A DNA stretch of 64,000 nucleotides from Protula sp. h YS-2021. Lineage: Eukaryota; Annelida; Polychaeta; Sabellida; Serpulidae. This document shows positions 1 through 64,000 of the stretch, piece by piece (the stretch's first letter is position 1; each line of letters starts with the position of its first letter). A program made the position numbers and the translations under genes. The notes beneath the pieces are model-generated. The model did no database searches, had not been told where the DNA came from, and saw only the letters and a list, made by a program, of their open reading frames with translations. The stretch is from NCBI GenBank assembly GCA_949752745.1, contig OX457026.1, forward strand, positions 74,154,742-74,218,741. Reading direction: 5' to 3'.

Positions 1-22
1 TTTATCATCGTTACGGGCCCCT

Positions 23-334
23 TTGAGCACAGAAGTGCTACACCAAAAACCTGTTTGGGGAGGATCTCGCGAAGGCTTTAAAAGAACATCAATTGTCAGA
101 ATTGACCAGATCAATTCCACGAGTCACTTCCTCAGTGAAGTGCGATCGCCAAAGTTACCACGGGCAAAGATTCAATCCAAACTTCGCCGCACGAAAACCA
201 ACTGGTCGTTTTTTAATGAAGAGCCAGAGAGGTCGAGACTCTCAGCCACAGTTTCACGAGAGACCACAAAAAGAAAGCAACAAGATGGCACCCAGCAATC
301 AGTCGAAACCCTAAATCAAGGAAACTCAGGTTAG
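23..334 (+). pseudogene. Unrecognised Gln/Arg-rich fragment at the 5' side of the DIRS remnant
   Basis: A 103-codon reading frame precedes the RT fragment, overlapped by a second frame of 73 codons. The composition is basic and polar, with several RNF/FxR-like patches. Its position upstream of RT suggests a Gag-like or RT-linker piece of the DIRS element, but I recognise no domain. It could be chance coding noise. Confidence 0.3.
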
Positions 335-405
335 TTTTTCCTGAAATTTTTCATCATCTAGAAGAAATGCGATAAAGAAATGAGGCAAATGTAGTTTTTT
401 TTCAA

Positions 406-860
406 GTGGGCAGATTGAAGAATGTTCATAATTTCTGGGAAAATATAACATATGACAAGTGGACCTTAAATGCCGCGAAAGGGCTTTCAATTCCTTTAGA
501 GAGTGCTACTCTAAATTATTTCCCACATCAAATACCATTCAGTAACGAGGAACAGAAATTCAAAAAATGCAACAGTTGGTGTATTTAGGCTTCCTTTTGG
601 ATACTTTAAACAGGACCGTCAAATTGACAGATGAAAAGATTTCGGAAATAAAATCTTTTATAGTTCATAGTTTTATAGTCATGAGCTGTGAGTTACTCTC
701 TCTTGAAATATTGGCAAAATTGGTAGGGAAACTTGTCGCAACCTTTCCTGGTGTTACATATGGCAAACTGTATTACAGGCAGCTCGATATTGAAAAGAAC
801 GGAGGTCTAAAAATTCATCATGGCAATTATAAAAGGAAGATCAAGCTTTCAGATAGGTAA
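406..860 (+). pseudogene. DIRS reverse transcriptase C-terminal fragment, frameshifted
   Basis: Two overlapping frames (406-588 and 567-860) together give the RT thumb/connection region. The second begins with the YLGFLLD block and continues through LVGKLVATFPGVTYGKLYYR, both typical of DIRS/Ngaro polymerases just before RNase H. The frame change near 570 and the stop at 858-860 show that the gene is dead. The catalytic YxDD box should lie upstream and is not recognisable here. Confidence 0.75.
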
Positions 861-929
861 TGACAAGACTTGCAATGGTCGATGCAAAATTTAGACCTCT
901 AACGAGTCAGTGTCGAAGAAAAAATACCC

Positions 930-1811
930 AATTTAAAAGTTACTTGTGATGCATCAAATTCGGGTTGGGGGGGGGGGGGGAGTCGGACGGAAGAAAAATG
1001 GACAAAGGGTCAATGGTCAATAGAAGAGCAAGGTAGGCACATCAATGAAAAGGAGCTTTTGGCAGTTTTGTTCACTTTGCAGACTATTTGTAGAGATGTT
1101 ACGCAGATAACAATAAATATTTTATCAGACAATGCGGTAACAGTTGCCAATATCAACAATATGGGAGGCAAAATTCAAAGTTGTTATGATATTGCTCGAA
1201 AAATTTGGATCCGGGCAAAAGAGATGGAAGTTTGGCTTTTGGCTACCCATATCCCTGGCAAAGTAAATATTCAGGATGATAAACTAAGCAGATTGCTTAC
1301 AGTTAACACTGAATGGACATTGAATCAAGAAGTTTTTCGAAGGATATGTGCTTCCTATCCCTGGCTACGCCTTGATTTATTTGCTTCCCGAATGTATAAT
1401 AAATTTTCCATTTATGCGTCATGGCTTCCCGACCCCACAGCATATTATTGTGACGCATTCTCCTTTAATTGGAAAGGTCATGGCGGTTATGCTTTCCCAC
1501 CATATGCTTTTTTAGGAAGAGTACTTTACAAAGTGCAGGAAGAAGGCTCTAAAGTAGTCCTTGTGGCTCCAGACTGGCCTAAAAGCTTTTGGTATTCAAG
1601 AATTTTCGAAATGGCTACTGAGACGCCTTGTTATGTTCCAGCGAGCAGGTCCCTGATGTCAAATGCGTTGGGGCAGGGTCAGCCGCTCAAGACATGGACA
1701 CTAGTCTGCTGTGTAAAAGCGTCCAAAGGCAAAAGTTTCCCCAAGGAGTTACGGACATTATCTACAATTCCTGGAGAGCTGGCACGAAGAAACAGTAGAA
1801 AACGTATTTAG
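930..1811 (+). pseudogene. DIRS RNase H plus methyltransferase-like domain, frameshifted
   Basis: RNase H is visible as TCDASNSGWG (about 936-967), then after a G-homopolymer frameshift NEKELLAVLF (about 1046-1075) and SDNAVTVANINN (about 1126-1160). These supply the D-E-D active-site pattern. It is followed by HIPGKVNIQDDKLSR. The downstream block LDLFASRMYNKF...DPTAYYCDAFSFNW...YAFPPYAF...VAPDWPKSFWY is the DIRS-specific DAM-methyltransferase-like domain. The open frame 1059-1811 uses no good ATG and is a remnant. Confidence 0.8.
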
Positions 1812-1873
1812 CAAAATGGGAACTGTTTTGTAAGAAAAACAGACAAAATCCATTTGATACAACAGTTAATGTA

Positions 1874-2678
1874 ATGTTATCATTTTTGCTACAGTTGTAT
1901 AACTCGGGGTTGAAATATAGCGCAATCAACACAGCTAGAAGTGCTGTTAGTTGTATTTTAAAAATTGACAGCAACCCTGCGGGAGAACACCCAATGATTT
2001 GTCGTTTTTTGAAAGGTATTTTCAACTCAAAAATCCCCCCTTCCAAGATATACCTGTACTTGGGACACAAGACCTGTTTTGCATAAATTACAGGTGTATC
2101 ACCCAGCAAATAGACTAACCTTGAAAATGCTTACGTTCAAAGTTCTACTCTTATTAGCTTTACTTACATGTCAGAGGTCTCAGTCCTTTCATAATCTTCG
2201 TGTAGAGGACGTATTGTTCACGAGCAATGAAGTAGAGATTCGTTGGTCTGGTTTGTTAAAACAATCCAGGCCCAATTTTCACTTGGAACCCGTGGTTTTT
2301 CAAGAATTCGTAGAAAATAGAGAATTGTGTATAGTTTCTTATTTAAGGCATTATATAAGTAGAACCATGTATTTAAGAAATAAAACTAAAGCGTTGTTTA
2401 TCTCCTAGAAGCAGCCTCATACTGCTGTCACTAAAAGTACCATTTCCAGATGGCTGAGGACAATTATATGTATATGTGGAGTTGAAACTGCTAAATTCAG
2501 GCCGCACAGTTCTAGGGCTGCGAGTGCTAGCAAAGCGGTCAAGTTTGCACCTATTGACTCCGTTTTAAAAGCCGCAGGCTCGTCGAATAAATGCACATTC
2601 ACGAAGTTCTACAACAGGCCCGTTAGGCAAGAACATTATATGAGTAATATGCTTCGAGAAGTGGATATAAATGTTTAG
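1874..2678 (+). pseudogene. DIRS tyrosine recombinase, interrupted
   Basis: The N-terminal SAM-like part is at 1874-2086 in one frame and the catalytic part at 2079-2678 in another. The catalytic Arg lies in LLTCQRSQSFHNL (about 2165-2205). After an in-frame TAG at 2406-2408 the same frame continues through HSSR (HxxR box, about 2502) and FTKFYNRPV, whose Tyr is the expected nucleophile (about 2610). Tyrosine recombinases cut and rejoin DNA through a 3'-phosphotyrosine. One frameshift and one stop make this copy inactive. Confidence 0.8.
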
Positions 2679-2690
2679 TGGGGGCAGTTA

Positions 2691-3019
2691 CGGAATACAT
2701 ATAACTGTAATCTATAATTGGTGTTTAGTCATAAAATATACATTTCGGGTGTATACTCTTTGATAGTGTTCATTCAGCTGATCATAACAGTATTTAACAC
2801 TACACTCTCAGGTTACTGCATTTAAGTACTTGCTTAGAACAGTATTATTCAGATTGTTCGGTTTGACAAAATAAAAGTCCATTTGGAGAAGTATCGTAGT
2901 TTTATTGTCAACTGAAAATCAACAACATTTTGTGTTAAAGTCTCATGTTTCTATCTCCCGAAAGCAGGAATAACTCTGGGACAGAATTTAAAAAATTAAT
3001 CGAATACCTGATGTTCGAT
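2691..3019. other. Non-coding interval downstream of the DIRS remnant
   Basis: AT-rich DNA with no supportable reading frame. A degenerate piece of the following MITE terminus (GGACAGAATT near 2979) is present. Confidence 0.4.
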
Positions 3020-3253
3020 TGTAATTCTGTCCTAGAGTTTTCCTGACGGAGATGGGGAAAATGCCCACCCACCCTTCACCCTATTCGTGGTTGTCAGTGG
3101 ATCGGGTCTAATAACAAAATGGTTGTTGACTGGGTCATAGACGCACATTTTCAGTTCGTACGTCTATAGTGGGTTAAAAATGCCATTATGGAGTAATTCA
3201 GGGTTCTCGCCTTTTTCCCATCTCCCTCAGGAAAACTCTAGGACAGAATTACA
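3020..3253. mobile_element. MITE, 234 bp, with ~30-bp terminal inverted repeats
   Basis: The left end reads TGTAATTCTGTCCTAGAG and continues TTTTCCTGACGGAGATGGG. The right end is its reverse complement with one mismatch (CCCATCTCCCTCAGG...GGACAGAATTACA). There is no coding capacity. The structure is that of a miniature inverted-repeat transposable element; the superfamily is not assignable from the ends alone. A half-terminus of the same family lies near 2970-2985. Confidence 0.75.
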
Positions 3254-5110
3254 AATAGTCCCAAATAGACCCTTTCTATCTTCCTAGGACAGAAAGAGTC
3301 ACAGTTCCTGCAATAGAAATGGCCATTGATCTCAATTTTCGAGGCTCTTGATTTTTCGGCGCACGTTCAAGGACACCGAGGCTCGAATTGGCAGGCTTTT
3401 TCTTTAAAATTACACTGAGAAGTACCCTGGCGCATTATTTTCGACCGCAGCGAAACTCCCAAACTAGAGTAAAGCGTGGTTTTGCAACTGTGGATTCACT
3501 GTTGTTGTGGGCGATAATGAGGGATTCGATATCCTGATCTCAAGAAAACACATATTTTTCTCAGTAAAAAGTTGTTATCTGACCATAAAACTTGTGCACC
3601 ATAATTTAAAATTGGGCCATTTATGTGATGTACAATTTCTAAAATAACGCCGTTGGCCCCAGTCGTGCGCCGAGATTGGAAAATTGACACCAATGACATT
3701 TCCTATTGTAGGAACTATGACTCTTGCTGTCATAGGAAGACCGCAAAAGTCATCTAAGAATAAATTACAAACATCAGGTATTCGTTTAATTTTTAAATTT
3801 TCCGCGATCGGTGGGAGGTCTACTACGCATGACTGGGGTCATAACACAATGTCTTTATGCATGTCGCCCAAAGGTTCAATTTTGGCCACATTCTCTTGGA
3901 TCGTCTCGAAAAATCAAGAGGCTCTCGGAAAATCGATAGGTGTTCTCTTGGAAAAGTTCTCGTTATCTAGAGACAGTTTTTGTCTAGGAAAACTTCTCTC
4001 GAGAAGGTCAGATACAAGATGGCGGAAATGTAAACAAAGGCATTTCTACAACTTATTTGCCAAAATGCATATGAATTATAATCATTTAAGAGTGGAAATT
4101 TAGTTCAAGGAAGATTTTAGACGTGATTGTACTAGGTATAGTGAAAGACAAGAGGACCCAAAGGTTTAACCTCAATTACTATAGGTTGAGGTCGAACCTG
4201 TAACACCGTTAGTACTGCTGAAGCGGTAGGGATGTTATTAGGTAAAACAGATCACATTTAAAACAATGCCCCAACAAACGGTTGTCACAGAATATATTTC
4301 TGGGCATATGAATTACATATTTATCTGAAATAAGCACAAAATAACTGGATTTGTGTTTTTTATTTCTCGATTTTTTGAGACGCGTTCTTTTGGACGGTGT
4401 ATCTGGAGCTTCTCTGGCCTGTTTGGAGAGTGGATTCTCAGTTTCCTGAGAGGTCCAAAAGAATGTGGCCTTTTACTCATCGACCGATTTTACCGCGCTG
4501 ACGCTGCACTGATCGTGAGCGAAAAAATATGATTTTCCAATAACACTCACTTTTTCCTTTGAAGACAGTCTTATCAGTATTATTTTTAAGACCACTTACT
4601 TAATGATACTATTTTTTCATGAAAGGACTAATCTCTCATTTCGTTGGCGTTTTCTCCGAAATGTACACACTTAACCCTGTATTCTTTGGAAAGCTTTAAG
4701 TATCTGTTGTCAGTTCACTAACAAATAAAATAACGACTTGGTCCGTTCTCTCTCTGCTCCGTTCTCTGCTCCGTTCTCTCTCTGCTGCGGGGCCTGTTTT
4801 GGTAGAGCAGCAATGACTTTCTCTCCGAAACGAAGGTTGTACTTCCGTCTAAGGCAGATTCATCTCCAGCGCGCCCAGCAAAGAAATAATGGTAATCGTC
4901 ATTATTCTACCAATGATATACCCTCGCGGAGTGCTGGACAGCCATTCTAAATGTCTCCATGCTTCAAAGGACTAGATCACGGTCCTGAGCCGACCAGAGC
5001 CTCCATTTTAAATATAGAAAAAAGGCTCATCTTATGTAATTATATAGTAAAGAGTTCAAGAGAAATTTGAGTATCGATGTTACTTCTCTATTAATGTTAC
5101 AATTTGTGTA

Positions 5111-5144
5111 ATGCGTGTAACTGCGGCGGCGGTGGTGGCGGCAT

Positions 5145-5177
<33 letters not shown>

Positions 5178-5216
5178 TGGCCCCGGCGGTGGTTGTGGCG
5201 GCGATGGTGGTGTCAC
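5111..5216. repeat. GGC/GGT-rich microsatellite
   Basis: Imperfect GGCGGT triplets over about 100 bp. The apparent Ala/Val-rich frame across it is low complexity and is not counted as a gene. Confidence 0.85.
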
Positions 5217-5824
5217 ATAGCCCACTACATCGAATCAACTTACCCCTTGCTGTAACTACCCTTTACATAATACACACAAACTACACACTCCGTCTTTTTA
5301 TATAAAGCGTGAATGTTACACAGACCTTTTAGTACACTGTGACATTGCAAGCCATACCCCCTTTCGTTAAAGAAAATGTTTACAGAATTACACGCCTCAA
5401 GGCATTTGAATACCATCACTTTACTAACCCTACAGCTCAACCCCTTATTACAAACATGACTGCACTCGGGGTCATCCGTATTATATACACATGAACGCAT
5501 TTAAATACCACCATTTTGCTAAACCCCTATTCGCACTACCCATCAGCATAAATTCAGGTGTTTCTATAAATAGTATATGACGTCATTGGGTCAGCTACTC
5601 TCCCTCCGCTGAGCCGAGATCCGTTAACCATTGCGTCAATTGTGACGGTTTAATGCCCTTGCTACTAGAATATTTGTCAATTGTAATTTCATCAAATTCG
5701 TTGAAGCCAGTGTGAGGTAGGGTAGTGATGATCCAAAACACTTATAATTTTAAACTTGATATCTTAAATTTGATGTTGACATTTATTGCACACATATCTC
5801 CACATTTTGTATTTTCAAAGGGAT

Positions 5825-6012
5825 GGCCGAAAGCCTTAGTGGGCTTTAATTCTGAATTCCGTTTAATGTGATCCAGCCCACTGCATACACTTAGTTAAGG
5901 CAATTGGAGTAAACGTTGATCTCCTGCTTGCCTTCTCGAGCTGAAATCAAACTCAGGACCTCGTGATTGCCAGACTAACGATCTAACGAACTGAGTTAAC
6001 CCTCAGCCCGAT
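5825..6012 (-). repeat. tRNA-derived SINE
   Basis: Read on the minus strand from about 6008, the sequence begins GGCTGAGGGTTAACTCAG, with a pol III A-box-like segment (TTAACTCAGTTCGTTAGA). About 45 nt later comes a degenerate B box (CCTGAGTTTGATTTC). A non-tRNA body follows (GAGATCAACGTTTACTCCAA and beyond). This head-plus-body layout is that of a SINE; the anticodon-arm pairing is too degraded for a functional tRNA gene. Confidence 0.6.
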
Positions 6013-9000
6013 TTAAACAATTTCTCTGTTTGTCTTGTCATTTAGAGTATTATCATTTAGAACAATTGCAAAGAAAATGTTTTTTAAAAATTGTTTATGT
6101 ACATATGAAAAAAGTCACAGGAGCAAGATACCATAAGGCACCTATTTTTGCACAGCTGTAACGCTTCAAAGTATCTTGATGAAGTTTGTGACATTTGAAA
6201 AAATCTTTATTCCTTATAGTTTTGGCTTTAACACTACAACTGTTACATCTGGTGAATGTCGAAATTATAAAATGTCAATTGCCATACTAAAATTGTATGC
6301 TGGCGGTAACGTCTGTTTGACTAGGACCTTGGTTCAACACCGATGTCCAGTCTTAAATGATTCTAGAAATTGTGTCTTGCAAGATAGCACAACAGAACGC
6401 TTGTTCCGTTAAAGAGGTGGCGCCACGTTTATTTGGATGTTCACACATTTTATAAACCACAATGCGCACTACAGTTCTTTGCATGTATAACGGTGAGGAA
6501 AATGACCGGCTAATAGTATCCTGAAAGTTTTTCGGTCCCATTGATGAGTGCTTCCACGAAAATACCAAAATGCAGATTAAAACAATCGCAATAATTGAAG
6601 AGCAATCCGCTCAATGTTGGTCAGCTATGTGTTCCACCTGTTCAATCTCAGACGTAATCCTTTTATGCCGTATTTCATTTATATGTACGAAGGGCCCGAT
6701 GGTAGATATTCCCCACACTCTTTTACTGCGCACACTATTTAATGGGCGCATTCGGCATGATTTACGAAAACATGTCGATATTTTAATACTACAATGTATA
6801 AAATCAGAAATCTCGCGAGATGCACGTCTGCCATTTGTGAAATGTTTTTAAAGTAGTAAAAAAGTTTAGAAGATAGTTATTTGACGCATGTCAGTCTTAT
6901 TTACAGTGGTTATTTCAAAACTGTAAAACTTTTCTGAATTTTCTTCAGATTAATTTGTTTCAAAATTCATTGTTAACTTAAAACACCATTAGGAACAACA
7001 CGTACCGGTTTCGAAAACTGCTGAAGTCAAAAATATTTGAAGCCCTGAAGGTAATCGCATTATTTTTTCTAAGAAAAGTTTAAATATTAGTTAGATATAG
7101 GCTGTAATCTATCATGCAGTTTGTACCACAAAACCAAACAGTTGTATAAACTGTCCAATATATCTCGGAAATGCTTCGAGTTCTGGTTCCTGGAAACCCC
7201 ACCAGGTGCAAACACCTCGACAAAGACTTTTTACTTGTGCACTTTTTTGTGCATATTCTTCTGTATGGTTTCGATTAATCCAATCGGAGCCTTTCAGTTT
7301 TCACGGGTTCGTTCATTGAAATGACTGTAGATTTCACATCTACAGGTTTTGGTCTTTTTGCCGTACGTTTCCTCACAACAAAACTGTTATTTAACTTCTA
7401 GAAATGTGCTCCATGGTAAAAGTGTATACAGAGGTTTTACGTGGTGCCCCTTTTTAAAAGACCGCCAATAATCCAAATCACAGTTTTAGTGTTTCGAATA
7501 AAGTGCGCAAGAATTTTGAATTTCGACTGCGAGGGAACCAGGTAAAGAATGACAGAAATGATAGAAAAAGATAGAAGAAATATCGCAAAAACAGCTCGTT
7601 CTTGGAACAGAAAAAGAATTGAAACTTGAAACCACTTGTTAGAACGTTTAATAACTTTTAAAAATAGCATACGGGTTGGTAAAAACCCGATTGCTCTTTG
7701 GTGCAAGAGAAATTTGAAATTTAGGCAAAATCTCTCTGTCATTTCTTTCATTTTTATCCGGTTATTTTTATTTGAAGCGCAGAGTTTTTTGCGGAGTTTT
7801 ATTCGAAACGCCCAAAGTATGATTTTATTCATTGTCCGTGTCGTTCGCCGAGATTAGCGAATTTGTCAGTTGCAGATAACTCTTGCGGTCTTCCTATGAC
7901 ATCAAGATTCATAGTTCCTACAATGCAACTTAGCGTTTATGCCAGTTTTGCTTGTCTCAGCATTATTTCAGAAAGGGTGCATAACAAACGATTATGTAAA
8001 ATGACGCAAAATTTTCATGGTCAAATAACAATCTTGCAGAGAAGAAAAGGGTGGGTTTCTTGTGGATAAGATGTAGACCCCCCCCCATTATCGGACGGAA
8101 GAACAGTGAATATACAATTTAAACATTAATTACTTAAATTTAGTAATATCGTCGACGTCGAAAATAACGCGCAATGATTCTTTGCAGTGTGCCTTTAAGA
8201 AAAAAATCGGCTAGTTTGAATCGAGTTCGGCTGGGCCGTGCACCGAAAGATTAATAGCCTGGAAAATGAACAGCTATGGTCATTTCAGTTGGCGGACCTC
8301 GACTTTTTGTGCTCTGTTAATTTGTGGTCCGCTTAGGCTACAGATTTGACACGTATGGGTACTGTGACACTTGCTGCCACAGGAAGAAAACAAGAGTCAT
8401 CTAGAAGTAATTGTAAATATGCAAAATCGCGGCCGCACAAAAAGAACTCATACACACACACATAAAATAAGGAGCAATCATGTACGAGGGAAGTGAAATG
8501 TAATTAAACATTAGTTCCATATTGGTTAAAAATTGGAATCTTCCTTAGTCGTATAGATACGGTATTTCTTTTTCAGTTTGTTGTTGGGAGAAATTATATC
8601 ATTAAGTTAAAATACTTTTTGGAGCTACAGTTTTGGTTATGTTTTTTTTTTTTAATTTTTAATATATATTTTTCGGTTAGTTTTTTTACCCAGTTTTGAT
8701 TTGTTGCTGAATTGCTTCTTTCGATTCTTTCGAAGAAGTTGCTGGGTCATCGAGAATTTAGGCATTCCATTGTTTCAGGAAAGAATGTAAACGTTCGCTG
8801 ATTACCTGCAGAAGAATATGTGATTAACATGGACTGTTGACTGCCGTGAATTTTTGCAGCATACATAGAATATACCAGAAGAAACTTGGTATGAACACTG
8901 AAAACGAAGCTGCATTGATGTGAATATTGCTTGCTTCGATCACTCCTCAGTGACATCATTTGATTTGTTTTCTTTGGAAGGTAAGTTTTCTTGAGACACG

Positions 9001-9119
9001 TACCAAATCCTTAGCTGATTGATGTTGAGTGTACTCTTGTGAGGTGCGGAGCGTTTTGACGAACCGACTTATAATCTGGCGTCCCTCGCTCACCGATAGT
9101 TTTTAGGAAGGTTCGGATG

Positions 9120-10205
9120 TGAGGGGTTTAGGGGAGGGATGGGAACGGGACAACTGCCCCCGGATTATTCTCCCCGACAACTGCGTCCCGAACTGCTTCC
9201 CCCTCCCACCTGACAAATGCCCCCGTGGGACTGCTTCCCCCTCCCACCTGACAAATGCCCCCGTGGGACTACTTCCCCCGAGTACTGTTGCTCCCTGCCA
9301 TTTTAATGAACTAGTTTTGGACCAGTCGACATCGATTTATTAGGCCCCAACCCTTCGGATTAGGGCCTATAGGTTTGGGGTGTCCATCTGTCCGTCCGTC
9401 TGTCCGTCATCGCTTTATACCCCTATGAATTTGGGGGCGGTTGGGGCCCGCTTGTGTTTCACAAATACTTACTTGTTCTTTCTGTCGTTTGTTTTCAGTG
9501 ACTGGGAATGCAACACCAGTGACGTAATTATTTAGTGGGAACATTGACCACAGCTTATAGTATTTTTTTTATCAAAGTATCACTACTTATACAGTGAATT
9601 GATTGTTTAATTGCAGCTAATAGGTCGTAAATTGCGATACCTTATTTTCATTTGCAGTTTATATGTGATTAATTTGGGATATTTCCTAGTTGCAAATGGC
9701 GACTATACGTCGCACTGGAGTCGTTTGCAATTATCCTGGAAGTCATATGTAGTAGCCAGAGTTGATATTATTTGAGTACATACTTGTCCCACTGGATCAA
9801 GTACCACACCACCAGTATGCACAAGCAAACACAAGCATCTCATACCTTGTGTGCGACTTCGCTGACCACAAGATATTGAACTATTTGGAATTACCCACAG
9901 TTTTCAATTCTGAAGAACGGTGCATACGATTCAGCAAAAATAAACCTGTTCTCGATTAGAGTGTTCGGATTGAAGTTCTTAGTCCTATTAGTTTTGATTA
10001 GTCAATTATAGTTCAGCACAGAGTATTCCGATTGTAGAGATTTTACTTCGCAAAAAGAAATCAATTACTTAGAGTTGTAAAGTTCAGTAAAATGGCCTGG
10101 GGGAAACAACCAAGAGGCGATAATCCACGGGACCATAGTTCTATAGGGGTAGTTGTCCCGAGGTAGTAGTCGGGAGGCAGTAGCCCCTGGGCAATTATCC
10201 TAGAC
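9120..10205. repeat. Foldback element with inverted arms of degenerate C-rich repeats
   Basis: The left arm (about 9135-9315) has units such as ACAACTGCCCCCGG and a 38-bp direct duplication (GACTGCTTCCCCCTCCC...). It ends CTGCCATTTTAATGAACT. The right arm (about 10085-10205) is its inverted counterpart (AGTTCAGTAAAATGGCCTGG...CAGTAGCCCCTGGGCAATT). The interior is non-coding and holds a separate small MITE at 9341-9478. Confidence 0.55.
9341..9478. mobile_element. ~135-bp MITE, GGCCCCAACC family, copy 1
   Basis: It starts GGCCCCAACCCTTCGG and contains TCCGTCCGTCTGTCCGTCAT and CGCTTTATACCCCTATGA. Near its end is GGTTGGGGCC, a perfect 10-bp inverted match to the start, followed by CGCTTGTGTTTCACAAATACTT. 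A second copy lies at 18,996-19,127, where the empty site can be inferred. Confidence 0.65.
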
Positions 10206-11555
10206 CGTGTAAAAATAGTGGTTGGTGAAACCCAAAATGAAAACTCGCGTTTTGCATTTCAGTTACGGTTTACATTTTAGCATGGCCATTTGTGCGAGAG
10301 CTCATGAAATTGGGAAGAAAAAAACCTGTTTAAGACATTAAACTGTGCGTACAAAGGAGTGGAAAAAATAGATTGGGCCATGAAAATAAACTACTAATGT
10401 TAAAATTCTAGTAAGGCTTGAGGACGAGGCGCATTTTGCAAACGGGGAAGATAACAGAGAACGTTCAGCATCTTGTATCATTTTTTTTTATTTTATATCA
10501 TGGACATCCGTTTTCGCTACATCATATTCATGTTGGGAATCCACGGCAATTCGCCTAGCGACAGTTGCTCTAGCGCCAATTCATGTAAATGGGTGGGGTG
10601 CGACAACTGATCTAAATTCTCAAATCCTATTTTTTTGTAAGCTCAGGGATTACTGACACAGTAACTGTGAGAGGCCCTTGGCAATAAAAAAAAAATACAG
10701 TGAGGGGATTTAAATCTGTGAAGAACACTCGTTTCTGAACTTGCTCAGTTTTGAGAAACTTGGCACTTGCTCAGTTTTGAGGAAACAGATAAGTTATAGT
10801 ACCCTGCCCTATTTAAATCAATTGTTGCTAGGCCAGTGGTCGCTAGATGAGTTGTTTTTGGGTCAGTTGTCGGAATACTTCAAGCTGGCCACAAACGAGG
10901 CTGTGCTGCACTTGTTCAACATGTCAACCACTGACATTTCCATCTCCGATTTAGTTTGATGGGGGGGGGGGTTGTCAGTATGGATGGAGAATCAATTAGA
11001 AACATGTTCAGTGTGTGTGGAATCGATGCCGAACGGTTTTAATTCAAGATAGTCTATCTTGAAGACCATTTGATTAAAAAATTAGAACTCGTGTTTTAAC
11101 ATCTGCGTTGATGCCTGATTTTATTTCATTAATAAACCTAAGTTGAACCTGTTGTCTCAAGCCAAAATGTTCCTGTGGCCTGTTATGATGTGGGTGACAG
11201 GGGGAGCCTGCTAGCGTTTGTCTATAAATATAATGCAGTGATTCTCACAAGACAATGTAACAATATCTATGTGGCCACCTGTACATCACGTTGTCAGCAC
11301 AACCACACCTTTGTGAAGTTAGTTTGAATCAAACGTAGCTTCATTCTTGTCAGCAAGGTTCTTAGCGCTGCGACTTTTACTCTGTTTTGAATCCGTCATA
11401 AATGTGTACCATCCGATGTATGGTTGGTTGCATTTGCGGGAATTTTCTCTAATTTTTTTAATTTTCTCTCAACTTTTGCGACATGTTTTACTTGATGATG
11501 CACGTGAATTGCAGGCCGCCCAACACAGCAACAATGAGCCTATAGCAAAGGCTTG

Positions 11556-11627
11556 ATGGCAAGTAGTAAAGCTCCTAAGCATGACTTTGCCCCAGCATGG
11601 CTCAAGATCCCGGAACATAGCAACCAG
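11556..11627 (+). CDS. GPBP1: GPBP1-like coding exon 1
   Basis: Twenty-four codons from ATG, ending CAG|GTAACA, phase 0. It contains HDFAPAWLKIPE, the conserved vasculin N-terminus. A likely acceptor (GAATTGCAG, ending 11514) puts about 41 nt of 5'UTR on the same exon. Confidence 0.88.
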
Positions 11628-14600
11628 GTAACATGGCCGTGATAAGAGAATTCCATAGCTACCGTGTAACAGGACCTTAGTGCTGGTCGGTTTTAGAAAC
11701 CGTAAAAAGACTGTTAGGTTGGAATCGTTGGAGTCGACTGTGGGAGATTTTGCGTCACATTAAGAAAGACAGTATAACGAAAGTTTAATTCAGTTAAATT
11801 ACCAAAATTAACCCCATGGTAGATAATTTGCTTTTGCTACAAACATCCAGATTGACCTGGTACTAATTTCCGATTTTCTACTTTTTACATTGAATATTTG
11901 ATAGTTCTAGCGAGATTAAGTCATATATAAAGGCATAATAAAAAGTACATATTGAACCTTCTGTTAAAAGTAATTGGTATGTATATAAAACGGACATGTC
12001 TATGAACGCAGAAGACATCTGGAGCAAAGTCATGCGAGCATGCGGAGACTTTAGGGCACTATGGCTATCCACGGCGGAGGGAGGATGTAATGCCCCACCA
12101 CCGGCCATTCGATTACCCGTACGGCGGTAGTGTTGCCAGGCCTCGCAACTTTGACCAGGTGTTTGACGGTGAGTCTGAAGACAAAGTTTAGTGTGACAGG
12201 TAAATGCTGCAATGTGATAGGTCGATATTCATTTCAGTGTTGACCAGAACACAAAAATCGATGGATATTTACAATTATTTGTGATCAAAACGCCAGTAAA
12301 GTCATTTACCAAAGCAGTAGAATTGTACAACAAAAGTGGCAGTTAAGGATAGCGTCTGACACGCAGCATTCTCAGACCAGCCGACTTTGTCGGGGTAGTC
12401 TTATAACATCAGTAGAGCGGGTATCCGTCGTCTGCATGTACATATGTGAATTTTTATTTAAAATGCATGTTCTCCCTCAGTTTTGATCGGATTTCTTTCA
12501 AATTTTGTACGAATGTTCTCTTGCTAGGTCTCTCTTAATTAGTTACATTTTTTTGACAATCCGCCAAAAATTGGCCAATTCGGGGCTATTTAAATTTTTT
12601 TCGTTTGCCAATTTTCACAATACTTCTTCCACTATCTTGTGTTCAGATTGTCTTCAAATTTTTTATGGCTGTTTACTAGGAAGGACACCCTGGAAATTTG
12701 TTTCTTTTCTTTTTTTTTTTGACGATCCACCAAAAATTGACCTAATGGGGCCATTGTGTATGTATCGGTAGCCAATTTTCAAAATGCTTCTTCTGCGATA
12801 ATTTGGATCGGATTTCTTTCCGGTAGTGAACAATTATTCCCTAGACGGTTATCTCGTGAAAAATTGCTTTTTTTTTGGCGATCCGGTAAAATTGGCCAAA
12901 TGGGGACCATTAATAATTTTTGGCTGCCAACTTTCAAACACAAAAAATGGGCTAGGTGCGTTCATTTTTCAGTGGCCTATTTTTGAAATGCTTCTACTAC
13001 CATAATTTCGATCGGATTGCCTTCAAATTTTTCAGAAATGTTCACAAGGCGGTCCTCTTTTAAAAAGTCACTTTTTGGCAATCTGCCAAACATTGGCTGA
13101 AAAGGGCGAATTTAAAAAAAAAAACTCCGTAGCGAATATTCAGAATGCTTCTTTTCCTACAATTTTGACCGGATTCCTTTAAAATTTTAGATGTTTATGT
13201 TTCTTTTTGTTTTTCCAAAATGCGTAGCTTGCTGCAGGTTGATTGAATTTATTCGAACTTTTAGAATAATAATCTTCGTGTGATCTTTTCTTCAAACATT
13301 CTTCTTTTTTGCGGAACTTCAACCATCTACCTCGTGTGGGTGTTTGAAAGTTTTAGGGATCAAGCTTTTCAAAATAGTTCTTCTGCACGTAATTTTAGTC
13401 AGATTGCTTTAATTTTTTAGACGTAGTCCAACTTTAGGGCTCTTTGAAATTATTTTTCTGAAATCCACGAGAGATTAGGGAAATGCCGGCCTTCGAAAAA
13501 TTGTCAATAACCGGTTTTTACAGTGTGACTACTACTTTTTGGCGACCCTACAAGGCTGTTGATACTTGAGTCACTAGATCTTGGCAGGTCACAATGTCCC
13601 TGGACATTCTTGTATAAGATCGAAAGTTATTTTGAAAGGAATTTCAAAGCTCTTGACGAGTTAAACGAATCAGGATAGCCAGATGCTTTTGTTGGTTGTT
13701 GTAGATCCCCACTTCTCTAAGCAGTTGCGCGGTCATCCGCTTGAGGAGGAGTTCTATAGCAACGGTTACTATGGCGGCGCCTACCCTCCACAAGCGTATC
13801 GCCCGGCCTTCTCGCCACACCCTGCCGGGCGCTTCCACCCAAATGTAAGTCCTCAAAACAGCAATGAAGAAAATGAAAAAGAATGTTTCCGGGGATAGGG
13901 GTCGTAGTAGTTGGTTTGGGTCTAGGGTATATTATTCTGACATGGGGAAAAACATGTAGATGATGTTCATAACTTCTATGTTAAGATGACAGCATCGAGC
14001 CTTCACATCTCACTCTTGACATATATTGTGTAAGCTCAGACACATACACGTGCGTGATTGACAGTTGGGCGGGTGTCCGCCGTACCCGTATGCCTACGAC
14101 CCCATGTTCAGCGAGCGCTCGCCCGTGCGAGCGGGCACACCGCGTCGAGTGCAGCGTCCGGAGGTGAAAGACGCGCGGCCTAAGGCTGACAAACCCGCCG
14201 GACCCGAGGCCGACAAGGGCGAGAACCGAGAACGGGACCAGGAGAAGCCCGTCGATAGTCCGCCACTCGACGACGATTTCGTAAGTAGTACGCGTAGCCA
14301 CCGGACTCGGTGATATATTGGGGCGTCGTGTGGCGGGAGATCGGGTGCCGCGTTAATGAGACAGTTGTGGGCATATACTGTAGGCCACAGCAAATGACGC
14401 GGGAAATCAAAAGGAAAAAAATCGGGAGAAAATAAATTGTAGCACACAGTAAAGTATAGTTCGTCATTTTAGAAAATTTCAGATTCGGATACCGAAGATT
14501 TTGTGTCGAATAGCAGTAATAATAACAACCATAATAATATACAATAGTCATTATTATTTCTTTTTCTCAATGCCTATGTCTTGAAATACTGGGTTCTTGC

Positions 14601-17600
14601 GGAATCGTTATCAAGAGTTGTTTTCTCGCAAAACGGTATGAGAGGCATTGAGCAGTTGATGAGCTTTTCTGACTTTTACTTTTTATTTGCAGCCGTGCCT
14701 GAATGGCGAGCCGGAGAGAACGGAGGAGAAGCAAGAGAAGTGCAAACCATTTGCCGGGGTTTGGGGTAAGTGCCCCCTCTAAAATTACGCACATACATCA
14801 GTATGTTGTAGCTTGCTTGTTTCCCATGTTCTTACCTTTCCACGACTGAGATTCTAAAAATGACTGATTTGTGTGTGTTGGAAGCAGACATATAGTTGTA
14901 AGCAATTCTGGAGTTATGATAAAGCGTGTCTGCCGTGTCAGTCTGGACATTTCTACGTTTCCTGGATAACACCACATTGATAAATTCTTACCTGTTTGCT
15001 GAATCAGATTTCGGTAAAATTACATGTTAAGATGTCATCGTTTTTTGTTTGCTGGATGTTACATATTAAACCATTTCTCAAGTTAAACGGTGTGTAATGA
15101 GTCTGCATATGATTTCGTTTAGTATTCCCTCGCTAACCATCATCATGACTTGATGAACAGGCACTTTTCTGTACCCCACAAAATAGTGGGCGGGGGTGGG
15201 GGGGGGGGGAGATGATAGATTCACAGCATGTACTCTTCCATGTACCAGTCCTATTTCCTTTTATTTCACCGATTTTTCTTAAGTAGGATTCAGTTTTCAG
15301 TACAGCTAGTGCGTATACCACCCTCAGCTTTAAATCACTACTCTGTCCTGAAATAAGCAATAAAAACAAGTGCGTAGTATTTGATATGTGCTTGTTTTGA
15401 AACGGAAACTCTCGAGTAAAGAGCCATCAATTAGACTCGTGTTACTGAATTCTGCAGATGAAAAACCGGTTATTTATGAATAGATCACGTTTTAAGTTTG
15501 TTCTTGCATGTCTAGTTTGCCCTGGAATGTATTTTTGTTGTAGACAAGAATTCCTTGGAGAAAATAACTAACAACAGTAGGATAGCCGGAAAAGAAAACC
15601 GAAGTAAATAGTAGTTAAAATGCTTGCTTCATTTTTCTCCATAAGTGGCAAGCACAATTAAGGCTTTTGACACTTGAATAGAAACCACAAAGAAGTAATA
15701 TTTACATGTGCTTATTTGCATGTTAAAGTAGCGGTGAAAAAATGTAGAAGAAAAATATCCGTGAATTAGAAAAATAAAAAGTTCTTGGATGACTCTGTAA
15801 TGATAAAGAGTGACTGCCATGCACGTATTTGTAGAGTAGCTCGTTCCTTTGGTTATCTATGAAAAGGTTTGAGAGCTCTGTGCGTAGTTAAACTGTTAAA
15901 AAACCGTTGGGTCCACCGTTCTCAAAACATGTGAAGTATTGCTGGAGTGTCAGACGCTGATGAGCAGTTCTGTGGTGCAAGGCATGTGTTGTACGAGGTG
16001 GTTCGCTGTAGTTACAGAACGTTAACCAAGGCTTTGCATGGTTTTATATTGAACAGAACAACAAACCCCGCAGTGCATTTTCAGTTGTGCTGTTGTACTC
16101 CGTGAGCTGTGATTTCAGATTGGCGGGTGGCTCAGTCAAAGACAAGGAATGTGGTTTGAAGATACTTTTTGAGGAATTAAAAAGAAAGATAACCATAAAA
16201 TATTAGTGATGATAATATTCTGATATTCTTTACAGATAACTGTGTGAGGGAGGTGAAGCATAATACTAATATATACAAAGCTCTAGTCCCAAGTAAGGTA
16301 CGTGTCTCCGCAATTAGGTTTACGCTGAAGTGAACATACAAGGGTGGTGTTTCTTGTCCGTTTCATTGGGGTAACTGCAGATTGGGGTGGGGGGAGAGGG
16401 GGAGGGGGAGGAAGTTCGGGGAGGCTTGTATATCAGGTATGAAACTGTATAATAATTATGTCTCCCCGACCAAGGGGAGACATATAGTGTTTGTACGTTC
16501 TGTGTGTGTGTATGTGTGTACGTGTGTGTGTGTGTCTGTGTGTGTGTGGATGCGGCTTCGTCGGGAAACAAGACGAATTGGTGTGTATCACGTTGCAATG
16601 TTAAAGTGAAACGGACCGAATTTCGGTCCGTTTCGCATTTTGGTCGGGTCGTCCGTTTCGCAAATCTGTGTTAGGGGTTCATTTTGCGAAACAGGACGTG
16701 CTCTTTCACCTGAGACCACATGCCTATTTCGCAGAAATTAACAGAGACCATCAAATTTGCTGTGTAAAATAGTTCTCACACCAACATATAGGTGGCTACC
16801 CACCATGAACTCTGTGTGAGAAAAGCACGTGGAACGAGAGCCAATCAGAAGGCGTACACATCTTTCGATCTGTGTGAAATCTATTTTTATATCACATTTC
16901 AGCCAATCAGGTGCTAGCACATGTGTCAGGGGAGCGCGACCACGTGTTCGAATGGACCCGGCCCCGGGTGGTTGTCTACTTTTTGGCCGACATTTTAGTA
17001 GATTTTGGGGTGGCCTATCCAAATAATTGTATTTAAAACAAAAAGAATAATATCACAAATACGTTTTAAAGTTATTTATTGTTTTGTTTGTAGCCTATAA
17101 ATCTCAAAAATCAAAGTTAAAGTTGAGGGTAAACAAGGCAACACCCCTTTTGTTAGTGGACGATAATATCAGAAAGTTTCCACTTCGTTTTTTTAAGTAC
17201 ATATTTTTGCTTAACTGAAGCAAAGTGTCACATATTTTATTAAGCAATCGTTAGAGTTTGTTTATCTTCGTACATTCTTGTTTTTTTTTAAACCAAGTCA
17301 TTTGTTTGACATATTATTCTCGGTTTCTTTATATAAGCCGGTCTGTTTCGCAAGACACATGTATGCGTGTTGTGTGTGAATTGCAGTCACTGTAAACTCA
17401 GTGCACTTTATAACTTTTTATTGTGCGAACAGGCGTGTTACGTGTCCGTACATGTCTTATTTACACTCAATTTTTCTGTAGTTATCGCTGAAATTGACTT
17501 AATCTCTCATTACTTGATGCCCTTAAACTTGAGTGTTGTGTTCACCAAATTCTTCCAAATTCGCCTGGTTTCACTGTGTAGAGGCAGGTTCTCGTGTGGT

Positions 17601-19836
17601 GCCATTTATATTTTTGGGGTGTACAAGCGTGTGTCATGTGCGTACATGTCTAACATACACGCAGTCTTTCCGTCAATATCACTTAAACTGAGTCTCGTTT
17701 CTCACTGCTTGGGGACCTTAATCTTAATTGTGCTGTCTTTTTTTCAAATTCGGCTTATTTCACTTCGACTGAATCTAATACTTCAAAAGTGCATTGTTGC
17801 ATTAGCGCAAGTAGAGGGTTGCACCACCCCCACTCCCCCCCCCCCCTCCTCCTGTAATGTTAACACCGTTAAACTTAAAATTTTTGCAGGCGAACCCCCC
17901 CCCCCCCCCCCTCTCTAATACACAACCAGTGCGAAATTGATAGTTGATAAACGCATTAAAATCGGTTTATTTTGCTCATTGCAGGACTTCAAAAATATAT
18001 TGCTCCATTAGTATAGCTAGTGGGGGACAATGACGTGCAACCCTCCCCCTAGCTTTATAAAAAATATCGCATTAACTGAGTTTCATATCTCACTACTTGT
18101 TGGCGTTAACTTGAGTGTGCTGTATTCGCAACATTTTCTCAAATTCGACTTGATTCGCCCAGTAGATGCAGTTATTACTCTGTGCCATTTGTATCTTCCT
18201 GTGGGGGGTTTACAAACCTGATTCTTGTGTTTCAAGTCAAATTTACCCCAGTCTATCTGTTAATATCGCTTTAACTTAGTTTAACTATCTCACTGTCCTT
18301 TATCTCGAGTGTGCTTTATTTAAAAAAAAGCAGAGAGAGAGGGGGAGACAGAGAGAAAGCGATTCGTTTCACATTGACTTTGCGTTTTGACACACCAAAA
18401 CGGCTTGTTTTTTCGAGCCAAAAATTGCAGTATTTGTACTGTTAAATTGGCACAACAACGGGGTGGGAGGGGGTTGGGGTTCATTCGGGGTAAACCCCTC
18501 CACCCTTTCCCCAAAAAGCGAAATGCACTGGTAAAGTCTAGAAGTGAAAAAAATGTATATTAACACCGTTAAACCTAGACATTTTTCTCACCAGAGCCTC
18601 CTCCCCCCCCTCCCCTCTTCTCTTGCGCACGCCAACTGCGAAATTGGTAGTTGATAAACGTACTAAAAACGGTCTGTTTTATTGACTGACGGACGCAATC
18701 CTTCAAAAATGTTTTGCTCCATTGGTGTAGCTAGGAGGATACAATGACGGGCAACTCTTCCTCCCCTCGTCCGTTTTTCTCGGAAAAAATGTTGCATTTT
18801 CTGAGTTTCATGTCTGTTCATGTAACTTTCCCAAGCGACATGTATGCGTGCCGCGTGTGAGGTGCAGTTACTGTAAACTCTCAGTACCATTCATTTTAAA
18901 CTTTTTTCTTGGCGTGTGCAAGCGTGTTTCATGTCTGCATATGTTTTATTTACACCCACTCTTTCTGTGGATATCGCTGAAATTGGCTTTCATTATGCCC
19001 CAACCCTTCGGATTGGGGCCTATAGGTTTGGGGTGTCCGTCCGTCTGTCCGTCATCGCTTTATACCCCTATGATTTTTTTTTTTTTTGGGGGGGGGCGGT
19101 TGGGGCCCGCTTGTGTTTCACAAATACTTGTTTCTCATTATTTGATGCCCTTAAACTTGAGTGTGCTGTGGCCACCAAATTCTCCCAAATTCGCTTGGTT
19201 ACGCTGTGTAGAGGCAGGTTCTTGAGTGATGCCATTTTATATGTTTCTGGGGTGTACAAGCGTGTGTCATGTGCGTACAAGTCTAATATACACTAAGTCT
19301 TTCCGTCAATATCGCTTAAACTGGGTTTCGTTTTTTACTGCTTGGTGACCTTAATCTTAATTGTGCTGTCTTTTTTTTTTTTTTAAATTCGACTTATTTC
19401 ACTTTGACTGAAACTAATACTTCAAAAGTGCATTTTTGTATTAGCGCAAATAGGGAGGGTGCGCGACCTTCCCCACTCCTCCCTCCGCCCACCCCCCCCC
19501 CTCCCCTCCCCTCCCCGTCCCAAGAGCAGAATGCAATGATAAAGCCTATTAGTCATAAAAAAAATGTTTAACACCGTTAAGCGTAAGATATTTGCACACG
19601 AGAACTCCCTCCCCCCTCTTAATACACAAACACTGCGAAATTGCGCATTAAAATGGGCTTATTTTATTCACTGCAGGACGCAATCCTTCAAAAATATATT
19701 GCTCTATTAGTGTAGCTAGTGGGAGACAATGACGTGCAAACCTCCCCCTCCCTTTTTAAAAAAAAATATCGCTTTAACTGAATTTCACTATCTCACTGTC
19801 CTTAATCTTGAGTATGCTTTTTTATGTTAAAAAAAA

Positions 19837-19867
<31 letters not shown>

Positions 19868-22800
19868 AATCGATTCGTTTCACGCTGGCTTAACGTTTTG
19901 GCACATCAAAACGGCTTTTTTTTTCGAGCCAAAAATTGTAGTATTTGTACTGTTAAATTGGTGCAACAACGGGGTTGGGGGCATTCGGGGTAAACCCCAC
20001 CCTTTCCCCAAAAAGCGAAATGCACTGGTAAAGTCTGGAAGTGAAAAGAAATTTTGCCGGCCAGATCCACCTCACCCTTCCTCCTCCTCTCTTGTACACG
20101 CCAACTGCGAAATTGACATTGATAACACACCGAAACGGCTATTCGCAGTTGATTTGCTTGCATCTGTCAGCGGGCTAAAGCGAGAGATTCTCACACACAT
20201 GTGATAGGCTGTGTCTTTTATATATTTTCGCTTTCGGAATTGAATGTAAAAAAAATCTACCGAGATTTTCATATACAACTTATGTCTGAAAAGTCCCTAA
20301 TAACGAAGTCAGATTTTTGGCGTACATTTCGCGAGTTGGACAAGAAATCGCGATTCCTCGTTTGTTTCCCGACATACCTGTATATGTGTGATTGTGTATT
20401 ATTGTGCGCTGTTTTATTTGTTTGAGCACTACTTTTATGGTTGGCTTGCCTTGTTACTATTTACACGCGAAAACTGTCATATTTATCTTCCCATATATGC
20501 TTCCCAGATCCCCCCCCTCTCCATCCACACCCCGCCCCCTTCACTGCGGAATAGCCAGTGCAAACACGTATCAGAAGCTCTAAGTCACAGTAGATTTGCT
20601 TTGATCTGTGAACCGGCTAAAAGCTCGAGATTCCCACGCTCATGACAGGCTGACTATATTATTGTGCGCTGTTTTAATTGTGTGAGCACTACTTTTATGA
20701 TTGACTTGTCTTGTTACTATTTACACGCGAAAACTGTCATATTTTTCTTCCCATATATGCTTCACAGATCCTCCCCCTCTCCATCCACACCCCCGCCCCC
20801 CTTCACTGCGGAATAGCCAGTTCAAACACGTATCAGAAGCTCTAAGTCACAGTAGATTTGCTTTGATCTGTGAACGGGCTAAAAGCTCGAGATTCCCACG
20901 CTCATGACAGGCTGACTGTATATTATTGTGCGCTGTTGTGTGAGCACTACTTTTATGATTGACTTGCCTTGTCACTGTTTACGCGCGAAATAATCCGTCA
21001 TTTTGTAAAGGTTTTCTGCCATTAAAATGCTTGTTTGGCGATATTTTTTAGCTTGTGTTAGTTTATAAAAAAAATATGGTAAGGTTTGGAATGAAATTAT
21101 CTGCGAAACACTACACTGTGTACATGAACTTGAATGTTTTTTTTTTTTTTTTTGACTCAGTATATGCAAATTAACCTGTCACGAGGTGTATGCGCGCGGC
21201 TTTGTTCTTGGTAGCATCACTTCAATGCAGAAAGCGTCCAGGTTACATGTGGATAATTTTTGAAAAACTTAAAAGTGGATAAAAAGTTAATGAGGATATG
21301 CCTGAAAGGTAAATACACACATGTTAAAAGCGCGGTTATTTTGTGAATCACGGGAAAATGTTTGTTTAGCGTATTTGGTGTGATTTGTGACATTTTTTTT
21401 TAAGAATGTGTAAGATGCTGCTGTAAAAATACAGGCTTAATTGTCAGGGCGGCATTTTTTTTGAGCTAGCATGCCTTGTCATTTTACGGATTTAAATGTC
21501 GAGAAATGTTCGCTCAGAAAATTGTTGCTCAGTTTCGCTTGAAAATGCTGTCGATGTTGTCTGTTCATGGATTTCTTGGTGTACAATTTTTTGTAAGTAG
21601 CCACTGCTGGAAACTAACTTTTTTAGGCCCGGGTCCTTGGGACCCGTGTCTTTGAAAAAGGAGGGTCCAAAGCTATTTAGGCAGGATCCGAACCGTGTTA
21701 AGATAAAATAGGGCGCAAGAAGACCTGATTTTTTGCGGCTCAGTCGGACTCTGGGTAGCCAAAAAGGAGGGTCTCGGACCCCCGCCAATTTCCATCCCTG
21801 TTAATACGTGCACAGACTTTTGCCAATTTTAAACCTCTGCCCTGAACGCAGTCCGGATGCTTTGAAACCCCCCCCCCCCCTCCCCTCCACCTTGAACGCT
21901 TAAAAGAAGAAGCCAATTCGCACTTAGATTTTTGCGGAATTTTTTTGCGTTTCGGCTGAATTCAGGTGGGATTAGGATGTAAATGATAGAAAAAAAAAGC
22001 GGCATGGATGGTATCTTAGAATGTAAAAAAAATCGGTCAATTTCGCGCAGTTATAGCTTATGCTGTCGGGTCATACCTAAGATTGGGATTCCTCCTTGTT
22101 ACTCCGTGAGGGACTCCACATACAACGGTTAGAGAGATTTTGAATGCTTCATATCAGAATAATGTGGCAGGGTGCCCCGATATGGCCACAGCAGTAAAAA
22201 AAGATAGAAAATCACAATGCTACACAAAATGTATTCGGTCACTTGTCGGTTAGTTTCGCTAAGATTTATGGATTGTGTTGTCGTTATGTCAAATTCCCAA
22301 TATATTCAGCTAATGATATTTCTCTTATTGCTTTCACAGATGCCGCGGAAAAAAGGACGGATTAAAAAGACCAAGGTCCTAGAACAGGTCGTTGATCTGC
22401 AGCGCTACAGAACAGGTGACGTTGTGCTTCACGTTGTGTATAGAAGGAAGTGGTGGCGTGTACGTGTGGAAGGCCGGGACCCTGACGGAAGTATAGAAGT
22501 CTTATTTTGCGGTTTTGACTTTGCGTAAGTTCTTAAACATTTTTCTATTTCTTTCCTTTCCAGGTCGTGGACGTCCTGTAAAACCAGGTTGATTTAGATT
22601 CCCTTTTGTTTTTGCATGTTCTTGTGGAATGATGACGTCCTATTCGCAGAAATTATACTTTTGTAGAGTTGAAAGACCAGTGTATTGTAGCATTTTTTGT
22701 GCTCCTGTAATAACTGAAATAAAAACTTGACAAGGACAGAAGTGACGTCCTTACAGCAGCTGAGAGTGATGCATGATTTAAAAAAATTCTTTCATTTTTA

Positions 22801-25800
22801 GTCCGGAGAAAGAGGAATTGGTAATATGTTATTAAGAAATGACCGATTTTTTTCATTCCCTGTGATTGGGTTAAATGTCTGTTTTGCCGTTTTATGGTTT
22901 GCTAATCTCCGTTTGCGAGTTTTGCCTGATAATGCTTCATAAGTTTGCAGGTTCGATTATCTAGCCGGAAGCATCAGACCCAAAACAACTAGTCTTTTTC
23001 AGTATCTTAGATGAAGTGCTGAATCCCTCTATTGCCAGTTGCACGCTCTCATTGCTAAACGGACTGTAGATGCGAGATTTTACTTATTCGTATACCGCCT
23101 ATTTATTTTAGATTTTCTCTTCGGTATCTGTTCTGTCTGTAACTTGCGTGGAAGGGAAATTGAAATGACCATTGTGTACGTGTAATTTTTGTGCTCACGC
23201 CTTGGAATGATAAGAAGGTATCGTTTTCCTTTACGCACAGTGTGTTTTCACATGGTTTTTGGGAATGATTTATGTGCGTATAAACTTGTATGGAGTGAAA
23301 TATGGAATGATTCAGCATTCCGTCATTTTTTTCTGCAGACGAGGTGTGTAAAAACCCCGTTAAGGGTTACATCAAGGCCTGGGCAGAAGCCGCAAAGAGG
23401 GTGTGCGGCAGGGATCAGAGCCAATTGACCCATTTTGTGGGTGAAATTGTTAGGGGACCGGTTGAAGATAATTATGACAGTTCGGATGTTAACCAAGCCT
23501 GTAGACAGATTAAGAAAGCAGCGGAAAATATCCCTGCGCCGATTTCAGGTAATTACAAGTGGACGAATATACAACATATATTTTGCTTGACGCGTATTTC
23601 TCGTTTCATTCGACATTTTTTTTTGTTTGTGTGAGTGTGATCCGAAGGGCAGTTTCGTTATTTTACTGAACCGGAACTTGTAAGACTGAAGCGAAACGGA
23701 CTGTTGTCACAATTTTGAACGTGCATGTCCTGTGCGGCTAAGCTTTAAATTGTTCAAGGATGAAATAAGGACGTTATAGTTTATGACTCGGCTGTTACAT
23801 TACAATGAAACATTGGCACTAGAAGAAAATTAACCACAGAGTTTAAATTAATTTTAAAAACATCTGTTCATTTCGCTTGCACAGATTAAATGGTTTACAT
23901 TTTCATACAATATCCCCGTTGCAGCGATCGAAAGCCATGACACAGAAGTTACGGTCACCGTTGGGGAGGGGGTGGCGCAAACCGAAGAACGTAGTTCGGA
24001 CAGCGATTGCGTCATTACGGGCGCCGATACCACGTCAAAAGAGCTTTGTGAGAGACCAGTGAAAAGGGGGCTGCACACACACATTCATCGCAGGGCGAAA
24101 AAGACACAAAACTCTCAGCGAATGCGGAATCGGCTGTTGAAGGGGCATCTTCTGAGAAGTTGCTGGGTAAGTGATGCTTTTGCATTTATAAAGGGTAAGA
24201 ATTGTTGCTGAGATGTGTCGGGAGGAGTATCGTGATATATGTAGCGCTAATGCAGATTTGGTCAAGCCAACCAGGTGCTGACGTTTTAAAGAATTCAAAA
24301 AACTTTTCGTGCGTTGTGGTTGTCGGCGAAACGGACTGCTTATCGGTGCCCACTGCTAAGATTGTAAGAGTTTTGTACAGTTCAGCTTTGAAATGTGAAG
24401 GTTATTCCTGGGCGCTTTATGTTCTCATCAAAGGTAGTTGCTATTTTGACTTGATGTGAAGTTGTCAATGTCTCTGTCGTACGAATTCACAGTGATTTAG
24501 CGTTTGTAATACCAGTGTTGTACTTTTTTAGAAAATGTCCCCGTTGCTGCAATCGGAAGCCGTGACACAGAAGTTACGGTCACCGTTGGGGAGGGGGTGG
24601 CGCAATCCGAAGAACGTAGCTCGGACAGCGATTGCGTCATTACAGGCGTTGATACCACGTCAAAAGAGCTTTGTGAGAGACCAGTGAAAAGGGAAGAAGA
24701 AGTGTTTGAGTTCGTACATTTCGCATGGTTGTGTGCGTTCGCGTATCAAGTTTCAGTGTGTTATTTGCATTTGATTTTTCTCGTATAAGGTGACTGACTG
24801 TAAATTTATGAAAGTGGCGATGATGGGTAGTACGGGCAAGTTTCATGTGACAGGGTCACAAAAGCTGTCAAGTTTGCCGATGTATTTAAAAAACAAATAC
24901 TTGCGTCGTAGATTTCGCGTGGTTGCACTACATTTCGCATGGTTGTGTATGAGCGTACATTTCGCTTGTCAGTTCGAAAGTTCACTGTTCGGAGTGACCA
25001 ATTTCAAAGTTTATGAACGTTGCGAGATTGGGTAGTACGAGCAAAAGGTATGTGACAGAGCCTCAAAACTTGGAAATTTTGTCGATGTTGCCGTGATTAA
25101 GAAAATTTTGGTGTTGGCACATTTCGCATGGTTGTGTACGTACATTTCGCATGTCAGTTTGAAAGTTTTAATTGTGTTATTTGCAGTTCGCTTTTCTTAT
25201 ACGAAGTCACCGACTTTAGTACGTACACAACCATACAAAATGTGCCAACACCAAAATGTGCTTATTTACAGAAATATCGGCAAAATTTTCAAAAGTTTGA
25301 GACCGTGTCACATACATGGTTGTTATACGTTCATTTCGCATGATTGTGTATAAACGTGCATTTCGTTTGTCAGTTCGAAAGTTTTACCTGTTGTTTGCAG
25401 TTCACTGTTCTTATACGAAGTAACCGACTTTAAATTTATGAACGTCGCGAAAAGGGCGTACTCGCAAACGTGACAGGGTCTCAGAACTTAGAAATTTGCC
25501 GATGTTTCCGTGATTAAAAAATTTTGGTGTTCGCACATTGCGCATGGCTGTGTACGTACATTTCGCTTGTCAATTCGAAAGCTTTAACTGCGTTATTTGC
25601 AGTCTATTTTTCTCACACCAAGTGACCGAATTAAGTACGTTCAAAACCATGCGAAATGTGCGAACACCAAAATGTTCTAATTCACAGAAACATCGGCAAA
25701 ATTTTCGAAGTTTGAGACCCTGTCACATACATGGTTGTGGACGTACATTTCGCATGTGATATTTTAGGACACAGGGACAAAGTTCAGTTGCGGGCATACC

Positions 25801-28800
25801 TTTCAAATTTTTACAAGAAAAATAAAAAGGCGGATGAAGCTTCAGATCCGTTTAAAAAAAGAAACTGTTTTGGGGACGTTTTCGCTGTGATGTCATGTTT
25901 GTGGGATTCTGTTTTGGTTTACACAAGTGCGATGAGTTTTCTTTGTATCAGTTTTTCCATGCAGTTCACTGTTCTTATACGAAGTGACCGACTTTTAATT
26001 TATGAACGTCACGGGGCTGGGTAGTACGGGCAATTTTCATGTAACGGGGTCTCAAAACCTGCCAAATTTGCCGCGGTATTAAGAAGTGTTTGGGTTCGTA
26101 CATTTCGCATGGTTATGTGCGTTCGCGTATCAAGTTTCAGTGTGTTATTTGCATTTGATTTTTCTCGTATAAAGTGACTGACTGTAAATTTATGAAAGTG
26201 GCGATGATGGGTAGTACGGGCAAGTTTCATGTGACAGGGTCACAAAAGCTGTCAAGTTTGCCGATGTATTTAAAAAACAAATACTTGCGTCGTAGATTTC
26301 GCGTGGTTGCACTACATTTCGCATGGTTGTGTATGAGCGTACTTTTCGCTTGTCAGTTCGAAAGTGCACTGTTCGGAGTGACCAATTTCAAAGTTTATGA
26401 ACGTTGCAAGATTGGGTAGTACGAGCAAAAGGTATGTGACAGAGCCTCAAAACTTGGAAATTTTGCCGATGTTGCCGTGATTAAGAAAATTTTGGTGTTG
26501 GCACATTTCGCATGGTTGTGTACGTACATTTCGCATGTCAGTTTGAAAGTTTTAATTGTGTTATTTGCAGTTCGCTTTTCTTATACGAAGTCACCGACTT
26601 TAGTACGTACACAACCATGCAAAATGTGCCAACACCAAAATGTGCTTATTTACAGAAATATCGGCAAAATTTTCAAAAGTTTGAGACCGTGTCACATACA
26701 TGGTTGTTATACGTTCATTTCGCATGATTGTGTATAAACGTGCATTTCGTTTGTCAGTTCGAAAGTTTTACCTGTTATTTGCAGTTCACTGTTCTTATAC
26801 GAAGTAACCGACTTTAAATTTATGAACGTCGCGAAAAGGGCGTACTCGCAAACGTGACAGGGTCTCAGAACTTGGAAATTTGCCGATGTTTCCGTGATTA
26901 AAAAATTTTGGTGTTCGCACATTGCGCATGGCTGTGTACGTACATTTCGCTTGTCAATTCGAAAGCTTTGACTGCGTTATTTGCAGTCTATTTTTCTCAC
27001 ACCAAGTGACCGAATTAAGTACGTTCAAAACCATGCGAAATGTGCGAACACCAAAATGTTCTAATTCACAGAAACATCGGCAAAATTTTCGAAGTTTGAG
27101 ACCCTGTCACATACATGGTTGTGGACGTACATTTCGCATGTGATATTTTAGGACACAGGGAGAAAAGTTCAGTTGCGGGCATACCTTTCAAATTTTTACA
27201 AGAAAAATAAAAAGGCGGATGAAGCTTCAGATCCGTTTAAAAAAAGAAACTGTTTTGGGGACATTTCGCTGTGATGTCATGTTTGTGGGATTCTGTTTTG
27301 GTTTACACAAGTGCGATGAGTTTTCTTTGTAACAGTTTTTCCATCAGTTCCCTGTTCTTATACGAAGTGACCGACTTTTAATTTATGAACGTCACGGGGC
27401 TGGGTAGTACGGGCAATTTTCATGTAACGGGGTCTCAAAACCTGCCAAATTTGCCGCGGTATTAAGAAGTGTTTGGGTTCGTACATTTCGCATGGTTGTG
27501 TGCGTTCGCGTATCAAGTTTCAGTGTGTTATTTGCATTTGATTTTTCTCGTATAAGGTGACTGACTGTAAATTTATGAAAGTGGCGATGATGGGTAGTAC
27601 GGGCAAGTTTCATGTGACAGGGTCACAAAAGCTGTCAAGTTTGCCGATGTATTTAAAAAACAAATACTTGCGTCGTAGATTTCGCGTGGTTGCACTACAT
27701 TTTGCATGGTTGTGTATGAGCGTACATTTCGCTTGTCAGTTCGAAAGTTCACTGTTCGGAGTGACCAATTTCAAAGTTTATGAACGTTGCGAGATTGGGT
27801 AGTACGAGCAAAAGGTATGTGACAGAGCCTCAAAACTTGGAAATTTTGTCGATGTTGCCGTGATTAAGAAAATTTTGGTGTTGGCACATTTCGCATGGTT
27901 GTGTACGTACATTTCGCATGTCAGTTTGAAAGTTTTAATTGTGTTATTTGCAGTTCGCTTTTCTTATACGAAGTCACCGACTTTAGTACGTACACAACCA
28001 TGCAAAATGTGCCAACACCAAAATGTGCTTATTTACAGAAATATCGGCAAAATTTTCAAAAGTTTGAGACCGTGTCACATACATGGTTGTTATACGTTCA
28101 TTTCGCATGATTGTGTATAAACGTGCATTTCGCTTGTCAGTTCGAAAGTTTTACCTGTTATTTGCAGTTCACTGTTCTTATACGAAGTAACCGACTTTAA
28201 ATTTAAGAACGTCGCGAGAAGGGCGTACTCGCAAACGTGACAGGGTCTCAGAACTTGGAAATTTGCCGATGTTTCCGTGATTAAAAAATTTTGGTGTTCG
28301 CACATTTCGCATGGTTTTGTACGTACATTTCGCATGTCAGTTTGAAAGTTTTAATTGTGTTATTTTCAGTTCATTTTTCTCATACGAAGTCACCGACTTT
28401 AAATTTATGAACCTCACGAGATGGGGTAGTACACCCAAGTTGTGTTGCAAATTTTGTGCATGGTTGTGTACGTACATTTCGCATGTTAGTTTGAATGTTT
28501 CAGCTGTGTATTTTGTTTTCTTTAGGAAGCTTTTATGTGGTTTATATTTCATTGTCTCACGTTTTTTTCGGTCTATTATTAAATTTTAACTAGTGCACAT
28601 AACACTGAGCTTGAAAATGAGGTAGAGTTGGTTATTTACACATCACGGTTATATCAGTATGGGATTTTGTTTTATTATTTTTTCTGTATTTTATTTTTAT
28701 TTTAAAAGAGTTTTGTTTTTAAACATTCATCTGTATAAATCTGTATTTTGTTTTTAAAAATTTCATCTGTATAGTATAAATCTATGTTTTTCAACATTCA

Positions 28801-31800
28801 TCTTTTTGAATATCTTTTGTACTGCTCTTCAATATTTTGTAAGTCTTCAATTTATGTTAAATAGTTTATGTATAGAAATGAAAGAAAATAAATATTACAG
28901 GGGGGTTATGGTGTAAATAAAAGAAAACAAACTCTACGCTTGTTTGGCTTTTATTTAGTGTTTCCCTAATACTCTTTTACAGAAAGCACGTGGCCTTTGT
29001 TTATAAACAAAATCGGTTTGTTTACATTTTTTACACAGTCTCGTTTCACAGCAAACTTATAGTTGCAGATATCAAAAAATTGTGTAAAATATGCAAATTA
29101 TGTAAACAAAATATTCCGTTTCGCAGTGTTCATGCTTTGTTAAATTTCTCTCAATCTGTTGTCTTTTCTATATTTTCGCTTTCGGAATTGAATGTAAAAA
29201 AAATCTACCGAGATTTTCATATACAACTTATGTCTGAAAAGTCCCTAATAACGAAGTTAGATTTTTGGCGTACATTTCGCGAGTTGGAGAAGAAATCGCG
29301 ATTCGTCGTTAGTTTCCCGACGTAGCTGTATATGTGTGTGTGTGTGTGTGTGTCAGTCTGTTGTGAACAAAGTGTTGTGTGCAAGATATCTCGAGAACGA
29401 AACGTCGGATCGACTTCAAACTTGATCGAATTATTCCTTGGTAAGGTCGGACGGTTCTATCAACTTTTGACGCATGTCACGTGATTAGGGCAAGAGTATG
29501 ACGTCATTACGTAAAAAGCTTGTGTGCGAAATTTCTCAGCCGCTGAACATCGGAGAAAGTTGAAACTTGGTGGGATTATTGCTTGGTTGGTCCGAAAGAC
29601 TCTGTAGATTTTTTTTGCGAGTAGAACGAACGAATGCGGCGTATGACGTCATCACGCAGAATATGTATATATTTTGAACAAGATCTTGTGTGCAAAATAT
29701 CTCGATAACCGAAAGTCCTATCGACTTCAAATTTTATATCAATATTCCTTGGATCAGTCGGCGGGCTCTATCAATTTTTAGCGCATGTCAGGTGATTAAG
29801 GCAGGCGTATGACGTCATTACGTAAAAATCTTGTGTGCGAAATTTCTCAGCCGCTGAACATCGGAGAAAGTTGAAACTTGGTGAGATTGTTGCTTGGTTG
29901 GTCCGAAAGACTCTATATATTTTTTTCGCGAGTAGAATGAACGAATGCGGCATATGACGTCATCACGGAAAATATGTACATATTATAAACAAGGTCTTGT
30001 GTGCAAAATATCTCGATAACGGAAAGTCCTATCGACTTCAAATTTTACATAGATATTCTTTGGATCAGTCGGACAGTTCTGTCAACTTTTTACGCAGGTC
30101 ACCTGATAAGGGCAGGTGTATGACGTCATTACGTAAAAATCTTATGTGCCAAATTTCTCAGCTACTGAACATCGGAGAAAGTTGAAACTTGGTGGGATTG
30201 TTGCTTGTTAGGTCCGAAAGACTCTGTAGGATTTTTTCGCGAGTAGAACGAACGAATGCGGCGTATGACGTCATCACGTAAAATATGTTTTATTTTATAA
30301 ACAAGGTCTTGTGTGCAAAATATCTCGATAACGGAAAGTCCTATCGACTTCAAATTTTATATGAATATTCCTTGGGTCAGCCGGATTGTTCTATCAATTT
30401 TTGGCGTGTCACGTGATTAGGGCGGGTGTATGACGTCATTGCGTAAAAATCTTGTGTGCGAAATTTCTCAGCTGCTGGACGCCGGAGAAAGGTGAAACTT
30501 TGGATTATTGCTTGGTAGGTCCGAAAGAAACTAAATATTTTTCACGAGAAGAACGAACGAAAGCGGCGTATGACGTCATCGCGTAAAATGTGTATATTTT
30601 GAACCAGATCTTTTATGCATAATATCTCGATAACGGAAAGTTATATCGACTTAAAGTTTTATATGGATATTCCTTGGTTCAGTCAGACGACTGTTTCAAC
30701 TTTTGACAGGTAAAAGGTTATCAGTTCTTAAGCAAAACATCTCGACATCGGAAAGTCGGATCGACTTTAAATTTGGTGTAGTTATTCCTCGAATAGGTCA
30801 CACGGTTTTATTAAACATTATTGAACTCGTATAGAAGATCAAGAAAGGTGCATAACGTCAACAGCCCCCCCCCCCCCCACCCTAACCTCCCCATTTTTGG
30901 CTGCTTTGTTATCTATGCATGGGTGTTAACTGCGCTGGGGATTTCGGAAGATTTTCCCGAAGATTCTCTAGTGTTCCTGCATTCTTTAGAAAGCTTCAAA
31001 ACAGTAACAGCATTATTGTCGGTCCATTGCTATTTGTTATTGCCTGAAATTGAAGTTTTTGTGCATTTCTCATCTGTGGTTGTTACGTAACATGCCACTC
31101 AGTCAGGGGTCACTGTCAGTTGCGGTGCATGATGGATCGTTATCTACGAGGTCATGGAATGCTATTGTCGTATTATAGCTCTAAGCAGCTCTAGCTATTG
31201 ATTTTTTTTCGCCGCATACTTGATTAGGTTACCAAGATGTGCTATATATAGGAGCCATGCTGTATCGATTAGCATTGTGTGCAGAAGCATTTTTCGCTAT
31301 TAAATTGGTTCGTCTGATATCTTGTGTTATGAGGAGCAGCTCACCATTTTGCCTACGAAATGCCTCCCCCTTCTCCCACCGAGGTGCGTCATCTCTGATG
31401 CGCAGTTATGAAGAATGCCTTCCTAGTGCTATTTGGCCGATGGGAATGTGCGAAGACAAGGTAGTCTATCATGGCTATAACTACACTTAGGGTACAGACT
31501 GTTACCGTTGCCTTGGGTAAAAGGGTTAGAGTTGTGTTTATAGTCGGACCTACAGTAAATAGCTGAGGGGCGGGGGGGGGGGGGCGTGTGGAGGATGATG
31601 GTCAGCAAAAAAAAAAAAAATCCCGATCACCTTCAAGACCCGGATAAAAAGATGTAAGGTAAGAACCGTTTGTCGTGACCCCTTCCACATTCAGGTAAAA
31701 AGACGTACGGTAAAACCTGCCTGTCTTGACCACCTTCCAGACCCGGATAAAAATGTAACGTACAGTAAAACTGCTATAGCGACCAACTTCAGATCTGGAT

Positions 31801-33841
31801 AAGAGGGGCCTACAGTAAAACCCGTTTTAGCGACCACCTTTCAGACTCCGATGAAAAAAGATGCTCATTTATATCTGTTTTAGTGACCACCATCTGTTTG
31901 GTTTATTTTATGATTTTTACAATGAATGAAGGTTATGTTTGCAGAAATGAATATTTTGTTTCAGTTTGAGGGGGGAGGGGGGTCATGGGTTTGGTCGGGG
32001 AGACATTTGTTTTTGTTCACAAAAACAAGAAACTTAAGTAGGTATCGATTGAAAGTGTGTAATATAAGCCTGCACTCTTATGTTTTGTGTGCACTGGCCG
32101 CTCTAGTTAATAATGGTGCATATCAACATTAACAGCTTTCGTTAAAAGTTAAATTCAGGCGCTTAAATACGTTCCGATTCGTATTGATTGAAGAAAAACT
32201 GTGATCTTGTTATGGAATGGTTTGGGGAGTATTTGATGTCAAAGACATCGCAGACGACAGTAAAACCCAAATCGGTGGATGTTTATTTTCAGGGTAAGGT
32301 TGGTGTGAAAAGAAGCAATAAAGACGGTGCAAAGTTGGGAATCATATCCAACCGAGACATGAACAGCAACTCCTCGCCTAAAAACAACAAAGACTGCAGT
32401 CTGGAGGTACGGCATGCGAACAAATAAAATTGTTAAGCCATGCCATGTTTGAGGAAATTTAATTTGAAATTTCAATCTGTGCTTTTACAAGGTGTGTCTC
32501 CCGTTAGCCGTGCTCTATCGTGCCCATTGAAACGACTCCGGAGTAATAGCTACCTGAAGTATAAAAAAAAGTGAGTGCTGATGTGGTGTGATGTTGGTGG
32601 CTTGCAGGCGGGCACGGCGCCCATGGACATCTTGAACACGCGCACGGTGACGCAGCCCCGCACCCTGGGCGACAAGAAGAGCGACTTCCTGAGGGCGCTC
32701 AAGCAAGACAATGATCTCAACTCAACCACCCGCTCCACTTCCAGACAGGTCAGGCCTCGGCTCTTCTCCCAGGTGGTCGGGTTGGCCATGTGGTATCTAG
32801 AATAATTTGATGAATTAATTGCTTGGATTGGCAAACGCCGTTAAGGCTAGTTGCAGGTGCTAGGCAGAAGCTGAACGATGTCATTTAAATGAAAAAAAAA
32901 GTGTTAATTAAAATCGGTTCATTGAAAGAAATGTACTGCGAATAAACCGGAAACAGTAAGGTCGTGATAAGAGAAAAAGTCGGGATAAATAAGAGAAAAT
33001 AAAACGATGTGTGACAGTGCCTTGAGAATGGCGTAGACGCCAACACTGAGCTGAGCGATGGCTTCGTGGAGCTGGACCTGAGCGGAGGTGGTGGCGAGGG
33101 CGAGGCGGGACTGCTGTCGAGCTCGCTGGAGGCAGAGCAGCGTCTGCTGCGGGAGATGGGGTGGTCAGAAGATGATGAGCAGAAGCCCATCACGGAGGAA
33201 GAGATGCGTGAGATACAGCAGCTGCAGAAGCAGATCAAGCAGGTACGGGCACGGGGGAGGGGGGTGGGGGAGGGGGGGGGGGGTCAGAGGATAACTAGAA
33301 GCCCATCACGGAGGAAGAGATGCGTGAGATACAGCAGCTGCAGAAGCAGATCAAGCAGGTAAGGGGGGAGGGGGTGGGGGGGGGGGGGAGGGGGGGGGGT
33401 CAGAGGATAACTAGAAGCCCATCACGGAGGAAGAGATGCATCATGAGATACTGCAGCTTAAGAGGCACTCAAGCAGGCACGCGTCGGGAGGGCGGCGGTG
33501 GGGGGCATATGTCGAGAACAGATACATGGGTTAAAAATAGATACTCAGGTCAACAAGTACAAGTAAACGCAGGTGAAAAAAGGTACACAGGTAGACAGAA
33601 ATAAAATGCATGGAGAACAAGCACGTAGATAAAACGTGTGTAGAGATAACACCGAGTATATGAATTAAGACAAGTGTTATTTATAAATTAAAACATATTT
33701 CTTTGTTTTGCTCAGCTGAAAGAGCAGAAGAACGGCTTCAAGAGGACGCTGCCTAAGACATGGAGCCCGCAGCACGTGCAGTCATATGGCGCGGGCACGT
33801 GGCACGACGACTCATGCTCCGACACCGACTCGGACAGCTAA
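11556..33841 (+). CDS. GPBP1: Vasculin / GC-rich promoter-binding protein 1-like, 10 coding exons
   Basis: Join 11556-11627, 12012-12168, 13705-13844, 14065-14280, 14693-14765, 16236-16297, 32293-32406, 32608-32748, 33018-33242, 33716-33841. All junctions are GT-AG, phases match throughout, and the total is 1326 nt, 441 aa, close to the ~475 aa of vertebrate vasculins. Family hallmarks in order: N-terminal HDFAPAWL; an Arg/Tyr/Pro-rich region; DFPCLNGEPE (the DFPSLN-type motif) followed by FAGVW; IYKALVP; KKSDFLRALKQD; SLEAEQRLLREMGW; TEEEMREIQ; an acidic Ser/Asp tail. Vasculins are nuclear proteins that bind GC-rich promoters and regulate transcription. A 5'UTR exon probably starts at the acceptor ending 11514; a short upstream ATG (AUG-AGC-CUA-UAG, 11533) precedes the start. 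The exon model is mine and lacks transcript support. Confidence 0.88.
12012..12168 (+). CDS. GPBP1: GPBP1-like coding exon 2
   Basis: Acceptor AACGCAG|AAG, donor GACG|GTGAGT; starts in phase 0 and leaves one base. It encodes an Arg-rich segment (GHYGYPRRREDV) resembling the vasculin N-terminal basic region. Confidence 0.82.
12385..13615 (+). repeat. 1.2-kb interspersed repeat with internal ~190-bp degenerate tandem units (intron 2)
   Basis: It begins near CCGACTTTGTCGGGG and GGGTATCCGTCGTC. About five diverged units follow, each with a 'CCGCCAAAAATTGGCC' block, 'TTTGATCGGATT' and 'AATGCTTCTTC'. It ends CAATGTCCCTGGACATTCTT. The same end motif recurs at 35,268 and the same start motif at 38,680-38,735, so this is a dispersed family. 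Confidence 0.6.
13705..13844 (+). CDS. GPBP1: GPBP1-like coding exon 3
   Basis: Acceptor TTGTTGTAG|AT, donor AAT|GTAAGT. The first two bases complete the codon left by exon 2. The segment is rich in Tyr, Pro and Gly. Confidence 0.82.
14065..14280 (+). CDS. GPBP1: GPBP1-like coding exon 4
   Basis: Acceptor ATTGACAG|TTG, donor TTC|GTAAGT, exactly 72 codons. It encodes a charged Arg/Lys/Glu segment and ends in SPPLDDDF, which runs into the DFPCLN motif of the next exon. It is more GC-rich than the flanking introns. Confidence 0.85.
14693..14765 (+). CDS. GPBP1: GPBP1-like coding exon 5
   Basis: Acceptor TTATTTGCAG|CCG, donor TGGG|GTAAGT; leaves phase 1. It encodes PCLNGEPE and KPFAGVW, matching the conserved FPSLN...GVWE block of vasculins. 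Confidence 0.87.
14766..16235. other. Intron 5 of the GPBP1-like gene
   Basis: No coding segment or recognisable mobile element was seen. There is a G-run microsatellite at 15,188-15,210. Confidence 0.5.
16236..16297 (+). CDS. GPBP1: GPBP1-like coding exon 6
   Basis: Acceptor TTCTTTACAG|AT, donor AAG|GTACGT. The two leading bases complete an Asp codon, then 20 codons contain IYKALVPSK, like the vasculin VYKNLVPK motif. A 15,995-bp intron follows. Confidence 0.8.
16461..16634. repeat. TGTCTCCCC repeat with TG microsatellite, followed by a perfect 27-nt palindrome
   Basis: It starts with a small hairpin (TGTCTCCCCGACCAAGGGGAGACA). A (TG)n stretch and GCGGCTTCGTCGGGAAACAAG follow. At 16,608-16,634, 13-nt arms GAAACGGACCGAA/TTCGGTCCGTTTC are separated by one T. 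This looks like the start of the repeat cluster that fills intron 6. Confidence 0.5.
17340..20160. repeat. Two-copy tandem repeat, unit ~1.48 kb
   Basis: The block starting near 17,360 (TGTATGCGTG...CACTGTAAACTC) is repeated from about 18,840. Order is conserved: CTTGAGTGTG, CTGTGTAGAGGCAGGTTCT, GGTGTACAAGCGTGTGTCAT, C-runs, then CGAGCCAAAAATTG and TGGTAAAGTCT. The second copy carries a MITE at 18,996-19,127. Poly-C and GA microsatellites are embedded. No gene is seen. Confidence 0.7.
18996..19127. mobile_element. GGCCCCAACC-family MITE, copy 2, inserted inside a tandem repeat
   Basis: Same family as 9,341-9,478. Because the first tandem copy (about 17,505) lacks it, the insertion boundaries can be read directly: it interrupts the sequence between GAAATTGGCTT and CTCATTATTTGATGCCC. 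A T/G-run near 19,075-19,097 has expanded. Confidence 0.75.
20208..20390 (+). repeat. ~175-bp direct repeat, copy A
   Basis: Almost identical to 29,160-29,333 (landmark TTCGCTTTCGGAATTGAATG, then AAGTCCCTAATAACGAAG). The two copies flank about 8.8 kb holding the exon cluster and the 1.38-kb array. No LTR-type TG...CA ends or primer-binding site are evident. Confidence 0.7.
20390..20990 (+). repeat. ~260-bp tandem repeat, ~2.3 copies
   Basis: Copies start near 20,398, 20,658 and 20,926 at ATTATTGTGCGCTGTT. They contain CACGCGAAAACTGTCATATT and CACTGCGGAATAGCCAG. Confidence 0.8.
22340..22524 (+). CDS. Putative exon of an unrecognised gene nested in GPBP1 intron 6; basic N-terminus plus Tudor-like segment
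   Basis: Acceptor TTGCTTTCACAG is followed at once by ATG, and the donor is TTTGC|GTAAGT (61 codons plus 2 nt). The peptide begins MPRKKGRIKKTK and contains YRTGDVVLHVVY, then KWWRVRVEG and GSIEVLFCGFDF. This spacing resembles a Tudor/SH3-type barrel (GDxVxAxY...WYRAxV...GxVxVxFxDYG), but the match is loose. Its phase (2) does not fit the next candidate exon, so either an exon is missing from my reading or the gene is broken. It may be transposon-borne. Confidence 0.4.
23339..23548 (+). CDS. Putative exon of the same unrecognised nested gene
   Basis: Acceptor TTTTTTCTGCAG|AC and donor TCAG|GTAATT; open over 210 nt, ending in phase 1. The peptide is charged and helical-looking (YIKAWAEAAKRVCG, QACRQIKKAAENIP). 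It joins in phase to 23,925. No family is recognised. Confidence 0.42.
23925..24166 (+). CDS. Putative exon of the same unrecognised nested gene
   Basis: Acceptor CCCGTTGCAG|CG and donor TGG|GTAAGT; 242 nt, continuing the 23,339-23,548 exon in phase. The peptide starts with an acidic Thr/Val/Glu-rich stretch (TEVTVTVGEGVAQTEERSS) and ends in a basic stretch (HRRAKKTQNSQRMRNRLLK). Its first ~135 nt are duplicated at 24,541. Confidence 0.42.
24541..24690 (+). pseudogene. Partial duplicate of the 23,925 exon
   Basis: About 620 bp downstream, 150 nt repeat the first half of the exon with few changes (GEGVAQ...EERSSDSDCVITG retained). The acceptor context changes from GTTGCAGCGATCG to GTTGCTGCAATCGG, so the original AG is lost. 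The copy then runs into the 1.38-kb array. Confidence 0.5.
24700..28500 (+). repeat. Tandem array of a ~1,384-bp unit, ~2.7 copies, with internal inverted sub-repeats
   Basis: Homologous points recur at 24,701, 26,086 and 27,468. Each unit contains several ~190-bp sub-repeats built on TTTCGCATGGTTGTGTACGT and a splice-acceptor-like TTATTTGCAG. It also has inverted copies of the same block (ACGTACACAACCATGCAAAA), so long hairpins are possible. A possible coding exon (about 25,770-25,865, reading ...YLSNFYKKNKKADEAS) is duplicated at about 27,152, where an extra base breaks the frame. Open frames over the array repeat with it and are not counted as genes. Confidence 0.85.
28600..28960 (+). other. 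T-rich tail with polyadenylation signal, possible 3' end of the nested transcription unit
   Basis: AT-rich sequence with ATTCATCTGTATAAATCTGT repeats and AATAAA near 28,887-28,892. It could be the 3'UTR of the nested exon cluster. Confidence 0.3.
29160..29333 (+). repeat. ~175-bp direct repeat, copy B
   Basis: Copy of 20,208-20,390 with only a few substitutions; followed by a (TG)n run. Confidence 0.7.
29350..30800 (+). repeat. ~310-bp tandem repeat, ~4.5 copies, rich in TGACGTCA
   Basis: The landmark GCGAAATTTCTCAGC recurs near 29,526, 29,836, 30,150 and 30,455. Each unit has a second similar half (GCAAAATATCTCGATAACGG). Most half-units carry TATGACGTCAT, a perfect CRE core. Divergence grows towards 30,800. 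Confidence 0.85.
31610..31895 (+). repeat. Degenerate ~62-bp tandem repeat
   Basis: About five units built on TACAGTAAAACC, TAGCGACCACCTT, CAGACCCGGATAAAAA. No coding sense. Confidence 0.7.
32293..32406 (+). CDS. GPBP1: GPBP1-like coding exon 7
   Basis: Acceptor TTATTTTCAG|GGT, donor GAG|GTACGG; 38 codons, phase 0 to 0. The segment is Lys/Asn/Ser-rich with low intrinsic conservation. It is included because phase and splice sites fit. Confidence 0.72.
32608..32748 (+). CDS. GPBP1: GPBP1-like coding exon 8
   Basis: Acceptor GGCTTGCAG|GCG, donor CAG|GTCAGG; 47 codons, phase 0 to 0. It contains DKKSDFLRALKQD, matching the conserved vasculin motif. Confidence 0.9.
33018..33242 (+). CDS. GPBP1: GPBP1-like coding exon 9
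   Basis: Acceptor GTGTGACAG|TGC, donor CAG|GTACGG; 75 codons. It contains the diagnostic SLEAEQRLLREMGW and TEEEMREIQ helix. The last 60 nt are repeated twice in the following intron. Confidence 0.93.
33181..33480 (+). repeat. Tandem triplication of the 3' end of GPBP1-like exon 9
   Basis: The last ~60 coding nt of exon 9 plus its donor (33,181-33,245) recur at 33,299-33,363 and, degraded, at 33,414-33,478, separated by G-rich spacers. Copy 2 has AG just upstream (AACTAG|AAG) and a stronger donor (CAG|GTAAGG). Its 60 nt are in frame (20 codons, KPITEEEMREIQQ...), so it could serve as a cassette exon. Copy 3 has lost the donor GT. Confidence 0.85.
33716..33841 (+). CDS. GPBP1: GPBP1-like terminal coding exon 10
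   Basis: Acceptor TTTTGCTCAG|CTG, ends at TAA 33839-33841. It encodes LKEQKNGFKRTL and the C-terminal acidic tail DTDSDS, as in vasculins. The 3'UTR follows. Confidence 0.92.
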   Translation: MKEQKNGFKRTLPKTWSPQHVQSYGAGTWHDDSCSDTDSDS

Positions 33842-34372
33842 CCCCTTCAGTCATGTGTGTGTGTAGTATTCAAAGCAATAACGTAAACCAGAGAGTTAAA
33901 AAAAAAACACAAATAACTTTTGGATAGCATTCACGAGTGAATCATCCAGAAGGAGAAGTACTTAGCCATTGGTTGAAATTTGTGTGATAGTGTAAAAAAA
34001 ATTTGTTTTTGGAGTACTTTGGAATAACAGGTACATAGACACGTTACATATATGCAAAGCATATTTTATGTTGTTGCCGTCGACGCACCTTGGGCTACTT
34101 TTTTTTCCCGAAAAGAATTCTAAGGTCCCAAAGAGACAGTGACTCATGCAGTAAAAATGTCTGCATTGTGAAGATTTTAAGTTCTACGCTTCAAAAATGT
34201 CGCAACGACGGCGCTTGGATTATAGTGTGGCTGTCTAAGCTATAATAAGTGCAGTGGACTTCAAAACTGAAAATTTTCATGGGAAAGAATTGCTGATTAC
34301 CACAAGGCCAGTTTTGCTCATGAAAGCAGTTGGTACTTGTAATGTTACCTGCGGACAGTAATTTATTTTTTA

Positions 34373-34378
34373 AATAAA
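34373..34378 (+). terminator. Candidate poly(A) signal of the GPBP1-like gene
   Basis: AATAAA 532 nt after the stop codon, followed by a GT-rich stretch. Further AATAAA motifs near 37,798 and 37,951 allow a longer 3'UTR. Confidence 0.45.
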
Positions 34379-34499
34379 ACGTGTATTTATTTGAGCAGGA
34401 AGACTGTGAACCGATACATGTGGCACCTTTGCGTATACACAAAGCAAAATCAACTGAATACATTTTTGCTTGTGTCGTGTGTTTTAAGGTATGCAAAAA

Positions 34500-37400
34500 A
34501 GGAAATGGACGTTAGTTATGAGCACTCAGCATTTGATAGTTTGTAGACATTGCAGTATTTTTTGTACAAAAAAAAGAGGCGATAGTTTTTAATAATGGAG
34601 TAAAAATCATTTGAATTAGTTTTATTAAGACTGTGTAGTTTTTAAGTTACGTTGAGTTGGCATATTTTTTTCAAGAAGTTTTAAGTTGGAGACGTTTTGA
34701 GTCGTTGAGCTGTTATTTGTTCCCACATAATGACTATTATTAGACGAACCGACCTTGAGTAGGCCTTGTGCTTTGACCTGAGATGTATGTGTCAGTTATG
34801 CGTTAGACATCTAAACGCTGCTGCTCGAGTTTTAGTCCGATCGTTCCAGTATTCAGTATTCTTGCATGAATCTAAATGGCAGCAGTCAAGATGAGTAGTG
34901 TTTGTGGCGAGCCACCAGAGTTTGGCGTTATGCCAGAACTGAAGATACCCTTATATCAGGATTTAAAAAAAAAACAGGCAAGGCTTTGAAACCTCTGTTC
35001 AGTTCAGATTTGAAAGCTGGTCCTTTATCACAGCTTAAAAAATGGTTAAAAAATGGCCGAGTTTTAGAATGCCAAACCACAGGGATCTAAAATCGAATCT
35101 GTGTGTGATTTAATAGGCGTGTTTTCTCATTGTTTCTCGTCCGGCCAGTTACTTGTTTGCGCGTGCCAAAAAGTAGAAGAATCGGGGGAAAACTGCAAAA
35201 CATTTCATGTCTGGATTTTCAAAATGTTAGATCAGTTTTCAAAATGTTACTGGTGTTTTGTCTGGTCCCAATGTCCCTGGACATTCTTGTTTATCCTTGA
35301 GTACTTACCATTTGTATTTGTGAGACGGCAAGTTAAGCCAAGTAGAAATTCCGGAACGGTTAATTAAACGGTAAATTAAAAAGAACAGATTCTTACCTCG
35401 GTCGAGCCTGAAAAAAAGTACGCGTTAAAATTAAGAAATTGGTCATGTAAAAATTTCAGCCAGTCACACGGTCAGAACAAATGTCTCAAACTGATTTGGT
35501 TTGGAGCGGCTTAATAGCGATACTTAAGTTGATGCCCGATTACCGAATCTTCGAAATTCTTCCAAATGTATTTGAAGTAAAAAAATAATAAACAGTGATA
35601 ATTAATGTAGTACAAGTTGATGAGGGTGGAAAAGAACGGGTGGGAGCAGTGCATACAGCCTTCCAGTGGGGCTTCATGCGTAATTGTGTGCCCTCGGTAA
35701 AACACATCCATTCATGCAACGTGTTGTGCTTGGCCGGGATTATTTAATCGATAATCGGTTAGGTGGAAAATCGCGTTACGTCATTGTGTGACGTCACGTG
35801 AAACCCAGGTGTAATTGGGATTCAGAGTGTCTTGAGTTAATTTGGTTAGATTTTTAGAAGAGTGATAAATTTTATCTCCCATTCTTCATTTGAATATTTT
35901 TGGTGATCGGTTGATTCTGGGAGGAATTTAAAGCAGAAATAAGATTAACCAACGTTTTCTAGAGACATTTCTTTGAAATTGGTGACATAATTTCCAAACA
36001 GAGTGATGTTGATAAAATGCGTGGTGAAGTTTCCGAACTTGTACTGCGTGATTGGTTGACAGTTCGGAGCTTACTTTCTACGCAGTGTCCGTTTCATTCA
36101 CGTGTGTGCTTTCAGTAAAATACGACCATATCAAGGGTGCATTATGGCAGCCACTTTGGCATTATGGCACAATAACCAGCAAGTATAAGAGGGCCTATGT
36201 GTTTTTGGTTCTGACTGTCTCGTCCAATCACATGTGCCGAGCGTTGCTAGCTTTTAATTAAGACTTTTCCGTTGCTAAGGAGATACTCATCGAAGGCCAT
36301 GTCAGCGCCATGGCTGTTGAGTCTTCATATCACGACCATTGTTTTAACAGTGTGGTTTTTTAAAGATTTTTTAAAGTAGAAACTGTATTAGTGAATATAG
36401 TTAATGTTCCTTATAATGTTGCCTTCGTCGTATAGCCGAAGAACTGGCTGCCTTTCATTTTCGTTGCTTGATTTTTTTTCATTTCTCCCTTTCTGCTTTC
36501 TTTATTTTTTGTTTTGTTTTTGTTTAACATTTTTTTTTATAAGCGTTTGCCAGCCACTATAATGATGTCCATGACACGATATGTGTTGGCATTACTGCCG
36601 TCTCCAGGACTGAACCCAGCAGATGGTTGAGAAAATCTACTTGAACTGATCACAGTCACTTTTCCATTACATTTGGCGTATTCCTTTTCTTCTAAAGTAT
36701 TAATTAAAAAAATAAGTTATGGCGTAAATTCGGGCTGGTCCCAAATCTTTCACTGCTTTTATCTGTCATTTTAGTTGAAAATGATAATCACTTGTTCTCG
36801 CTTCGTAGACCAGCGCCAAACAAGGGGCCATTGCACTGTATGTTATGGGGGAATTTCTTGAAATTGTTGATATTTTCTAATTTCCGTGTACTTATTTCGC
36901 ATGCTCAGGAATGAAGTTTTTTTTTTTTTTTTTTTTTTTGATATTACACCCCCACCCATAGACAAGATGGAACCAGATGGTATTTTGTGACCAGTTTTTT
37001 TTTTCAAAAAAAAAGTATTTTCCCGCTGGAAATTTCCATCTGCATTCTACATGGAATGTTGTATAGTATGAAGATTTTTTAAAATTATAAAACTGCACTT
37101 TATCTGTTCAATGCTGGGTTTGGTTGCGCTGTATTTCTCTGAATTCTAAAGGTGTTAGATTACTTAAGGTTTTTGTATGGATTTCAGGGGCTTTCTTATT
37201 CATCTTTTATCTTAGATAATTAAACAAGTTATGCCTTAATCAGTTTGTTGAATGCATTTAATTGATGAAAGTGAAGAAGCAGTGTACACTTGTAATGTAT
37301 CCGTGCGTGTTTTTCTCACTGGGGCTCAAGCGTTTAATCAGAAGTTGTTCAAAGTATAGCATCAATTATTCCAATTACACATGATGGGTGAAGTAATAAT

Positions 37401-38900
37401 GTTAACCCCCCCTCCCCCCCCGCCCCCCCAAGAAAAAAAAAGAAGAAAAACTGGAACATCGGCGGTCAGATATAGGCAATATCGTGCAGATTGAAGGCCT
37501 CTGATCTGCAGCACGGGAAGTTACTTTGTGCTGTATGTGAAAAAAAAAATGTGGTCGAACGCTGATAAACGTTGATGGGCGTTATAATTAACATCACGCT
37601 TCGTTGTGAAACATGTCCTGTACTGAATGCCGTGTGTATGGCGTTCAGTTTGGAGCAAAGCTCCACACTTGAGTAGTTTGAAACATGTTTTATGCATTTC
37701 GAGAGGTTTATCAACGTGTATTAACAGCGAGTTTCTTTGATTTTAAATGTTTTTACTTTCTTTTGCTAATGTTTTGTGGAATATTAAAAGGTATCCATCA
37801 TAATAAATCATTTATTTCAATGCTGCTAAAATATTGACAGACAAACTGTAAATTGTAAATAGGTGACTGTCAAAGTCTGTTCTCTGTGGCTGAAATCTAC
37901 TTGTTGAAAATTTGCAAAACTTACTACTGCCTACATGCTGAATTAATATTAAAAATAAAGCAGTTTATTTTAAGCATGGGTTCGTTTGTTTTACAGTTTT
38001 AGAGAAAAGTTTCAGGAATATCTTGAAACGATTGCTGGGTTTTATCCCAGGTAACAAATTAAGGTGGCTGGTGCTACACCGGTTTGGGATGTGGGAGGGG
38101 GAGGAGTGGAGCCATTTTTTACGCCCCGTCTGTCTGTTCACTTTTGAAATAGCGAAAATTGGATATTGTTTAGAACCATTTAATATTCTTAATTGAAAAC
38201 CTTCAGAGCCTTTCAAATGTTTTTTTAGTATAGATGTGATATTTCTTTGTCTTCTTCCTGTATCCTGTCTAATCTTGCTTGACGGGGTCTTGTTGAAAAA
38301 ATAAAATTAAATACGTTGAAATATACTAAAATAGGTGGACCCGCCAGGGTCTGAGCACCAGGTCTGTGAAGAGAATGAAATGGGTAGTCAATATTTAGCA
38401 TAGTAAAACCTCTATGCATGGCTGGCTGGCATTTACGGCGCTGAAACAGAACAAAGTCTTTTTTTTTTTTTTGAAAGTAGGACAATAAAAGTAGGCTTTC
38501 TTACGTAGCAGTAAACGCTTTATTTTGGATTTTTTAACGGCTGTTCAATATAAGTCACAGGAATAAAAGCCGTGTTGAATTTGGAATGGGTTCAGAAAAG
38601 GGCCAGAGACAACTAAGATTTGAAAGTTTTCCAAGATGAGTACCGCAACTCCTTCCCCTGCGGAAGTAGTTCAGTGTCCTTGAAAGCCTCGTCGGTGGGC
38701 TGTACCCATCACTTATTGGGTATCCGTCGTCCATTATGTATGTATGTACGTGTGTGTGAACAATTTTCCTAGATTTCTCGCCCGATTCTTTTGAAATTAG
38801 GTGTGCTTGAAGTTACAGCATTAGGCTTGTCATTGTTTCTCGATTTGGAAAAAATTTTGGCAAAACGGTCGAATTTTAGGAAAATAACAATATACAAGTA
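34500..38900. other. 3'UTR/intergenic DNA
   Basis: No supportable gene. There are fragments of the repeat family ending CAATGTCCCTGGACATTCTT (35,268) and starting GGGTATCCGTCGTC (38,717), and homopolymer runs at 36,920 and 37,405. Confidence 0.5.
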
Positions 38901-38924
38901 TTTGACGCTTCTACACCAGCCGTG

Positions 38925-39118
<194 letters not shown>

Positions 39119-39119
39119 A

Positions 39120-40312
39120 GTCTTTACTTCAGCCTTTCTTCATTTCTTTCTGGGAGATTTTAAGTGGAATAGTGTTGTTATTGGTTCGGCAAAAACCAGC
39201 CAAATATTGACAAAAAGACGGATAGCGTTAAGAGAACCACAAACAATGTGTTCGTCCCACAAATCCAGTTGATTGCTCTTGATAGCAATGTTGCCCATGA
39301 GGTCCTCTACCAAAACAATTTTTTGCCAAAATTGTTAGGCTTCTTCTTTCACTTTTGTAATGTCTTCGCTTTTACGGCAGGGCGCAATGCCTATGAAATT
39401 CTTATTTTTTATGCCAAGCCAATAAACACATGAAATGAAACGGTTTTAAAATATGCATGGATTTATGCCTAGGTATTGGTATAATCCTGAAAGACAGGTA
39501 AACAGTCTGGTCCTTGTTAAGTCATTGATTCACAGGGTTGGTTCATGTCTGGTGCCGGGTCAATAAATCTTTTCGTACTGTGAATATATACGGCGGCATA
39601 GATGTGCCACTGTTGTGCCTGCATTGTATTACAGTAACATCGTTCGATGTCAAAGTGACAGGGGTGATTTTGGTAATAACGTAGGCTTAAGGGTGGTCTC
39701 ACAGTAGTGTTTTATACCGATTCCGGAAGAACAAAATTGTGGTTTTGTGGGCTTATGTCTCCGTTCATTTATTCTTAACAATTGGGTTCACTCAGAATTA
39801 CCAGACATTTACTTTAACATAATCAAACACGTAAGGCAAGACTCCTCTCACTCCTTCAAAGATTCCATCTTTCGAGCGGATGCGCATTGCGGATGACCAA
39901 ATGAAGCATGACTCGCTTACAAACTCCTGGCTCTTGCGTGTTAACTCTGTGCCACCGTAAACATGTATTTTGGTCTTTTATATCAATATGCATTTTATTC
40001 GATACAATGATAACAAAAATTTACATCGTTTTTATCAGATAAATCGTAAACACAAGAGAACAGTTTTCACTCGCAAATGTCTATAAAAAGGAAATACCTC
40101 GATGGAATTAAAGAAAAAGACAGAGAATGAAGTGGTAAGTTGAGTTACAGAATTCTGTCAATATAAACAAATGAATAAATGAGCAAATTGCAAAATAAAA
40201 ATCTAAGCAACCACAACCTACTGCAACCAACCTATTTCTTCAACTAATAGCACATGAAGGCAAAAAGTTTTAATGACCAAATGTGACCTGTTCCAGAAAT
40301 AATCCTCAAAGA
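39120..40312. other. Intergenic DNA left of the Polinton
   Basis: No gene or named repeat recognised. Confidence 0.4.
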
Positions 40313-40446
40313 CTAGTTGGAATAAATGACAAGCTCCAATAGAACTGTATTAAAACATGACTTACAAGGTAGAATCTTCCCCATCCCTCCTGTCATTCTC
40401 TTTTTAAGCTTGGAGAATGCACGGTCAGCTGAGGCGCAGATTTTCG
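40313..40446 (-). pseudogene. hAT-like transposase C-terminal remnant abutting the Polinton
   Basis: On the minus strand a frame reads KICASADRAFSKLKKRM and ends at a stop at 40,313. It resembles the C-terminal dimerisation block of hAT transposases (CASAERxFSxLK). A stop lies just before it in this frame at the Polinton junction. Only about 40 residues are recognisable, so the assignment is tentative. Confidence 0.4.
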
Positions 40447-40449
40447 GTC

Positions 40450-40455
40450 AATATC
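40450..40455. repeat. Target-site duplication, left copy (AATATC)
   Basis: Six bases identical to 58,217-58,222, directly outside the inverted repeats. Six-bp duplications are the Polinton norm. Confidence 0.93.
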
Positions 40456-40827
40456 AGTAGTATGATAATGGGGGTTCTACTGCACTTTGTGACGTCATAC
40501 TGTCTGGAAGTGACGTCATCATGTCTGGAAGTGACGTCATAGCGTCTGGACCGGAAGTGCTGTCTAGACCGGAAGTGTTGTCTGGAGTGGAAGTGACGTC
40601 ATCATGTCTGGACCGGAAGTGACGTCATCATGTCTGGACCGGAAGTGACGTCATCATGTCTGGACCGGAAGTCATGATAAGCGTTAGGATAGGCGCGACC
40701 ATCTGTGACGTCATCATGACGTCATACTGAGATGATGCTGTCTGGAGCGAAAGTGGTTTGGCCGAGTCAATCAACATGAAGCCAATGAACCCGACCTGTC
40801 AATCAGTGTAACCATGGCAACAGACCC
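40456..40827 (+). repeat. Polinton left terminal inverted repeat (372 bp)
   Basis: Almost perfect inverse of 57,824-58,216. The right arm has one extra 21-bp sub-repeat. It contains eight TGACGTCA (CRE) sites at 40,490, 40,511, 40,532, 40,594, 40,620, 40,646, 40,706 and 40,717. Two are CCGGAAGTGACGTCA ETS-CRE composites (40,613 and 40,639) within ~26-bp units. Confidence 0.97.
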
Positions 40828-40839
40828 TAAAAAGCCACG

Positions 40840-41340
40840 ACCCCCCCCCCCCCCCCCGAAATTGTGATTTTTTGCATATTTATCCGTTTCAGACGATTCT
40901 GAACATTTTGCATTTTTTGGGTCGACCGACCCCCCCCCCCCCCCCCCTCGAAATTGTGATTTTTGCATATTTATCCGTTTCAGACGATTCTGAACATTTT
41001 TCATTTTTTTGACCCCCCCCCCTCGAAATTGTGATTTTTGCATATTTATCCGTTTCAGACGATTCTGAACATTTTTCATTTTTTCGACCGACCCCCCCCC
41101 CCTCGAAATTGTGATTTTTGCATATTTATCCGTTTCAGACGATTCTGAACATTTTTCATTTTTTCGACCCCCCCCCCTCGAAATTGTGATTTTTGCATAT
41201 TTATCCGTTTCAGACGATTCTGAACATTTTTCATTTTTTCGACCCCCCCCCCCCCTCGAAATTGTGATTTTTGCATATTTATCCGTTTCAGACGATTCTG
41301 AACATTTTTCATTTTTTGGGTCGACCGACCCCCCCCCCTA
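40840..41340 (+). repeat. Left subterminal array, ~80-bp units separated by poly-C tracts
   Basis: Six units of CGAAATTGTGATTTTTGCAT...CCGTTTCAGACGATTCTGAA, each ending in a run of 8-17 C. Near 41,340-41,400 two copies of CTAGGACAGACTATGTAC mirror the right subterminal array. The frames seen here repeat with the array and are not genes. Confidence 0.92.
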
Positions 41341-41424
41341 GGACAGACTATGTACCCCCCCCCTAGGACAGACTATGTACCGACCCCCCCCCCCCAGGAG
41401 AACAAACTAAAAAAAAAAAAGTTG

Positions 41425-41478
41425 TGCTGAATCAGCATGATGAAATCGTTGATTCAGCATGATAAAATCGTATATAAG
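41425..41478 (+). promoter_or_regulatory. Left-end promoter: MARE-like sites plus TATA box
   Basis: A perfect 13-bp palindrome TGCTGAATCAGCA (41,425-41,437) is followed by a second TGATTCAGCATGAT and the TATA box TATATAAG (41,471-41,478). The region through CGTCAGACACACCAGCTAT is homologous to the inverted right-end promoter (57,531-57,600), although outside the TIRs. It drives the 41,532 gene; the ATG lies 54 nt after the TATA box. Confidence 0.7.
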
Positions 41479-41531
41479 TGTAGTGTCTCGAGGCTTAGGC
41501 ATCGTCAGACACACCAGCTATCAACATAGAC

Positions 41532-42677
41532 ATGGATGACTTTGAAACAGTTACTTTTGATGATACATTATTATCGTTGGAAGAGATAGATGCGTTCTTT
41601 GAAGACGCTGAAACAGCTTTGAAGGAAGCATTAGTTGTTCTGCCAGATGTCGCTACAGTGCAACAAGCAATGCCTCAGGAGGAAGCGTTAAATGCACCAT
41701 CAGATGTCGCTACAGTGCAACAAGCAATGCCTCAGGATGAAGCGTTAAATGCACCATCAGATGTCGCTACAGTGCAACAAGCAATGCCTCAGGAGGAAGC
41801 ATTAAATGCACCATCAGATGTCGCTGCAGTGCAGCAAGAAATGCCAGATCCTGAGGGGTCTGACTACCCGTTCTGGGTTGCGAATAGACTTATCAATGGT
41901 GACAACTCACAACTAAGTGCAAAGTTAAAAGCGCATCTAACACATTATGAGGAAAACGAAGTGAGTGATGATGATGAGGATTCAGAATTGGACATGTCAA
42001 GCGATAATGAGGATTCAGAAGTGGACATGTCAAGCGATGACGGAGAAGACAAACAGCTGAAATCTAAAATTGAATCGAGTAAGACCATACCTGTTACTGA
42101 GGAAGATGTTATAATGTTGAAACGGAACTTTCGAGCAGTACTTCCTCTGATTGATTGTAACATTTTATGGTGTTTATGTGAAGAAGGCTTTTTCAACAAC
42201 CACACGTACATGTATCTAACGGAAGAAGTGAATACCGTCATTCAACTCATCTACATGTTAGAAGGAAACACAGAACATGTTCCGGCGTCAGAGCCAAAGT
42301 TCTCCGAAGCTATGACTCAACGTTTCATTCAACTTATTAAAAGTCTTCATGAGGAACTTTTTAAGACTTTATCTCTACCGGCGCCAAAGTCTCTGGATGA
42401 GGATCGTGAATTCAAATGTGCAAAGGTCATGTTGCATGGTTTCAAATACCTTGAAGAACGCATTCATGTGTATGATATGATGGCTTACCTCTATGAAAAA
42501 GGACATTTCACTATGTCAATGCTGTTTCAATGGATACTAGGACATCGGACCCCAGGAGACTTTTTAGTGATTGTCATGGTACAATCGCTAAAAAACGGTT
42601 TACCAACAACCTTTCTCGACGGTTTCAATGACATGACTCCGCGATTTTACAAACATCTCATGAAAACCTACATGTAA
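41532..42677 (+). CDS. Polinton accessory protein with 19-aa repeats and two CARD-like folds
   Basis: 381 aa, first gene from the left end. Residues ~40-95 hold about three and a half copies of a 19-aa repeat (PSDVATVQQAMPQEEALNA). Residues ~140-175 are very acidic (Asp/Glu/Ser). The C-terminal half contains two helical blocks shaped like caspase-recruitment domains: about 194-240 (LKRNFRAVLPLIDCNILWCL...GFFNN) and about 299-360 (GFKYLEERIHVYDMMAYLYE...KGHFT). If right, it could engage host death-fold adaptors and so modulate apoptosis or innate sensing. No homologue is recognised with certainty, and the fold is judged from hydrophobic pattern only. The promoter is immediately upstream. Confidence 0.75.
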   Translation: MDDFETVTFDDTLLSLEEIDAFFEDAETALKEALVVLPDVATVQQAMPQEEALNAPSDVATVQQAMPQDEALNAPSDVATVQQAMPQEEALNAPSDVAAVQQEMPDPEGSDYPFWVANRLINGDNSQLSAKLKAHLTHYEENEVSDDDEDSELDMSSDNEDSEVDMSSDDGEDKQLKSKIESSKTIPVTEEDVIMLKRNFRAVLPLIDCNILWCLCEEGFFNNHTYMYLTEEVNTVIQLIYMLEGNTEHVPASEPKFSEAMTQRFIQLIKSLHEELFKTLSLPAPKSLDEDREFKCAKVMLHGFKYLEERIHVYDMMAYLYEKGHFTMSMLFQWILGHRTPGDFLVIVMVQSLKNGLPTTFLDGFNDMTPRFYKHLMKTYM

Positions 42678-42683
42678 CATCTG

Positions 42684-42690
42684 TATAAAA
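42684..42690 (+). promoter_or_regulatory. TATA box (TATAAAA)
   Basis: Seven bases after the previous stop. It lies 20 nt before ATG 42,710, so transcripts would probably begin beyond that ATG. This supports ATG 42,746 as the real start of the next gene. Confidence 0.6.
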
Positions 42691-42745
42691 GGAGGTAAAA
42701 CCATCTACAATGTCAACATTGCTTCTTCATCGATGTGTAGAGACC

Positions 42746-43144
42746 ATGGATGACGTCTTCAAAGTGAATTATGCTGACTATGTGTTTTCAAAGCTTCCTG
42801 CTTTTGAATCGGATTGGATGCTGCAAGTGAAGAACTTACATCAGCATTGGGAAGCTGTTGGAAAGACCATTCCAAGAGATCGTTTCATCCGCTCGTTTCT
42901 ACGTGAATGTGAAGATCTACATTTACCGTTAACTTATGACATTGATTTAGCATTTATCAACGTGAATACAATTTGGGCAGTTGAGCTCATGTTAGATGTG
43001 GCTGCAAGAATCATTTTACATTATGATGATGATGTTCCATTGAAGACGAATGTATCAGAGCTTGTCCGATTCAACCATGGACGAGTTGAAGTGAATTCAA
43101 AACTTTGCAAGTTCTTTGCTGACTCAGCAGATAGTTGGGTATAA
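42746..43144 (+). CDS. Polinton small accessory protein A (paralogue of the 43,903 gene)
   Basis: 132 aa from ATG 42,746 (context GACCATGG); the same frame is open from ATG 42,710. I prefer the inner start because of the TATA position and because MDDVFKVNYADYVFSKL aligns with the start of the 43,903 product (MDACFKNAYIDLMIAKL). Both also share an RFxxxFLxEC block and a following D-x-D...VE...V pattern. It is predicted all-helical, without signal peptide or membrane segment. Function unknown. The stop region overlaps the MARE of the next promoter. Confidence 0.75.
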   Translation: MDDVFKVNYADYVFSKLPAFESDWMLQVKNLHQHWEAVGKTIPRDRFIRSFLRECEDLHLPLTYDIDLAFINVNTIWAVELMLDVAARIILHYDDDVPLKTNVSELVRFNHGRVEVNSKLCKFFADSADSWV

Positions 43145-43148
43145 AAGG
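43117..43148 (+). promoter_or_regulatory. Exact T-MARE plus TATA box
   Basis: TGCTGACTCAGCA (43,117-43,129) is the consensus Maf recognition element with an AP-1 core. TATAAAAGG (43,140-43,148) follows 10 bp later. It overlaps the 3' end of the preceding gene and would drive the 43,225 gene. Confidence 0.7.
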
Positions 43149-43224
43149 GAGTGAACTCAGCAGAGTGAAGTCATTTCTCAGCAGACAGTTGGAGGGAGTG
43201 GATCATCAGTACATTGTAGCAGCC

Positions 43225-43877
43225 ATGGAGAACAAGACAAGCAACGCAACGCAGCGCAGCGCAGCAGCAGCTTTAAAATTAGTGCTAACTTAACCATTAC
43301 TGTGGAGCATGGAGAATATGGGCCATTTCTACGCATCACACGTGGAGAGAGATGGTGTGCTTATTCACCATCTTTGTGGAAGATTGTATGCCAAAGCTTG
43401 AAAAATTTACGCGACATTGGCTTCAAACTGTACTTAACGCAAACGAAGTGGCTTGAAGTCATTTCATACTTGGATATGCGCTATGTGAGTTTTGTGCGCA
43501 CGTCACGGTTTGAAGGGAAAGAATACACACATCACATCAACATGAATGATGGTGAATGGGAGACACTGCTTCAGGAGATGGACAACATCAACTCAGCCCT
43601 ATCACCATGTGAGGAATGTCATGACAAGAAAACGATCATCAAGCTGCAAAAGGATGGTCGGATGAAGGTGTCAAAGCTATCCAAGAAAAGGCTGGCTGAA
43701 GTTCAGTTGGAGAACATGAACGTACAAAATCAACTTGGACTTACCTGTGACTATTGCGGTGCTTGTGGATATGTGGAGGATTATCATTGCCACTGCCACA
43801 AGTATAATTGCAAGTTGTGTGAACCAAGCAACTTCTGCGGCAAGTGTGGAGTACTTAAAGTCAGTGAAGCAAAGTAA
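43225..43877 (+). CDS. PC4-like / Cys-His protein, apparently needing a -1 frameshift at 43,272-43,278
   Basis: ATG 43,225 opens a frame (MENKTSNATQ...) that stops at 43,291-43,293. Two codons before the frames separate is T TTA AAA (43,272-43,278), a canonical -1 slippery heptamer in the correct register. The -1 frame is open from 43,155 to 43,877 but has no early ATG. Its segment NLTITVE (43,287-43,307), upstream of the first GTG, aligns with NLTLEFKE of the paralogue at 51,604. The long part (about 200 aa) has two PC4-like half repeats, including YVSFVRTSRF...HINMNDGEWETLL, then a Cys/His cluster (CDYCGACGY...HCHCHKYNCKLCE...FCGKCG) likely to bind zinc. It may bind single-stranded DNA. A simple indel is the alternative. 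Confidence 0.7.
43272..43278 (+). promoter_or_regulatory. Candidate -1 ribosomal frameshift slippery site (T TTA AAA)
   Basis: X XXY YYZ heptamer in the zero frame of ATG 43,225; slippage enters the frame running to 43,877. The zero-frame stop is 12 nt downstream. I do not see a strong stem-loop in the next 60 nt, so stimulation is unproven. Confidence 0.45.
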
Positions 43878-43902
43878 AAAGCCCACAAGACACTGAAACA
43901 AG

Positions 43903-44412
43903 ATGGACGCATGTTTTAAAAATGCTTATATTGACTTGATGATTGCTAAACTTGCTTGCTGTGGCACTCCAGACTATCAACTTTATCATTTGGATGCTTT
44001 TTGGGATGTTGTACATCATAGTCTTGATGTGATTGAACTGCATTCAAGATTTCTTGGAGAATGTCATAAAACTGGAATAGAAGAAGATCCTGACTTTGAC
44101 TTTGATTCTGCACTTTATTCTGCTCGCACTGATGTGGAAGTATATTTCACCGTGGTTGATCATTTGAGAGATTGTTGTAAAGAAGAAGAGGAAACCGAGC
44201 AGCTTTATCAGGTAAGTTATAAAAACCTTTTTTAAACATGTTTATGACAACATAGTGAATTGTTTCTCAAAGACATAACAATGTTTTTCTTACTAGCAAA
44301 TTTAGTTTTATGTGAGTGGTTTCAACGTAAACAAAGAAAGAATATGATAGAAGAGGCAGCAAATATATTAAAAGATATTTTATTACAGGAAGAAACCGAC
44401 ATGTCAGAATAA
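43903..44412 (+). CDS. Polinton small accessory protein B, with a 177-nt intron (44,212-44,388)
   Basis: Exon 43,903-44,211 (103 codons) ends CAG|GTAAGT, the consensus donor. Acceptor TTTTATTACAG lies at 44,388, and exon 44,389-44,412 adds EETDMSE and a stop in the same phase, giving 110 aa. Unspliced, the frame ends at 44,235 after VSYKNLF. The N-terminal MDACFKNAY...KL and the SRFLGEC block mark it as a paralogue of the 42,746 gene. Function unknown; acidic C-terminus. The close agreement of both splice sites favours splicing. Confidence 0.65.
44281..44412 (+). CDS. Possible 43-aa small membrane protein (alternative to the intron)
   Basis: ATG 44,281 opens 43 codons: a hydrophobic start (MFFLLANLVLCEWF), a basic patch (QRKQRK), then a helix ending in QEETDMSE. 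It shares its last codons with the spliced exon of the 43,903 gene, so intron retention would yield this product. Evidence is only the open frame and its membrane-anchor look. Confidence 0.3.
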   Translation: MFFLLANLVLCEWFQRKQRKNMIEEAANILKDILLQEETDMSE

Positions 44413-44427
44413 AGAAGCAAAGTCAAC

Positions 44428-44865
44428 ATGAAGAATCTTGTACTATTCAGCGGTCATAAGGGCGTTCTTTCAAATATGTTTCCAACACGACTTGAAAAGT
44501 ATGGACATGTGTTCAACTCAAGTGAAGCGTTGTATCAATATGAGAAAGCAGTGTTTCATCACCGTCAAGATATTGCTTCAGCCATTGCTTCATGTAGAAA
44601 TGGATATGAAGCAAAACGTATTGCTAAAGTGATAAAGCCATGTCCTTTATGGCATACAGTGAAGAGAAGCAAAATGCAAGATGTTTTACAAGTCAAACTG
44701 GATCAGTGTGTATTGTTTCGCAACAAGTTGAAAGAATGTAAAGACAAAACTTTAGTTGAAGCAACGTATGATCATTGGTGGGGAGCTGGTGTGAAACAAG
44801 TGTCATCTAGATATCCTGGTCAGAATATCATGGGAAAGTTGTTAGAACTGTTGTGTGAGGGTTAG
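44428..44865 (+). CDS. NADAR-domain protein (YbiA-like ADP-ribose glycosidase family)
   Basis: 145 aa, the length of a single NADAR domain. Signature blocks: GVLSNMFP near the N-terminus (like LSNFxP), NSSEALYQYEKA (like SxEHxxQxxKA), a central Lys/Arg helix, LWHTVKRSKMQDVLQVK (W...M...VLxxK), LVEATYDHWWGAG (DxxWGxG) and GQNIMGKLLELL (GQNxLGxxLMxxR). NADAR enzymes cleave N-glycosidic bonds in riboflavin intermediates, and described members remove ADP-ribose from nucleic-acid bases. In this mobile element it may reverse host or rival NAD-based or ADP-ribosylation defence; that role is inferred. Own ATG; downstream of the accessory cluster. Confidence 0.88.
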   Translation: MKNLVLFSGHKGVLSNMFPTRLEKYGHVFNSSEALYQYEKAVFHHRQDIASAIASCRNGYEAKRIAKVIKPCPLWHTVKRSKMQDVLQVKLDQCVLFRNKLKECKDKTLVEATYDHWWGAGVKQVSSRYPGQNIMGKLLELLCEG

Positions 44866-44966
44866 AGACTTTTTCATTTGCTTGCCAACCGTCATGGTGT
44901 GCAGACGTGTGAACATGTAAATTTGAAGTATGTTTAACTTGTGTTGCATTGATTCAAGACTGCACA

Positions 44967-45299
44967 ATGGCGGACATGACACTGAGACAATATATTGTGC
45001 AAAAAGCTTATTGTGAAGAAATGTTATCCGCTGTAAAAAAGTTTGCATATTTAGTCTGTCCTGCTTGTCAACATGAAGAGTGTCAAGAACATACTTGTCA
45101 TTTTGCATCTGTTTATACATATTGGAATGAAGCTAAATATTACATGCATTTAGATAAAGTGTTAGAGAATGCAAATCAACGTTGTGAGAAATATGGTGTA
45201 GATGCTATTACATTGGATGAACTCAGTCATTGGTTAGTGTTCATTGAAGACCAATGGTCTCCAGTTATTCATACCATTGTATCTATACTTGATTTGTAA
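44967..45299 (+). CDS. Polinton accessory protein C, unrecognised
   Basis: 110 aa from ATG 44,967 (an upstream TTG at 44,949 is not used as a start). It is helical, with CPACQHEECQEHTCH in the middle, a possible metal-binding cluster, and a C-terminal DELSHWLVFIEDQWSPVI segment. The C-terminal half has a weak pattern match to accessory proteins A and B. Function unknown. Confidence 0.6.
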   Translation: MADMTLRQYIVQKAYCEEMLSAVKKFAYLVCPACQHEECQEHTCHFASVYTYWNEAKYYMHLDKVLENANQRCEKYGVDAITLDELSHWLVFIEDQWSPVIHTIVSILDL

Positions 45300-45352
45300 A
45301 AAACTTGTTAGTTAAGTTATAAATGCATGTTAGTTAAGTGATGTTGGTTGAG

Positions 45353-45360
45353 TTATAAAA
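45353..45360 (+). promoter_or_regulatory. TATA box upstream of the integrase
   Basis: TTATAAAA, 45 nt before ATG 45,405, preceded by GTTAGTTAAGTTATAAAT repeats. Confidence 0.5.
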
Positions 45361-45404
45361 TAAAAGCTGTTCTGTTGAGAAGGTGGTTTTCATTCGGTGT
45401 GACC

Positions 45405-46514
45405 ATGTCGACGTGGAAAGACTACTTGACCAATATTTACTTCAAACCTGGACAGCCTGGAGCATTTGCTGGTCCTTACAAACTGTATCACATCTTACGA
45501 AAACATAATCAACCAGTCACACAGTCACAGGTGAAGAAATGGTTGCAGGATCAAGATGCTTTTAGTTTACTCCAACCTGTCAAATACAGGTTCAAAAGAC
45601 AACGTGTCATTACACGTGGTATTGATGACATGTGGGATATTGATTTGGCTGATATGGGAAACATAGCTCCCTATAATGATGACATACGCTTTTTACTCAT
45701 TGTCATTGATGTGTTTTCCAAATATGTCTGGGTACAGCCAATACCTAATAAATCACATACCAGCGTCATACAAGCTTTCCAAAAGATTTTTCATGACACA
45801 CGACGAAGACCGCGAACTCTAAGGTCTGATAAAGGAACAGAATTTAAAAACAGATGGGTAAAAGCATTTTTGAAGAAAGAAGGCATTCATGCTTATACCA
45901 CAAAGAATGAAACCAAAGCCAACTTTGCTGAAAGAGTCATTCGTACTCTAAAGGGAATGATGTATCGGTATTTTCTACATAATCAAACTTACCGTTATTT
46001 AGACATTCTTCCAGACTTGGTGTACAATTACAACCATAGACCTCATGGTTCTCTTCCTAATAAATATGCTCCAGCCGAGATTCGTAAAGACAACGAATCA
46101 AAAGTGTGGAAGTATATGTATGTCGACAAACTGAAATTGAAACCTAAGAAGAAGAAGAAGAAGTACAAATTTAACATTGGTGATCATGTTCGCATTTCTC
46201 ACATTAAATATGTGTTTCAACGGGATTATCACATCAAATGGACGCAAGAAGTCTTCATTGTCACACATCGTTGTAAGAAGCAAGGAATACATTTATATCG
46301 TGTGAAAGACTTTTTAGACGAAGATATTGATGGTCATTTCTATGAAGAAGAACTGCAGAAAGTGACCAAAGATATTGAATCTATTTATAGAATTGAAAAA
46401 GTCTTGAAAACACGTAAAAGACGAGGAGGAGGTGTGAAAGAATTATTTGTCAAGTGGTTAGGTTGGCCAAACAAGTTTAACAGTTGGGTGAAAGAAACAG
46501 ACATTCAACAATGA
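45405..46514 (+). CDS. Polinton integrase (retroviral-type DDE) with C-terminal chromodomain
   Basis: 369 aa from ATG 45,405 (context ACCATGT); the longer open frame begins at a TTG. The N-terminal ~70 residues resemble the Polinton integrase leader (YFKPGQPGAFAG...VKKWLQDQDAFSL). The catalytic rve core has Asp80 (WDIDLADM), Asp142 (LRSDKGTEF) and Glu176 (NFAERVIRTLKG), a D,D(33)E arrangement. A Lys-rich linker follows, then a chromodomain at about 324-369 (YRIEKVLKTR...LFVKWLGWPNKFNSWV). It joins the element ends to target DNA, making the 6-bp duplication; the chromodomain may steer it to modified histones. Its stop overlaps the ATPase start (ATGA). Confidence 0.96.
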   Translation: MSTWKDYLTNIYFKPGQPGAFAGPYKLYHILRKHNQPVTQSQVKKWLQDQDAFSLLQPVKYRFKRQRVITRGIDDMWDIDLADMGNIAPYNDDIRFLLIVIDVFSKYVWVQPIPNKSHTSVIQAFQKIFHDTRRRPRTLRSDKGTEFKNRWVKAFLKKEGIHAYTTKNETKANFAERVIRTLKGMMYRYFLHNQTYRYLDILPDLVYNYNHRPHGSLPNKYAPAEIRKDNESKVWKYMYVDKLKLKPKKKKKKYKFNIGDHVRISHIKYVFQRDYHIKWTQEVFIVTHRCKKQGIHLYRVKDFLDEDIDGHFYEEELQKVTKDIESIYRIEKVLKTRKRRGGGVKELFVKWLGWPNKFNSWVKETDIQQ

Positions 46515-47170
46515 AGCATCCATTTACATGTTTGGTCTCTGGACCTACAGGCAGTGGCAAAACGTCTCTGGTGAAGGAAATTCTAGAACAAAAGTTGATT
46601 AAACCCTCTCCAAAAAGCATTTTATGGCTCTATGCAGCAGATCAGCCTTTGTACAAGGGAATGAAAGGCGTGGAATTTTACCAAGGCATTCCAGATGACA
46701 TTGAAGAGCGTTTTAACCCGAAGAAACCAAACTTACTTATCATTGATGACTTAATGACGAAATGCCATAGTGATGAGCGTATGACACGTCTCTTTAGTGT
46801 TGGCAGCAGTCATCAAAATCTAAGCATTATTTTTATTGTGCATAATTTATTCCATCATGGGAAAGAGATGCGAAATATTAGTTTGAATACACATTATATC
46901 ATTCTGTTTAAAAATCCGAGAGACAGTCAACAAATTAGTACATTGGCGCGGCAAATGTATCCTAGAAGATCTCAATTTCTCATAGAAGCCTATCAAGATG
47001 CTACTAGCAAACCTCATGGTTATTTATTCATTGATTTAAAACCAAAGACAAATGATCAACTACGTATTCGTACAGGCATTTTACCAAAAGATACACATTA
47101 TGTATATATTGATAAAGCAGTGTATGAACAAGAACCAAGTCATTTAACCATTCGCAGTCAAGATGTCTAA
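46511..47170 (+). CDS. FtsK/HerA (A32-type) DNA-packaging ATPase
   Basis: 219 aa starting MKHPFTCLVSGPTGSGKTS. The ATG overlaps the integrase stop; an in-frame upstream TTG is not credible. Walker A GPTGSGKT is at residues 11-18 and Walker B NLLIIDDL at 74-81, followed by SVGSSHQNLSIIFIVHNLF, the sensor/arginine region of viral genome-packaging ATPases, and QISTLARQMYP. It would pump the element's DNA into capsids. Length and motif spacing match Polinton ATPases. Confidence 0.95.
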   Translation: MKHPFTCLVSGPTGSGKTSLVKEILEQKLIKPSPKSILWLYAADQPLYKGMKGVEFYQGIPDDIEERFNPKKPNLLIIDDLMTKCHSDERMTRLFSVGSSHQNLSIIFIVHNLFHHGKEMRNISLNTHYIILFKNPRDSQQISTLARQMYPRRSQFLIEAYQDATSKPHGYLFIDLKPKTNDQLRIRTGILPKDTHYVYIDKAVYEQEPSHLTIRSQDV

Positions 47171-47489
47171 ACGTATTCGAGCGAACCAGCCGTTTCTTCA
47201 TTTGCTTGCACGCAGTGGGCCTAAACGACGTAAATCCTTGCTACAGCAAGCTACAAAGGAGGAATTAACAAGCTTGTTTGAAATTTGTTTGAATATATTG
47301 CAAGGACATTTACCCTTAAGCTCAAAACGGTTTAAGGAATTTAAACGTGAACGTCATACGCTACGTACTCTAGCAGATAAGAAGATATCCCTTCGACGAA
47401 AAAAGAAGTTGATTAATCAGAAAGGAGGATTCATTGGAGTTATTGCTAGATTGGCATTGCCCTTGTTAGCCAAACTGCTGCTAAAATGA
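47163..47489 (+). CDS. Small basic Polinton protein, probable virion/core component
   Basis: 108 aa, overlapping the ATPase gene by 8 nt. A conserved-looking order HLLARSGPKRRKSLLQQAT, EICLNILQGHLPLS, then LADKKISLRRKKKLINQKGG is followed by a hydrophobic C-terminus (FIGVIARLALPLLAKLLLK). This architecture is common beside capsid genes in Polintons and adintoviruses, where such proteins are thought to bind DNA in the virion. The biochemical role is unproven. Confidence 0.8.
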   Translation: MSKRIRANQPFLHLLARSGPKRRKSLLQQATKEELTSLFEICLNILQGHLPLSSKRFKEFKRERHTLRTLADKKISLRRKKKLINQKGGFIGVIARLALPLLAKLLLK

Positions 47490-48064
47490 AACATACGATG
47501 AAAATGGTCCTCATTCCTGAATATGAATACAAACTGTTATTAGAAAAGAAGGATAAAGATGGTGAAATCAAAACGAAAGTGAATAAACTTTTACGTGGGA
47601 AACGAACACGTGAAAAGGTTATTGAAATGTCTCAACTTCTTGGTCGTCATTTACGAACAAGTCAGTCTAGGCAGCAAAAGCCCTCATCATCATCACCACC
47701 TGAAAAGCCAGAAAAGTTATTTTTAAGTCATTTTCAACCTATCTATCATGGAAAAGTAACACAACTTTTAGCAGAACTGAAGAAATATGGTACGACATGG
47801 TCAGAGAAGAATGAACTTGTGTTGAAAACGGGCGATATTATAGCAAATTCCAACATGGTTGATTTGATGAAAGAAGCATTGGTGGCGACAAGAAGAAAAG
47901 AACGAGCCATACCACCACATGGCTGGCATCCGTTTATCCAGGAAATTGTAGATGCGAATATTCCAAAAACAATGTTTAGTAAAAAGACCACTCGTGACGA
48001 CATTACAACAGAAATGAAACAACGTCAACAAAGACGGTTTCCTGAAGGATGGGAAAATTTTTAA
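47486..48064 (+). CDS. Conserved Polinton protein, unrecognised function
   Basis: 192 aa; ATG overlaps the previous stop (ATGA). A basic helical N-terminus (KVNKLLRGKRTREKVIEMS) is followed by a Ser/Pro linker. A globular part has TWSEKNELVLKTGDIIANSN, MVDLMKEALV, PPHGWHPFIQEI and NIPKTMF, a pattern typical of the uncharacterised protein between ATPase and capsid genes in animal Polintons. Inferred structural or assembly role. Confidence 0.75.
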   Translation: MKHTMKMVLIPEYEYKLLLEKKDKDGEIKTKVNKLLRGKRTREKVIEMSQLLGRHLRTSQSRQQKPSSSSPPEKPEKLFLSHFQPIYHGKVTQLLAELKKYGTTWSEKNELVLKTGDIIANSNMVDLMKEALVATRRKERAIPPHGWHPFIQEIVDANIPKTMFSKKTTRDDITTEMKQRQQRRFPEGWENF

Positions 48065-48273
48065 CATGGCTGAAAGAGCTATGTTGTTGTTGTTGTGAGG
48101 AAGATAAACCAACTATTCCTGTGAAGATTAGATGTACAAGTGCTTGTTGTGAAGGAGAAGTTATAGATCATCTAGATCATCATCATGATGTAAAAGACCA
48201 TTTGCATACTTGGTCGAATGGCGCGCGCTATCGTGAAGTATATAGGCAACGTCAACGCACCTATACCATTTAG
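48049..48273 (+). CDS. Small protein with N-myristoylation signal and five-Cys run
   Basis: 74 aa; overlaps the preceding gene by 16 nt in another frame. It starts MGKFLTWLKELCCCCCEEDK: Gly2 and Thr6 fit the myristoylation consensus, and the Cys run could be palmitoylated. A His-rich segment (DHLDHHHDVKDHLH) follows. It is predicted to be a peripheral membrane protein, perhaps for virion budding or entry. No homologue is recognised. Confidence 0.6.
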   Translation: MGKFLTWLKELCCCCCEEDKPTIPVKIRCTSACCEGEVIDHLDHHHDVKDHLHTWSNGARYREVYRQRQRTYTI

Positions 48274-48284
48274 TTCCCACCATC

Positions 48285-49046
48285 ATGGAGTCGACAAGCT
48301 TTTACATCACTTTGCCTAGCAATGCGAGTATGAACTATTATCCCAACAACAAGGCTTCGAATTATCAAATTCGTATGCCTCGAACCATCTATCTGAATGG
48401 AAAATATGAAGTGGCTTTAGCTGAAATTCAATATCCACATACATGGACAACGATGAGACATGACATGGACTATTCTATTCAGTATCGACAACAACCACTG
48501 ACAGAGACACTTGACACTATCAATATTCCCTATGGTTATTATAGATCCATACAAGAAATATGTCAGGCAGTGAATGAAGAAGCAACTCATTCTATGAAAG
48601 ATGATCTTAAAGAAGCTATTCGGATAAAGTATGATAAAATTAGACGACGTGTGTTTCTATTTCTAAATTATGGTTTTGAAGTGTCCTTTTCCGCTGGATT
48701 GGCTGAGATTTTAGGATTTATCCCAGAGCAATGGTATACTGAAACATGTACAGCTGAACATAAAGCGGATGTGAAACAGGGATTTTATACACTGTATGTG
48801 TATTGTAGCATTTGTGAACCACAAGTTGTTGGTGATTATTATGTGCCGTTACTACGTTCTGTTGGCATACAAGGCCATGATGGTGACATTATCATGAAAA
48901 CGTACGGCGAACCGCATTATGTTCCTGTAAACACGTCCAAATTTGACGTGATAGAAATGAATATTAAGGACGACACAGGCTATAATGTTCCATTTCAAAC
49001 TGGAAAGGTGATCTGTAAACTTCATTTTCGACCAAAAGCAATATGA
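48285..49046 (+). CDS. Polinton minor capsid protein (penton-like, PX-type)
   Basis: 253 aa, ATG in good context (ATCATGG). The N-terminus FYITLPSNASMNYYPNNKAS and the following IYLNGKYEVALAEIQYP match the conserved protein encoded just before the major capsid gene in many animal Polintons, regarded as the single-jelly-roll minor capsid/penton protein. The C-terminus (TGYNVPFQTGKVICKLHF) is strand-rich. It would sit at the icosahedral vertices. Identification rests on motif and gene order. Confidence 0.8.
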   Translation: MESTSFYITLPSNASMNYYPNNKASNYQIRMPRTIYLNGKYEVALAEIQYPHTWTTMRHDMDYSIQYRQQPLTETLDTINIPYGYYRSIQEICQAVNEEATHSMKDDLKEAIRIKYDKIRRRVFLFLNYGFEVSFSAGLAEILGFIPEQWYTETCTAEHKADVKQGFYTLYVYCSICEPQVVGDYYVPLLRSVGIQGHDGDIIMKTYGEPHYVPVNTSKFDVIEMNIKDDTGYNVPFQTGKVICKLHFRPKAI

Positions 49047-49384
49047 AAGCTTATACACACGATCCGTCTGCATATCGCAACCATTTTCTTCGTCAAGTGG
49101 GCGGGGAATTACCAGGATTCAAAGGAGCGCGAATCCAGTATGGCGATGGTATTGGTTCAATACTGGGATCATTGGCTCGCAAAGCTATTCCACTACTTAA
49201 GGCTGGGGCTAAGATCGTTGCGCCACATCTTAAGAAGGCTGCAAAGAATGTCGCGAAAGATGTGACGGGTCGAGTAGCAGAACGTGTGTTTGGTGAACAA
49301 AAGCGTATGCAACCGACGAAACGTGTCAGAAGACGAAAAACAGCCAGACGGATAACATCAAAATATCGCAAAGATATTTTTTAA
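49043..49384 (+). CDS. Small basic adenovirus pVI/pX-like minor virion protein
   Basis: 113 aa; ATG overlaps the minor capsid stop. An N-terminal Gly-rich segment (GGELPGFKGARIQYGDGIGS) leads to an amphipathic helix (LARKAIPLLKAGAKIVAP) and a strongly basic tail (KRVRRRKTARRITSKYRK). The layout resembles adenoviral and adintoviral minor core/cement proteins that bind DNA or disrupt membranes after protease cleavage. Position between the two capsid genes supports this. Confidence 0.72.
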   Translation: MKAYTHDPSAYRNHFLRQVGGELPGFKGARIQYGDGIGSILGSLARKAIPLLKAGAKIVAPHLKKAAKNVAKDVTGRVAERVFGEQKRMQPTKRVRRRKTARRITSKYRKDIF

Positions 49385-49394
49385 AGAAAAAAAA

Positions 49395-50768
49395 ATGTCT
49401 CTCATTCATAATCATTCGTGTGAATGTAGTCTTTCTCCATTGGAATGGTTTCACGTACCACCAACGCAAACTGCTGTAGAGAAAAGTTATAATGTTGACT
49501 ATCAACCACTTACAAGCATTAGAGAAGGCGCTCCAATAGAATTCTACATTCCTGCGAGTACAGAAGAATATCTGGATTTAAAGAACAGCAAACTTCATAT
49601 TGTATGTCGCATTCTAAAGGCTGATGGAACAGCGTGTGGCGCAGATGATAATGTCTCTTGCATCAATGATGTGTTTAATGGGTTATGGTCTAATATTGAA
49701 TTGTTTCTGAATGATCGTTTGGTTTCGCATAGCAACAATACTCATGGTTATACCAGTATTATCTCTCATCTCATCCATGATTCGGAAGAAAGTCTACATT
49801 CTGAGCGCTCTATGCGTCTCATGTATAAGGATACTGCTGGGTCAATGAATAGCTATGAGGTGAAAAGACCTAATCATGAACAATATGTATCCGGGTTTCA
49901 TGTCAATGTCGACGGCGGTGACTTGGCTGAGCAAGGCAACAATGGCTTACATCATCGTTATTTGCATACACGTCTTAGCCGTGATGTTATGCTTACTGGC
50001 GGTTTAAGGATAGATTTGTTTGAGCAGGATCGTTATCTTCCGAATGGTATCAGTTTGAAATTGCGTTTCCATAGACAAAAAGATGACTATGTATTGATGG
50101 CTGCAGATAATACCTATAAGGTAGAAGTGAAAGAGGCATTTTTAACCATTCGCAAAGTGAGGGTGAGTCCAGGTATTCAGTTAGGACATACAGATGCATT
50201 GATGAAAAGTCCTGCCAAGATCATCATCACTAGAAAAGAATGTAAAGTCTTGGCTATTCCAGCAGGATTTCAGTCTTTTGTGAAAGATAACATCTTTTTG
50301 GGTCAATTACCAAATCGTATTGTCATTGGTCTGGTTCATAATGAAGCTTTTGGTGGATCAGTATTGAGGAATCCATATGATTTCAAACATTTTAATCTGG
50401 ACTATATGCAACTGTACACGGATGGTTAACCAGTTCTATCCAAACCTCTCAAGCTTGACATTACACAGAACAAATACCTGGACGCTTTTGAAACGCTTTA
50501 CAAATCGTTTGATCGGTTGAATGGTGAGAAAAGTTCCATTATAAAACGGGAAGATTGGCCTAGAGGTTATGCTTTATTTTCGTTTGACTTAACACCGGAT
50601 TATGATGGCGATGATCATTTCCCCCTGATCAAGCATGGGAATTTGCGGCTAGAAATGAACTTTGCTACGGCTTTGCAACATACCATCAATGTCATTGTCT
50701 ATGCTGAATTTGACAACATTATTGAGATCAGTGCAAATCGCAGCATCCAATTCGACTACCAGTCATGA
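49395..50768 (+). pseudogene. Polinton major capsid protein (double jelly roll, PY-type), one in-frame stop
   Basis: ATG 49,395; open for 344 codons, then TAA at 50,427-50,429. The same frame resumes at once and runs 112 more codons to TGA 50,766-50,768, which overlaps the protease ATG. Recognisable blocks: SLSPLEWFHVPPTQTAVE, GAPIEFYIPASTEEYLDL, LSRDVMLTGGLRIDLFEQD in the first part; ITQNKYLDAFETLYKSF and GYALFSFDLTPDY in the second. This is the hexon-like shell protein of Polintons and adintoviruses. The only visible lesion is the nonsense codon; no GT-AG intron removes it. A truncated protein would lack the C-terminal quarter. Readthrough cannot be excluded. Confidence 0.88.
50427..50429 (+). 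other. In-frame TAA within the major capsid gene
   Basis: Single nonsense codon at codon 345 with homologous sequence continuing in the same frame. Following base is C (TAA-C), not a known efficient readthrough context. Confidence 0.85.
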
Positions 50769-51202
50769 ACACGAAGCAGATTGATGCCATATTGAGTCAT
50801 GATGTCATGACCAAAGACTTGTTTCAAGGCGTGTTTGCCATGGACCAGTTACCGTCTTTACAACGCGGTGCCTATGTGATCAACACAGACGATCAAGATG
50901 AACCAGGAGAACATTGGGTGGCAGTGTATTATGACAAAGACCCTGCAGAATATTTTGACTCTTATGGACTGTTCCCTCTCGATGATCGTTTAGATATGTT
51001 TTTAAGAAATGACTATATGTATAATTCTATATCATTACAAACGCCAATATCATCGTCATGTGGTTTTTATTGTGTCTATTATATATTACATAGAGCTCGA
51101 GGTCAGAGTATGTTTGATATTGTGAATATATTAAAAAGAAAGGATGGTGATTTTATTGTAAAGGATTTTGTATATAGACATTATAAACCATTGTTTTATT
51201 AA
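50765..51202 (+). CDS. Adenain-like cysteine protease
   Basis: 145 aa. The ATG overlaps the capsid stop. Catalytic residues of the adenovirus-type (C5/Ulp1-like) fold are in order: His50 (GEHWVAVYY), Asp65 (EYFDSYGLFP) and Cys99 (SSSCGFYCVYY), with Gln92 placed for the oxyanion hole. It would process capsid and core precursors during maturation. It is shorter than adenovirus protease (~204 aa) but normal for Polintons. It is the last rightward gene before the convergent region. Confidence 0.93.
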   Translation: MNTKQIDAILSHDVMTKDLFQGVFAMDQLPSLQRGAYVINTDDQDEPGEHWVAVYYDKDPAEYFDSYGLFPLDDRLDMFLRNDYMYNSISLQTPISSSCGFYCVYYILHRARGQSMFDIVNILKRKDGDFIVKDFVYRHYKPLFY

Positions 51203-51600
51203 TGTTGTTGTTGTTATATTAGTTAAGTTGTTGTTGTTGTTATATTAGTTAAGTTGTTGTTGTTGTTATATTAGTTAAGTTGTTGTTGTTGTTATATTAG
51301 TTAAGTTGTTGTTGTTAAATAAAACAAATCAAGTTTCAAACAACTGTCTTGTTTATTGTGTTCTATTTACAAATTCTTAACTACAAACACTATTTACAAA
51401 GTTTACAAACACTATTTACAAAGTTTACAAACACTATTTACAAACTCTTAACTACAAACGCTATTTACACTATTTACAAATTCTTAACTACAAATTCTAT
51501 TTACACTATTTACAAACTTTTATTTACACTATTTACACTATTTACAAAATTCTTAACTACAAACTCTTAACTACAAAGTCTATTTACACTATTTACAAAC
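51203..51600. repeat. Convergent intergenic region with simple repeats and opposing poly(A) signals
   Basis: TGTTGTTGTTGTTATATTAGTTAAGT repeats (about 26 bp, roughly five copies) to 51,315. AATAAA (about 51,317) serves the rightward genes and TTTATT (about 51,352) the leftward. Then come TTACAAACACTATTTACAAA-type repeats to 51,600. It separates the two convergent gene sets. Confidence 0.8.
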
Positions 51601-51603
51601 TTT

Positions 51604-51978
51604 TTATTTACAAACACATTCATTTTTCAATACATTCATCAATGAATACCATTCATTAGAATCTAAATTGATATAGGTATCATAGACATTACATCCATGT
51701 TTGTAAATGCTATGAAAGCTCACATAACACACATCACCAAACTTTATCACTTTAACAGTTACATGTTCAGACAGTTTCAGTTCATATCCTTCTTCTAAGT
51801 CAATGTCCATCACACGCATAGGTTGTGTCAGCTCAATGGATTTGGTGCCTCGTGTAAGCCATATTTCTGTTTCTTTGAATTCAAGCGTTAGGTTCTTTCC
51901 AATCCAATGCTTGTAACAGAGCGTACCATTCCACTGTGTTGAGGGTGATGTAGTCATAGTTTTCTGTAAGCTCGTCAT
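51604..51978 (-). CDS. PC4-like small protein, paralogue 1
   Basis: 124 aa from ATG 51,978, overlapping the next upstream gene by 98 nt in another frame; a later ATG at 51,957 is possible. NLTLEFKETEIWLTRGTK and YVSFHSIYKHG, YINLDSNEWYSLM align with the PC4-like protein at 43,225 and, more loosely, with the canonical PC4 fold at 52,664. PC4 domains form dimers that hold single-stranded DNA. Function here is inferred. Confidence 0.65.
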   Translation of the reverse strand: MTSLQKTMTTSPSTQWNGTLCYKHWIGKNLTLEFKETEIWLTRGTKSIELTQPMRVMDIDLEEGYELKLSEHVTVKVIKFGDVCYVSFHSIYKHGCNVYDTYINLDSNEWYSLMNVLKNECVCK

Positions 51979-52222
51979 ATTGGCGAAATTGTATAAACAC
52001 GTCTAAGCAGTTCTCAGTCACACGCACTTCTAATTCATTTGAGACTGCCAGGAGAAAGCCAGGTATCCTGAACTTCTCTAGATGGTCTTTCAACACGGAT
52101 TGGTCATCAAGTGATAGGACGAGATACTGTCCAAAATGTCTTAGCACAATGTCATCATATTCGTTTCTCAGATATGAGAACCCATGCGTAATTGGTTTAT
52201 ATTCCGTTAAAAAGTCTTCCAT
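51881..52222 (-). CDS. PC4-like small protein, paralogue 2
   Basis: 113 aa from ATG 52,222 (upstream TTG 52,231 ignored). ELEVRVTENCLDVFIQFRQY and YDYITLNTVEWYALLQAL repeat the strand-strand-helix pattern of its neighbours. It ends inside the start of paralogue 1. A weak TATA-like CATAAAAAAA lies near 52,274-52,283. Confidence 0.65.
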   Translation of the reverse strand: MEDFLTEYKPITHGFSYLRNEYDDIVLRHFGQYLVLSLDDQSVLKDHLEKFRIPGFLLAVSNELEVRVTENCLDVFIQFRQYDELTENYDYITLNTVEWYALLQALDWKEPNA

Positions 52223-52278
52223 CTCGTTCAACAGTCAGATGAACTATGAGCTGTCTCCTTGTCTGCAAAGACGTTTTT

Positions 52279-52650
52279 TTATGCTCGCAAGATGGTGAAG
52301 AGTGGATGTTGTGTCACTTCTAGGAATCGCAAGACTGCGCGCCAGTTCTTGATATCAAAGATGATCAAATCTGTATATGGTGTATCTGGTACAACTCCCT
52401 TATAATCCTTTGGATAATCCTGTAAAAGATTTCTACAGATTTCTACACGTATGTTAGAATCATATTCAGCCACCGTCACTTCCACTTTATTTTCAAGTCT
52501 ACGTTTAAACCCAGCTTCAAGTGGTATGTTTTTAAAGTCTTTCCACACTTCAGGTTTAAACCGATGATAACTTGTCTTAGAATCTAGTATCACTTCATTC
52601 CTCTCATTGACAGTAAGGTAAACACCACCGTTCAGCATGAGTGCATTCAT
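52279..52650 (-). CDS. PC4-like small protein, paralogue 3
   Basis: 123 aa from ATG 52,650, 13 nt after the canonical PC4 gene. KVEVTVAEYDSNIRVEICRN and DLIIFDIKNWRAVLRFLE follow the same pattern. The sequence is strongly diverged, so the assignment rests on pattern and position. Confidence 0.6.
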   Translation of the reverse strand: MNALMLNGGVYLTVNERNEVILDSKTSYHRFKPEVWKDFKNIPLEAGFKRRLENKVEVTVAEYDSNIRVEICRNLLQDYPKDYKGVVPDTPYTDLIIFDIKNWRAVLRFLEVTQHPLFTILRA

Positions 52651-52663
52651 GATTGTTACCTTG

Positions 52664-53008
52664 TTATGACTTGTCGTCTTGTCTGCGAAGCCTTTTATCC
52701 ACTTCTTTCACCTGCTTCTTCAGCATTTTCCATTCAGGTATTGTCAGCAAGATACCCTTTTTCGTTGGACGGTTTTTTCCAGTCCCCTCATCTCTGAGGT
52801 ATTTGCGAATGTTTACCACACCTTCATTACTTTGTTTCATAATCTTGATATACTTTCCATTGCCTAGAGAAAGCATTCCATCCCACGACTGTGGTGTTGG
52901 TGCTATCTCCACTTTTAATTTCTTAATGGTAGTATCAGGATGTTTCACTTTCATGTCTTTGACTGTATCAGCAAGAGTATCCATATCCGTTGGTGCAGAT
53001 CTTTTCAT
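52664..53008 (-). CDS. PC4 (transcriptional coactivator p15)-domain protein
   Basis: 114 aa. The C-terminal ~65 residues are a clear PC4 domain: LGNGKYIKIMKQ, GVVNIRKYLRDEG, RPTKKGILLTIPEWKMLKKQ. Eukaryotic PC4/Sub1 and viral relatives bind single-stranded DNA as dimers and act in transcription and replication. Next to PolB it may serve as the element's ssDNA-binding protein. TATA box TATATAAG lies at 53,063-53,070, 55 nt upstream of the ATG. Confidence 0.85.
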   Translation of the reverse strand: MKRSAPTDMDTLADTVKDMKVKHPDTTIKKLKVEIAPTPQSWDGMLSLGNGKYIKIMKQSNEGVVNIRKYLRDEGTGKNRPTKKGILLTIPEWKMLKKQVKEVDKRLRRQDDKS

Positions 53009-53062
53009 GTTGACGCTTCAGTGTTCACACCACAACTAACTCTCAAGTTGAAGTGTCTCCCC

Positions 53063-53070
53063 CTTATATA
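53063..53070 (-). promoter_or_regulatory. TATA box overlapping the PolB stop codon
   Basis: On the minus strand PolB ends AGT ATA TAA, and the same bases form TATATAAG for the PC4 gene. The stop is 53,064-53,066. Confidence 0.6.
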
Positions 53071-56000
53071 CTGTAATGCCCATGCGCCAAAGTGGAATAG
53101 CCATCACTCATCACATATCGCTTGTCATCAAAGGGAGAGAGAGCCACTTTCCTCAACTTCTCCGAGAAGATCTGGTGGTTATGACTTCGAATGATGTGTC
53201 CTGTAGTCATCGTTTGCGTTTGGTTGAACAAACTGTCTCTATACTGCTGATGTTTCATCCGTCTTTGACACGCGCGAGTGATGCCTTTGGCCGTACGTTT
53301 TTCTTTCCCACCATACATCATACTATACATTTTCGGCCGAAGTCCAACAAACTCTTCAATGGGAATGCCCGCCGTCTCATCTTTCATTTTCCCAAGCACT
53401 TTCTTGTTCACGTTGGAATGTAGGAAATGATCTGGCGGATAGTCACTTGTGTCGAACAAGTCAGCATCTTCCTGCATGTCTTTGTATATATCTTCCGTTT
53501 CTATGTCATAACATAGACTGTCGGTGTCGCTGAACAAGAGTTTGGCGTTGGGATACTTGGTCATGATGTAGTTGTAATGAAAGTGGAACATGAGCACTTT
53601 GCTGAGGTCGAGAATGGTGAACCCAACTTGAATGGGTTTATCCAGAAGCAGATCCACTTTGCGTAAATGTACCGCGGTCAAATCTTCGTTGAAAATTCTA
53701 AATTTGTGGAAGGAAGGTTTGGCTACAAGTTTCTTGAACCGCTTTTCCTGGTGAACAAGTTCCACATTGATGCGTTTTCTTACATTTTCCATGGTTTTGC
53801 CAAACACCGAGTTGTTCATCAATTTGAAGAAGTCTTTCTCAAACGGGTTCTTAGCCAACTTTCTCTTTTCCGTGTTCAAGGAGATGTATTTTGCCAACCA
53901 TTTGCTCTGTGCAAACATGATGGCACGGTGCACCTTCGCGACTTTCAATCCCAGTGAGACATATTGCTGTAAATTTCTATAATGAAGCACATATTTCTTC
54001 TTGTCACACAAGTTGGGAATGAGCTTTTCACTAGGCTTGCTTTTCATGTCTAGATCTTTCCGTAGCTTCTGACTATGTTTTGACAATTCTCCCACTTTCA
54101 CACATTTCCGTTCTGGAGCCACTGGGTAGTGATTATGATGATCATGAATTGAATATGGGTATTCCAAATCCACTTCTAAAATGTATCCAATCTCGTCATC
54201 TTCATCCACATCCATAAAGTCAATGGATTCTGGCTCGCTCACCCACATAAATCCACTTTCCGGCATGCTTTGCGACATAGCCCAGCCATACAAGTTGTTT
54301 GCATCCAGGTACGTCAAGTAGTTGGTTGGTTTCGTGGGATCGTAATCTGGTACGTAGGGGTTATTTGCTTTCGCATACTTGTGTGTGATGACAGATATTC
54401 CTCCACGTAGACCTTGTTCAACCATTTGGTACATGTCAATGTCGTTAATCAATTCCAATTTCACCTTTGTCGCTTTCAACATGGCATCCCACGACAGTCC
54501 TGGCGCTGTATAGTAGTGAGCAGGATCTAATTCATACGTGTTGAGCCATACGTTTTCAAACACGTCAGCCAGCAGCAACACATCTGATTTCAGGTACAAG
54601 TCATGGTATTCACCAAATGTAGTACAGTGGAATGTCTCCCACACCTTCTGCGCATGCGCATAATCCTCATCGCTAATGTCTTCTTCACTGAGTAGACTGT
54701 AAAACTTGTCCTTGGACGGCAGTTGTGTTTCAGCAAACTTGGATGGCTCATCCACGTAATCATAAGGGTATACTCCCTTTCTCAACAGTAACTCTTGTTG
54801 GTCGCTATCGTGAATGTGTGACGTCATGTGATAAAAGTTGTCTTTCCCTTCTGCTGCCAGGTTGGAGACCAACTTCTGTAGAGAAGTACTCATGAACTGA
54901 AAGCTGTCTGTAAATTTCAGATTGCTCATGGTGAATGCAATATATTTCTCAACGGTGTTGGGAATGACTGTAATGGTTTCATTTTTGAACTTTCCAATTT
55001 CTTCCATGATCAAATGACTGTCATAGCCTCGTAAATTGTGGAAAAAGACAGGAATGATGAAAGAATCTTCAACATCCTGCTTATCCTTTCGAAATCGAAA
55101 TTGTAAATTGCATTCATTATGTGCAGCTCCGCGGTATTTGCCATTGATATGATCATGATCTCTCACACGATCTGCTCCTAGAGGCTCATGACAAATGTAG
55201 CAATCTGTGGCGTTCTTATAATGCTCTTCATCTTCACAAGTCATGACTATTTTCTTTTTCTGCTGTAGACCATGCACAATACGATCACGTTCATATACCA
55301 TATGGTCTAAAAAGACTTTCACGGCATTATCGCCTCGATATACGACTGGAGCACGTGTCTCATACTGGCTGACAACCACGTAGGCAAAGCTGTTTGGACG
55401 ATGATGTTGATACTTGTCTCCTTCATGCTTTTTCGTGAAACATTCAAAGTCTGCATAAATGACAAACGGCGCTCGCTGTTGTTTGGCTACATTCTTGAAC
55501 TTGATGAAGGGTTCCTTGAGAAATGATAAACGTTGTGCGCCATGCTTGCCACACACTTCACGATGCTTGTCTAACAGATCTTGTCGTATAAACCCGTGAA
55601 GACAGTTGAAACAATAAAATGCTGCAGCCTTATGCTTTGATCGATAAGCCATCAGTCTGCTGAAATTCTTGATGAGGCAATAATGTCTTGTCTTGTCATT
55701 GCTAATCAAAAGCAAGTTGATTTCTCTGGCGCTGTTGGCGCTGGTGTTTCGACTGAGTTGTATGGGAACAACGACATCATGTTCATATCCAAACACATTG
55801 ATAGAAACATCATTCTCCTTTTCAAACTTTGGAATGTCTGTAATCGGTGTTGGAAATGTCATGCCTTCCACCTTCAATTCGTTCTCAAATGACTTGTATT
55901 GATTCACACGCTCTGGGTTTACATTTGTTGAAGGGTGAAGGTGAGCCAATACAGACCATAAGAAACATTTGTTGTCTTTATTCTGAATGTTTAACACCGC

Positions 56001-56741
56001 CTTTGTACTCTTTACTTTCTTCGGTAGTGGGATAAAACTGCTTGCTTCCAGTGGCGCTGACGTAGCTGTATGCACTTCAATGAATAATATGTTATCCAAC
56101 ACCCAGCCAGAGCCTTGTCGCTCATGTTCATCAAACCTAGTAAACAATTCTTTATAGGCTTCTGGCAAGTCCTTCTCAATATCTGTTGGATTGTATGCTG
56201 CATACGTTGGACTACTGATGAAGGCATTATCCACTTGTTCTACCATCACGCCTTCAACATTTGGTGTCATTTTCTTGAAGCGTGCATGTACCACAATGTA
56301 CCATTTCATACCACGGTTTAACGTCTCTAGCAAATGTCTCTTGATTCTATTCTCTTGTTGTCGCATTTCGAGTAGCAAATCCGATCCATCTTCAGGCTCA
56401 AACCGCCTTTCCTGCGCGTTTTCACCAAGACTCACTCTTCTGCCTCTGCCTATTTGTCCTGTCTCTTTCTTTCTTTGTTCTTCATGAGACACATTTTCCA
56501 TCTCAGCACATGCATGTGTCTCAAATGCATCCAAAGATGAAAATATCTTGGCGCATTTACAGCAGAGGACTGGATCAGGTCTGTCAACACCATCTTGTAC
56601 GGTTTTTCGTCTCTTGGCTTCAATCTGCTCAACAAGCTCTTCATGAGCACGTTTCATCCTAGCTGGTTTGCATGTGTGTGTCACGAACACTTCCAGAGAT
56701 GGAAATGTCACATCACAATCATGACAGTAGACTGGTGCCAT
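53064..56741 (-). CDS. PolB: Protein-primed family B DNA polymerase (Polinton PolB)
   Basis: 1225 aa from ATG 56,741 (the frame is open to a GTG at 56,795). Two CxxC...HxC fingers (residues 6-24 and 60-78) and a third C2H2-type finger near 374-395 precede the polymerase. Exonuclease motifs: YADFECF (~429), FHNLRGYDSHLI (~565), YLKSDVLLLADVF (~718). Polymerase motifs: A YLDANNLYGWAMS (~815), B FFKLMNNSVFGKTMENV (~975), C LLFSDTDSLCYD (~1070). An endonuclease-VII/HNH-like insertion (CYICHEPLGADRVRDHDHIN..., ~512-545) lies between Exo I and Exo II. It replicates the linear element from a protein primer bound at the TIRs. Intact. Confidence 0.96.
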   Translation of the reverse strand: MAPVYCHDCDVTFPSLEVFVTHTCKPARMKRAHEELVEQIEAKRRKTVQDGVDRPDPVLCCKCAKIFSSLDAFETHACAEMENVSHEEQRKKETGQIGRGRRVSLGENAQERRFEPEDGSDLLLEMRQQENRIKRHLLETLNRGMKWYIVVHARFKKMTPNVEGVMVEQVDNAFISSPTYAAYNPTDIEKDLPEAYKELFTRFDEHERQGSGWVLDNILFIEVHTATSAPLEASSFIPLPKKVKSTKAVLNIQNKDNKCFLWSVLAHLHPSTNVNPERVNQYKSFENELKVEGMTFPTPITDIPKFEKENDVSINVFGYEHDVVVPIQLSRNTSANSAREINLLLISNDKTRHYCLIKNFSRLMAYRSKHKAAAFYCFNCLHGFIRQDLLDKHREVCGKHGAQRLSFLKEPFIKFKNVAKQQRAPFVIYADFECFTKKHEGDKYQHHRPNSFAYVVVSQYETRAPVVYRGDNAVKVFLDHMVYERDRIVHGLQQKKKIVMTCEDEEHYKNATDCYICHEPLGADRVRDHDHINGKYRGAAHNECNLQFRFRKDKQDVEDSFIIPVFFHNLRGYDSHLIMEEIGKFKNETITVIPNTVEKYIAFTMSNLKFTDSFQFMSTSLQKLVSNLAAEGKDNFYHMTSHIHDSDQQELLLRKGVYPYDYVDEPSKFAETQLPSKDKFYSLLSEEDISDEDYAHAQKVWETFHCTTFGEYHDLYLKSDVLLLADVFENVWLNTYELDPAHYYTAPGLSWDAMLKATKVKLELINDIDMYQMVEQGLRGGISVITHKYAKANNPYVPDYDPTKPTNYLTYLDANNLYGWAMSQSMPESGFMWVSEPESIDFMDVDEDDEIGYILEVDLEYPYSIHDHHNHYPVAPERKCVKVGELSKHSQKLRKDLDMKSKPSEKLIPNLCDKKKYVLHYRNLQQYVSLGLKVAKVHRAIMFAQSKWLAKYISLNTEKRKLAKNPFEKDFFKLMNNSVFGKTMENVRKRINVELVHQEKRFKKLVAKPSFHKFRIFNEDLTAVHLRKVDLLLDKPIQVGFTILDLSKVLMFHFHYNYIMTKYPNAKLLFSDTDSLCYDIETEDIYKDMQEDADLFDTSDYPPDHFLHSNVNKKVLGKMKDETAGIPIEEFVGLRPKMYSMMYGGKEKRTAKGITRACQRRMKHQQYRDSLFNQTQTMTTGHIIRSHNHQIFSEKLRKVALSPFDDKRYVMSDGYSTLAHGHYSI

Positions 56742-56800
56742 CGTTGTTGCTTCTTCAACTGCTGGAACTGAAATGAAGTAAAATATACGTTTCACTCTTC

Positions 56801-56835
56801 CTTTTATACCACTTCAATGGTGTGTTGACTCAGCA
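56801..56835 (-). promoter_or_regulatory. PolB promoter: TATA box with AP-1/MARE half site
   Basis: GGTATAAAAG at 56,801-56,810 on the minus strand, 60-70 nt before the ATG. TGACTCAGCA (56,826-56,835, plus-strand reading) lies 15 bp upstream of it. Confidence 0.65.
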
Positions 56836-56946
56836 GAATGTATCACTAGTTGACTAGTTGACATGTTTCACTCATGCTTTTATGCTACTTCCATGTAATC
56901 AAAATATGGTGTGTAACTTTTCAAACTTGTTCCAAAATGTTAAAAT

Positions 56947-56959
56947 TGCTGACTCAGCA
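56947..56959. promoter_or_regulatory. Exact T-MARE upstream of PolB
   Basis: TGCTGACTCAGCA, the same 13-mer as at 43,117; about 140 bp upstream of the PolB TATA box. Confidence 0.6.
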
Positions 56960-57127
56960 GAATTTTACTTGTGTATATGAATGTCTCACTTACAGTTGTG
57001 AAGTTGTACAGCTGCACTGCTACACAGCAGAGACATCTAGCGGTGAAGTTAATTGGTCTGCCAAATGGTATTCATCCGCCAAATGGTATTCATCCGCCAA
57101 CTAGACCTGAAATGTGATAAAATGTAT

Positions 57128-57192
<65 letters not shown>

Positions 57193-57255
57193 TGTTTTGC
57201 TTCATTTCATAATATAGGATGGCCCTTAAAAGGGCTCGAAATATTTTAGTATATA
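56960..57255. other. Intergenic spacer with CT/CA microsatellite
   Basis: (CT)n(CA)n at about 57,129-57,189; ATTCATCCGCCAA direct repeats at 57,065-57,100. No gene. Confidence 0.6.
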
Positions 57256-57531
57256 TCAGCAGCAGTTATGGGGTTGTCCCTCATATTCCAACCACACTTG
57301 ACATTTGCAGTATCGTTGAGTCAGTGTTACTATGCGGTTGTTCCACATAAATGTAATTACTACGTCAGGCTTCACTGCAGTGATCTGAGTTGGAAATTGT
57401 AGCACCTCCTCCAAAGCATATGTAATATCAGCTGCTTCAGCTTCATCACACATATTTACCCAGATGCAAACAGATTCATTCGCTTGAAACGCTGTTAAGT
57501 CATCAATGATGATAGCTGGTGTGTTATCCAT
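57256..57531 (-). CDS. Right-end Polinton accessory protein, unrecognised
   Basis: 91 aa from ATG 57,531; the longer frame to 57,642 runs into the TATA box and G-tract array and is unlikely. It contains IIIDDLTAFQANESVCIWV and ends in a Cys-rich segment (YCKCQVWLEY...CC). Its promoter is the inverted homologue of that of the left-end gene, so the two may be co-expressed. Function unknown. Confidence 0.55.
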   Translation of the reverse strand: MDNTPAIIIDDLTAFQANESVCIWVNMCDEAEAADITYALEEVLQFPTQITAVKPDVVITFMWNNRIVTLTQRYCKCQVWLEYEGQPHNCC

Positions 57532-57570
57532 GATGTGTCTGACAATGTCTCTAAGCCTTGAGACACCACA

Positions 57571-57600
57571 CTTATATAGGATTTTATCATGCTGATTCGG
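57571..57600 (-). promoter_or_regulatory. Right-end promoter, inverted homologue of the left one
   Basis: On the minus strand GAATCAGCATGATAAAATCC is followed by TATATAAGTGTGGTGTCTC. The left promoter has the same order with few changes, although both lie outside the TIRs. Confidence 0.7.
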
Positions 57601-57609
57601 CAAAAATGT

Positions 57610-57823
57610 TTGTTGCTCTCCTGGGGGGGGGGGTCGGTACAAAGTATGTCCCTGGGGGGGGGGGGGGGTCGGTACATAGTCTGTCCTAGGGGGGGGGTCG
57701 GTACATAGTCTGTCCTGGGGGGGGGGGTCGGTACATAGTCTGTCCTAGGGGGGGGGGGGTCGGTACATAGTATGTCCTAGGGGAGGGGGGGGGGGGTCGG
57801 TACATGGTCTGTCCTGGGGGGGG
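57610..57823. repeat. Right subterminal array, ~31-bp units with G tracts
   Basis: Six units of GGTCGGTACATAGTCTGTCC separated by runs of 8-14 G. Two inverted copies sit at the left end. The Pro-rich frames across it are artefacts. Confidence 0.92.
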
Positions 57824-58216
57824 GGGTCTGTTGCCATGGTTACACTGATTGACAGGTCGGGTTCATTGGCTTCATGTTGATTGACTCGGCCAAACCACTT
57901 TCGCTCCAGACAGCATCATCTCAGTATGACGTCATGATGACGTCACAGATGGTCGCGCCTATCCTAACGCTTATCATGACTTCCGGTCCAGACATGATGA
58001 CGTCACTTCCGGTCCAGACATGATGACGTCACTTCCGGTCCAGACATGATGACGTCACTTCCACTCCAGACAACACTTCCGGTCTAGACAGCACTTCCGG
58101 TCCAGACGCTATGACGTCACTTCCAGACATGATGACGTCACTTCCAGACAGTATGACGTCACTTCCAGACAGTATGACGTCACAAAGTGCAGTAGAACCC
58201 CCATTATCATACTACT
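57824..58216 (-). repeat. Polinton right terminal inverted repeat (393 bp)
   Basis: Inverse of the left TIR with one additional 21-bp unit near the tip. Nine TGACGTCA sites. Confidence 0.97.
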
Positions 58217-58222
58217 AATATC
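58217..58222. repeat. Target-site duplication, right copy (AATATC)
   Basis: Identical to 40,450-40,455. The reconstructed empty site would be GGTC-AATATC-GTCTCG. Confidence 0.93.
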
Positions 58223-59430
58223 GTCTCGGCGTTCCTTCGTGAACCAGGGAAGAGTTTCAACAAAACGGTTGCGACTCAAAATATGGATTCCAGAACAAAA
58301 AGTAATCAAGAGATTATATTTGCAGGTTTATCACGCCCCGAGGGCGACCAAATGGGAAGAGGTGGCTGGCTATTTGGGCAACAGTCATGGTCTTGTGGTG
58401 CACCATGCGTATGCTATCTGTGTTCCCCGATATAAGCGACAATAGACACGGAGCAATGAGTGTCCAGAACCCTTGAGAATACAACTAAGTCTTGACATGC
58501 GTCCAAGCTTTTCCAGGATATTCCTATCAATTTTAAAAGAGTATGTGGATTGCCTGGAATGTTGAGACTGTTGGGGATCGTAAACAAAGACTTAGCTGAC
58601 CACAGCTTAGGAGTTATACATACATTTTTTGGAAATCGAACAAATCAGAAGCGCTGAGTTATTGTGGACAAAATCATTTCTTTCGTTTTCTCCTCATATG
58701 CCTTCTAAAATCAGTATTAAATTTGTTTTAATTATGCAAGTCAGTATTGTTTAATTATAATCTACTGTTATTTTTATAAGATGCTTTAATGTTGGTAAGT
58801 TTCATTGCATTTTAATACTGATGGCGTTTTGTTGGAACTAAAACACATCTGCATGTATGCATCAAGCTGAATGTCATTGAAATGTTTCCATCGAACAAAA
58901 GAATATATGTATGGATATTCTTTGACTGAACTAAAATTTGAATTTCAGAACTGGTTGTTTCAGCAGCGTTGTTGAGTCTAAGCCCCATAAAGCATCCGGA
59001 ATGCATCGCAGCTGGCATTTAAAATAAATGTAAATAAACGACTTTTTCCTTTTTTGTGAGTCACGGTGTTATTACTTATCTTCACGTTTTTTTTCATTCC
59101 GGACTTGCTAAATTCACCTGTATAAAGACCTTTCACATCGACGCAAGTGGTAGAAGTCAGCAGTCATATCCCATACAGACGTAAAACCCTGCGAACGAGT
59201 CACGTACTTTAGGGCAATAGGAGAATTTGAATCCCAGAAGACAGAGAAAGGGGCACATGAGGGATGGGCACCGGTCAGGTAGGACAGCGGAATGTTTGCT
59301 CTCTCTTTTTTTACAAGAGGATTGGCTAAAAAATTCAGTTTTATGGGAGATTTTCATCAGTTTGGCAAAAATCTATATTTTCCGGGGTGGGAAGTTGGGG
59401 AGGGTGTATATTCTTCGGATGCCCTTTTGC
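58223..59430. other. Intergenic DNA right of the Polinton
   Basis: No gene recognised. It may contain more of the hAT-like element split by the Polinton, but no conserved transposase motif is visible here. Confidence 0.4.
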
Positions 59431-59938
59431 CCAGCAAACATTAAGACGTCAGAATGACGTCGGGTCGACGTCGTGACCCGACGTTTCCGACGTCGGACTG
59501 ACGTGCCGGTTTTGGTTTTATATGAAATGGAACCGACGTCGGATTCCGACATGAAACTGACTAGAGTTATATAATTAATAGATAATTAATTATTCAACTG
59601 CTGTTGTGAAATACATACGAAAGCATTTTCCATGTAAATTTTTACAATCTAGGAAGAAAAATACCGACGTGCCATCAAAATTCTAAAATTTTCATGTAAA
59701 AATTACGTTTTTTCTTCCTCTTTTTCAAAATGACTTCCATTTCCGGTGAGCGATAATAATGTTCATCGCCTTTTGGTCGTTTTTGCAACGTCGGAATGAC
59801 GTCAGAAAACCGACGTCGCCTCGACGTCGGAATAAAGTCGAGTTTTAGGGTAATAGGTCAGAATATGGTTGTGAAGTCGTCGCGACCAAAATACAACCTT
59901 TTTTCAACCAAAAAAGATGTCGGTTGCTTGCTGGGTGC
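59431..59938. mobile_element. MITE with CCCAGCAA ends and GACGTC-rich body
   Basis: It starts CCCAGCAAACATTAAGACGT and ends GGTTGCTTGCTGGG, giving an 8-bp CCCAGCAA/TTGCTGGG inverted terminus. The body has many GACGTCGG/CCGACGTC motifs. A related CCCAGTAAACATTG copy lies at 62,833-63,136. Confidence 0.6.
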
Positions 59939-60260
59939 TAGAGGAAGGGCGGTTGGGTTGGGCCTACCAAGGTGACCGTATGAGGTCCAAATTCTAGACG
60001 AACTGCAGGTATAAACTGATGATCTTAACTGGCATTTTTGCAATTAGATTTGGGCTGAAAATTGTCTAAACATTGCTCTGGCGTGTGGAAGATTCATTTA
60101 AAAACATCAGTGTAGATCACATGCCTGTGAACGGATCACAGGCGGAAAAGGCTGGTGTGATGTTGGTATGACGGGATTAGTTCAGTACTGCAATTAACAT
60201 TCAAAGAAAGAAACAAACAAAAAACCAAAAAAAACCTCACACATTCTGTCCTTCCAGCAC

Positions 60261-60403
<143 letters not shown>

Positions 60404-61032
60404 CACTTTTAGATCTTAGTTATGCACATGCTGACCAAGAAGTCACGAAAATACAGAAACCTGGCCTAAATATTGCAGTTGACAACGCGGTCATAATGTT
60501 GCTGGCTGAAATGTTGTGTCCTAAATGTCGATAATCTTAGCGTCGCTGGCCCAAACGCACATTTCCTATATTCGCAACCACTCTAAGAAAGGCTCATTAT
60601 TTATTAGTTAATTCCACCAAAACAGTAACACAAAAGTCTTTACATTACGAAACAGATTTTTCTTTGCAAAAGTACGATCTGTTACAAAAGAGATTCGACT
60701 GGAGTATATTCGCAATTCACAACAAAAGCAGTCAAAAGAAACAGGAACAATAATAATGTTTTTACAAGGGCATTATAAATGAAGTACAGTACTTGTCTTA
60801 TCTCAAAGTATATAGTACTTTATCTTACAGTGTATAATACCTCATCTTACAGTACATAGTACCCTATCTTAGAGTATATAGTGTATCTTACAGTATGTAG
60901 TACCTTATCTTATACATGTCCATTACTCTTACGAGTGGGGAAACTAATATCTCAGAACAGAACGGTATTCTACTTCAAAATTATGTTTAAAATAGTTTCG
61001 ATAGCGATAATCAAAGCAGAGAGCTCAGTAAG

Positions 61033-61341
61033 CTATTCATTGGTTGAATATTTTTGGAAATATTTTCTTTTTTTCTTTTTCAATACTGTCACTTTCTGCC
61101 AATCCCAGCATCTTTTCCTTTGTGTCAAATGCAAATTTGTTTCAATTGAAACTATTTTTTTTATAAAGTTTCCCAGTAAAGTCCAATATAATTTTACATT
61201 TGCGCAACGTATAAACATGTGAGTGATGTCATTTTTTAATTTACGGAGGTTACACACGGGATTAACTGAACTGTTAAATTTTAATTTAGACGCATAGTTC
61301 TTGTAAATAATTTTGAAGTTAAGCATACTATACATAGCCAC
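61033..61341 (-). pseudogene. LINE-type reverse transcriptase C-terminal (zf-RVT) fragment
   Basis: About 100 codons with VNPVCNLRKLKNDITHMFIR, C, then VKLYWTLLGNF, the C...H-F-C...V..xW pattern of the zinc-binding region at the end of non-LTR ORF2 proteins. The first CxxC is incomplete. No RT motifs remain nearby, so this is a short dead fragment. Confidence 0.45.
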
Positions 61342-61713
61342 TCTAGTGAGACATTTAGTTTTAATGAATATCTGCTTATACTGTTCTGTGTTTAACTATA
61401 TTCCGTCAGTTTGCCATCGTTCTACACAGGACGGAGTCGCGTATTGCTCTCGTGTGACGCTGCAATGTATATTTTTAGAATTCATTTCAAGTACAGGTGA
61501 TTCGCAAAATGTCATTTTTAAAGCGAGGTGTTGTTTCTACATTTTATATGTTTGAATGAATTACGTACTTCTAGGTTTTAAGAATTATTAAACTGTTCAG
61601 TTTCAAAACGGTTAGATTAAGATTAAGCTACTTTTTAGCTGGATTGAAATCATTAAGTTTCTTTATCACCAATATGTCATTTTTTGTCGAATTCATTGTA
61701 GAATATGGCGGAG

Positions 61714-63389
61714 CTAGGTTTGGGTTGAATTTGACGAACTTCCGGGTGTAGTTTGCCTCGTTGCGAGCCCGAAACCGACGATGATTGCATTTAAGACGAA
61801 AACCATGTAAAACAATACATTTAGAGCATTTTGCCAAAATGTTGCACTTTTCAAAACATGTTCCTTCTCAACATTGCCAACGTATTGCTTCAAGATTTCA
61901 CCTTGGGCTTGAAGCTTCAACACTTTTTCTTTTTCCTCTTCTAGTTTCTCTTTCTCGTTTTCAAACGCATTGAGATTGTCTTGCAAATGTTGTGGCACCT
62001 TTGGATTTTCTTCCCCGTTTTTAATCCTTTCCTCTTTCCATATTACTATTTCTTTGTATGCCGTATCACGCCTTCTGGTTACTGATTCAATTTCTGAGTC
62101 AATATTGGCCCAGCGTATATCCGCTTTTATCGCCTTTTCACACCAAATCTCGTGCAGATCGAGAACGCGGTAGTCGAAATCGTTTAATTCGTTGGCAGTG
62201 CATTCCCATGGGCAGCAGCCGCCAGGATCACTGCTTGAATCATTCATTGGTTTAGTCTCTTTTTCTTCTTCCTCTTCGAACCAGGAATCAAGTTCAAGAC
62301 GCTTATGTTTTCGCCGTTTGCATGTGAAAGGACAGCAGATTTTCATGCAGTCTGTGAGGAAATTATCATGGTACTGGGTGTAGTACTGCCTCAGTACAGC
62401 TACGTACAGGGCCAGCAAACCCGCCAGTACCTGCAAAACAAGAGCGGTAACGATGAAACCCAGCATCCACTCATAATATTTAGTAGAATCCCGACCAGCG
62501 TCCAGCGTGTCCTTGAGTAGTGCTACGTGCACAATAGACATGGAGGTTGCCGCGGTGATTTGACCTCGGTCTTTCGCCTGCTCAATGCTGTTCCGCGCCT
62601 TCGTTATTTTCTCCTCCTTATCGGTGTCTTTGTTGGGCTCCCGAGGCTGCATCAGAAGTCTGCGAGAGTCTTTGTTTATACTCGAAGTGCGAGCACTGTG
62701 GGTCATAAATGGTGCTGCACTGGTTACATCCGCACCGGAGGCCTGAGAATGAGAAAGGTAAAGTGCATGATATTACCCACTTGAAGGTAAGAGGTGTCTG
62801 AAAAAATCGCTTGACTTTTAATCTTGAAACCCATGCCCAGTTTTATGAACATTCCGACACCGATGTAACCCCGATTTGAGGCTGAGATGTCGACCGACCG
62901 AATCGAAACATTGGTCTTGGCTGTAATTCGACGTCTGATCAACGTCTTCGACATAACAGTGAATAAACGTCAGATAAACAACGTTGTTTAGATACTGCTT
63001 TTGTTCACCAGCAAAATCCCCTTTCTTCGGGTCTAATCAGCATCTTTGGTACAACATTGAAGAGACGTCGGAAAATTAACTTTGTCAGGTGCGAGTCTAA
63101 CCAACGTTGATCCAATGATACAATGTTTACTGGGTGGCTGTGGCTGTCCAATAAGTTATGCCCCAAGGCACGTAATCGTATGGCATTCGAGTTTAGAATT
63201 TCTACATAACAAACGATTTTCAGGACGAAGTACACTGATCAAAATCATGTTATGCTTTCATTGTTTACAGTCTGGATCGTGAATTTCTATCTCATAAAGA
63301 TAAAAGTTCGAAATTAGGAAACAGTTGTTCGACTTCCCCAGTGCTTTCAAGCTGTTTACAGTCATATCATACTCGCTCTTCCCCCCCCC

Positions 63390-63476
<87 letters not shown>

Positions 63477-63791
63477 TCTCTCTTACCGTTTTTTTATTGG
63501 GTAGGGCTTGGGTATGAGATCTGTGCAATAATTGGTTAATCGGGTGCAGAGATAACTGGATTATTTTTGTTCGCACTTTGACATTGACCCTTCCAGTCGG
63601 GAATTCAAATGTTTCTGAGGTTTTCCTGAGTTTATACAACTATTTACATGTGTTCTTAATCTACCGTTTCCTGGTGAAATAGCCCAGAAATAGTTTCCTG
63701 GAAAATAAGTTTGGTAAAAAGTCCCTACCGTTATTGTGGATGTTTCAGGATATTCAGAAATGAGACCAGTGGCAGCGCCTCCTTCCTCCAT
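61714..63791 (-). CDS. Ninjurin-like membrane protein with long inter-helix insertion, 2 exons
   Basis: Join (minus) 63,791-63,729 and 62,742-61,714; GT-AG sites (ACG|GTAGGG, TTCTCAG|GCC), phase 0, 363 aa. The second exon alone also has an ATG at 62,706. The ninjurin signature: an amphipathic helix region (TAATSMSIVHVALLKDTLDA, ~85-104), TM1 (MLGFIVTALVLQVLAGLLAL, ~114-137) and TM2 (ALNVLFYMVFVLNAIIVGFG, ~330-347). Ninjurins oligomerise in the plasma membrane; NINJ1 mediates membrane rupture in lytic cell death. Here about 180 residues separate TM1 and TM2, with a CCPFTCKRRKHKR patch, an acidic run and a coiled coil (ENEKEKLEEEKEKVLKLQ). Normal ninjurins have only a short loop there. The two-exon model is inferred. 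Confidence 0.75.
62833..63136. mobile_element. CCCAGTAAACATTG-type MITE in the ninjurin intron
   Basis: From 63,136 on the minus strand: ACCCAGTAAACATTG, an ACGTC/CAACGTTG-rich body, ending near AAAACTGGG (about 62,833-62,850). Ends are only approximately inverted. Related to the 59,431 element. Confidence 0.4.
63393..63482. repeat. (CT)n microsatellite in the ninjurin intron
   Basis: About 45 CT dinucleotides with one interruption. Confidence 0.97.
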
Positions 63792-64000
63792 TATGTCGCG
63801 TGTTTAACTATAGCAAGTTATCAAATTTTATCCAATTAACCAACTAAATTGTTGTTTTTGTTGAATGCTGTTTTTTTCTCATCGAAATGTATCTGCAATT
63901 TTGATGATTTAGGCAAAGCTAACTTCAACGGCACCTGAAATGTCTTAACCCTTGAAATTATTTTTTTTATAGGAAAGGAAATGATACAGTAAGTCTCACA

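Follow-up and report, generated by a model that had tools for sequence, protein, structure and literature searches.

Structure and termini of the element

The window, a 64,000-nucleotide stretch of Protula sp. DNA, contains at positions 40456–58216 a mobile element of 17.8 kb, bounded by terminal inverted repeats (TIRs) and a target-site duplication (TSD).

40450–40455, no strand: TSD AATATC, left copy (end call; 6-bp duplications occur elsewhere in the genome)
40456–40827, no strand: left TIR, 372 bp, starting AGTAGT (end call)
40828–41400, no strand: C-rich/75–91-bp tandem repeat spacer from the left TIR to the promoter region
57619–57828, no strand: G-rich tandem repeat spacer, right side
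57824–58216, no strand: right TIR, 393 bp, final bases ACTACT (end call)
58217–58222, no strand: TSD AATATC, right copy (end call)

The junctions read AATATC/AGTAGT at 40456 and ACTACT/AATATC at 58216. Alignment of the two arms, a check proposed in the earlier note on this DNA, gave no mismatches in 372 shared positions, the sole difference being that the right arm has one 21-bp unit more; the main inverted repeat (339 nt, 100% complementary) is far beyond chance. The exact ends, the TIRs nearly identical except for one 21-bp unit and the AATATC duplication on both sides, all claimed in that note, are thereby confirmed. The nearest sibling in the genome differs by two substitutions and one gap over 3,869 bp, which, together with the identity of the arms, establishes the recent insertion that the note had claimed, with an age near zero. 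Joined flanks, searched for in one assembly as the empty AATATC site, gave no match beyond the two existing flanks of the element.

All 12 TIR pairs examined in this genome, among them that of the element, showed this end structure and were each flanked by an identical 6-bp duplication of their own, and the genome holds at least 150 copies of the element's NADAR gene at 96% or more. Further copies of the lineage, which the earlier note had suggested looking for, are thus present as many near-identical siblings, and its remark that few animal copies are this complete does not stand. For gene comparisons we used 15 close relatives from the same genome, making 16 copies with the element itself. 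Genes of the element are under purifying selection.

Genes for integration, packaging and replication

45405–46514, plus strand: integrase, 369 aa from the first ATG, with an rve core and a chromodomain at the C-terminus (Pfam)
46484–47170, plus strand: packaging ATPase, A32/IVa2 type (Pox_A32 5.1e-7, Adeno_IVa2 1.1e-6, both over cut-off)
50765–51202, plus strand: putative adenovirus-type (C5) protease of 145 aa (E 3.5e-4, with 20.7 bits just under the cut-off, 21.3)
53064–56741, minus strand: putative protein-primed family-B-type DNA polymerase, open frame (1243 aa listed from 56795)

TIRs with AG-type ends and a 6-bp TSD, an rve-type integrase (rve 8.2e-11, over cut-off; Chromo 6.9e-8) and an FtsK/HerA (A32-like) ATPase place the element among the Polintons/Mavericks, and with the polymerase they uphold the identity given in the earlier note. 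The polymerase carries the catalytic motifs DANNLYG, NNSVFG and FSDTDS, invariant or nearly so among 18 sequences, and its N-terminus has zinc-finger-like and EndoVII-like segments. The protein itself matched no DNA_pol_B_2 model at E 10 or below; PF03175 (P0009) is carried by homologues that are 64% identical to it across the entire region searched. These features point to the protein-primed family B DNA polymerase typical of Polintons/Mavericks, with priming itself a prediction. Elsewhere in the genome DNA_pol_B_2 had 84 matches, none at this element, and eight fetched loci had only a short stretch in common with the element's polymerase (33–37%), so that these are other polymerases. In IMG/VR the polymerase sequence alone gave no matches and its alignment gave two contigs at 39%; no NADAR or PC4 gene was noticed by eye among the ORFs of at least 80 aa read there. 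Protein-primed DNA synthesis starting at the TIRs would copy the element, and its own integrase would insert the copy.

PMC8097293 describes vertebrate Mavericks with TIRs, 6-bp TSDs and (AGT)2//(ACT)2 ends, likewise with two opposite-strand gene modules directed at the centre, and, as here, with genes for integrase, ATPase and polymerase and accessory regions at the ends; their C5 protease has a candidate counterpart in the element, and their capsid genes have presumed ones. The element lies within their size range (12.7–24.6 kb), and its TIRs are near their mean of 402 bp. It differs in that the ATPase gene adjoins the integrase gene on the capsid strand, whereas in those Mavericks it belongs to the polymerase module, in its additional NADAR and PC4/PUR-like genes, and in one broken presumed capsid frame. 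Adintoviruses have an rve integrase with a C-terminal chromodomain (PMC11071296), which is also found here, and a polymerase with an OTU-like domain at its N-terminus; near the N-terminus of the element's polymerase a NxxDxxCF motif (NIQNKDNKCF, by eye) may be part of such a domain, for which Pfam gave no match. The homologues found for the capsid frame bear no adintovirus-type names.

Reading frames without a family

41532–42677, plus strand: acc1, 381 aa, acidic, with 57-bp tandem repeats
42710–43144, plus strand: acc2, 144 aa (15/15 siblings; dN/dS 0.21)
43903–44235, plus strand: acc4, 110 aa (15/15 siblings; variable C-terminus)
44964–45299, plus strand: acc5, 111 aa from the first ATG (dN/dS 0.09)
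47163–47489, plus strand: ORF of 108 aa
47486–48064, plus strand: ORF of 192 aa
57256–57531, minus strand: right-end ORF of 91 aa, counted from its ATG

None of these was assigned to a family. The frame of acc1 is full-length in only six of the 15 siblings; its assignment by eye to the CARD/death-fold was dropped after an AlphaFold model made without relatives reached a mean pLDDT of 47.7, with no PDB or Pfam match. A term search of the available part of PMC11071296 returned no PC4, CARD or death domain.

Motifs in the terminal inverted repeats

41471–41478, plus strand: TATATAAG box, left, by eye, about 50 bp upstream of the first ATG
57571–57578, minus strand: TATATAAG box, right, by eye, the inverted counterpart of 41471–41478, some 40 bp upstream of the right-end ORF's ATG

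The left TIR contains eight TGACGTCA (CRE), five CCGGAAGT (ETS) and five composite GGAAGTGACGTCA motifs, and the right TIR nine, five and six, respectively. In the composite, ETS and CRE sites overlap exactly as in a published promoter motif of GABPalpha and CREB1 (PMC4555227); the TIR units read depart from the longer published motif at its last base, with CAT in place of CAC. The 15-mer CCGGAAGTGACGTCA, present twice per TIR, equals the 15-mer in the title of PMC3464117. TATA-like boxes lie inward of both ETS/CRE arrays, and the left TATATAAG box is part of a 48-bp motif with an inverted copy (92%) at the right end. The TIRs may double as predicted enhancers for ETS/CREB-type host factors, driving two inward-facing end promoters. 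Among the literature matches listed, none joined Polintons or adintoviruses with CREB/ETS.

The arrays might instead be a by-product of tandem repeats that serve replication or capsid packaging, with no regulatory role, a reading that we take seriously while placing it below even odds. The motifs do sit in repeat units of 18, 21 and 26 bp, and motif positions were not significantly less variable than the others (5/65 against 35/307, one-sided p 0.26; in another comparison 10/117 against 30/255, p 0.23). Against it, all three unit types retain the exact ETS/CRE overlap, four or five composites are kept in each of the 18 TIRs compared, and the TATA-like boxes are found inward of both arrays. Tandem duplication alone can multiply motifs in TIRs.

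PC4 and PUR-like proteins

43302–43877, plus strand: acc3, 191 aa, a PC4/PUR-like paralogue whose C-terminus is rich in Cys (listed with GTG as first codon)
51604–51978, minus strand: m1, 124 aa, PC4/PUR-like paralogue
51881–52222, minus strand: m2, 113 aa from the first ATG, modelled as two beta4-alpha repeats like Pur-alpha I–II
52279–52650, minus strand: m3, 123 aa, PC4/PUR-like paralogue (weakest link)
52664–53008, minus strand: predicted PC4 (p15)-type ssDNA-binding protein, 114 aa (Pfam 2.3e-9; PC4 structures, best 1.7e-7)

Polintons are thought to replicate by protein-primed synthesis, and to our knowledge no single-strand-DNA-binding protein has been recognised for them; among the literature matches listed, PMC4981718 contains both Polinton and ssDNA-binding protein. 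The protein at 52664–53008 gave a canonical match to PC4 and belongs to that family by its domain. The model of m2 matches Pur-alpha I–II along its whole length, with two beta4-alpha repeats predicted in the Pur-alpha arrangement; Foldseek returned nothing for it at E 0.001 or better (best 4e-3, an unrelated entry; Pur-alpha 0.08–0.16). Since a PUR domain was not matched by m1, m2, m3 or acc3 at any E value to 10, we call the four PUR-like in fold and not members of the PUR family; apart from one hit at 0.23, Pfam gave nothing for the paralogues in that range, and m3 is placed in the set by pattern only. The PUR-like proteins differ from Pur-alpha in lacking a sequence-family match and in being multiplied into a set within one element. 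The dN/dS of acc3 is 0.19.

The genes for the PC4 and PUR-like proteins follow directly on that for the polymerase and also occur in the left accessory block; their products may coat displaced single strands. Our literature search found no paper pairing Polintons with PC4, and among the matches listed none joined Polintons or adintoviruses with Pur-alpha/Whirly. A conserved set of this kind beside the polymerase makes ssDNA binding in Polinton replication directly testable.

A NADAR gene

44428–44865, plus strand: predicted NADAR gene, 145 aa (Pfam 1e-18, over cut-off; PHROG 1017, 8e-30)

The domain match and the active-site residues E33, K40 and E111, which are the counterparts of E43, K50 and E125 in the protein from P. 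nicotianae (by motif and ybiA alignment) and are kept in all 16 copies, make this a member of the NADAR/YbiA family (PMC11543638, PMC9503650; also listed, PMC11125620). Matches to solved structures were weak, with ybiA (E 0.03) ranked after unrelated hydrolases (0.008). A search of IMG/VR gave one pattern match and no relative, and none of 16 candidates from a protein collection reached E 0.001. The NADAR protein is predicted to remove ADP-ribose that host enzymes put on viral or host macromolecules. A survey (PMC9503650) names, in its accessible part, phages, NCLDVs and RNA viruses only, whereas here the gene is encoded by a Polinton; no paper among the literature matches listed treats NADAR together with Polintons or adintoviruses.

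The gene could also be metabolic, encoding a riboflavin-pathway N-glycosidase picked up by chance and unrelated to counter-defence, which we regard as unlikely. The NCBIfam riboflavin N-glycosidase model matches (1.1e-17), but with 64.7 bits under its cut-off of 73.7; an anti-phage NADAR model likewise stays below its own. The phage NADAR family fits better (PHROG 1017), the gene is retained in all 15 siblings with a dN/dS of 0.32, and viruses are described in the portion of PMC9503650 seen as employing NADAR against ADP-ribose. Purifying selection on NADAR in a burst of young copies suggests that an animal DNA element is under pressure from ADP-ribosylation.

Presumed capsid genes and an interrupted frame

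48285–49046, plus strand: ORF of 253 aa in the minor-capsid (penton) position (gene order only, PMC8097293)
49043–49384, plus strand: basic ORF of 113 aa between the presumed minor and major capsid genes
49395–50762, plus strand: presumed major capsid frame (weak identity, by gene order)

The 253-aa ORF matched no family in Pfam, PHROG or NCBIfam-type model searches. For the presumed major capsid protein, Pfam searches on 21 homologues gave only E 0.15–0.18 to jelly-roll/capsid models, one member each, and there was no significant fold match and no PDB match. This frame contains an in-frame TAA at 50427–50429, after 344 aa and before 111 residues in the matching frame. None of the 15 siblings checked has the stop, which is therefore specific to this copy among them, and it falls in a region conserved by 105 of 120 homologues, among those listed. 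The statement that all core genes are present thus fails for this frame. Loss of the full-length presumed capsid protein means that spread of this copy would now need sibling proteins.

An assembly error could account for the stop. That a sequencing or assembly error masks an intact copy would suit the scarcity of other private changes and the frame beyond the stop, which is undecayed and about 82% identical to the nearest homologue; we consider it improbable, as the stop arises from one changed base without any indel and the assembly is chromosome-scale (C3, 106 Mb). Slightly less probable again is the reading, in line with the earlier note, that the copy is complete, retains its full coding capacity, is autonomous and can serve as a reference: its ends, TIRs and TSD are perfect and the frames for integrase, ATPase, putative protease and polymerase are uninterrupted, but the presumed capsid frame stops 111 residues early where homologues and all 15 siblings read through. 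A functional short isoform or read-through product, as speculated with non-standard translation for C-truncated hexons of two adintoviruses (PMC11071296, in the part available), is very improbable given the intact siblings and the conservation around the stop.

A young copy of a probably amplifying family

We consider it probable, at about three in four, that 40456–58216 is a young member of a Polinton/Maverick (adintovirus-like) family that is actively amplifying in this genome, this estimate covering the whole explanation with the roles proposed for its parts. More tentatively, and in our judgement doubtful, the PC4 protein and four PUR-like paralogues would be the ssDNA-coating counterpart of the adenovirus DNA-binding protein, NADAR would strip ADP-ribose from the element's DNA or from other molecules and permit replication under a host ADP-ribosylation defence, and the TIRs would act both as replication ends and as GABP/CREB-type enhancers. 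If true, this combination may explain the presence of well over 100 nearly identical young copies in this one genome. High copy number was rejected as a novelty in itself, given the precedent of Mercenaria mercenaria, where Mavericks make up 1.69–1.93% of the genome (PMC8905726, seen in part). Within a single assembly, the family provides many copies that can be dated and that each carry a separate TSD.

Structure, placement and identity of the element

The element spans exactly 17,761 bp (40456 to 58216 of the window, which lies at C3:74154742-74218741 of the 863-Mb, 218-contig host assembly), starts with AGTAGT, finishes with ACTACT and is adjoined on each side by AATATC. Its terminal inverted repeats (TIRs; the arms) measure 372 bp on the left and 393 bp on the right; aligned, they show no mismatch over the 372 common positions and differ solely by one additional copy of a 21-bp unit in the right arm. 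The exact ends, TIR pair and AATATC duplication claimed in the earlier note are thus borne out. We conclude that the element is a Polinton/Maverick that belongs, as a young copy, to a large burst. It can be called adintovirus-like because its integrase bears a chromodomain, and its accessory and regulatory make-up is, as judged from sequence, a new variant with putative functions. The earlier interpretation stands as regards a young Polinton; its completeness does not hold, as the presumed capsid frame is stopped early, nor does its rarity, given the large burst. The layout is as follows.

40456-40827: left TIR
+ strand, left to right, first part: acc1, acc2, acc3 (PC4/PUR-like), acc4, NADAR, acc5 (acc1-acc5, accessory genes)
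+ strand, next: integrase with chromodomain, ATPase, two small ORFs, presumed minor capsid
+ strand, last: small basic ORF, presumed major capsid (49395-50762), C5 protease
Minus strand, from the right end: 91-aa end ORF, polymerase, PC4, m3, m2, m1 (m1-m3, PC4/PUR-like)
57824-58216: right TIR

Pfam cut-offs were exceeded by the integrase, ATPase, NADAR and PC4, and the C5 protease fell slightly below its own (20.7 versus 21.3 bits). The polymerase gave no family-B domain match in a Pfam profile search. It retains the family-B catalytic motifs, and at least 7,993 homologues reach E 0.001; some of the best 120 carry a family-B domain, and the named relatives among these 120 are from molluscs and corals. 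An Endonuclease VII-like zinc segment lies within it at residues 527-565 (- strand; Pfam 8e-4, PHROG 2.7e-5), with Cys/His invariant across 18 polymerase homologues. Between the converging gene modules, at 51203-51603, lie tandem repeats with 26- and 36-bp units.

Siblings, copy number and age

A genome search with the left TIR gave at least 44 matches (40 scored of 1,552 first-look candidates). All 12 arm pairs examined, including that of the window, have AGTAGT...ACTACT ends and identical 6-bp flanking duplications, different for each pair. Seven of the 12 pairs show no mismatch between arms in the compared stretch and the remainder one to three; one pair spans just 6.8 kb and is probably internally deleted. 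Over 3,869 bp (43302-47170), the nearest of 15 siblings (C7:5.26 Mb) differs from the window by two substitutions and one gap, the most distant by 70 substitutions and six gaps. Given 0/372 bp differences between arms, the insertion dates back at most 1.6 My (95% upper bound) if 2.5e-9 changes per site per year are assumed; across assumed rates of 1e-8 to 1e-9 this bound ranges from 0.4 to 4 My.

Out of 2,805 candidates, the NADAR gene was found in at least 150 places; among the matches listed, none has an identity below 96% and 149 of 150 are stop-free. Because 12 of the 15 siblings have lower identity and fall outside these 150, there are at least 162 NADAR copies, Polinton context being verified for the 15 siblings. 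This number, together with the duplications at all 12 arm pairs, means that the suggestion of few copies this complete fails for the host genome.

Presumed capsid genes

The presumed capsid genes had no significant match, profile searches being negative or weak, and are named from their place in the gene order, after the vertebrate Maverick map presented in PMC8097293. The presumed major-capsid ORF (344 aa) is closed by an in-frame TAA at 50427-50429, past which the same frame stays open for another 111 residues. Searched separately, the pre-stop piece matches 120 and the post-stop piece 105 of 120 homologues (best 120 of 218). Of the 105 listed homologues having both pieces, 104 show a spacing of exactly one codon between them, and most are 434-502 aa in length; of the 15 listed that lack the post-stop piece, 14 do not exceed 346 aa. 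The matching 423-bp stretch is gap-free and stop-free in all 15 siblings; the stop is therefore not common to the siblings checked, and stop-free copies exist. The capsid gene of the window's copy is presumably non-functional.

Modular ends and selection

All 15 siblings contain acc2, acc3, acc4, NADAR, acc5, integrase and ATPase. The acc1 gene is full-length in six, a remnant in one and absent from eight, and no replacement gene family was found in the short slot of siblings without it. In the sibling L057 (5219-5946), m2 and m3 have 82-85% protein identity to those of the window (dS 0.33 and 0.20), beside a near-identical polymerase and PC4 (dS 0.08 and 0.06). This patchwork suggests that exchange between lineages may have occurred behind almost identical TIRs.

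When distinct copies of equal length were compared in pairs and the results pooled, dN/dS was 0.56 for acc1, 0.32 for NADAR, 0.21 for acc2, 0.19 for acc3, 0.17 for integrase, 0.11 for ATPase and 0.09 for acc5, with no value for acc4 (dS 0); these values, like those given below for the polymerase module, are indications, since the copies are closely related and partly recombined. Inner stops occur in one integrase copy (L058) and one acc1 copy (L060). Length differences in acc4 are not a multiple of three in 11 of 15 copies, all close to the C-terminus. For PC4, m1, m2, m3 and the polymerase, compared with three siblings (excluding m1 of the third, which is cut off), dN/dS was 0.08-0.56, and no inner stops were found in the 14 comparisons.

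NADAR gene

The NADAR domain lies above the Pfam cut-off (1e-18), and the protein matches the phage family PHROG 1017 (8e-30). Motif, spacing and ybiA alignment match its E33, K40 and E111, which all 16 copies retain, to E43, K50 and E125, the residues reported for the P. nicotianae enzyme in PMC11543638. Counting against the assignment, among solved structures ybiA matched weakly (E 0.03), ranked after hydrolases at 0.008, and NCBIfam riboflavin and anti-phage models matched beneath their cut-offs. In the survey PMC9503650, phages, NCLDVs and RNA viruses are among the bearers named, and its main text contains none of the words adenovirus, virophage or polinto; our literature search on NADAR (19 papers) found no combination with Polinton or adintovirus. 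We infer, with moderate confidence, that the gene may serve as a counter-defence against ADP-ribosylation.

TIRs as candidate promoters

The arms contain eight (left) and nine (right) TGACGTCA sites and five CCGGAAGT sites each; when the right arm was dinucleotide-shuffled 1,000 times, a procedure that ignores its tandem units, the means were 0.04 and 0.01, with a maximum of one each. The composite GGAAGTGACGTCA occurs five times in the left and six times in the right arm and is absent elsewhere in the window. It equals the core of the ETS-CRE motif for which PMC4555227 describes cooperative binding of GABPalpha and CREB1, and the ETS-CRE 15-mer in the title of PMC3464117 is present twice in each arm. 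Motif conservation across 18 TIRs was not significant (p 0.26 and 0.23). Internal to each array is one copy of a 48-bp repeat whose versions at the two element ends are 92% complementary; it contains TATATAAG about 50 bp (left) and 40 bp (right) upstream of the first ATGs. Tentatively, at somewhat less than even odds, the TIRs could act as paired enhancers of two inward early units.

Flanks and other elements in the genome

The right flank contains, roughly 3.5 kb from the element, a ninjurin-type segment (61717-62772, - strand; Pfam E 3.2e-5) that scores slightly under the Pfam cut-off (24.2 versus 26 bits). This segment and the mollusc and coral relatives of the polymerase point to an animal host. 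Weak Pfam matches to RNase-H-like and tyrosine-recombinase-like fragments at 546-2405 (+ strand) probably mark a decayed DIRS-type retroelement, a label given by eye. The left flank (25036-28117) holds a tandem repeat: near-identical stop-free 105-codon stretches at 25036, 26420 and 27803, spaced by about 1,384 bp. The host genome also has 84 family-B polymerase matches, many within 1,351-aa open frames; those compared (loci L003-L010) are just distantly similar to the element's polymerase and belong to another amplified element family. Mirror-image pairs of polymerase fragments a few kb apart (C3:98126045-98130955 and C5:28717970-28724608) are perhaps inverted or nested copies.
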